From the NCBI GenBank assembly GCA_937958005.1, contig CALGOB010000120.1, positions 1-34,910 of the forward strand: a DNA stretch of 34,910 nucleotides, written 5' to 3'. The notes beneath the pieces are model-generated. The model was not told where the DNA came from, ran no database searches, and saw nothing but the letters and a program-made list of their open reading frames with translations. Below, piece by piece: positions 1 to 34,910 of the stretch (its first letter is position 1; every line of letters starts with the position of its first letter). The translations under genes were made by a program, and so were the position numbers. Origin of the DNA: an uncultured Cyclobacteriaceae bacterium. GTDB taxonomy: Bacteria; Bacteroidota; Bacteroidia; Cytophagales; Cyclobacteriaceae.

Positions 1-56
1 CTTCTGCGAGCGCCGTAGCTTTATTAGCAGAGGCACTGTGTCGGGGTTGGTTCATT
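1..56 (-). repeat. Palindromic repeat family, copy A (cut by the window edge)
   Basis: Read on the minus strand, this stretch begins AATGAACCAACCCCGAC and continues with a GC-richer section ending near GCGCTCGCAGAAG. It aligns along its whole length, with scattered substitutions, to 4199-4253 on the plus strand. The two copies therefore face each other across the surface-protein gene. It stands out from the AT-rich surroundings by composition. The left boundary is not visible. Confidence 0.7.
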
Positions 57-202
57 GTTAACTGTTGAAATTTTGCAGAATCTCCTGTGATTAATATCTA
101 AAAAGTTGAAGTCATCAGTTAAAAATGACTGCTAATCGAAAAACCTAATAAATCAAATACTTCATTAAATAGAAGTAATAACTTGTATAAAAAAAAGATT
201 AA

Positions 203-3200
203 ATGACCAGAATTTTACTAGTAATCTCCTTGTTTTTTTCATTTTCCCTAAATTTCCAATTAGCGGCACAAAATGCATTCATAACCACTTGAAAAACAGA
301 TAATGAAGGAATTTCTGAAGACAATCAAATTACTATTCCTACCACGGGTAATGGATACAGTTATACAGTGGAATGGGGAGATGGAAATTCAGATGATGGT
401 GTAAGTGGCAATATTACACACTCTTATACAACTCCAGGAACTTATACAGTTTCTATCACAGGGGATTTCCCAAGAATCTTCTTTAATCAAAACACAGTCA
501 ATACGAGCGATGCAAAAAAAATATTGACAGTAGAACAGTGGGGTGACAACTCTTGGACAAGTATGGAATCAGCTTTTAGAGGGTGTAGCAATTTAACGAT
601 TCCAGCAACAGATTCACCTAATTTGTCAACAGTTACTGATTTAAGCTCTATGTTTTTTGGAGCATCTTCATTCAATCAACCAATAGACCATTGGGATGTA
701 AGCAATGTAACTACTTTAACAAGTATTTTTGCAGGAGCCAGTAGCTTTAACCAACCATTGGACAACTGGGATGTCAGTCGGGTAAGGAATTTTGGCTCAG
801 CATTTAGTAATGCAAGTGCTTTCAACCAAAACATTAACCAATGGGATGTGAGCAATAGTACTAGCATGGGGTCTATGTTTTCACAAGCAACCAGCTTTAA
901 TCAACCTTTAGACAGTTGGGATGTTAGTCGGGTAAGTAATTTTAACTCAGTATTTAGTAATGCCAGTGCTTTCAATCAAAACATTAATCAATGGGATGTG
1001 AGCAATAGTACTAGCATGGAGTCTATGTTTTCACAAGCAACCAGCTTTAATCAACCTTTAGATAGTTGGGATGTCAGCAATGTGACCAGTATGCAATCTA
1101 TGTTTACTAGAGCGGAATCCTTTAATCAACCTCTTGATAATTGGAATACAAGTAGTGTAATCACAATGAGAGAAATGTTCAATGGTGCCATTGCGTTTAA
1201 CCAACCAATAGGCAGCTGGAATGTAAGCAACGTAACAAACATGTCTTTCCTATTCAATGATGCCATTTTATTTAATCAACCAATAGATACTTGGAATACA
1301 GGGAATGTAACCACTATGTTCTATATGTTTGCCGGATGTGAAACATTTAATCAACCATTAGGAAGTTTAGATGTAAGTAATGTCACAGACATGAACGGCA
1401 TGTTTTTTGAGGCTTTAGTATTTAATCAACCTCTGGAAAGCTGGGATGTTGGCAACGTTACTTCAATGCTACTTATGTTTTCTAATACACAAGAATTTGA
1501 TCAACCAATTGAAAATTGGAATACGGTTAATTTACTTTCTACCTTCGCTATGTTCAGCGGAGCTAAGGCATTTAATCAACCATTAAATAACCTAAATGTT
1601 AGCGCTGTACAAGAAATGGGCAATATGTTCTCTAGTACAACGTCTTTCGATCAACCTTTAAATGATTGGGACCTCAGTCAGACAAACAACATATCTGCAA
1701 TATTTAATGATGCAGAGGCCTTCAATCAACCATTAGACAGATGGGATATTAGTAACATAACAAACATAGCATCTGCTTTTAACAATGCAAGTGCTTTCAA
1801 CCAATCTATCGAGACTTGGGATGTAAGCAATGTTACAGACATGTCTCGTTTATTTTTTAACAATAATCTTGATCTCGAGGTTTATGACCGTATTTTAAAT
1901 GCATGGGCCAATCTTCCTAACCTACAACAAAACGTTAACCTGGGCGCTAATTCATTAACCTATTGCCTATCTGAAGAATCCCGTACTAGATTAATCAATG
2001 AGTATAATTGGAATATTACAGGGGATCAGGAAAATTGTAATCCTCGCTTTATAAATGATGGATTTTCTGTTATTGAAAATGCCCCTATAGGAACTTTGAT
2101 TGGCACTGTATCTGCTGAAGATCCAAATCAAGATAACAGCTCACTGGTATATGAGCTGATTTCCTTTTCTTCCTATCCTTCCAATTTAGGTGAAATACTT
2201 GCAGAAACAATCTTATTTGATCCTGAATCAAGGAATATAACGGTTGGCGAGAATAATAGATTTCTGGATTTTGAACTAGTAAGAGCTATCAGGGTGGAAA
2301 TTAGTGTAACAGACAATGACAACAATACAGCAACAAGGCAATTCAACATTTCTTTAATAAATGAATTCGATACTCCTTTTATGACTACATGGGTAACTGA
2401 TAAGCCAGGTGTATCAAACGATAACCAAATCACTATCCCAACTACGGGGGAAGGCTACAACTATTCTGTAGATTGGGGAGATGGAAATACCAATGAAGCG
2501 GTAACCGGGAATATTACCCACACTTACGAAATACCTGGAACTTATCAAGTATCTATAAGTGGTGATTTCCCTAGAATTTTCTTTAATAATGAAGGTGATA
2601 AAGACAAAATAGAACAAATTGATTCATGGGGTGATATGGAATGGACTTCTATGGAAAGTGCTTTTGCTGGCTGTAGTAATTTAAGAATTTTCACCAATTC
2701 AGCCCCAGATTTATCTAAGGTAGAATCACTTTCAAGCATGTTCTTTCAATCAGACCTGTCAGGTTCTAGATTATCTTGGGATGTTCATAATATAAAAGAT
2801 TTCTCACATATGTTTGATGGCGTAACAGGCTTCTTTAATGGAATCAGTTCTTGGGATGTAAGCAATGCAACTGACATGTCTTTTATGTTTGCAAACATTA
2901 GGTTAAGTGTAGATGTAGATAATTGGAGAACAGGTAATCTTAGGAATGCAAGTGGCATGTTTGAAAACGCAATCTTTTTTGACAAGGATATCAGTGATTG
3001 GGATGTAGGTAATGTAACTAACATGTCCAGAATCTTGTCTGGTGCTGCTAATTTCAATCAAAATCTAGATAAATGGAATATCTCGAATGTAACTGATTTA
3101 TCCAATGCATTTGATAACAGTGGGTTATTTACTGAAAACTATGATAGTATATTAATAGCCTGGTCGGATTTACCCCTTCAAGAAGGTGTCATAGTAGGGG

Positions 3201-4132
3201 CTGATAACGTTAACTACTGCAATAGTGCAGATGCAAGAGATCAATTAATCAATCAATTTGGTTGGATCATTATAGGGGATAATTCCCTATGCCAACCAAA
3301 TATTTTTAATGACGCAATATTATTAACGGAGAATTCACCTATTGGCACTGTGTTGCCAGCAATCTCTACCTCAATACCCTCAAACATCACATTTACCTAC
3401 TCAATTATAGATGGAAATATCAATAATACATTTTCTATAGACCCTAACTCGGGCACTATCATTGTAATTGATAGTATTGCATTAGACTTTGAAACCAACA
3501 GCATTTTCAATCTAACCATTCAAATTGAAACAGAAAATAATTTCATAGACAGTGCAACCTATAGGATTTCATTATTAAACATAAATGAAGCACCTATCAT
3601 TGAGAATCAAACCTTCATGGTAAATGAAAATGTAAATGCAGGAGAAAAAGTTGGTAGCATTTTAGCAAGCGACCCTGAAAATGATGAATTAACATTTACT
3701 TTGCTAAGTAGCAATGCAAATGGCAATTTCGTCGTAGATGAGAACGGTGATATAGTAGTAATTACCTCTTCATTAGATGCCGCATTAAATCCAATAATCA
3801 CCTTAAGTGTACAAGTTTCTGATGATGTAAGGTTTAGACAATTGTCTTCCATAGCCACTATTTCCATAGAATTGAATAAAGTAACAAACGTAGAAGATAT
3901 TAGCAATCAAATTTCAATTTATCCAAACCCTGCTACAGAATCTCTATCAATTGAATATGGAAAACTAAGAATGCAAGACTATCAACTACAGATCATCGAC
4001 AATACAGGGAAAATATTACTAAATGAAAGTGCAAAGAGTAATGTTTCTATCGCTTCTTTAAGTGGTGGCACTTATATTATCAGATTGATTAATAACAAAA
4101 AGGTAGAAAACCTTAGATTCATCAAGAAATAA
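203..4132 (+). pseudogene. BspA-like DUF285/PKD/cadherin surface protein with T9SS sorting tail, interrupted by an in-frame TGA
   Basis: The gene starts at ATG 203 with a clear signal peptide (MTRILLVISLFF..., cleavage near LAAQ). Codon 30 (290-292) is TGA. The internal paralogous segment near 2390 reads TTW (TGG) at the same place, so a tryptophan codon has become a stop. After it the frame is open to 4132; the next ATG, at 368, gives 1254 aa without a signal peptide. Domains in order: PKD-like (WGDGN, about 300-490); sixteen 25-residue DUF285/BspA repeats of the type FNQPLDSWDVSNVTSM..MF (about 665-1860); cadherin-like domain (about 2050-2370); a second PKD-like plus DUF285 module (about 2385-3150); two cadherin-like domains (about 3300-3880); and a C-terminal type A sorting domain (IYPNPATESLSIEYG through FIKK). 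The family is exported by T9SS and displayed at the surface, often with adhesive roles. It is either a recent nonsense mutant, a base-call error, or a gene needing readthrough. Confidence 0.8.
740..1039 (+). repeat. Recent 150-bp tandem duplication inside the DUF285 repeat array
   Basis: Two adjacent 150-bp blocks, 740-889 and 890-1039, each encode a pair of 25-residue DUF285 units (one with WDVSRV, the next with FNQNINQWDVSNSTSM). They are nearly identical in DNA, unlike the other units of the array, which have diverged. This indicates recent expansion of the surface-exposed array by a two-unit step. Confidence 0.8.
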
Positions 4133-4135
4133 TTT

Positions 4136-4176
4136 AAAATCAGTAGTTAGCTAAAATTAGTTATCTACTGATTTTT
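4136..4176 (+). terminator. Rho-independent terminator of the surface-protein gene
   Basis: A perfect 11-bp stem is formed by AAAATCAGTAG (4136-4146) and CTACTGATTTT (4165-4175), with an 18-nt loop and a run of T at the 3' side. It begins four bases after the TAA at 4130-4132. Confidence 0.75.
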
Positions 4177-4198
4177 ACCAATATAAATACTAGAGTAG

Positions 4199-4275
4199 AA
4201 TGAACCAACCCAGACCCAGCGCCTCCGCAAAGAAGCTTCGGCGCCTGCCGAAGAGTTGGGGTGCCTGACCAGAGG
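4199..4275 (+). repeat. Palindromic repeat family, copy B
   Basis: It begins AATGAACCAACCCAGACCC, contains a GC-rich palindromic core (GAAGCTTCGGCGCCTGCCGAAG region) and ends with GTTGGGGTGCCTGACCAGAGG. The first 55 bases match copy A (1-56) in inverted orientation. The tail resembles the extra GGGGCGCCCGGCCAGGGG segment of copy D (about 25301-25318), so the family is built from exchangeable modules. Confidence 0.65.
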
Positions 4276-4374
4276 AAATGAACCAACCCCGACCCAAGGG
4301 TACGGGGTATCTATGGGCAATAATTTAATGATCGACTCAAGAGTCGGGGAATTAATATCCCTTAGGGGTTAAAG
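4276..4374 (+). repeat. Palindromic repeat family, copy C (direct repeat of 25231-25343)
   Basis: The sequence starts AAATGAACCAACCCCGACCC and ends CCCTTAGGGGTTAAAG. It contains CCGACCCAAGGGTACGGGG, which folds on itself, and the hairpin CGACTCAAGAGTCG. Apart from a 14-nt segment present only in copy D and one substitution near the end, it is identical to 25231-25343. Its last bases supply the stop codon of the neighbouring minus-strand regulator (TTA at 4369-4371). Confidence 0.85.
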
Positions 4375-5139
4375 TATTTTTCCTTCTAGCAACTCCATTC
4401 TCTTCTCTAACCTAAGCAGTTTCTCCTCCACCAATTTAGGTGGGTTTAAGTAGGTTGAATACTTACCTCTAACTAGCCAATACTCCAATACATCAGCGGA
4501 ATCTATATTAACTGCAGGATAATTTGGGTCATCCGACACGAGCTTAATCATTTGCTCATCCAATTTACCCAACCTCCTTATGGTAATCTTCTTCTCAGTC
4601 ACTATCACCAAAATTTGATCAGCACTGATATGCTCGGCATCAGTTTTAGTACATAATAGTAAATCTCCATGATGAAGCCCATGCTGATGATACTCCATTT
4701 CCGAGCCGTTCATTTCAAAAGCCCTCATCACCCCCTTCTCATCCAATGGAACATTAACTTTGTCTAAATTTATCAGAAAGTCCTTATTCCTATGATTAAC
4801 AATGTATTCTACATAGTTTCTCACAGAAACAATAGGCACTCCAGTGCCAATAGGTTTTCTAATAGGATTTTCCTTAATTTTATGCGCTTTATCGAGTCGC
4901 TGATTCAAAACATCTATGTGATACAAATCATTAACCGATAATTCTTTGGTCAACAACACATCAATAGACAAGCCAAAATAATGAGCAATTTGTATCAAAG
5001 TCTCAATTTTAGGCTCTGCTCTTTCTTCTTCATAAGCCCCTACACTAGTCCTAGACAACTTAAATAGGGCAGAAAACTGCTGTTGACTTAATTTCCTTAC
5101 AGACCTTATCTTTTTAATATTTTTACCTATGAAAGACAT
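4369..5139 (-). CDS. XRE-family transcriptional regulator with S24/LexA-like C-terminal domain
   Basis: The 256-aa protein has an N-terminal helix-turn-helix of the Cro/C1 type (about residues 5-65; LSQQQFSALFKLSRTSVGAYE) and a C-terminal domain with the fold of S24 peptidases (about residues 100-225). The Ser position of the Ser-Lys dyad is kept (FEMNGSEME), but the Lys position appears to be Arg (ITIRRLGK, where LexA has VKRL). Self-cleavage is therefore unlikely and the domain probably serves dimerisation or sensing. A short coiled coil closes the protein (LRLEKRMELLEGKIL). It diverges from the PspA block across a 217-bp spacer, which makes it the best candidate for a local regulator, though this is inference from position only. 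A 12-bp all-A/T palindrome (ATTTTTAAAAAT, 5140-5151) sits directly before its start. The stop codon lies inside repeat copy C. Confidence 0.85.
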   Translation of the reverse strand: MSFIGKNIKKIRSVRKLSQQQFSALFKLSRTSVGAYEEERAEPKIETLIQIAHYFGLSIDVLLTKELSVNDLYHIDVLNQRLDKAHKIKENPIRKPIGTGVPIVSVRNYVEYIVNHRNKDFLINLDKVNVPLDEKGVMRAFEMNGSEMEYHQHGLHHGDLLLCTKTDAEHISADQILVIVTEKKITIRRLGKLDEQMIKLVSDDPNYPAVNIDSADVLEYWLVRGKYSTYLNPPKLVEEKLLRLEKRMELLEGKIL

Positions 5140-5356
5140 ATTTTTAAAAATTTATGCTAATTTTATGAGCAAATCCAAAACCATTGTCATTAATCTTCCG
5201 TAAACATAATTGTAACAAAATGAAAAGAATAACAAAAAGAATGAAAATTAACAGTAAACCCCCATAATAATTGAAATAAACCCCACGGTCAAAAACAGAA
5301 TTTTATAAATTACAAAAAATCAACAAATAAAAATTTACCTAACTGAATTACACACT
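5140..5356. promoter_or_regulatory. Divergent regulatory region between the XRE/S24 gene and the PspA block
   Basis: This 217-bp, strongly A/T-rich spacer must carry the promoters of the minus-strand regulator and the first gene of the plus-strand block. I see no full match to the Bacteroidota consensus TTG-N19-TAnnTTTG on either strand. Several A-rich runs and the palindrome at 5140-5151 are present. The assignment rests on divergent gene layout, not on a recognised motif. Confidence 0.4.
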
Positions 5357-5749
5357 ATGAATGAGAACTTTCAAAAAGTAAAAAATTATCTTCTTGAATT
5401 AAGTTTCAGTATCATATCTGAAAATGATGAAGATGGGGTGATCGTTGTAGACAAAGAAGATGATGGAATCAAAAACTTAGTACTAGTGGTCGCCGATCCA
5501 TTATTGATTGTAGAACAGTTCATTTTTGAACTAAACAATCCAACATCAGAAGTTTACAAAAACCTACTGCAATTTAATAGAGATTTTATCCATGGAGCAT
5601 TTGTCCTAGATGAAACAGGTAAAAAAGTAATTTTCAAAAATACTCACGAATTAGAGAACCTAGATCTCAACGAAATTGAAGCAACTTTTAATTCTTTGGC
5701 AGTACTACTCAGTGAGCATTCTCAAGAATTAATAGATTTTTCTAAATAA
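5357..5749 (+). CDS. DUF2170 (YjfI)/YbjN-like small soluble protein
   Basis: This 130-aa acidic protein has no signal peptide or membrane segment. Its pattern resembles E. coli YjfI (DUF2170) and the YbjN/type III chaperone-like fold: an N-terminal helix, a hydrophobic strand pair (GIKNLVLVVADPLLIVEQFIFEL), a middle FNRDFIHGAFVLDE stretch and a final acidic helix ending SQELIDFSK. In E. coli, yjfI directly precedes the PspA paralogue yjfJ, and here the gene lies 28 bp before pspA, which supports the match. Biochemical function is unknown; proteins of this fold are often called chaperones on structural grounds only. ATG 5357 is the first in-frame start and opens the operon. Exact family assignment would need a profile search. 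Confidence 0.75.
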   Translation: MNENFQKVKNYLLELSFSIISENDEDGVIVVDKEDDGIKNLVLVVADPLLIVEQFIFELNNPTSEVYKNLLQFNRDFIHGAFVLDETGKKVIFKNTHELENLDLNEIEATFNSLAVLLSEHSQELIDFSK

Positions 5750-5777
5750 GGTATTAATTAAATAAAACATCGATAAA

Positions 5778-6494
5778 ATGAACGTATTTAAAAGATTATT
5801 CAAAATGGGTGAAGCAGAAGCTCACTCAGCTATAGATAAATTAGAAGATCCTATCAAATTAACAGAACAAGGCATCCGTGATTTGAAAAAAGACTTAGAT
5901 AGTAGCTTAAAAGCTTTAGCAGAAGTAAAAGCAATGGGTATCAGATCTAAGAATGATTTCCAAACACACAAAAACAAAGCAACTGATTACGAAAGTAAAG
6001 CGATGTTGATCTTGAAAAAAGCTGAGTCAGGAGATATTTCGGTTGATGAGGCAGACAGATTAGCAAGTGAAGCATTGGTAAAGAAAGAAGAATCTTTACA
6101 ACATATGAACAGGGCAAAAGCTGAACAAGACAGGTTTGATAAAAATGTAGCACAGTTAGATTTAAGTGTTAAAAAAATCAAAACGAATATCAGTAAGTAT
6201 GAAAACGAACTTAAAACTCTTAAAGCGAGAGTAAGGGTAAGTGAAACTACTAAAAAACTCAATAAGCAAATGGCACAAATTGATTCTTCAGGAACTGTCT
6301 CTATGTTAGAAAGAATGAAGGAAAAAGTAGCACAAGACGAAGCATTAGCTGAAGCTTATGGGGACATTGCAAATGAAAACAGAAGTCTTGACGATGAGAT
6401 AGACAGCGTAATTGGCTCAAGCGAAGCTGAAGGAAAAGCGGCTACAGATTTAGCTGCCCTTAAAGCAAAGCTTGGAATGAATAAAGAAGGTTAA
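5778..6494 (+). CDS. pspA: PspA/IM30 family envelope-stress protein
   Basis: The 238-aa protein is nearly all helical coiled coil, as in PspA, Vipp1/IM30 and E. coli YjfJ. It starts with an amphipathic, membrane-binding type helix (MNVFKRLFKMGEAEAHSAIDKLEDP), followed by the typical QGIRDLKKDLDSSLKALAEVKA helix, the long hairpin and a C-terminal segment (AYGDIANENRSLDDEID). Length is usual for the family (220-250 aa). PspA proteins are members of the ESCRT-III superfamily; they assemble into rings and rods on stressed inner membranes and limit ion leakage. No PspB, PspC or PspF homologue is visible nearby, so control differs from the E. coli psp regulon. The gene sits between the YjfI-like gene and the YqiJ-like gene, which places it within a YjfJ-type rather than a classical psp context. 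Confidence 0.93.
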   Translation: MNVFKRLFKMGEAEAHSAIDKLEDPIKLTEQGIRDLKKDLDSSLKALAEVKAMGIRSKNDFQTHKNKATDYESKAMLILKKAESGDISVDEADRLASEALVKKEESLQHMNRAKAEQDRFDKNVAQLDLSVKKIKTNISKYENELKTLKARVRVSETTKKLNKQMAQIDSSGTVSMLERMKEKVAQDEALAEAYGDIANENRSLDDEIDSVIGSSEAEGKAATDLAALKAKLGMNKEG

Positions 6495-6500
6495 TAGAAA

Positions 6501-6522
6501 GTGGGGAGGCCAACTTCCCCAC
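6501..6522 (+). terminator. GC-rich hairpin after pspA
   Basis: GTGGGGA (6501-6507) pairs with TCCCCAC (6516-6522) across a 8-nt loop, six bases after the pspA stop. There is no T run behind it, so it may be a weak terminator or an mRNA-stabilising 3' stem rather than a strong stop signal. Confidence 0.5.
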
Positions 6523-6536
6523 CCTATTAAACCAAT

Positions 6537-6674
6537 AAGTGATCTCAATATAAAGGTGAGAGAAGAAGTTTAACGAAACAATATCAACTCATAAATTAGT
6601 AATGTCAACCGATTACTGTTTCGTTAAGATCTTCCTTCAATCAAACACACACCTTAAGGGTTTTGAGATCACTT
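6537..6674. other. Nested inverted-repeat element between pspA and the yqiJ-like gene
   Basis: Complementary arms are nested in order. AAGTGATCTCAA (6537-6548) pairs with TTGAGATCACTT (6663-6674); AAGGTG (6553-6558) with CACCTT (6650-6655); TTAACGAAACA (6570-6580) with TGTTTCGTTAA (6617-6627); and an inner AGTAAT/ATTACT hairpin lies at 6598-6617. All arms are perfect matches. The result is a rod-like structure of about 138 nt with internal loops. The perfect 12-bp ends would also fit a small terminal-inverted-repeat element. Confidence 0.75.
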
Positions 6675-6721
6675 TTTAAACTTGACAAAACTTAACAAAC
6701 TCACTTTAACAAAAACCACTC

Positions 6722-7387
6722 ATGCAAGAACTTTTTGATCACTCCTTTTCTTTGATCAATGTGATTCCCACATTTCTCTTGTTTTTTTCTCTAGTATACT
6801 GGGTAATTGTAATGATTGGGGCTATCGATACAGATTTTTTAGATGTGGATATTGATTTGGATATGGATGCCGATATAGACATGGATGTAGACCTAGACGT
6901 GGATGCTGATGTGCCTGAAGGAGCCAGTATAGGATGGTTCAATTCTGTATTAACTTTCTTTAATCTGGGGCAAATACCACTGATGATCTTCATCACCTTT
7001 CTTGCATTGCCCATGTGGTTCATAGCCATTGTAGGGAATTACTATCTAGGAGTGAGTAACTTTATAATTGCCCTCCTACTGTTAATCCCCAATTTTATAG
7101 TGAGTCTATTTTTAGCAAAATTCGCCACTATGCCTTTTGTGAAGCTTTTTACAAGACTTAAAAAAGAAGGGACTAGCAATCAATCGCTTACTGGTAAAAT
7201 TTGCAAAGTCATTTTAGTTGCATCAGATAGTCGATTAGGTCAAGCAGAAATAAATGAAGATGGCACCTCTTATTTAATTAGTACTAAAACAACAAATGGG
7301 CTGATCATTAAAAAAGGAGAGACCGCTTTAGTTATTGATTTTAATAAAGAAAGTAATGTTTATCATATTGAACCTTATCAAGTTTAA
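6722..7387 (+). CDS. YqiJ-like membrane protein with C-terminal OB-fold (NfeD-related) and Asp-rich segment
   Basis: This 221-aa membrane protein has a first hydrophobic segment (about residues 10-35), an unusual acidic stretch with Asp at almost every second position (about residues 37-64: DVDIDLDMDADIDMDVD...), two further transmembrane segments (about 84-140) and a C-terminal beta-rich domain (about 155-221; LTGKICKVILVASDSRLGQAE) like the OB fold of NfeD and YqiJ. E. coli yqiJ is immediately followed by the flotillin gene yqiK, and here the gene is followed 9 bp later by an SPFH gene and then the large flotillin. NfeD/YqiJ proteins are thought to partner flotillins at membrane microdomains. 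The alternating Asp segment is not something I know from YqiJ itself and could bind divalent cations. Confidence 0.8.
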   Translation: MQELFDHSFSLINVIPTFLLFFSLVYWVIVMIGAIDTDFLDVDIDLDMDADIDMDVDLDVDADVPEGASIGWFNSVLTFFNLGQIPLMIFITFLALPMWFIAIVGNYYLGVSNFIIALLLLIPNFIVSLFLAKFATMPFVKLFTRLKKEGTSNQSLTGKICKVILVASDSRLGQAEINEDGTSYLISTKTTNGLIIKKGETALVIDFNKESNVYHIEPYQV

Positions 7388-7396
7388 TATTAAATC

Positions 7397-7894
7397 ATGA
7401 TAGAACTCCCTGTCTTATTAGTTGTGCTCATCATCCTAATTACTATTTTTAGTTTTTTACTATTAGTAATAAAATACTATAAAAAACCGATAGAGGGTGA
7501 AGCTCTGATAATAGCAAGCCCTTTCTCATCTAGAGTATCACTTAGTGGAACATTCGTTATGCCTCTATTTGAAGAGTTAGAAAAAATAGATTTAACAATA
7601 AAACCTATTCAAGTAAAATCAATAAACGATTCCCAGTTGTTAACTAAAGATCATGTTAATTTTGACATAGAAGCAACTTTCTATTTAAAGATCAATCATA
7701 CTTTAGAAGATATTAAAATAGCCTCTTCAGCTATTGGGAGTATAAATACATTTAACAATGAAAAAGTAAAATCTTTCTTTAAAAATCGATTAATCGAAAG
7801 CCTTAAAGTATCAGTGAATCGAATTAGTTTTTTCAACAACTTTAATCCAGAGTCTAAAGACCAATTCAAGGAAAATAACAATTTAAGTAGGTAG
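7397..7894 (+). CDS. Stand-alone SPFH/Band 7 domain protein, truncated flotillin paralogue
   Basis: This 165-aa protein has one N-terminal membrane helix (about residues 3-28) followed by an SPFH-type domain. It aligns to the first ~160 residues of the next gene product: helix, GEALI, SLSGTFVMPLFEELEKIDLTIK against VSFGGTIVVPVVQKLEVMDITLK, then FNN/FVELYN near the end. It stops where the flotillin continues into the rest of the SPFH domain and its coiled coil. No further homologous sequence is seen in the other frames of the 71-bp gap to the flotillin gene. It is thus a duplicate lacking the oligomerising coiled coil. It may cap, modulate or compete with the full-length flotillin, or be a decaying duplicate; the intact frame and tight spacing favour a retained gene. 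Confidence 0.8.
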   Translation: MIELPVLLVVLIILITIFSFLLLVIKYYKKPIEGEALIIASPFSSRVSLSGTFVMPLFEELEKIDLTIKPIQVKSINDSQLLTKDHVNFDIEATFYLKINHTLEDIKIASSAIGSINTFNNEKVKSFFKNRLIESLKVSVNRISFFNNFNPESKDQFKENNNLSR

Positions 7895-7965
7895 GTATTA
7901 TATTTTCAAATTCATTTACTTAACAAAAATAAAACTTTCAATATTCTAAAACTAAAAAACAAACT

Positions 7966-10140
7966 ATGTTAGAAAACTCAATACTATTTATAATTCTTGT
8001 AGTAGTCGCAATTGTAATTGCAATGCTTGTTTTCATCGCTAAGCTCTACAGGAAGGCTAAGCAAGGGGAAGCTTTGGTAGTCACAGGAATGGTTAAAGGT
8101 GATAAAGGTGTACGTGTTTCTTTTGGTGGAACCATTGTAGTACCAGTAGTCCAAAAATTAGAAGTTATGGATATCACCCTAAAAACCATCGTAATCTCCA
8201 GAACTGCTGGTGATGGCCTCGTCTGTAAAGACAACATGCGAGCAGATATTAAAGTCACCTTTTTTATCAGGGTAAATCAAACAACTAATGACGTAACACA
8301 AGTAGCCCAGTCCATAGGGTGTCAGAGAGCCTCTCATCAAGAATCATTGGTTAACCTATTCGACGCTAAATTTTCAGAAGCTTTAAAAACAGTTGGAAAA
8401 AGATTTGATTTTGTAGAATTATATAATTCTAGAGATGATTTTAAACAGGAGATCTTAGATACTATAGGAACTGACTTAAATGGTTATGTATTAGATGATT
8501 GTGCAATAGACTACCTAGAGCAAACACCTTTATCTGATATGGATGAAAACAATATCTTGGATGCTGAAGGTATCAAAAAGATCATTGATTTAACATCTGC
8601 ACAAAAGATCCAATCTAATCATATTGAGAAGGAAAAGGAAAAAACGCTTACCAAACAAAATGTAGAAGCAAGAGAAACTGTTTTAGAACTAGAGAAACAG
8701 TTATCTGAAACTGAAGCTAAACAGCACAGAGAAGTTCAGACCATCAAGGCAAGAGAAGAAGCTGAGACAGAGAAAGTAAGAGAAGAAGAAAGGCTTAAAG
8801 CCGAAAAGGCGAAGATTGCCACAGACGAAGAACTGAAAGTAGCTGAAGAAAACAAGGAAAGGGAAATACTGGTAGCACAAAGAAACAAGGAAAGAACGGA
8901 TGCTGTTGAAGTAGAAAGAGTTCAACAGGCACAGTTACTGGAAGCTACTGAAAAAGAGAAGATTGTAGAACTGGCACAAATCGAAAAGTTAAAAGCAGTA
9001 GAAGAAGAAAAACGCAAAATCCAAGATGTCATCAGGGAGCGTGTAGCTATTGAAAAAACAGTAGTGAAAGAAGAAGAACTGATGAAGGATACTAAGGCTT
9101 TTGCTGAGGCAGATAGATTGAAAAAAGTAGCCATAACTGCTGCTGAAAAAGAAGCTGAAGAATCTTTGGTAAAGGAGATTAAAAGTGCAGAAGCCGCGAA
9201 AGAAGCCGCAGAGCATTTAGCTAAGCAAAAAATGATAGATGCGCAGGCAGCAGAAGCAGCCTCTCAACATGAAGCAGAAGCAACTAAAACACTTGCTGAG
9301 GCAAAAGCTGCAGAAGCAGCAGCATTAGGATTGGCAGAAGCGCAAGTGATGGAAGCCAAGGCATCCGCTAGAGAAAAACAAGGAGAGGCAGAGGCTTCTA
9401 TCGTAGAGTCTCAAGCAGAAGCAGAAGCTAAAGGCATCAAAATGAAAGGAGAAGCTCAAGCGGATGCAGACGAGCAAATAGGATTAACGGCAGCTAAGAT
9501 TGATTTAGAAAGAGGGCAATCAGAAGCACAGGTAATCTCTTTAAAAGCAGCCGCAGAAGAAAAGCAAGGACTAGCTGAAGCTAGGGTAATGGCTGAGAAA
9601 TTTGCTGCGGATGCAAAAGGCATAGAGCAAAAAGCGGAAGCCATGCAAAAACTAGACGGTGTGGGACAAGCTCATGAAGAGTTTAAACTGAGATTAGAAC
9701 AAGAGAAGGAGATTGAATTAGCCAGAATTAGTATACAGCGAGAAATAGCCAGTGCTCAAGCTAGTGTAATTTCTGAAGCTTTGAAAGCTGCTAATATAGA
9801 TATCGTAGGCGGAGAAACCATGTTCTTTGATCAAATAGTAGGATCTATTACCAAAGGAAAATCTGTTGATAAGTTAATTGGAAACAGTGAGGTACTGAAC
9901 CAAGTAAAAGACACTTTCTTTAATTCCCCTACTGGCGCCAATTTTAAGGATAGCCTAAAACAATTTGTGGATCAATTTGGAGTAAGTCCTTCTGATCTTA
10001 AGGAACTCAGTATTTCTGTCTTATTACTAAAACTCATGGGACAAGCTGATTCAGGGACAAAGGATGTACTAAGAAACCTGCATAGCGCTGCTGAAGCACT
10101 AGGAATAGGCGATCAAAAAGCTGGTGACCTAGGACTGTAA
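7966..10140 (+). CDS. yqiK: YqiK-type flotillin (SPFH domain plus very long coiled coil)
   Basis: This 724-aa protein has an N-terminal transmembrane helix (about residues 5-27), an SPFH/Band 7 domain (about 28-200; GEALVVTG, VSFGGTIVVPV, IKVTFFIRVNQ, DLNGYVLDDCAIDYLEQTPL) and about 420 residues of Glu/Ala/Lys-rich coiled coil with AEA/EAKA repeats typical of flotillins. A globular C-terminal part follows (about 625-724; IVGGETMFFDQIVGSITKGKSVDKL). E. coli YqiK is about 550 aa, so the coiled coil is long. Flotillins oligomerise on the inner leaflet and organise membrane microdomains. Position after the YqiJ-like gene matches the conserved yqiJK pair. It is followed by an inverted-repeat structure and the AAA ATPase gene. 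Confidence 0.92.
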   Translation: MLENSILFIILVVVAIVIAMLVFIAKLYRKAKQGEALVVTGMVKGDKGVRVSFGGTIVVPVVQKLEVMDITLKTIVISRTAGDGLVCKDNMRADIKVTFFIRVNQTTNDVTQVAQSIGCQRASHQESLVNLFDAKFSEALKTVGKRFDFVELYNSRDDFKQEILDTIGTDLNGYVLDDCAIDYLEQTPLSDMDENNILDAEGIKKIIDLTSAQKIQSNHIEKEKEKTLTKQNVEARETVLELEKQLSETEAKQHREVQTIKAREEAETEKVREEERLKAEKAKIATDEELKVAEENKEREILVAQRNKERTDAVEVERVQQAQLLEATEKEKIVELAQIEKLKAVEEEKRKIQDVIRERVAIEKTVVKEEELMKDTKAFAEADRLKKVAITAAEKEAEESLVKEIKSAEAAKEAAEHLAKQKMIDAQAAEAASQHEAEATKTLAEAKAAEAAALGLAEAQVMEAKASAREKQGEAEASIVESQAEAEAKGIKMKGEAQADADEQIGLTAAKIDLERGQSEAQVISLKAAAEEKQGLAEARVMAEKFAADAKGIEQKAEAMQKLDGVGQAHEEFKLRLEQEKEIELARISIQREIASAQASVISEALKAANIDIVGGETMFFDQIVGSITKGKSVDKLIGNSEVLNQVKDTFFNSPTGANFKDSLKQFVDQFGVSPSDLKELSISVLLLKLMGQADSGTKDVLRNLHSAAEALGIGDQKAGDLGL

Positions 10141-10158
10141 AATAGATTTTAGATACTA

Positions 10159-10242
10159 GATATTAGACTTTAGACACTATAGTTTAATTAGAAATTGTGC
10201 ATTACTAATTAGCCCAAATCTAGTGTCTATTGTCTAAATATC
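10159..10242. other. Long inverted repeat between flotillin and AAA ATPase genes
   Basis: The left arm GATATTAGACTTTAGACACTA (10159-10179) pairs almost completely with the right arm at 10221-10242 (TAGTGTCTATTGTCTAAATATC). Inner arms TAATTAG (10185-10191) and CTAATTA (10205-10211) extend the stem. The arms contain a short TAGAC/TTTAGAC motif repeated several times. There is no T run, so this is more likely a mobile palindromic element or mRNA-processing structure than a terminator. Confidence 0.7.
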
Positions 10243-10281
10243 TTATAACAAAACTCAATAACTCACTTAAACTACTCTAAC

Positions 10282-10365
10282 ATGCATATTATGATTTTTA
10301 TTGCAATGATCATTATTAAATTATCCTTCACTTTGTTTAGCTGGATAAATGCAATCATCGGTTAA
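10282..10365 (+). CDS. Possible 27-aa hydrophobic microprotein
   Basis: An ATG-to-TAA frame of 27 codons encodes a single hydrophobic helix (MHIMIFIAMIIIKLSFTLFS..., ending NAIIG). It lies between the flotillin and the AAA ATPase, in the same direction. Support is limited to its composition and position: chance frames of this length are common in AT-rich DNA, and hydrophobic products are favoured by T-rich sequence. No ribosome binding site is expected in this group, so its absence is not informative. Confidence 0.3.
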   Translation: MHIMIFIAMIIIKLSFTLFSWINAIIG

Positions 10366-10420
10366 AAGTCACTAAAAACCAGATCATTATTCATATAAAG
10401 CAACCACATAACAATACTAA

Positions 10421-13400
10421 ATGGCTCAAGAAGACAATACATTAAAATCAAAAGAAGGAGTAAAACTAGAAACAGGTACCTATGAGCTGTTAAAGAATAG
10501 GCTCAAACAAAATGGTGGTTCACTTCAGGATTCTCTTGAAAAATTAAATGATGCTAGAAAAGCAGTATTTGGCACCATAGAAAATACGGTAATCGGTACC
10601 GAAAGAATTACAACTCAAAACAATTGTATCCCTTGGGATATGGTTCCTATTGGTGAAATGTTCTTATTTGGTTATAATGTACACATGGGTCTTAAAACTG
10701 AGACTGAACTGTCAGATGTTTTCAGTATTTATGAATACAGGGATAGAGAATTTCATGAAAAGCCACTTGATATTATCAAGCAGAAGAATTTTCTGTCGGA
10801 CTTTGATCAACTATATAAGTATTACAAAAACACACAGTTTGTAAAGTTTGCTAAGTTTGGCCCTTTTTTACATATGGTCTTTAGAATTGGTAAAGACCTA
10901 GAAGATGTCAAAACCTTTAAATGGAAAATATTTGAAGGCAGTATTGAATATATAGACAACAGAAGCACTCACGAGTTTACATATCCTGAACAACATCAGT
11001 TTAGATGGAAAAGAACCACAAGAGATGATCATAGAGATGGAAAGCATCCTCACATCTCGGTAGAAAATAAAGTTTTTGTAGAGACCATCAGGGGGGATTT
11101 GACCATTAAAGTAGAAGACAACACTGATGACGGCCTAGGGGTTTATAGTGAACCTGTTGAACAAAAAGACCAAACACTGGCAGATTCAGAAGTGTATTAT
11201 ACAATTATAGGTCACTTAATCATTCTTAAAATAAGGCCTTATCAAGAGGACTTCAGATATGTAGTTTATAATGCTAAATTAGAAACAGCTCAACGCATAG
11301 ATGCATTAGCAGAATCATGTATCTTATTACCAGACGATCATGGAATCATCTTTACCAATGGCTATTACTTACAAAGCGGTGAATACAAAAAGTTTGAAAC
11401 CAGTTTAGACCAGATGGTCTTTGAAAATCGGGTTGACTCACCTAATGGTGAAGATTATCTTTATATTTTCTATAATCGCGAAAACGGAATATACCTGTTA
11501 TTAAATTATAACATCATCCAACAGAAAGTGGAAAATCCCTTGATCTGTCATGGGTATTCTATCTTTGAAAATGGAGAAATGTGCCTATTTAAAGCTGATA
11601 GAGAGCCTAAAAAGCATCATGTTGTTCAAATTTGGCAAACGGCATTCACAGGCCCAGATTTTCAACAAACCGAAGTAGATGACAGTATGATTTCCAGAAT
11701 TGGTAATAAGGAAATTGTAAGAGCCATGGCCGAATGCAATGAAATCATCAATTTGATTAACAAAGAACAAGTCTTTGCTTCTCTATATATTGACTTGATC
11801 AAATTGGCAACCGATGTGATTGATTCTTATCACTGGTTAGATAAAGAGGAACTGTTCCAACTTAAAACCCCTCTCCTATCTGTTAGAGAAACTGCTTCTG
11901 CTACTGTTGAGGAGTTTGAGAAAGTCACCAGAATCAAGGAAAGCACTAAAGAGACTTTAAAGGAGGTTTTCAGCAAAACTGACCTGATTATCAGGAAAGT
12001 AAAAAAATCTCATTTTGAAGAAATCAATGGGTTCGTTGAGTTGCTCAATGAATTAAGAAGCATAAGAGGAGAAGTGGTCTCTGCAAAAGAACTTCGCTAT
12101 TCAGACTTACCTGCGATTGAAAAAAATGATGCCTTACTAGAAGAGTACATTACAGATACCTCGCAAAAGTGTGTTCGCTTTCTATTAAAAGAAAATTCGC
12201 TCAAACCTTATATCGATCGGGTGGTATCTATTGGAGGTTCTATAGAGAAAATATCAAAAGTAAAAGAAGCAGATCATACAAACGATCAAATAGATCAAGT
12301 ATCTGAAGAACTGAAACTATTGATTGATACCGTCAGTGGTTTATCTATAGATGACACCACTGAAACTACCCGCATCATTGATCAAATTTCAAATATATAT
12401 GCTGATATTAATCAGGTAAAATCCGCTCTAAAGAGAAAAAGAAAGTCTTTAAATGCCGCAGAAGGGCAAGCTGAGTTTATTGCTCAAGTAAAATTAATAG
12501 ATCAAGCAGTAATCAATTTTTTAGATGTTTCAGATACACCTGAGAAAGCAGATGAATATTTAACCAAATTAATGGTCCAGTTAGAAGAGCTGGAAGGAAA
12601 GTTTGCAGACTTTGATGACTTTATAGAAAAAATCAGTCTCAAAAGAGAAGATATTTATAATGCTTTTGAATCTAGAAAGGTAACCTTAATAGAAGCAAGA
12701 AATAAACGTGCGGCGACTTTACAGCAGTCAGCTGAAAGAATCATTACTTCTGTTCAATCTAGAATTGGGCGTTTTAAAACCGTTACCCAAATCAATGGTT
12801 ATATGGCTTCTGACCTCATGATTGAAAAAATTAGGAAAATCATAGAAGAGTTGAATGAAATAGGTGATCCGGTAAAAGCAGATGATCTATTAAGCAAGCT
12901 AAAAACGGCAAAAGAAGATGCAGTAAGGCAACTGAAAGATAGAACCGAGCTTTACAGTGAAGGAGAAGGGTTGATTAAATTTGGAGAATACAATTTCTCT
13001 GTAAACAATCAAAAATTAGATTTAACGATCATTCCTAAAAATGGAAAAATGTATTTTCATTTAACGGGTACTAATTTCTACGAAGTCATAGAAGATCAGT
13101 TATTCAATAATTTAGAAGAATATTGGACACAAGAGTTACCCAGTGAATCAAACTTGATTTATAGAGCAGAATTCCTAGTCAATGCGATCATTCATGAGGC
13201 CGGCACAGAAAACATCCCTCCATTAGAGGAATTATATAATACTGACGAAAAGACAACTCTTGATTTAATCAGGAAATTCATGGGGGTACGTTACAATGAA
13301 GGCTATTTAAAAGGTGTTCATGATCACGATGCCTACCTCCTATTGAAGGCTGTGCTAAATATAGATCATGTGGCTGATTTGTTGAAGTTCCCTTCTCAAT

Positions 13401-15352
13401 CAAGGGCAGCAGCTAATCTATTTTGGAACAAGCACATAGATCCAAGTCAAAAAGAAGTCCTGAATCATCAGCTAAAAGGTGCAGGACTTATTCTAAAAGT
13501 ATTTCCAGACACAAAGGAATTTGAGGGACTTTTACTAGAAATTGAAGAGGTTTTTTCAATTTACATCAGAGATAGCAAATTATTCCCAGAAGATATTATA
13601 TCAAACAGTGCTAGGTATCTTTTTCTAGAAATCAGTAGAGGTGACAAATTCATTATTGATAAAGAAGCAGGTGCACTCTACCAAGCTTTTAATCAAAGCT
13701 TAACTAAAAGTAAAGCAGCAAAAGATTTTAAACACTCAATTAAAGTATTAGAAAATCATACGGAAGAGTCTTTCAAATTGACCAGAAAATGGATCAATGC
13801 TTTTATAGATCAATCAGGTAAAGAAGAATGGCGAGAATATGTAGACGAATGCGCCTTATCTCTACTATTAGGTGACTTCCATGAAAATAGGGTCGTACAC
13901 GTAAGCATGAAACAAATCTTGCCAGATTTCAGAGGCGATCACCCGTTAATAATAGATGGCGCTTATCAGTTTGATTATAATCGATTAACCCAAAAATTGA
14001 AGGATTATCAGACAGAAGGATTACTTAATTACAATACGTTACAGGAACAAAAGAAAACACTTAACCATGATTTCAGTGAAGAACTAAGGTTAGAGAGTTT
14101 TAGACCTAGAATACTTTCATCTTTCGTCAGGAACAAATTGATTGATGAAGTTTATTTACCGCTCATTGGAGCTAACCTTTCTAAACAAATAGGTGCTGCT
14201 GGAGATCAAAAAAGGACTGATTTAAATGGGCTTTTATTACTCATATCCCCGCCAGGTTATGGAAAGACCACTTTGATGGAGTATATTGCTAATAGACTAG
14301 GGATAATTTTTATGAAGATCAATGGTCCGGCTCTTGGACACAGTGTGACTTCTTTAGATCCTGGGGAAGCTCCAAATGCCACGTCAAAAGAAGAACTGGA
14401 AAAGCTTAATCTAGCCTTTGAGATGGGCGATAATGTCATGATTTACTTAGATGACATTCAGCATTGTAATCCAGAATTTTTACAGAAATTCATTTCACTA
14501 TGTGATGCCCAAAGAAAAATAGAAGGTGTCTACAAAGGAAGAAGCAAAACTTATGATTTTAGAGGTAGGAAAGTATGTGTGGTAATGGCTGGTAATCCCT
14601 ACACAGAGAGTGGTGATAAATTCCAAGTACCCGATATGCTTGCCAACAGAGCTGACATTTATAATTTAGGTGACATCATAGGTGATACCGAAGATGTTTT
14701 CAAGCTAAGTTATATTGAGAACTCCCTTACTTCTAACCCAATTCTAAAAAAAGCTGCTGGTAAAAGTCATGATGATGTCCTTAAAATGATCAAAATTGCT
14801 GAAACAGGTAAGCAGGAAGGTATCAGTTTTGAAGCGAATCATTCTACAGACGAATTGAGAGAGTGTATTGAAGTATTAAAAAAGTTATTATCTGTAAGAG
14901 AGATTATCTTTACTGTAAACAAAGAATATATACTTTCTGCTGCACAAGCTGATGAGTTTAGAGTAGAACCCCCTTTTAAATTACAAGGATCTTACAGAGA
15001 TATTAACAAGATCGTAGAAAAAATAGTCCCTGTAATGAACGATGATGAATTACGTACGTTAATAGAATCACACTATCAGAATGAAGCGCAAACTCTCACA
15101 ACTGGTGCAGAAGCTAATATTTTAAAGTTTAAAGAACTGTATGGTACTATTACACCTGATGAAAAACAAAGGTGGGAAGATATATTGAAAGGGTATTTAA
15201 AAGGACAAAAAGCTAAAGGATATGGTGAGAATAACCAAACAGGTTTGGTTATAGAACAAATGGAGTCTATAGCAGACAGTTTAGATGGTATAAAGGATGA
15301 AATTCTTAGAAAAATGAGAGTTTTTAACGTGAACAAAAAAGACAAGAAATGA
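10421..15352 (+). CDS. Giant AAA ATPase of the DUF3686 (so-called DNA repair ATPase) family
   Basis: This 1643-aa cytoplasmic protein has an N-terminal DUF3686-like region (about residues 15-430; TYELLKNRLKQNG, NNCIPWDMVPIGEMFLFGYNV, beta-rich repeats). Long helical and coiled-coil stretches follow (about 430-860), then a middle domain (about 880-1250), a C-terminal AAA module and a tail. Walker A is SPPGYGKTT with Lys near residue 1282. Walker B is MIYLDDIQH with Asp near 1344-1345. A sensor-1-like Asn follows (VVMAGNPYTESGDKF), and ANRADIY could carry an Arg finger. Databases often call this family a DNA repair ATPase, but I know of no direct evidence for that. Its place between a flotillin, PspA and membrane proteins suggests membrane-complex remodelling instead (inference). 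The TGA overlaps the start of the next gene (ATGA), indicating translational coupling. Confidence 0.88.
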   Translation: MAQEDNTLKSKEGVKLETGTYELLKNRLKQNGGSLQDSLEKLNDARKAVFGTIENTVIGTERITTQNNCIPWDMVPIGEMFLFGYNVHMGLKTETELSDVFSIYEYRDREFHEKPLDIIKQKNFLSDFDQLYKYYKNTQFVKFAKFGPFLHMVFRIGKDLEDVKTFKWKIFEGSIEYIDNRSTHEFTYPEQHQFRWKRTTRDDHRDGKHPHISVENKVFVETIRGDLTIKVEDNTDDGLGVYSEPVEQKDQTLADSEVYYTIIGHLIILKIRPYQEDFRYVVYNAKLETAQRIDALAESCILLPDDHGIIFTNGYYLQSGEYKKFETSLDQMVFENRVDSPNGEDYLYIFYNRENGIYLLLNYNIIQQKVENPLICHGYSIFENGEMCLFKADREPKKHHVVQIWQTAFTGPDFQQTEVDDSMISRIGNKEIVRAMAECNEIINLINKEQVFASLYIDLIKLATDVIDSYHWLDKEELFQLKTPLLSVRETASATVEEFEKVTRIKESTKETLKEVFSKTDLIIRKVKKSHFEEINGFVELLNELRSIRGEVVSAKELRYSDLPAIEKNDALLEEYITDTSQKCVRFLLKENSLKPYIDRVVSIGGSIEKISKVKEADHTNDQIDQVSEELKLLIDTVSGLSIDDTTETTRIIDQISNIYADINQVKSALKRKRKSLNAAEGQAEFIAQVKLIDQAVINFLDVSDTPEKADEYLTKLMVQLEELEGKFADFDDFIEKISLKREDIYNAFESRKVTLIEARNKRAATLQQSAERIITSVQSRIGRFKTVTQINGYMASDLMIEKIRKIIEELNEIGDPVKADDLLSKLKTAKEDAVRQLKDRTELYSEGEGLIKFGEYNFSVNNQKLDLTIIPKNGKMYFHLTGTNFYEVIEDQLFNNLEEYWTQELPSESNLIYRAEFLVNAIIHEAGTENIPPLEELYNTDEKTTLDLIRKFMGVRYNEGYLKGVHDHDAYLLLKAVLNIDHVADLLKFPSQSRAAANLFWNKHIDPSQKEVLNHQLKGAGLILKVFPDTKEFEGLLLEIEEVFSIYIRDSKLFPEDIISNSARYLFLEISRGDKFIIDKEAGALYQAFNQSLTKSKAAKDFKHSIKVLENHTEESFKLTRKWINAFIDQSGKEEWREYVDECALSLLLGDFHENRVVHVSMKQILPDFRGDHPLIIDGAYQFDYNRLTQKLKDYQTEGLLNYNTLQEQKKTLNHDFSEELRLESFRPRILSSFVRNKLIDEVYLPLIGANLSKQIGAAGDQKRTDLNGLLLLISPPGYGKTTLMEYIANRLGIIFMKINGPALGHSVTSLDPGEAPNATSKEELEKLNLAFEMGDNVMIYLDDIQHCNPEFLQKFISLCDAQRKIEGVYKGRSKTYDFRGRKVCVVMAGNPYTESGDKFQVPDMLANRADIYNLGDIIGDTEDVFKLSYIENSLTSNPILKKAAGKSHDDVLKMIKIAETGKQEGISFEANHSTDELRECIEVLKKLLSVREIIFTVNKEYILSAAQADEFRVEPPFKLQGSYRDINKIVEKIVPVMNDDELRTLIESHYQNEAQTLTTGAEANILKFKELYGTITPDEKQRWEDILKGYLKGQKAKGYGENNQTGLVIEQMESIADSLDGIKDEILRKMRVFNVNKKDKK

Positions 15353-15519
15353 ATGATTTAGGAAATGTTTTTAAAGGAGCTATAGGTATAATTATATTGT
15401 TTTTTGTTTTGGGCTTCCTCTTTAAGGTATTATTTAAGATTGGCTTGCTATTATTAGTTGGGCTAGGTGTCTTGTACTTGTACAAACAAGTATTTTCCGA
15501 CAATAAAAGGAAATATTAA
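15349..15519 (+). CDS. 56-aa membrane microprotein overlapping the AAA ATPase gene
   Basis: The start codon ATG at 15349 shares four bases (ATGA) with the stop of the AAA ATPase gene, a classic coupling arrangement. The product begins MNDLGNVFKGAIGIIILFF and has about 35 hydrophobic residues forming one long or two short membrane helices (about residues 11-45), then a charged tail YKQVFSDNKRKY. The next gene begins 45 bp later. The overlap, orientation and clean positive-inside tail make it a real gene. I recognise no family. It could anchor or recruit the ATPase to the membrane. Confidence 0.75.
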   Translation: MNDLGNVFKGAIGIIILFFVLGFLFKVLFKIGLLLLVGLGVLYLYKQVFSDNKRKY

Positions 15520-15564
15520 AATAGAAATAAGGTAAATTTGAAAGTAAATATTAACAACAGATAA

Positions 15565-16110
15565 ATGGGCATTTTTAACATATTTGGCAAGAAAAAAGAA
15601 GAACCATCTTACGATCCTAATAATGTAACTGTACATGACTTAGATTTCAATTTTATTATAGAATATGATCTCAAGTCTTGGAAAGTAGAAGAAGTATTTG
15701 AATTTGACTGGGGAAGCAATAATTTCTCAAAAGAATATAAGATAAATTCGGGGGATGAGATTGCTTACCTTCACGTATCAGATGATGGTGGACTTCAATT
15801 AACTCTTACGAAAGAAATTAAAATAAGAAAACTGGATGAAGATTTAGTGGATACCATTGTAAAAACTGAAAAAGCCCTGAATAAGTTACATTGGGAAGGC
15901 GAAAAATACTTTTTAGATTCAGAAAGCACAGGATATTCAAAAGACTTGAGCAAAAGCACTAATGATTGGGAAGAATTAATCTCTTTTGAATATTACAACG
16001 ATGAAGAAACAAAAATAATCTCTATCACACAATGGGACGAAAGGAGTTTTGAGGCCTATGCTGGTATAGTAATCAGTGAGTTTGAGATCTCAAGTATTAT
16101 CCCAGCATAG
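15565..16110 (+). CDS. DUF4178-like soluble protein
   Basis: This 181-aa protein has no signal peptide. It begins with a basic patch (MGIFNIFGKKKEE) followed by a beta-rich domain with the pattern VHDLDFNFIIEYDLKSWKV..EVFEFDWGSNNFSKEY and later AYLHVSDDGGLQL. This resembles DUF4178 (an aromatic W..EY/L motif followed by a beta strand with acidic turn). DUF4178 and the E. coli counterpart DUF2491 (YjfK) occur next to PspA, DUF350 and polyamine-related genes, as here. The final third (about residues 115-181) also looks like beta strands. Function is unknown. The family call is by eye, so an alternative is a DUF2491-related fold. Confidence 0.65.
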   Translation: MGIFNIFGKKKEEPSYDPNNVTVHDLDFNFIIEYDLKSWKVEEVFEFDWGSNNFSKEYKINSGDEIAYLHVSDDGGLQLTLTKEIKIRKLDEDLVDTIVKTEKALNKLHWEGEKYFLDSESTGYSKDLSKSTNDWEELISFEYYNDEETKIISITQWDERSFEAYAGIVISEFEISSIIPA

Positions 16111-16145
16111 TAGTTTGATTTTATTTATATAGCTTTACGCTGAGC

Positions 16146-16541
16146 ATGAAAACATTAAACATTAAAAGAACCAAACAATTATTCGCTTTCAATCAATATG
16201 TCAATCTATTTCTAGATGGGAAATTCTGTGGCAAGCTAGGAAATGGAGATAAGTTATCTTTGAATATTGATGTTAAAAATGCCAGATTGGAAGCTAAAAG
16301 CTGTTTTGGAGACAAGTCTATTCTTATTGAAAGAGACGATGTTTCATTGAGTAGCATTACCATACAATTTGGGGTAAGTGATTTATTGTTTCTTTTATCC
16401 ATGCTTCTCTTCATAGTAGTTGCTACTATGATATTAGGGACAATAGGGTATGTTAATATTAATTTCAGTGCTTTCATCTTTTTATTCAGTGCCTTTTTCA
16501 TCATTAGAAACAGAAAGCAACTTCACATCATCAAAAAATAA
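16146..16541 (+). CDS. Uncharacterised protein with beta domain and two C-terminal membrane helices
   Basis: I do not recognise this 131-aa protein. Residues about 1-70 look like a small cytoplasmic beta-sandwich (FNQYVNLFLDGKFCGKLGNGDKLSLNID) that recalls PEGA-like domains in having a short strand, Asp-Gly turn, strand. Two hydrophobic helices follow (about 77-98 and 103-121), then a basic tail (RNRKQLHIIKK). It begins 35 bp after the DUF4178-like gene and ends 5 bp before the lipoprotein gene, so it is surely cotranscribed with them. Confidence 0.75.
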   Translation: MKTLNIKRTKQLFAFNQYVNLFLDGKFCGKLGNGDKLSLNIDVKNARLEAKSCFGDKSILIERDDVSLSSITIQFGVSDLLFLLSMLLFIVVATMILGTIGYVNINFSAFIFLFSAFFIIRNRKQLHIIKK

Positions 16542-16546
16542 GCAAA

Positions 16547-17272
16547 ATGAAAAAAATACAATTGCTTTATATCATTTTCGCAGGAATTATGTTAGCGTCT
16601 TGCGGTAGTGATAAAAATTTAAAAAATCCAGTAGATGACATGGTCAGGGATATGCCTACTGATCGTGTCTTTTCCATCATATTAAATGATATGGATGTCC
16701 AAGGAAGTTTTTTCACACATTATTATCATCAATACAAAATCATAGAAGAAAAGGAAAAAGGGAAGCCAGAAGAAAGAATCACTAAGTTTGTCGAAGTGAA
16801 AGAATCCTATTTTAAGATGCACGCCAATGACATGGGAATGGAGATCGTCTCAAGAGGTGAGGATGGAAAATTATCTAAAAGCACTAGTCCTCCGGGTTAC
16901 AACAATTACGTTGGTAATGAAAGATATGGTAGATGGACTCAACGAAATGGAACTAGTTTTTGGGAATTCTATGGTCAATATGCTTTTATGAGTAGCATGT
17001 TTAGAATGGCCACTTACCCAGTAACAATGTCATACTATACAGACTGGAGGAGTAACTATTATGGAACTGGTAGAAGTTACTATGGCCCTACTACTGGTGG
17101 TAGAAGTTATTACGGTACAGGAAGTGCCTATACTAGATCTTCTTCACCCAACTCATCTTGGAGTAACAATACTTCAAGATTTAAGCAACGTGTTCAAAAT
17201 AGAACATCTAGATCAAGCTCTAGATATAGTGGCTCTAGCTCCAGGTCTCGCGGTGGCGGGTTTGGAAAATAA
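16547..17272 (+). CDS. Lipoprotein with Ser/Gly/Tyr/Arg-rich tail, possibly a DUF1190 counterpart
   Basis: This 241-aa protein has a type II signal peptide with lipobox LASC and the acylated Cys at residue 19. The mature part is charged (residues about 25-120) and then becomes low-complexity: YYGTGRSYYGPTTGGRSYYG, then Ser/Asn-rich, ending SSRSRGGGFGK. E. coli YjfM and YgiB (DUF1190) also end in a Ser-rich tail with an RGGFG motif and sit beside DUF350 and polyamine-related genes, so this may be the Bacteroidota counterpart; the similarity is in tail composition and context only. It would be anchored in the inner or outer membrane and face the periplasm or surface. Confidence 0.8.
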   Translation: MKKIQLLYIIFAGIMLASCGSDKNLKNPVDDMVRDMPTDRVFSIILNDMDVQGSFFTHYYHQYKIIEEKEKGKPEERITKFVEVKESYFKMHANDMGMEIVSRGEDGKLSKSTSPPGYNNYVGNERYGRWTQRNGTSFWEFYGQYAFMSSMFRMATYPVTMSYYTDWRSNYYGTGRSYYGPTTGGRSYYGTGSAYTRSSSPNSSWSNNTSRFKQRVQNRTSRSSSRYSGSSSRSRGGGFGK

Positions 17273-17303
17273 TAATCTTTACCTGATTTAACCTTACTTT
17301 ATC

Positions 17304-18170
17304 ATGACACTGATCTTTGACGGAATATTAACAACAATAGCTTACTTGACGGCTACTTTCGTCCTATTCTTTATAGGAAAAATTATTTATCAATTGTTTC
17401 ACCCAGCAATTAAGGTAAACTTTCAATTAGTAGAAGAAGACAACTTTGCTTTTGCATTTTCCTATGTAGGATATTATATTGGTTTACTATTAGGAATTGG
17501 AGCTGCTTTAATAGGCGAAGGAGAAGATGATTTAATCTTGAATCTAATGGACATTGGTATCTATGGCTTATTAGCTATTGTTCTATTAAATTTATCTATA
17601 ATTGTCAACGACAAGGTTATCTTTAGAAAATTCAAGATAAAACATGAGCTAATTGTCGATAAAAACATTGGCACTGGAATAGTAGAGGCTGGAAATAGTA
17701 TTGCTACAGGATTAATTATTTTAGGTGCTATACATGGTGATGGTCATGGCGCAGGAGGCCCTATCATCACTGCCATTATCTATTGGATAATAGGACAAAT
17801 AATCATGTTCTTGGTCTCATTAGTATATAATGCAATTACCCCATACGATATTCATGATCACATAGAAAAGAAAAATTCTGCCGTGGCCATTGGATATGCT
17901 GGAGCATTAGTTGCTGTGGCAAACTTGATTCGCTTCTCTTTAATGCATGATTTTGAAAGTTGGGTAATTACCTTGGAAGATGTTGCTATAGATACTGCAA
18001 TTGGTTTAGCCTTATTACCAATCGTAAGATTCTTAGCGGATAAGATTTTATTACCTGGTCAAAAGTTAACTGACGAAATAATCAATCAGGAACACCCAAA
18101 TCATGGTGCTGCACTAGTAGAAGCTTTTGCTTATATAGGAGGTTCTATCTTGATTAGTTGGAGTCTTTAA
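17304..18170 (+). CDS. DUF350 (YjfL-like) polytopic membrane protein
   Basis: This 288-aa protein has about eight hydrophobic segments. Two halves (about residues 1-140 and 141-288) share the DUF350 pattern: a small-residue helix (FAFAFSYVGYYIGLLLG and SAVAIGYAGALVAVANL), a loop with conserved acidic residues, then a helix with E/A-G-N-SIATG or EAFAYIGG. The loop IHGDGHGAGG between halves is His/Gly-rich. E. coli YjfL has the same domain and sits in the operon with the PspA paralogue YjfJ. Function is not established; the internal duplication and small-residue helices suggest a channel or transporter-like scaffold. The next gene starts 7 bp downstream. Confidence 0.85.
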   Translation: MTLIFDGILTTIAYLTATFVLFFIGKIIYQLFHPAIKVNFQLVEEDNFAFAFSYVGYYIGLLLGIGAALIGEGEDDLILNLMDIGIYGLLAIVLLNLSIIVNDKVIFRKFKIKHELIVDKNIGTGIVEAGNSIATGLIILGAIHGDGHGAGGPIITAIIYWIIGQIIMFLVSLVYNAITPYDIHDHIEKKNSAVAIGYAGALVAVANLIRFSLMHDFESWVITLEDVAIDTAIGLALLPIVRFLADKILLPGQKLTDEIINQEHPNHGAALVEAFAYIGGSILISWSL

Positions 18171-18177
18171 GTACTAA

Positions 18178-18714
18178 GTGAATAAGTTGCTTGACAAGTT
18201 TGGCATTGAAATAGAATCAGAGCTAAGTCTGTTAATTGAAAAAAATCAATTTATCAAGATCTTATCAAAACATCTTGATATTGATAAATTTAATCTTTTT
18301 GAAATCTTTTCAAAAAGCAACAACAAATATAAAGGTACAATAGAGGCAAACAATCTCGTGATTAAGAGAAAGAGAAGGCTATTTGGTAGCCGATTTGTTA
18401 TAAAAGCAAAAGGCAGTTTTTCACAAGACGATGACTCTCTCAATATAAAATTTCATGTCACATCGTGGAATTGGTATGTAACAGTTATGTATGTTTTCAT
18501 AGCAATTTTCTATTTTATTGTATTCTTAGTTCTATTTACTAGTATGACGAATAGTAAAATTGAATGGGTTCTTTTTCCTTTAATTCTACTTCATATGTTA
18601 TTAATGATTGGAGGGCCACTTTTGCTATTAAAAAAAGCCACGAAGCTTGGAGAGCAACAATTAAGAACAGATTTGATAGATTTTATTCATACGTCAAAAA
18701 ACCGCTTGACTTAA
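18178..18714 (+). CDS. Uncharacterised two-helix membrane protein (GTG start)
   Basis: This 178-aa protein starts with GTG at 18178, eight bases after the DUF350 stop. The N-terminal half (about residues 1-100) is charged and mixed alpha/beta (LIEKNQFIKILSKHLDID...RRLFGSRFVIKAKG). Two membrane helices follow (about 98-122 and 126-150), then a short cytoplasmic tail. No family is recognised. Its stop (18712-18714) lies 11 bp before the probable start of the spermidine synthase-like gene, consistent with cotranscription. An N-terminal ATG is not available without losing much of the soluble part. Confidence 0.75.
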   Translation: MNKLLDKFGIEIESELSLLIEKNQFIKILSKHLDIDKFNLFEIFSKSNNKYKGTIEANNLVIKRKRRLFGSRFVIKAKGSFSQDDDSLNIKFHVTSWNWYVTVMYVFIAIFYFIVFLVLFTSMTNSKIEWVLFPLILLHMLLMIGGPLLLLKKATKLGEQQLRTDLIDFIHTSKNRLT

Positions 18715-18725
18715 ACAATCATAAA

Positions 18726-20267
18726 TTGAAGGTAAAATCTAACATTCTTAAAATAGCCTTATTTGCTACAGGACTCTCTGGAATAGTTGCTGAGTATGTT
18801 CTCTCAACCTTGGCTACTTATTTCTTAGGGGATTCAGTTTTTCAATGGACGATGATAGTTTCTATCATGCTATTTTCAATGGGTTTAGGAAGCCGATTAA
18901 GCAAATATTTCGAAAACAACCTTCTCCAAAAGTTCATCTATATCGAATTCATTTTGTCTCTGTTAGCGGCATTCGTTTCAGTCATTACCTATCTATCTGC
19001 TGCATTTATTGGGGTTGAAGGATTGGTAATTTATTCGTTGAGTATTCTATTAGGTTTATTGATCGGTATGGAAATTCCCTTAGTTATTAGGATCAATGAT
19101 TCCTACGAAACTTTGAGAGTCAATATTTCCTCCGCAATGGAAAATGACTATTATGGTAGCTTATTGGGCGGAATATTTTTTGCCTTCATTGGACTCCCCT
19201 ACCTTGGTCTTACCTACACTCCTTTTATATTGGGGTCGGTCAATTTAATAGTTGCCATCTCATTATTCGTCTTACTAAAAGAAGAAGTAGAAATTAAAGT
19301 AAGGAAAAAGTTGATCGCTTTCTCAGTAGCTTCAAGCTTGGGCATTCTGATAGGACTACTATTTGCCGATAAAGCAATTGATTTTGGTGAAACTGAGCGA
19401 TATGCAGATAAGGTGATTTACACCAAACAAACGCCCTATCAGAGAATCTCAATCACTCAATCTAAAGGTGACTTCTGGCTATTTATCAATGGGAATCAGC
19501 AACTAAGTACCATAGATGAAGTAATGTATCATGAACCACTTGTGCATCCGGTAATGGCAATACTGAAAGAGCCTACCTCTGTATTAGTGCTTGGAGGTGG
19601 GGATGGTGGAGCAGTAAGAGAAATATTAAAATATCCATCTGTTCAAAAGATTACGCTAGTTGATTTAGACCCTGCAATGACTAAACTAGGGCAAGATTAT
19701 CCCTTGCTAGTTGAGATGAATCAAAATGCCATGAATCATAAAAAATTGACCATAATCAATACAGATGGTTATAATTTTCTAGAAGATACTAAGGAGTATT
19801 TTGATGCCATCATCATAGACTTGCCAGACCCTAAATCAGTAGAATTAGGTCGATTATACTCCTATGAATTCTATAAGTTATGTTATAAACAGCTTAGACC
19901 AAATGGCACTTTAATTACTCAAGCAGGCAGTCCTTATTATGCAGCTAGGGCATTTAATTGCATTGATAAAACCATGCAGGCAAGTGGTTTCACAACTCTT
20001 CCATTACACAATCAAGTAATTACCTTAGGGGAATGGGGCTGGGTTATGGGCGCAAAAAGCATCACCAAAGCACATCTTAAACAAATGGTTCAAAATTGTA
20101 ATATTTCTAAGGTAGAAACAAGATGGATGAATCAAGAATCGCTGACCCTGATCACTTCATTTGGTGAAAACTCCTTCCCTAATCAGACTGATTCTGTAGA
20201 AATCAACAAAATTCACAATCCCGTACTGTATAAATATTATCTTAATGGCAACTGGGATATTTATTGA
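18726..20267 (+). CDS. speE: Membrane-anchored polyamine aminopropyltransferase (spermidine synthase-like)
   Basis: The start is taken as TTG 18726, 11 bp after the upstream stop; an ATG at 18564 would add 54 residues that only translate the upstream gene in another frame. The 513-aa product has about seven membrane helices (residues about 5-215) and then a spermidine synthase domain. Visible motifs are the YHEPLVHP stretch, the nucleotide-binding glycine motif LVLGGGDGGAVREIL, the acidic VDLDP strand end, and IIDLPDPKSVELGRLYS, in which the catalytic DxxDP-type aspartates are kept. SpeE enzymes move an aminopropyl group from decarboxylated S-adenosylmethionine to a diamine. The tail ends YLNGNWDIY. 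Fusion to a membrane domain is known in DUF350-linked members. As the last gene of the block it suggests polyamine production or modification at the membrane. Confidence 0.87.
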   Translation: MKVKSNILKIALFATGLSGIVAEYVLSTLATYFLGDSVFQWTMIVSIMLFSMGLGSRLSKYFENNLLQKFIYIEFILSLLAAFVSVITYLSAAFIGVEGLVIYSLSILLGLLIGMEIPLVIRINDSYETLRVNISSAMENDYYGSLLGGIFFAFIGLPYLGLTYTPFILGSVNLIVAISLFVLLKEEVEIKVRKKLIAFSVASSLGILIGLLFADKAIDFGETERYADKVIYTKQTPYQRISITQSKGDFWLFINGNQQLSTIDEVMYHEPLVHPVMAILKEPTSVLVLGGGDGGAVREILKYPSVQKITLVDLDPAMTKLGQDYPLLVEMNQNAMNHKKLTIINTDGYNFLEDTKEYFDAIIIDLPDPKSVELGRLYSYEFYKLCYKQLRPNGTLITQAGSPYYAARAFNCIDKTMQASGFTTLPLHNQVITLGEWGWVMGAKSITKAHLKQMVQNCNISKVETRWMNQESLTLITSFGENSFPNQTDSVEINKIHNPVLYKYYLNGNWDIY

Positions 20268-20282
20268 TCACAAAAAGATCAG

Positions 20283-20453
20283 TTTAAACCGAATGATGCA
20301 TTAGACTTTTAAGAGAAAATCATAAATGGCTGTTAGATAGCTGCTTAAATTCTGACTTGCAACGCAGACATAGTCTCCATTATAGTGAGTAGGAAATTAG
20401 GATTTAAGTGGCTAGATGACTGTTAGTTATGGCTTGCATCATTCGGGTTTAAC
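20283..20453. repeat. MITE-like inverted-repeat element, long copy
   Basis: The ends are inverted: TTTAAACCGAATGATGCA (20283-20300) and TGCATCATTCGGGTTTAA (20435-20452). The left 55 bases (CCGAATGATGCATTAGACTT... to GGCTGTTAG) and the right 35 bases match the element at 30870-30965 in opposite orientation. About 80 bases between two copies of G(G/A)CTGTTAG are unique to this copy. There is no coding capacity. It directly follows the speE-like gene. Confidence 0.75.
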
Positions 20454-20514
20454 CTATAGCATAATATTAATAACTTTCTCCAAATTTACCTGACTTACTA
20501 ATCTTCAATTCTTC

Positions 20515-23500
20515 TTATGAAAATAGGTCCATTATTTCGTCTTTTGAAATCTGTTTCATTACATTTTCATCTGTTTTAATAATAGAATCTGCAACTGATT
20601 GTTTTCTCTCTTTATATTCCATGATTTTCTCCTCTAGGGTATCTTTGCAAATCATTCGGTAAGCAATTACTTTTTTGTCTTGTCCTATTCTATAGCAACG
20701 ATCAATGGCTTGATTTTCCACCGCAGGATTCCACCAGGGATCGACTAAATAAACATAATCAGCAGCAGTAAGATTAAGTCCAGTTCCACCAGCCTTTAGG
20801 CTGATAAGAAAAACTCTAGGGCCTTCTGGCTCTTGAAATTCATCAACAGCTGCTTTTCGTTTCTTTTGGTTGGTTTTTCCATCAAGATAAGCATAAGGTA
20901 TTTCTAATAGGTCTAGTTCCTTTCTAATGAGTGCTAACATCCCCACAAATTGTGAAAACACCAAAATCTTATGTTTATTGGTTCTTTCTTGAATATGAGA
21001 AAGTAATTCCTTGATTTTGATACTCCTATTTCCATAATTCTCCTCATCACTTAGTAAGGAAGGAGAATCACAAATTTGTCTCAGTTTGGTTAATGCTTGT
21101 AACACTAATAGCTTAGAATTTTCGAGTCCATTATCTTCAATTAACCCTAAAATTTCATTTCTATACTGATTCCTATAAGCATCATAAACCTTCCGCTGAT
21201 CTTTTTCCATTTCACAGTAAATGATGTCTTCAGTTTTTGGCGGTAATTCTTTTGCAACCAATGCTTTAGTCCTCCGCATTATAAACGGGTGGATCATATT
21301 ATTCAACTCTAGGGCAACATCTTGGTCACTTTCCTTATCTATTGGATTAGAATAGTTCTTTTTGAAATGTTCCATGGAAATAAAGAATCCAGGATTTGCA
21401 AAAGACATTTGGGCATAAAGGTCAAAAGTATTATTCTCAATAGGTGTACCTGTCATTACTAACTTATTAGTTGATTTTAATGACACAAGTGCCTTATACC
21501 TTTTGGAACTTGGATTTTTAATTGCTTGAGATTCATCTAAGATTACATATCCAAATAATTGTTCTTTAAAAGTTTCGAAATCTGATACCACAATTCCATA
21601 AGTTGTAATAATCAAATCAAATTCATTCCACTTATCAGTTTCCTTTTCCCTATTGACTCCATGATAAATATGAAACTTAATAGAAGGACAAAATTTTTCT
21701 ATTTCATTTTTCCAATTAAACAACAAGGACGTTGGCACTACTACCAAATGATGTTTCATACCTTTATCAACCAAAGATTTTAGAAAAGCTATAACCTGTA
21801 TGGTTTTCCCTAACCCCATATCATCAGCCAATATACCTCCCCACTTAAATTCATGAAGAAAATTCAACCAATTAAACCCATCCAATTGATAGGGTCTTAA
21901 AGTTGCTTTTAACTCAGGTACAGCCGTATTGTTGATCTTTTTGAAATCTCTTAATTTTTTCTTTTTAGCAGCTATTTCCTGAACGATTTCAGTTTGATCT
22001 AACTCAGAAAAAACATCTTCAAAAGCATTAAAACCAAACTTACTGATTTTTACCTTTTCTTTCTCTACCTTACCTATTCTTAAGTACTTTTCTAATTTCT
22101 TTACCCATTCTTCAGGCAATACTGCTAATTTTCCATCTCCTAGTTTTATGTATTTATCCTTAGAGAAAATGGCTTTTCTAACCTCTTTTAAGGAAACGTT
22201 AGTATCCCCAACAGTAACGGTAACTTCAATATCAAACCAATCAATTCCACTGGAGGCATTAACTTGAACTTGCGGTCTTTGGGTAGCATAATTAAAGTTT
22301 TTAAATTCATTAAAACCGTAAACAGGTATCCCATTATCTTGAGCCTGTTCAATTAGCTTTAAAAACCAATAATCTTTTATAAAATCTTCTATGTGTAAGC
22401 TAAAAAAACCTTGATTAGTATCACTCTCAAAAGTAGGATGAAGGTTCTCCAAAAAATTCAATAACCGTTTTTCGATTTCTATATTTCGTTTTACCTTAAC
22501 TAGATTGCCGTCTATGAAATCCAAGTTGTTCTCATCTTCCAAAATATTAAAATCAAGGGAATCATAATGAACTATGGGCTTAATAAGAATAAATTTATCC
22601 AGTTCTTTTAAAAATATTGATTGTTTTAATTCCATTACTTCTATTTGCTTGTACTTCATCCCATTGGGCAAATTTCCTATCTCTATTTTGTAATGCTTTG
22701 AGATAGGTTTTATTTCATTTTCAAAAAATGCTGGGAAAGCTTCAGGAACTGCCGCAATTGATGGCTTCTCTTCAAAGTTGTTAATTAGATAATAGTAATC
22801 CTTAGCTGAATTCATCAAATATAAACCATTCTCATAGCTAAATACTAAACGGTTTAACCATTTAATCTTATTCGAATTTAACTGATATTTTTTCTTACCA
22901 ATTTGAATTTTAGGTACTAGATGAAAAAGACCTTCGGAGAAGTTTAAATAGAAAATCAATTCAGCTCCTAATTTAGGCTCCCATCCCCCCACTAAATCAC
23001 TTGGGTGTAAATTATAACTTGTGTAGTGATAGCATATATACAATTCTAAACCTTGCTGCATGAACATATCCCAAGCTAATTTCAAAGAAGCTAAATTAAT
23101 CTCGGCAATTAAATAGCTTTTTTCGATATCAGTCTCTGCTCTTCTAATCTTACTACCATATCTCAATTCAAACTCACTGGGAATAGTAGTTTTAGAAATT
23201 TCGATCAACTTTGATTGATTTTCATCTATATCAATTGAATCAGAATAATTTAATTCAAAATACCTTTTGATCCCTGTAGCATATAACTCTCCGGTATTTT
23301 TCAGTCTTCCAATAAATGGATTGATAGATACGATATCTTTAATCTCATTCCAATTAATGTAAAAAAATAAAGACCGCTTATTTTTTTCCTTCTGCTGCTT
23401 TCTCAAAAAATTCCGTTCTAACAGGCTCTTAAAACTAATCTCACTTTCATTTTGAGTATAGATTATAGGTGTTAAATTGGGTGCATTTGGTTTTAATACT

Positions 23501-24384
23501 ACTGGAGATATAGGGTTTGTAACATCTATTTCAAAATACTTATTGGCATCAGCAGCAGAACTTATTCCGTATTTAGAAGATTCAGCAAGGATTAGTTTCT
23601 CTCTGGAATTCTTACTTAAAACTTGAAAAATAGATTGAAAACGATTTCTGTAAATATAAATTAAAGCAGCCAACTCTTCATCTCGAAGCTTTTTAACTTT
23701 TTTTGCTGGTTTAGATGAAATGAGTATATGTTCTTGATCTTCAGCTAAAGTAATGAAGACTTTAGCATCATTATTTTTTCCACTTTGATAATAGTAACGA
23801 TCAGCAATTTCTATCTCTAGTACATAGTTTTCAATTTCCCAATAATGCTCACCCCAGCTAATTTCTTCTGCAACACCAAAGTTTTGATCATGCAAAAACA
23901 GGTTAATATCTAGCCCTTCTTTAATCGGGATTTCAAATACTTCAGTTGTTTTTCTTTGTTTTAACGAACTTGCTTTTACAATTTTCTTTTGTATAGTAGT
24001 TTCCTTTTGTATTTCAAGTTTGTTTTTTAACATTAATAAGGAAGCAACCGTATGCTTGCAAATACCTCCCCAGTCATAAAGACATGTACAAGAATTATAC
24101 TCTAGTGAATTATCTATAATTTGGATGTAACAATCATAATTAGAATTTCCTTTAACCTTAGTGTAAAAGTTAATTTCACCATCCACTATTGAAAAGCCAA
24201 CCTCCTTTACTTTTTTAGTATCATTTAGCTCTTTCCCCCTAATAAAGGTAGATTTATTTGAGTTTTCTTTAATGATTCTATCAATATCAATCATGTACGT
24301 GCTTGGTAAAAGTATTTGGTATAGTATCTGTGATAAATAATTTCCATTCCTCAAAAATGATATACTAGTTGATTCAGAATCCAA
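20515..24384 (-). CDS. SWIM zinc-finger SNF2-family DEAD/DEAH helicase
   Basis: The longest frame, from TTG 24384, is 1289 aa. An ATG at 24294 (MIDIDRIIKEN) is an equally plausible start and would remove 30 residues. A SWIM zinc-binding motif, CxC-x7-CxH, lies at residues 99-111 (CTCLYDWGGICKH). A long SNF2-associated region follows, then the SNF2 ATPase: Walker A ADDMGLGKTIQ (about 855), motif II as DESQ (about 949), motif III LVMTGTPIENN, and the helicase C domain with GGTGLNLTAADYVYLVDPWW and QAIDRCYRIGQ (about 1228). These proteins are RapA/HepA-like translocases that act on nucleic acid or remodel RNA polymerase; the exact role of the SWIM type is open. It is transcribed against the PspA block and not obviously part of it. 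Confidence 0.92.
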   Translation of the reverse strand: MDSESTSISFLRNGNYLSQILYQILLPSTYMIDIDRIIKENSNKSTFIRGKELNDTKKVKEVGFSIVDGEINFYTKVKGNSNYDCYIQIIDNSLEYNSCTCLYDWGGICKHTVASLLMLKNKLEIQKETTIQKKIVKASSLKQRKTTEVFEIPIKEGLDINLFLHDQNFGVAEEISWGEHYWEIENYVLEIEIADRYYYQSGKNNDAKVFITLAEDQEHILISSKPAKKVKKLRDEELAALIYIYRNRFQSIFQVLSKNSREKLILAESSKYGISSAADANKYFEIDVTNPISPVVLKPNAPNLTPIIYTQNESEISFKSLLERNFLRKQQKEKNKRSLFFYINWNEIKDIVSINPFIGRLKNTGELYATGIKRYFELNYSDSIDIDENQSKLIEISKTTIPSEFELRYGSKIRRAETDIEKSYLIAEINLASLKLAWDMFMQQGLELYICYHYTSYNLHPSDLVGGWEPKLGAELIFYLNFSEGLFHLVPKIQIGKKKYQLNSNKIKWLNRLVFSYENGLYLMNSAKDYYYLINNFEEKPSIAAVPEAFPAFFENEIKPISKHYKIEIGNLPNGMKYKQIEVMELKQSIFLKELDKFILIKPIVHYDSLDFNILEDENNLDFIDGNLVKVKRNIEIEKRLLNFLENLHPTFESDTNQGFFSLHIEDFIKDYWFLKLIEQAQDNGIPVYGFNEFKNFNYATQRPQVQVNASSGIDWFDIEVTVTVGDTNVSLKEVRKAIFSKDKYIKLGDGKLAVLPEEWVKKLEKYLRIGKVEKEKVKISKFGFNAFEDVFSELDQTEIVQEIAAKKKKLRDFKKINNTAVPELKATLRPYQLDGFNWLNFLHEFKWGGILADDMGLGKTIQVIAFLKSLVDKGMKHHLVVVPTSLLFNWKNEIEKFCPSIKFHIYHGVNREKETDKWNEFDLIITTYGIVVSDFETFKEQLFGYVILDESQAIKNPSSKRYKALVSLKSTNKLVMTGTPIENNTFDLYAQMSFANPGFFISMEHFKKNYSNPIDKESDQDVALELNNMIHPFIMRRTKALVAKELPPKTEDIIYCEMEKDQRKVYDAYRNQYRNEILGLIEDNGLENSKLLVLQALTKLRQICDSPSLLSDEENYGNRSIKIKELLSHIQERTNKHKILVFSQFVGMLALIRKELDLLEIPYAYLDGKTNQKKRKAAVDEFQEPEGPRVFLISLKAGGTGLNLTAADYVYLVDPWWNPAVENQAIDRCYRIGQDKKVIAYRMICKDTLEEKIMEYKERKQSVADSIIKTDENVMKQISKDEIMDLFS

Positions 24385-24586
24385 AAAATTAGTAAAGATT
24401 TTTACAGAAAATCATTTCACAATAGCATTATAAAACTATGGTATCAAAGATTAATACATCAATGTAAAATATATCTCAACAGTAATGGAATAAATCATAT
24501 CATGTTATGTCACTGCCTTAAGAATGTAAAAAAAACATTTTCCTCTATATTTTTCACAATATAAATGCTATTATTTTTATAAAAAG

Positions 24587-24649
24587 ATGGACACATACAA
24601 CCTTGTCTTGTATAAATGTTATCTAAATGGCAATTGGGATATTTATTAA
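24587..24649 (+). pseudogene. 3'-end relic of a second speE-like gene
   Basis: Twenty codons plus TAA, read in the plus frame, end VLYKCYLNGNWDIY, against VLYKYYLNGNWDIY at the end of the speE-like gene (20267). Over the last 13 codons 35 of 39 bases agree, and two of the four differences are synonymous changes within codons that keep the residue. Upstream of 24587 I find no continuation. It lies between the start of the helicase gene and the end of the convergent secreted-protein gene, so only the tail of a duplicated gene remains. Confidence 0.75.
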
Positions 24650-24660
24650 CCTGAAATTTA

Positions 24661-25182
24661 TCAATCAGCGTAGCTAGTAAATTTAGCCTTAGAATTCTTA
24701 TCATAAATTTCCAAAATAGAAGTAACCTGATATTCCCCCTCTTGAATCCACACAATCTTATGAGGTTCTTTTCTGGTTGGCTCTCCTAAATTTGTCTGTA
24801 CTCTAGCAATTAGCTTAGCAGTTTCTTTAGCTCCATTGGTTTCAACAAGGTAATTTTTTAAAAGATCTCTATCCACAAAAATCTCTACATAACAAAAACC
24901 TATTTTTGAAATCTTTGCTTTTCTATATTTCAAATGCTGTCTAGCGGCAGGCATCAAAACTTTATTATTTCCGTCTAAAACAGTATTGCTTAAAGGTATT
25001 GGACAAGATTCCCCATTGCAATACCTAGAGTTACTTCTTGGTTGTCCTGCCAAGAGAATATCGGGAAATTTTACTTTCTTGCTGAATTGAATGGTAGTTT
25101 CTTTATCTGCTAGATCATCGGCATTTTGAGCAAAAGATCCCATTGCAAATAAAAGTGCTGAAATAGTCAGTAATAGTTTCAT
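24661..25182 (-). CDS. Small secreted protein of unknown function
   Basis: ATG 25182 gives 173 aa beginning with a standard signal peptide (MKLLLTISALLFAMGSFAQ). A TTG three codons upstream is less likely. The mature part is about 155 residues and contains several Cys (YCNGESCPIP near the N-terminus and GFCYVEIFVD), mixed beta strands, and ends FTSYAD. No known family is recognised. TATAATTG with TTG 19 nt further upstream (25189-25196 and about 25216 on the minus strand) resembles the Bacteroidota promoter but would leave almost no leader. It is probably monocistronic; repeat copy D lies 48 bp before it. Confidence 0.75.
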   Translation of the reverse strand: MKLLLTISALLFAMGSFAQNADDLADKETTIQFSKKVKFPDILLAGQPRSNSRYCNGESCPIPLSNTVLDGNNKVLMPAARQHLKYRKAKISKIGFCYVEIFVDRDLLKNYLVETNGAKETAKLIARVQTNLGEPTRKEPHKIVWIQEGEYQVTSILEIYDKNSKAKFTSYAD

Positions 25183-25230
25183 GTATTTCAATTATAGGTC
25201 AATAGACATTTGTAACAACAGCGCCTTTAA

Positions 25231-25343
25231 AAATGAACCAACCCCGACCCAAGGGTACGGGGTATCTATGGGCAATAATTTAATGATCGACTCAAGAGTC
25301 GGGGCGCCCGGCCAGGGGAATTAATATCCCTTAGGGATTAAAG
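25231..25343 (+). repeat. Palindromic repeat family, copy D (direct repeat of 4276-4374)
   Basis: It is identical to copy C except for 14 extra bases (CGCCCGGCCAGGGG, after GAGTCGGGG) and one substitution (GGGGTTAAAG to GGGATTAAAG). It lies in the same orientation as C and, like C, just beyond the 3' end of a minus-strand gene (25377-26096). It contains the hairpins CGACTCAAGAGTCG and CCCTTAGGG. Confidence 0.85.
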
Positions 25344-25376
25344 CAAGTATGTTTTTGCTAACTAATTTTATAAAAC

Positions 25377-26096
25377 TTAGATCTCCTTATACCGAGATTT
25401 ACCAGAAAAAGAGGCTGATTCTAATATTACCTTAGTAGGTCTCCCTAAATCAGTTTCCAACAACCATTTCATAGCCACTAATTCATCAATAATTTGCACC
25501 TCTTTCCATAGTTGTTCATCTACTAATAAGGTAACTTTAAAATGATCGCCTTCAAGTTGTAATCGTGCGATATTTCCATATTCTTCTCCAAAAAAATCAC
25601 TCATTTTCAATTGTTTTGTGAGTTTTTGAGCATCTTCTACAGTGACAGATTCGTCATAATAAAGTTCATTCCCATTCACCTTTAATATGTCCCCTTCATA
25701 ATAGCCTCTGTTCAATGCAAATCCAAAAATTATAGATAAATTGATTATCAATCCTATAATTGACAATCCAGCTACTGCCCAATTAGATCCTATAGAAGCC
25801 CCACTGTTCAAAGCTTCTTCTATTTCCTTTGACATAAACCGCTCAAAAAGAAAATAAACACCCACACCGATAATGCTAGTAAAAAGGACTCCAGGGATTT
25901 TATCTAAAATAGCCTCTGGTATCTGGAAAAGAGCATAGAAAAAAGTAATTGTAAAGATGAGTGTAGATGCTAAGGTGATGTAAGCTTTTTTTTCTTCTCC
26001 TAATGTTTTGAAATTTCTATAAAACAAAATCCCAGCAGGAATAGGTCCAGCAAGAAAAGCAGCTACATTTACTTGTTTCTTTGAAAATAATTTCAT
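25377..26096 (-). CDS. Uncharacterised membrane protein with C-terminal soluble domain
   Basis: This 239-aa protein has four predicted membrane helices (about residues 10-28, 38-58, 65-85 and 105-128) and a soluble C-terminal half (about 130-239) with alternating strands and helices (VEDAQKLTKQLKMSDFFGEE, HFKVTLLVDEQLWKEVQI). The N-terminal AFLAGPIPAGILFYRNFKTLG resembles small integral proteins of Bacteroidota without assigned role. The C-terminal part looks like an extracytoplasmic or cytoplasmic alpha/beta domain, but I cannot name it. Its 3' end adjoins repeat copy D. Confidence 0.75.
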   Translation of the reverse strand: MKLFSKKQVNVAAFLAGPIPAGILFYRNFKTLGEEKKAYITLASTLIFTITFFYALFQIPEAILDKIPGVLFTSIIGVGVYFLFERFMSKEIEEALNSGASIGSNWAVAGLSIIGLIINLSIIFGFALNRGYYEGDILKVNGNELYYDESVTVEDAQKLTKQLKMSDFFGEEYGNIARLQLEGDHFKVTLLVDEQLWKEVQIIDELVAMKWLLETDLGRPTKVILESASFSGKSRYKEI

Positions 26097-26249
26097 TTAG
26101 ACAATTTTTAGTTAACAGATTAGTAGATAGCAAGATAAGGTATTGTTTTGTATACAAAATAGTATTAAAAAAACCTAAAACTGCAAGGAACACCTTTTCA
26201 AGAGATGCTTTTCAATCAATGAGACGATCAATATAATAAATAAAAAAAA

Positions 26250-26280
26250 CAATTGAAGAAGATCTTCAATTGCTTTTTAT
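26250..26280 (-). terminator. Terminator of msrA (usable in both directions)
   Basis: CAATTGAAGA (26250-26259) and TCTTCAATTG (26263-26272) form a perfect 10-bp stem with a 3-nt loop. A run of A lies on the left (giving T8 on the minus strand) and CTTTTTAT on the right. It is 12 bp beyond the msrA stop codon on the minus strand. Confidence 0.85.
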
Positions 26281-26291
26281 AGGCTAATAGT

Positions 26292-26834
26292 TTATCCAGC
26301 CAATTTAGTTTTTATTTTTTCTTTAAAAATTTGCTCTATCTTTTCAACCTTTGGCTTAATAACAAAGCCGCAATAAGGTTGATTCTGATTTTCATTATAA
26401 TAATTTTGGTGCTCAATGTCCGCATGGTAAAAACCAACGTATTTAGCAATTTCTGTTACCACAGGGTCATCATAAATCTTCGCATTGTTTAGTTCGACCT
26501 TGTAACTCTCTGCTGCTATTCTCTGCTGGTCATCATGAAAATAAATCACAGACCTATATTGCGATCCAATATCATTTCCTTGTCTATTTAAAGTAGTTGG
26601 ATCATGTGATTTCCAAAATATCTCCAATAACTCTTCATAACTGATGATTCGTTCATCATAAGTTACTTGTATAACTTCTGCATGTCCTGTTAAACCAGAA
26701 CAAATTTCTTGGTATGTAGGGTTTTTAATTTTACCCCCTGCATATCCCGAAACAACTTTTTCAACACCATTAATTCTTTGAAACACCGCTTCTGTACACC
26801 AGAAACATCCAGATCCGAAAGTTGCTTTATTCAT
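26292..26834 (-). CDS. msrA: Peptide-methionine (S)-S-oxide reductase MsrA
   Basis: This 180-aa protein is of normal length for MsrA. The active-site motif is GCFWCTEAVF with the catalytic Cys at residue 10; a second Cys at residue 13 replaces the usual Gly and may act in resolving the disulfide. Other family signatures are VSGYAGG, YEELLEIFWKSHDPTTLNRQGNDIGSQYRS, and HADIEHQNYY near the end. The enzyme reduces methionine S-sulfoxide in proteins and free methionine. No signal peptide is present, so it acts in the cytoplasm. It is a single gene with its own terminator, and ATG 26834 gives the usual N-terminus close to the Cys motif. Confidence 0.96.
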   Translation of the reverse strand: MNKATFGSGCFWCTEAVFQRINGVEKVVSGYAGGKIKNPTYQEICSGLTGHAEVIQVTYDERIISYEELLEIFWKSHDPTTLNRQGNDIGSQYRSVIYFHDDQQRIAAESYKVELNNAKIYDDPVVTEIAKYVGFYHADIEHQNYYNENQNQPYCGFVIKPKVEKIEQIFKEKIKTKLAG

Positions 26835-27703
26835 ATGTCTTAATTTAAAATTGTGATCTAATCATTTAAACTTATCTAACTGATAATTGATATACCTCAA
26901 GTCATTGATGTATAGCATTCCTTTTAAGGTTTTAACGAAGCATAAGAATATTTATTCAAAAAAATAGAGAATAAACCGCCCGTCAAAACTAAAGGGCTAA
27001 ACAGCTAACTATTAATATTAATTGTACTTAAGTTAAGGTTGAAATATTTCTTGTATGAGAATAAAAGGTTTAATACCTCCACATTCTTTTTTATATATTC
27101 TATTGTCATTTTCAATATCATGCAATAACTAATTGTTCTATATTATATACGTTGTTTGTTCAATATAGTTAATAATTCCCAGATATAAATATCAAATTCC
27201 CATAAACTTCTATAGATTAATGAAATTTTAACACAAGTAAATTCATCTGTTTAACAAAATCACAAAGCAAAATCAGAATCATTGAAATAAGTGATTTTGA
27301 TTAGCTCATAAGCGAATATTTATACTTGGTAAAAAAGGTTCTCTCGTGTAACAAGGCATATATTATCAAGTATATAGTTAAATTTTTTCAAAATTTAACT
27401 CCCCTCCATTCCAACTTTTCAACCCGTACAATATGAAAAATCATCAAAATCAAAAACTCTTTAATCAGAGTTATCAAATTACTAGTTGCATTAGGAAAAA
27501 ATAACAATTACATAAAGGCACAGTAAACACTTTATCGGCAACGCAAGCTTAGCCTTCATGATGGTAATAAGAACTTAAGTGACTGAGTGATTGTGAGAAA
27601 TGGTTGCTATCAAATTTATTATGAATAATACGAATTAACCTATCTCCACATATTTTATTCAAAAAAATGTTTTAGATTCATTCATTTTATCAGAAAAGTA
27701 TCC
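26835..27703. other. Gene-poor AT-rich spacer with hairpins
   Basis: I find no convincing gene in these 869 bases. A perfect 10-bp hairpin, GTTAAATTTT-TTC-AAAATTTAAC, lies at 27377-27399. TATACTTG (27321-27328) and CAAGTATA (27367-27374) form another possible stem just before it. Only chance frames of fewer than 30 codons are present. The left end must hold the msrA promoter. Confidence 0.6.
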
Positions 27704-28858
27704 CTAAATCAATTTATCACCGATCTTTTTTATAAAATCCACTCCCATTGATAATTGTTCTTTACTAATAAATTCATTGGCTCTATGAGCTTGCATAATA
27801 TCGCCTGGGCCGCAGATAATTGCTTGAAATCCTCCTTCAGCAAATTGTCCTGCCTCCGCAGCATAAGCAACTGTATCTAATTCCTTAATTCCTGTCAATT
27901 CTCTTATCAGCCCTACAATCTCGGCGTTTTCTGGAGTATCCAAAGACGGTACCGCTGGGTGATAGGCTTTTGTTTCAATTTTAAAACCTGGATAGATTGC
28001 CCTTAGTTCTTCCTCTCTTTCTTTACTATAAGACTCAAACTCCGCTAATACGTCTTCTGGTTTGTCTGCAGGAATAGATCTTACATCCCATGTGAAAACA
28101 CATTTATCAGCTATTACATTAGGAGCAATTCCTCCATCAATTTTACCAATATGGATGGAAGTATGGGGTGGGGTAAAACGATGATCTACATGGCCTTTAT
28201 CTATCAGGCTATTCATTTTATTCTCAAGCCAAAGTACAAGTCTCATAGACTCATGAACAGCACTTACCTCTTGCTTTATCCTACTACTGTGTCCTGCAGA
28301 ACCATTAACGGATGTCTCATAAATACAAATACCTTTTTGACCATTGGTAGGTTTCATCATACTTGGTTCACCTATAATTGCGAACTTAGGTTTCTCATTA
28401 TAATACTGATTAATCGCTTTAACCAGATCTGGTGCTCCAAGGCATCCAATCTCTTCATCATAAGAAAATGCGAAATAAATTGGTTTACTTAGATTAAGTG
28501 ATTTTAAATAACCCACATTGGCTAAACAACATGCTATGAATCCCTTCATGTCAGCAGAACCCCTTGCATATAGTTTACCATCTTCTTTTTCAATTAATTC
28601 AAATGGTTCAGTCACCCATTCTTGACCTTCTACTGGCACCACATCTGTATGACCAGATAAAATAACACCACCGTCAACTGCAGGACCAATCCTCGCATGT
28701 AATGAAGCTTTATTCTTCTCCTTATTATATACCCTTACACTGGCAACATCCCTTTCAGAAAGAAAATTTTCTATGTAATCTATAATCTCTAAATTTCCCT
28801 CTCCACCTAATATTGGAAATGAAACTAGCTTTGATAAAATTTCTTGGGCTTGTAACAT
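27704..28858 (-). CDS. argE: M20 family deacetylase, ArgE/acetylornithine deacetylase-like
   Basis: At 384 aa it matches the length of E. coli ArgE. Metal ligands and catalytic residues are visible: SGHTDVVP (His70, Asp72), ARGSADMKG (Asp103), SYDEEIGCLG (Glu135/Glu136), IGEPS (Glu164) and the C-terminal GPGDIMQAHRANEF His. The dimerisation-domain motif NGSAGHSS is present. ArgE removes the acetyl group of N-acetylornithine. No other arginine biosynthetic gene lies nearby; the partner is a YfcC-type transporter 102 bp upstream in the same direction, so a catabolic role on imported N-acyl amino acids or dipeptides is an alternative. A minus-strand TAccTTTG lies about 70 bp before the ATG. Confidence 0.82.
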   Translation of the reverse strand: MLQAQEILSKLVSFPILGGEGNLEIIDYIENFLSERDVASVRVYNKEKNKASLHARIGPAVDGGVILSGHTDVVPVEGQEWVTEPFELIEKEDGKLYARGSADMKGFIACCLANVGYLKSLNLSKPIYFAFSYDEEIGCLGAPDLVKAINQYYNEKPKFAIIGEPSMMKPTNGQKGICIYETSVNGSAGHSSRIKQEVSAVHESMRLVLWLENKMNSLIDKGHVDHRFTPPHTSIHIGKIDGGIAPNVIADKCVFTWDVRSIPADKPEDVLAEFESYSKEREEELRAIYPGFKIETKAYHPAVPSLDTPENAEIVGLIRELTGIKELDTVAYAAEAGQFAEGGFQAIICGPGDIMQAHRANEFISKEQLSMGVDFIKKIGDKLI

Positions 28859-28929
28859 GATTTCAAATAGTAAGTGATAAAAATACTCCGTTTTATCCCC
28901 TGCCCCTAAAGATTAATTTGATTTTACTT

Positions 28930-28937
28930 CAAAGGTA
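28930..28937 (-). promoter_or_regulatory. Bacteroidota -7 element before argE-like gene
   Basis: The minus strand reads TACCTTTG, an exact match to the TAnnTTTG consensus of the Bacteroidota housekeeping sigma factor, about 72 bases before ATG 28858. No TTG is found at the expected spacing upstream, so the argE-like gene may have its own weak promoter besides readthrough from the transporter. Confidence 0.3.
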
Positions 28938-28960
28938 ATTATCCCTGATCTATTACTTAC

Positions 28961-30343
28961 TTATGCCCATTCTATCCAAACAGAAAATATTAAAAAAAGC
29001 CAGGAAGTGACCAAGATTAAAAATGTAACTGGTAATATAAACTTGAGCCATTGATTAAAGGGAATTCTGCATAGTGAAACCATTGCGACTAAGCCTCCTA
29101 ATGTTGGATTAAACAGGTTGGTCACTCCATCTCCTATTTGAAAAGCCAAGATTGTTGTCTGCCTAGTTAAGCCAATTAAATCCCCAACAGGTATCATTAC
29201 AGGTAACGTTGCCAATGCCTGACCACTTCCTGAAGGGATCACCATGTTAATTACACATTGTGAAGCTGACATACTTAAAGAAGCTATATAATTTGGTAAA
29301 TTCTCCAATGATCCTGCTAAATAAAAAGCAATAGTGTCCCCTACCTCACTCGTTTCAAGTATAACTTTAATAGAAGCGGCAAAACCAACCATGAAAGCAC
29401 CAGGAGCTACCACTGCTACAGATTTGAGAACTGTCTCCCCCACACTATTTACTGAACCACCAGCTACAAGGCTTACCAAAACAGTTACCATAATGAAAAT
29501 AGCAGAGATCTCCACAATATACCAATTCAAATTAAAGACTCCCCATAGCATAATCCCAAGCCCTCCAACAAAGATGAAAAGTATAATTAAATCCATTCTC
29601 TTTATTCGGTATTCACTTAGTTTTTTAGAGAGTTCAAACCCTACAGAATCTACTCCTAAAGCTAGACTAGCCTCAGGTATCTTTGTGATTTTCTTAAGGT
29701 AATTAACATTATAAATTGCCAATATCCCTAAACCTGTCATACACAATAAAGACCTTAACAAAGCACCAGAATAGATAGTAAGTCCAGCGATCTGATGTCC
29801 TACCCCAACTGTATAGGGATTAATGGGTGAAAGCCCAAACCCAACTGCTATTCCGCCTGCGGCTATTCCTGCTGCCAACATCAGGTCTGCCTTCAGTGCT
29901 AGACAAATCACTGCTGCAATAGGTACCATAGCTATGTTATTTTCATAGCCAACAAACACCCCTAAACATCCATATAAAAATGTCAATATAAACACCAATC
30001 CGTACCGGTATTTCAGCCCTGCAATCCTTATGGCTGTGCCTACTACGTTTTCAACCATTTTTGATTGTTCCAAAGCACCAAACATGATCCCACTGGCGAT
30101 GACAATAAAAACAACATCCACTGCTGTCCTGAAACCTTTTGGGATCGCGGAAAAGACATCAATAATACTCAATGGTTTTTTTTCGATCTCATGATAGGTT
30201 CCTGCAATTACTCTTGCCCTTCCATTTACCTCTTCTCGTTCATATTTACCCGAAGGCAACCAGAAGGTGGATATTGAAACAAAGATAAAAATCCCGAATA
30301 ATAGAATTACAGGATGTGGAATAAGTGAGAACCAGTTCTTCAT
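28961..30343 (-). CDS. YfcC-family transporter (arginine/ornithine antiporter or C4-dicarboxylate-like)
   Basis: This 460-aa integral membrane protein has about twelve hydrophobic segments. The YfcC/DcuC ion-transporter signature is visible: the N-terminal PHPVILLFGIFIFVSISTFWLPSGKYER with a periplasmic loop, GFRTAVDVVFIVIASG, YENNIAMVPIAAVICLAL, GFGLSPINPYTVGVGHQIAGL, and MVIPSGSGQALATLPVMIPVGDLIGLTRQ plus GDGVTNLFNPTLGGLVA in the second half. The two halves show the Ser/Gly/Asn-rich re-entrant motifs of this superfamily. Substrate is not deducible from sequence. Linkage to an M20 deacylase suggests uptake of acylated amino acids or peptides. Confidence 0.9.
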   Translation of the reverse strand: MKNWFSLIPHPVILLFGIFIFVSISTFWLPSGKYEREEVNGRARVIAGTYHEIEKKPLSIIDVFSAIPKGFRTAVDVVFIVIASGIMFGALEQSKMVENVVGTAIRIAGLKYRYGLVFILTFLYGCLGVFVGYENNIAMVPIAAVICLALKADLMLAAGIAAGGIAVGFGLSPINPYTVGVGHQIAGLTIYSGALLRSLLCMTGLGILAIYNVNYLKKITKIPEASLALGVDSVGFELSKKLSEYRIKRMDLIILFIFVGGLGIMLWGVFNLNWYIVEISAIFIMVTVLVSLVAGGSVNSVGETVLKSVAVVAPGAFMVGFAASIKVILETSEVGDTIAFYLAGSLENLPNYIASLSMSASQCVINMVIPSGSGQALATLPVMIPVGDLIGLTRQTTILAFQIGDGVTNLFNPTLGGLVAMVSLCRIPFNQWLKFILPVTFLILVTSWLFLIFSVWIEWA

Positions 30344-30587
30344 GATAAAAGTAAGGCAGAAGATAAATAATCTTCTTTCAAAAAACCAAATCTATTGATT
30401 AAAAAGCCAGACGAAGGCATGACATTAGAAAGAGTATCTATACCAAAACATCAATACCTTCAACACCATGCCTATTTAAAATGATGGCATCAGCTCCCTA
30501 TCATTTATAACTTAAATAAGATTAAATACTATATGAGTTGCCATCAAAAAAAGGGACAGTCATGGAGGATTATTCCCTATAAATTAA

Positions 30588-30885
30588 TTACTGTTCTTTT
30601 AAAATTTTAATAGCGATTTGCTCCCCTATTCTTAGAGGTTCAATATAATTAGTGAAGGGATGAACTCCAACCCCATTTCTATCAATAGAAAATCAAATAG
30701 GTGATTTCCCTGCAAAATAAGCAATGCAATTACAGGTTTACGCACCTAGTACTCTTTGCTACCTAATACCGAATTTAATATCATCTAAGTGATATTCATT
30801 TTTATTTATCTTATTAAAGATTATCACCGTTGATTTTGTATACCTAACATATCTGATCAACTTCTCTAGTTTAACCCGAATGATG
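30588..30885 (-). pseudogene. Decayed coding region, possibly the end of a hydrolase gene
   Basis: Two minus-strand fragments look coding. One runs from the edge of the MITE-like element (about 30885) to a TAG at 30759-30761 and reads ...KSTVIIFNKINKNEYHLDD..., a pattern like the C-terminal region of serine hydrolases/beta-lactamase-related proteins (weak). The other, in a different register, contains AYFAGKSPI, an in-frame TGA, then FSIDRNGVGVHPFTNYIEPL and ends LKEQ with TAA at 30588-30590. Frameshift, internal stops and truncation by the repeat mark it as dead. The second fragment is not recognised. It has the same direction as the transporter and argE-like genes, so it may have been a third member of that group. 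Confidence 0.45.
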
Positions 30886-30965
30886 CAATAGAAATTTGAT
30901 GCAAACCATAACTAACAGTCATTTATGATTTTCTCTTAAAAGTCTAATGCATTATTCGGGTTTAA
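30870..30965. repeat. MITE-like inverted-repeat element, short copy
   Basis: The ends are TTTAACCCGAATGATGCA (30870-30887) and TGCATTATTCGGGTTTAA (30948-30965). On the minus strand its interior matches the left and right parts of the element at 20283-20453 but lacks the central 80 bases. It borders the decayed coding region, which stops being readable here. Confidence 0.75.
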
Positions 30966-30966
30966 G

Positions 30967-30988
30967 TGATCTGTGTCCCCACAGATCA
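30967..30988. other. Strong 9-bp hairpin at the edge of the MITE-like element
   Basis: TGATCTGTG (30967-30975) and CACAGATCA (30980-30988) pair perfectly across a 4-nt loop. The copy at 20283 has an eroded GATC-ACAAAAA-GATC stem at the same relative place (about 20267-20281), so the hairpin may belong to the repeat. No T run follows on either strand. Confidence 0.55.
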
Positions 30989-31357
30989 AGGCGACATTAG
31001 TAAATGAACCACTATAATAAATAAACCGTGATAATGTTTATTATATGAATTTAGATTTATGAGAACGTATATCTATTAGCAAATTTAGTAATTGCCATGC
31101 GTTAAAAACACTCAACATTGTGATACCATGCTTACGTTAGTTTTTCATCATAAAACTAAGTAAATCAATTACTCCCTAAACAAGGCCGTGGTTTATCGTG
31201 AATATTCCATCTAACCTATCATTAGACATCTCAAGTAAAATGTGGGTAGGGAATCACTATTATTTCCATAGGATTTGACATGGCTGCTAGTAACAAGTTA
31301 GCTCCTTTTTGTTACTTTGGCCAAGTATTGAAATGCGGGTTAAAAGCATCATCTCTA
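30989..31357. other. Spacer after bamA without a gene
   Basis: I see no intact gene. On the minus strand, just after the bamA stop, short broken reading frames occur (for example FNPHFNTWPK followed by a stop, and MSNPMEIIVIPYP followed by a stop). They could be remnants or chance. No convincing terminator hairpin for bamA was found. Confidence 0.4.
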
Positions 31358-33790
31358 TCATCTGATTGGCATACCTATTGTAAAATGCATAGTGCCACCA
31401 GTAGGATTACTAGAACCAGGAAGTTTATCAAATCCATACGCCCAATCTAACCCAAATTGGCCAACAAAAGGTAAACTAAACCTAGCCCCTACACCAGCAG
31501 ACCTATATAAATCAGTAGGGTTGAATTTACTAATACTAGCCACTGTATTTCCTGCTTCTGCAAATCCATAAACGTAAGCGGAATAAGTTGAATTTAAACT
31601 AATTGGCATTCTGAGCTCAAGGTTAATTTTCTGATAAATAACACCGCCTTCCAAACCGCTATTTGGATCTAAGGGAACTAATGATTCTGCAGGATATCCT
31701 CTGAGGCCAACCAGGTCATTTCCCCTAAAAACATCTCGTCCAGTAATTCCAGTCCCTCCTAAATGGAACCTTTCAAAAGGACCCAATGGAATAGAATTAC
31801 TATAATTTTCTATCAGTCCAAAATGTGCTCCTAATTTCAGCGTAAGCTTACCTACTAGTCGTTTATATTTTGAATAATCTATTAGAATTTTAAAATATTC
31901 ACCAAATTCATAAGGATTATCAGGATCCACTTTCTTTTGGAACAAAGAAAAAGGAGGGGTTACACTTAAACTTGCTGAAAATTGGCTCCCTAATGTTGGA
32001 TAAAATGGATGATTAATTCTATTCCTACTCAGTGTATTGGTAAACGAAAGGAGGTTTGTTTTACCTTCTTGAATATCCAATGAATTATCATAATTATCAA
32101 AAGCATAATGAAAAAATGATATTGATTTAGTCCATGAAAAGAACTGGTCTGGCCAAGTTAGCTTTGTAGTAATCCCTACGGAACCTCCCGTAATTTTTAA
32201 ACTCCCATCTATTGAATTTCCATTTTCATCTTCCGTGGTATTTATTAAGCGAGAATAGTTTGTACTAATGAAAAAAGAAGAAGGTTTTTTGGTTTCAAGC
32301 CAAGGGTTACTGTAGTTAAACGTAAGGCTGTTATAACTTTTACCTGAAGAGTTATATCGAATAGCCAATTTTTCCCCATCTCCCCTTGGTAAAGTCTGCC
32401 AATTCTTAAATTTAAAAAGATCTTTTGAAGAAAAATTATTCAGTACTATTCCTAATCCCCCAGCAAAACCAGTTGGGCCATTTAAAGTTCCTGTAAATTC
32501 ATATTTATCCGTAGGCTGTTCTTCAAGTACATATAATAAATCCACTGTGCCATCATTTGGTCGTGGAATTGGTTTAACCTCTATTGTATTTGGGTCAAAA
32601 TATCCTAGAGTGGCCAGATTAGACTGAGTTCTTATTAGTTCGTCTCTGTCAAAATAATCTCCTGGCAAAGTATTGATATTTCTTAGAATTACTGGATCTT
32701 TGGTGATTGTATTTCCCTTAAATTTGACCTCTCTAATGACTGCTTTTTCACCTTCGTTGACCTGCAATTCCAAATATACTTTATGGTCCTTGACTGCAGT
32801 TATGTGTTGATTAACATTAAAGAACAAATATCCTTGATTCATGTACAAACTGCTTACATCTGTTCCATCAGGTTTATAACGCAAAGCAGATTCAATTGCT
32901 TCAGGATCGTATATCAAACCACTTTTTAATCCCGTCAGTTTTGCGAGTTCATCATCACTATATTTCTCATTTCCTTTCCATACAATATCCGCTATGTGAT
33001 AAATCTCTCCTTCCTCTACCTTAATGTCAATGGCTACTCTTCCTTTGGCATTTTTATCAATATTCTTCTCTTTAACTTTAAAATCGGCATATCCTAAGGA
33101 CTCATATTTTTTAGTTAAACTTGTTAATACCTCTTGGAATTTTTCTTTATCATAGCTTCTACGGAACACCCCCAATTTCTTCCTCAATGGCCTCAATGAT
33201 TTCTTTAATTTTTGCTCAGAAAGTTGATGATTGCCACTTATTTGATATTTATCTATTCTAAACTTTTTAGATTTCTGAATCAAAATTTTTAAATCCGATT
33301 CCTCTTCGTTTAGGTTGAGTTTAAAATCAACTTTTACCTTCCCAAATCCTTTATTCCTGTAAAAAGAAACCAATCTATTCCTAAGTCTCTTACGAGCGGC
33401 AGGTGTGACTCTTCTACCTTTTGCCAACCGTATTTTAGTGGAAAGCTGGCTCTTTTCTTTTTTAGTTATTCCTTCGTAAGAAATTTCTTTTAACCTAGGA
33501 GAAACTTTTAACTTTATTATTATTTTACCTAGGTCATCCTCTTTATGAAGAATAGATACTTCTTCAAAAACATCCATTGCCCAGAGGTTCTGAATGGCAC
33601 GTCCCATAATTAATTGATCATCATTCACCTTAAATCCTACCCGTAGTCCAGCCCTATTTAGGATAGTTGTTTTATCCAACGTTTCTGCCCCTTCTACCTT
33701 TAACTCTTTAATCACATATGGATTTTGCTTGGCTGAGAGCTGGGTACCTATTCCTGCCAGTATAATAAAAATGATCAAACTCCTTCTCAT
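31358..33790 (-). CDS. bamA: Outer membrane protein assembly factor BamA (Omp85)
   Basis: This 810-aa protein has a signal peptide (MRRSLIIFIILAGIGTQLSA), five POTRA domains (about residues 25-430; for example VIKELKVEGAETLDKTTILNRAGL, FRIDKYQISGNHQLSEQKLKKSLR, VIREVKFKGNTITKDPVILRNI) and a 16-strand beta-barrel (about 440-810). The loop-6 lock motif appears as GLRGYP in place of VRGF/Y. The barrel ends HFTIGMPIR, without the C-terminal aromatic residue of most outer-membrane proteins. It inserts and folds outer-membrane proteins. BamA is essential; the length and full POTRA set favour BamA over TamA or a secretion TpsB. It stands alone here, with no neighbouring skp/ompH, uppS or lpx genes, whereas many Bacteroidota have bamA beside uppS and ompH, so a second Omp85 paralogue could exist elsewhere. 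Confidence 0.88.
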   Translation of the reverse strand: MRRSLIIFIILAGIGTQLSAKQNPYVIKELKVEGAETLDKTTILNRAGLRVGFKVNDDQLIMGRAIQNLWAMDVFEEVSILHKEDDLGKIIIKLKVSPRLKEISYEGITKKEKSQLSTKIRLAKGRRVTPAARKRLRNRLVSFYRNKGFGKVKVDFKLNLNEEESDLKILIQKSKKFRIDKYQISGNHQLSEQKLKKSLRPLRKKLGVFRRSYDKEKFQEVLTSLTKKYESLGYADFKVKEKNIDKNAKGRVAIDIKVEEGEIYHIADIVWKGNEKYSDDELAKLTGLKSGLIYDPEAIESALRYKPDGTDVSSLYMNQGYLFFNVNQHITAVKDHKVYLELQVNEGEKAVIREVKFKGNTITKDPVILRNINTLPGDYFDRDELIRTQSNLATLGYFDPNTIEVKPIPRPNDGTVDLLYVLEEQPTDKYEFTGTLNGPTGFAGGLGIVLNNFSSKDLFKFKNWQTLPRGDGEKLAIRYNSSGKSYNSLTFNYSNPWLETKKPSSFFISTNYSRLINTTEDENGNSIDGSLKITGGSVGITTKLTWPDQFFSWTKSISFFHYAFDNYDNSLDIQEGKTNLLSFTNTLSRNRINHPFYPTLGSQFSASLSVTPPFSLFQKKVDPDNPYEFGEYFKILIDYSKYKRLVGKLTLKLGAHFGLIENYSNSIPLGPFERFHLGGTGITGRDVFRGNDLVGLRGYPAESLVPLDPNSGLEGGVIYQKINLELRMPISLNSTYSAYVYGFAEAGNTVASISKFNPTDLYRSAGVGARFSLPFVGQFGLDWAYGFDKLPGSSNPTGGTMHFTIGMPIR

Positions 33791-33857
33791 AAAATTTTGC
33801 CTAAAGCTATTTTAGTTAATATGCTATAGTGGTAGAATTCGTAAATTAGAAGAAGGG

Positions 33858-33887
33858 TTGTCGCTATTTTATTTTTAACTATTTTTA
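33858..33887 (+). promoter_or_regulatory. Candidate Bacteroidota promoter for the DUF4272 gene
   Basis: TTG (33858-33860) is followed after 19 nt by TATTTTTA (33880-33887), one mismatch from TAnnTTTG. It lies about 50 bp before ATG 33936 in the divergent spacer with bamA. The region is very T-rich, so a chance match is possible. Confidence 0.35.
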
Positions 33888-33935
33888 ACCCTCTTTTACT
33901 CTTAATTTATAAGGTTATTAATCAAATATTTATTC

Positions 33936-34910
33936 ATGGATCATTGTACCATTTACTGTCACCCCATTATTTATAGTGAATTAGTTGAAATCATTGACAG
34001 CAGATTAAAGGATGCTAAAGTATCTTACAGTGAAAAAGAGGGTTTCAAAAGGATAGATATTAAATTAAAAAGTACGTTATTCAAAAAAGGAAAAGAATTA
34101 AAAATCAGCTATCGGGAACGAAAGAATCCGTCCTATCAATTAGGTAGTATAGACTGTCCACTGACACAAAACCTCGCTGGCATGGTAGAGTTTGTAACCT
34201 CTATCAAGGCACAGAATACAGAAATTCATGACTTACTGTTACAAAAAATTGAAACTATAAATTGTGAAATAAGCTTTTCTGGAATTCCTAATTATAGTCC
34301 GGAAATGCAAGCTATACTAAAGGATCTCTGCAATAAATATGAACCCATAATTTTTGCCGCACCCAATAAATTCTTTGGGCAATCTAAAAATCAGCATTTT
34401 TTAAACAAAGAACTTAAACTTATCCTAGATACAAGAGGCTTCTCTAAAATCACAGAACTTGATATTACGATTGATGCGAATTATTATGATGAAACCAGAA
34501 AAGTATCTGCAAGTGAAAAAAGACGAAAAGAAGCCTCAGAAGCATTGTTGAAGGCAAAAGGTGTCAAAATCAATAAGCATTTACCTACTATCAATGAAAA
34601 AGTATCCATCAGACCGAAACAATCTATTGTGAATAGAGCCTATGCCCTTGCAACCATAGCGGCAAAAGGTGAAGGTGTACCAAAAGAGCAGTTAGATAAT
34701 GTCATTGAAAGACTGCATATTACCGAGTTTTCTGAAAAAGAAGTAGCCTTATTAAATGCTACTGTTCTTAGCGACCAAGAGAAAAGCAATGCAACCTGGC
34801 GCTATGAAAGCTTGAATGTAATGTTATGGGCACTTTCTAAAACAGATACACTTGTTTATCCTTCCACTATTTGTGATGTTGAAAAAATAGTAGGAATTAT
34901 GTTAAAAGAT
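33936..34910 (+). CDS. DUF4272 domain protein, 3' end outside the window
   Basis: The frame opens at ATG 33936 (MDHCTIYCHPIIYSELVEII) and stays open for 325 codons to the window edge, so the C-terminus is missing. The first ~190 residues are a soluble alpha/beta region of unknown family (IDCPLTQNLAGMVEFV, IPNYSPEMQAILKDL). From about residue 190 the DUF4272 pattern appears: RRKEASEALLKAKGVKINKHLP, VNRAYALATIAAKGEGV, and NATWRYESLNVMLWALSKTD. The function of DUF4272 is not established. No signal peptide is seen. It diverges from bamA across a 145-bp spacer. Confidence 0.8.
   Translation, partial: MDHCTIYCHPIIYSELVEIIDSRLKDAKVSYSEKEGFKRIDIKLKSTLFKKGKELKISYRERKNPSYQLGSIDCPLTQNLAGMVEFVTSIKAQNTEIHDLLLQKIETINCEISFSGIPNYSPEMQAILKDLCNKYEPIIFAAPNKFFGQSKNQHFLNKELKLILDTRGFSKITELDITIDANYYDETRKVSASEKRRKEASEALLKAKGVKINKHLPTINEKVSIRPKQSIVNRAYALATIAAKGEGVPKEQLDNVIERLHITEFSEKEVALLNATVLSDQEKSNATWRYESLNVMLWALSKTDTLVYPSTICDVEKIVGIMLKD

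Follow-up and report, generated by a model that had tools for sequence, protein, structure and literature searches.

The window, i.e., the whole 34,910-nucleotide stretch of DNA analyzed here, comes from an uncultured Cyclobacteriaceae bacterium (genome G000 below). Positions 5357–20267 of its plus strand hold 12 open reading frames (ORFs) plus one 56-codon ORF, and the ORF check of the window confirmed both the existence and the position of this block, which a first-pass annotation had proposed from the sequence alone (Table 1). The YqiJ gene is preceded by an intergenic gap of 227 bases, and the AAA gene by one of 280, which counts against a single transcript.

Table 1 Features of the PspA–flotillin–polyamine locus and the evidence for each assignment.
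Feature	Position	Strand	Basis
HTHS24 divergent regulator, HTH_19 + Peptidase_S24-like domain	4369..5139	-	Pfam 4.2e-13 and 2.9e-10
Candidate operator, 17-bp palindrome TGCTAA-N5-TGAGCA	5155..5171		Comparison of intergenic gaps
CesT/Tir-like chaperone	5357..5749	+	CesT_Tir_1, PF22550 4.2e-52
PspA/IM30 homologue	5778..6494	+	PspA_IM30, PF04012 1.5e-39
YqiJ/YuaF-like membrane protein, acidic DxDxD loop, four hydrophobic segments	6722..7387	+	Weak YqiJ_N 0.041; recurring position
Short SPFH/Band-7 protein, 165 aa, one hydrophobic segment	7397..7894	+	Band_7 2.3e-7
Long flotillin-like protein, TM + SPFH + coiled coil	7966..10140	+	NCBIfam FloT 4.1e-9, under cut-off
DUF3686 + DUF7902 + AAA+ ATPase, 1643 aa, motor MoxR-like in modelled fold	10421..15352	+	PF12458 1.1e-182
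Membrane microprotein, 56 aa, probable gene, start overlapping AAA stop	15349..15519	+	Similar ORFs in L016, L028, L042
DUF4178 protein	15565..16110	+	PF13785 1.1e-16
131-aa protein, two hydrophobic segments	16146..16541	+	No family (Pfam, NCBIfam)
Lipoprotein, invariant Cys19, tail rich in Arg/Ser/Gly	16547..17272	+	Alignment of 10; no family
DUF350 (YjfL-like) membrane protein, two repeats	17304..18170	+	PF03994 1.2e-55, two stretches
178-aa membrane protein	18178..18714	+	One distant relative, L133
TM-SpeE, putative membrane-embedded polyamine aminopropyltransferase, 513 aa	18726..20267	+	PRK03612 above cut-off, motifs kept, predicted start

The PspA, DUF3686-type AAA, DUF350, and polyamine-enzyme labels of the first-pass annotation all held in profile searches, the last with a Pfam Spermine_synth match at 6.8e-39. 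The first gene, initially read as DUF2170, proved to be CesT/Tir-like instead, with DUF2170 absent at E 1. The DUF1190-like label of the lipoprotein was unsupported, since Pfam gave only a chance-level match (EAGR_box, 0.051) and NCBIfam none; the AlphaFold model of this protein was poor (pLDDT 52). Pfam being weak for YqiJ and flotillin, we assigned both through our own profiles and their recurring position, which uphold the labels, while the public profiles stayed under their cut-offs (YqiJ_N in Table 1; FloT with 36 bits against 700) and Pfam Band_7 was not matched by the long flotillin at E 1. A flotillin relative, sometimes partial at a contig end, was found at 72 of the 80 named AAA loci, i.e., the best 80 of 580 confirmed DUF3686-AAA loci, a set that consequently leans to close kin.

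The smaller genes differ in how widely they recur. The 56-codon ORF, at first considered doubtful, is probably a real gene, given the like-sequence ORFs at the same junction in three other loci (L016, L028, and L042); the L028 copy comes after pspA in a group-2 operon (defined below) that lacks the AAA gene. A hydrophobic 52-aa ORF without sequence match occupies this junction in L031, and no such ORF was seen there in L015, L027, or L034. The 131-aa protein had no relative among the fetched loci at E 1e-4, and we rejected it as a core part on that ground, while the relative of the 178-aa protein (29% identity, E 2.7e-19) lies 9 bases after the AAA gene. The short Band-7 gene could be taken for mere flotillin debris, which we doubt since L043, L053, and L094 have similar short flotillin-like ORFs next to the full gene; given its absence from the sister locus L016, it may be a local decaying copy.

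Both halves of the block have been described by Ravi et al. 2024 (PMC11237479), and the first-pass statement that the full set was undescribed has to be narrowed accordingly. Group 1 of that study comprises a CesT/Tir-PspA dyad with YqiJ/YuaF, a TM-band7-flotillin, and a beta-propeller AAA+ protein, and the window shares all five families, in unchanged order, with 22 of the named loci (best 80 of 580). Unlike that group, the window continues on the same strand with the entire group 2, i.e., the dyad with DUF4178, the Ctha_1186 lipoprotein, DUF350, and a 7TM-spermine/spermidine synthase. The families after the dyad are the same, with the lipoprotein, which may belong to the Ctha_1186 family, matched by type, whereas the group-1 cassette after pspA and the 56-, 131-, and 178-aa membrane proteins are additions of the window. 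Our searches for flotillin with PspA, AAA+ ATPase, band-7, and YqiJ in Bacteroidetes returned only this paper, whose section 19 already proposed the envelope, PspA, microdomain, and polyamine theme for both halves; the corresponding claim of the first-pass annotation is supported, if not original.

That annotation had also likened the block to E. coli yjfIJKLMC, which instead resembles a third group in PMC11237479 (DUF2491, DUF1190, ATP-grasp, and a potassium channel). Among the 13 genes of the window block, DUF1190, DUF2491, ATP-grasp, and DUF2170 were unmatched in Pfam at E 1. E. coli yjfIJKLMC and yqiJK and the P. aeruginosa bac operon (PMC10948618) share with the window a CesT-superfamily and PspA pair, DUF350, and a YqiJ-flotillin pair, and differ from it by the four families just named.

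The window is a fusion of group 1 and group 2 PspA operons around one CesT-PspA dyad. The YqiJ-flotillin-AAA cassette interrupts the group-2 operon, with pspA on one side and the 56-aa gene on the other, and does not lie alongside it, so that a single dyad would serve both halves. In the PspA tree, the window and G001 are sister to the group-2 PspA of G012 (98/98), in which the microgene directly follows pspA on its 3' side, as expected if the cassette was inserted there. Each of the three merged genomes yielded a single CesT and a single PspA match (the window genome is 96% complete, and a second dyad could thus have escaped detection), while G010 has two dyads, one for each half. CesT had no match in G118 and G222, which both carry the two key genes, DUF3686-AAA and TM-SpeE.

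An explanation that we consider unlikely, if still deserving some weight, is that two independent operons simply abut, each keeping its own job, with the shared strand and dyad left by a rearrangement accident. The rarity of the joined form speaks for it: we found the merge at just 1 of 80 named loci (best 80 of 580) and in 3 of the 16 genomes in our sample that carry both key genes, a count that excludes G035, where the sole TM-SpeE match is a SpeD-SpeE fusion (E 6.8e-23), and in which "not merged" means, for many-contig genomes, separate contigs or a fetched flank without group-2 genes. The first-pass annotation had named rare neighborhood as a ground for refutation, which applies to the full set and fails for each half, as both are recurring neighborhoods in relatives with their internal order kept. 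The 131-aa gene without found relatives inside the block and, in G017, additional genes between flotillin and AAA likewise suit independent operons. Against them stand the single dyad of the merged genomes, the cassette lying inside group 2, after pspA, and not beside it, and the co-occurrence of DUF3686 and TM-SpeE even when apart (9 of 14 vs. 24 of 282 genomes, genome size and kinship uncontrolled). The PspA and AAA trees each require at least two changes for the merge pattern, and the merge may have been gained or lost repeatedly; one gain followed by later splits fits too.

The AAA protein offers a second point of comparison. PspA is a relative of ESCRT-III, and both AAA-driven remodelling and ESCRT-like complexes have been proposed for such operons (PMC11237479), so that the ATPase could be a Vps4-type motor disassembling PspA filaments. 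Its best Pfam motor match by sequence was indeed classical AAA (5.5e-7, ahead of AAA_5 at 2.7e-5), and the Vps4 chain 4d82 was among the fold matches (Z 12.4). However, for modelled residues 1186–1643 (one model, pLDDT 83), the ten top Z matches were all CbbQ or NorQ (18.0–15.5), the best other match reaching 14.2, and strands 181–186 and 189–194 of the model were read as a pre-sensor-1 hairpin insert. Separation was weaker in Foldseek, where MCM and RuvB chains came close behind CbbQ/NorQ in E-value. PspA was, moreover, unseen in the fetched flanks of 57 of the 80 named AAA loci (best 80 of 580), a number that includes loci truncated at contig ends. We regard the Vps4-type reading as improbable; the modelled fold places the motor seemingly closest to MoxR-type ATPases, a likeness that seems new, and a MoxR-like motor could nonetheless act on PspA. 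MoxR-type ATPases have a VWA-domain partner, and Pfam found no VWA domain in the proteins of the operon. Literature searches found nothing on DUF3686 and nothing relevant on MoxR with flotillin.

For TM-SpeE, the NCBIfam PRK03612 equivalog cut-off was passed (544.9 vs. 472 bits), and GGGDG, DExxYHE, and D..PDP, which we take to be aminopropyltransferase active-site motifs, are kept in 14 orthologues and align to the solved enzymes 7xif and 3anx. The gene probably starts at TTG 18726 rather than ATG 18564, as 7 of 13 orthologues begin at the same place, the other 6 having short extensions. AdoMet decarboxylase (SpeD) was detected in 31 of 33 TM-SpeE genomes vs. 19 of 263 others (Fisher 1.4e-26, kinship ignored), and within 5 kb of TM-SpeE in 23 of the 33, counting any TM-SpeE copy. 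G000 enters through a second copy: its SpeD lies on contig 133, adjoining that copy and not the window gene, and we could reject the idea of a synthase left without substrate for lack of SpeD. Several relatives of the window locus, unlike group 2 as described, carry SpeD in the cluster itself (7 of 9 group-2-type loci, most of which were chosen for nearby SpeD). SpeD went undetected despite TM-SpeE in the single-contig genome G013 (99% complete) and in G004 (93%), G079, and G111, and SpeD homologues can be ornithine or arginine decarboxylases (PMC10407285). The presence of SpeD in TM-SpeE genomes, often within 5 kb, makes it probable that TM-SpeE transfers aminopropyl groups and lends indirect support to the earlier suggestion that the block makes or attaches polyamines. 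Section 19 of PMC11237479 names SpeD only for variants of the third group, and the genome association seems new.

The P. aeruginosa pair speD2-speE2 (PA4773-PA4774), linked to surface polyamines (PMC11107197), shares with the TM-SpeE genomes an AdoMetDC-aminopropyltransferase pairing tied to envelope protection, whereas PA4774 has 349 residues and the window TM-SpeE 513, with a membrane domain and in a PspA operon.

A divergent HTHS24 gene flanks CesT in 22 of 22 CesT-bearing named loci (within the best 80 of 580) and in 39 of 45 CesT rows from all loci fetched by then, or 40 of 45 with a short ORF of L114; no regulator of this kind lies beside CesT in the other five (L027, L035, L122, L128, and L129). 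At least 10 of 12 matches to TGCTAA-N5-TTAGCA, a motif derived from 16 gaps, were found in 30 of 37 CesT-regulator gaps vs. 0.95 expected from shuffles, including 16 of the 21 gaps outside those used for motif reading. These gaps exclude L101 and L132 (gap <40 bases) and L041, which we took as the same locus as L017 and left out of the trees while keeping it in the 22, 80, and 45. TGCTAAN5TKAGCA occurs with zero mismatches at one place only in the 5.49 Mb assembly, the candidate operator. Self-cleaving LexA/CI S24 regulators use a catalytic Ser-Lys dyad. Compared by eye with this motif, the Ser is replaced by Glu and the Lys by Arg or another residue in the window, L016, L028, and L017, and L019 retains the Ser. 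From these comparisons, the operon switch is probably the divergent HTH-S24-like regulator acting through the palindrome; repression rather than activation would be our guess. As a dedicated switch of these PspA operons, the pair seems new: the main text of PMC11237479 has neither an S24/LexA-type regulator nor the palindrome nor the MoxR likeness, and its supplementary tables may contain the regulator or SpeD.

We also considered an anti-phage or mobile defence island. In PADLOC, TM-SpeE matched mads_2 through its synthase part only (2.6e-18), several HTH models matched the regulator, and PspA showed a weak resemblance to coiled-coil proteins (best 0.0011). Plasmids also carry flotillin relatives (306 of 72,556 records, 11 covering at least 80%, the best on a Hymenobacter plasmid at 61.7%). 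These PADLOC matches span generic domains only, however, and 6 of the 9 scanned proteins (the regulator and 8 of 13 genes, i.e., all except the AAA, short Band-7, microprotein, 131-aa, and 178-aa proteins) had none. The window contains no tRNA, and the partners that recur are typical of an envelope system (PMC11237479), which makes a defence island highly improbable.

On balance, we lean towards a composite, regulated envelope-maintenance operon, in which PspA/flotillin remodelling would be combined with aminopropylation at the membrane. Envelope stress would cause the regulator to release DNA, and PspA, delivered by the CesT-like chaperone, would polymerise at the inner membrane. YqiJ and flotillin may form a platform, and the beta-propeller AAA protein with its MoxR-like motor would remodel or unload this assembly. 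TM-SpeE would transfer aminopropyl from decarboxylated AdoMet, supplied by the SpeD encoded elsewhere in the genome, to an amine at the membrane, and DUF350 and the lipoprotein may transport, retain, or sense the product, so that the damaged envelope would gain cationic charge.

A broader and doubtful reading is that Bacteroidota have an envelope-repair regulon built on an exchangeable CesT-PspA hub, with a non-cleaving CI/LexA-like regulator and its palindrome, a MoxR-driven flotillin machine, and an enzyme aminopropylating lipids or lipoproteins, the window having both machines hard-wired. Under such a regulon, with both machines on one hub, membrane remodelling and chemical recharging would be a single response. 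If the regulon is real, the regulator-operator pair would offer a direct way into the signal sensed by these PspA systems, the MoxR-like motor with its beta-propeller would be a specific candidate ATPase for assemblies of PspA or flotillin, and membrane aminopropylation would, through its tie to AdoMet decarboxylase, become a concrete chemistry.

The first-pass annotation had described a block of twelve genes plus one microgene (a 56-aa ORF), which we find on the plus strand of the window (see table). Pfam and NCBIfam names within it comprise CesT_Tir_1, PspA, Band_7, DUF3686-DUF7902-AAA, DUF4178, DUF350 and a membrane polyamine aminopropyltransferase (TM-SpeE); for the lipoprotein, the 131-aa and the 178-aa proteins, no family in these two collections scored above chance. 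Together, two PspA operon groups described in section 19 of PMC11237479 account for the block: group 1, with CesT/Tir-PspA, TM-band7-flotillin, a novel AAA+ protein (coiled coil, beta-propeller) and YqiJ/YuaF, and group 2, with CesT/Tir-PspA, DUF4178, lipoprotein, DUF350 and a 7TM-spermine synthase. Passages of that paper propose that such systems tie together stress sensing, membrane dynamics and polyamines. A further relative is the P. aeruginosa bac operon, whose phenotypes, according to sections of PMC10948618, involve biofilm and rhamnolipid. The halves of the gene set are known and their union is rare; its mode of action we infer. Neither the literature searched nor the PMC11237479 main text yielded a regulator with palindrome, a MoxR-like motor or a measured SpeD–group 2 link (SpeD being AdoMet decarboxylase).

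Coordinates of the features discussed (window positions unless a locus is named)
Feature	Position	Strand or orientation	Location
Large repeat-containing protein	368-4132		left end of window
Regulator gene (HTH_19 + Peptidase_S24-like)	4369-5139	divergent from block	upstream of block
Candidate operator	5155-5171
Gene block	5357-20267	+
178-aa protein	18178-18714
SNF2 helicase gene		convergent with block	downstream of block
Relative of the 178-aa protein	L133:13930-14460		genome G273
DUF5687 and GPP34 genes	L015:13471-15726		merged genome G017, between flotillin and AAA genes
SpeD cluster	L023:8609-13748		contig 133 of the window genome

The large protein at the left end carries many repeated FNQPLDxWDVSNVT-like units and ends in what we take to resemble a secretion-sorting tail.

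Of 39 genomes (that of the window and relatives), 10 carry DUF3686 and 17 a TM-SpeE homologue (E up to 0.001). Gene maps revealed group 1 alone (G010, G013, G016), the YqiJ-flotillin-AAA triad without the CesT-PspA dyad (G003, G011, G028), group 2 with its own dyad (G004, G010, G011, G012), partial group 2 (G013, G020, and G014 with the dyad on the opposite strand), and a merged form with both groups joined around one dyad (the window genome, G001, G017). Co-occurrence around DUF3686 was scored in the best 80 of 580 confirmed loci: flotillin has a relative in 72/80, CesT occurs in 22/80, PspA in 23/80 and TM-SpeE in 1/80, the single case being L042, from a Flammeovirgaceae MAG whose contig begins inside the AAA gene. 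Three of the 16 genomes that combine DUF3686 with a TM-SpeE homologue (eight among the 39 relatives, G035 dropped, and eight from a wider genome set) are merged. In a search of 35 chosen genomes, these three had one CesT and one PspA match apiece; among the 13 unmerged both-gene genomes, CesT matches numbered two in G010, G013 and G091, one in G003, G011, G028 (weak), G205, G248, G273, G287 and G298, and none in G118 and G222. The 178-aa protein may belong to the AAA half, since in G273 a distant relative (29% identity, E 2.7e-19) lies 9 bases downstream of AAA. Flotillin and AAA are separated in merged G017 by two genes, one for DUF5687 and one of the Golgi phosphoprotein 3 family (GPP34), which binds phosphoinositides in eukaryotes. 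The long flotillin also has relatives on 306 plasmid records (e.g., NZ_CP010056.1), mostly from Escherichia and Shigella and most below 60% identity.

In the PspA tree (45 rows), the window and G001 adjoin the group-2 PspA of G012 (support 98/98). The microgene directly follows pspA in G012, and the cassette separates the two in the window and G001, so that the merged form of these two genomes resembles a group-2 operon interrupted by an inserted triad. In the AAA tree (31 rows, SH-aLRT only), G017, which is merged, clusters with G010, which is not (99), and the window clusters with G001 and L042 (99). At least two changes, either two gains or one gain plus one loss, are therefore needed to explain the merge. 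The merged forms do not group together in the TM-SpeE tree either (25 rows; poorly resolved, with 6/22 inner branches starred).

The divergent HTH-S24 regulator gene accompanies CesT: it was present in all 22 CesT-bearing loci of the best 80 of 580, and matched in the fetched flanks of one of the other 58 (L065, at 8.7 kb and in another strand orientation). Over all loci fetched, it is present for 39/45 CesT rows, or 40 counting a short ORF of L114, and absent beside CesT in L027, L035, L122, L128 and L129. By eye, S24 cleavage residues are apparently lost in most members, pointing to a role in sensing or dimerisation instead of self-cleavage.

Between regulator and CesT, the palindrome TGCTAA-N5-TTAGCA reaches at least 10/12 matches in 30/37 gaps, with a mean best score of 10.4 vs 7.9 in shuffles (28/37 gaps at p 0.05 or less); in 20 shuffled sets, 0.95 loci on average, and at most 3, reached 10/12. 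The motif was derived from 16 gaps and scored in all 37; 16 of the 21 others reach 10/12, many being Flavobacteriaceae and hence not independent. Most palindromes (23/30) begin within 25 bases of the regulator start codon; the regulator-proximal site of merged G017 (L131) scores 9. In several loci the palindrome is followed by a second copy, with a TAnnTTTG-like box, presumably the Bacteroidota -7 element, between both copies. TGCTAAN5TKAGCA, shaped on the window site, occurs without mismatch only at the candidate operator in the window genome, and at one mismatch gives 50 matches per strand, the reversed pattern giving 17 and 13; the regulon may thus be either limited to this site or wider.

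Modelling of residues 1186-1643 of the AAA protein from 42 sequences (pLDDT 83, pTM 0.72) points to a MoxR-like motor. CbbQ and NorQ chains took the top five Foldseek places, closely followed in E-value by MCM and RuvB; VIA-align placed CbbQ 6l1q first (Z 18.0, rmsd 4.0, 252 aligned), then NorQ and cso-CbbQ (Z 17.1-15.5) and, further down, NVL (14.2), dynein (13.8) and Vps4 4d82 (12.4). By sequence, Pfam AAA (5.5e-7) leads AAA_5 (2.7e-5), the NCBIfam match is RuvB (1.8e-5), and solved structures yield weak p97 matches and one helical stretch only (best E 5.8e-4). MoxR ATPases usually act with VWA partners; none matched among the genes of the window operon.

TM-SpeE orthologues keep GGGDG, DExxYHE and D..PDP (14 aligned rows), and their alignment to solved aminopropyltransferases (E 1.6e-42) spans these motifs. 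Among 296 genomes of the class, SpeD was found in 31/33 with TM-SpeE (E up to 1e-60) vs 19/263 others (Fisher 1.4e-26, kinship not corrected), some SpeD of both sets being parts of open frames above 400 codons; in 23/33 it lies on the same contig within 5 kb of TM-SpeE. Among the 39 relatives, SpeD is present in 12/14 genomes whose orthologue reaches 54% identity or more, and in 2 of the remaining 25; none was detected in TM-SpeE genomes G004, G013, G079 and G111. SpeD sits inside the cluster in 7/9 group-2-type loci, mostly picked for nearby SpeD (L120-L125 and L127, not L126 or L136), and the ESHxA[IL]HT[WF]PE core is kept in six such sequences inspected. SpeD homologues may, according to part of PMC10407285, be ornithine or arginine decarboxylases. 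SpeD matches in frames of about 415-456 codons that co-locate with a SpeE match are SpeD-SpeE fusions (G003, G010, G011, G014, G017, G023, G025, G035).

The window genome carries its own SpeD on contig 133, in a cluster that also contains an ion channel, a second TM-SpeE, a 367-aa protein that matched no family and an FAD amine oxidase. Relatives of the last two adjoin a TM-SpeE in L024, L028, L121, L122 and L125. In three genomes (L121, L027, L028), TM-SpeE and an amine-oxidase relative stand beside, or one gene from, a group-2 PspA operon, a pairing that hints that the aminopropylated product may become oxidised.
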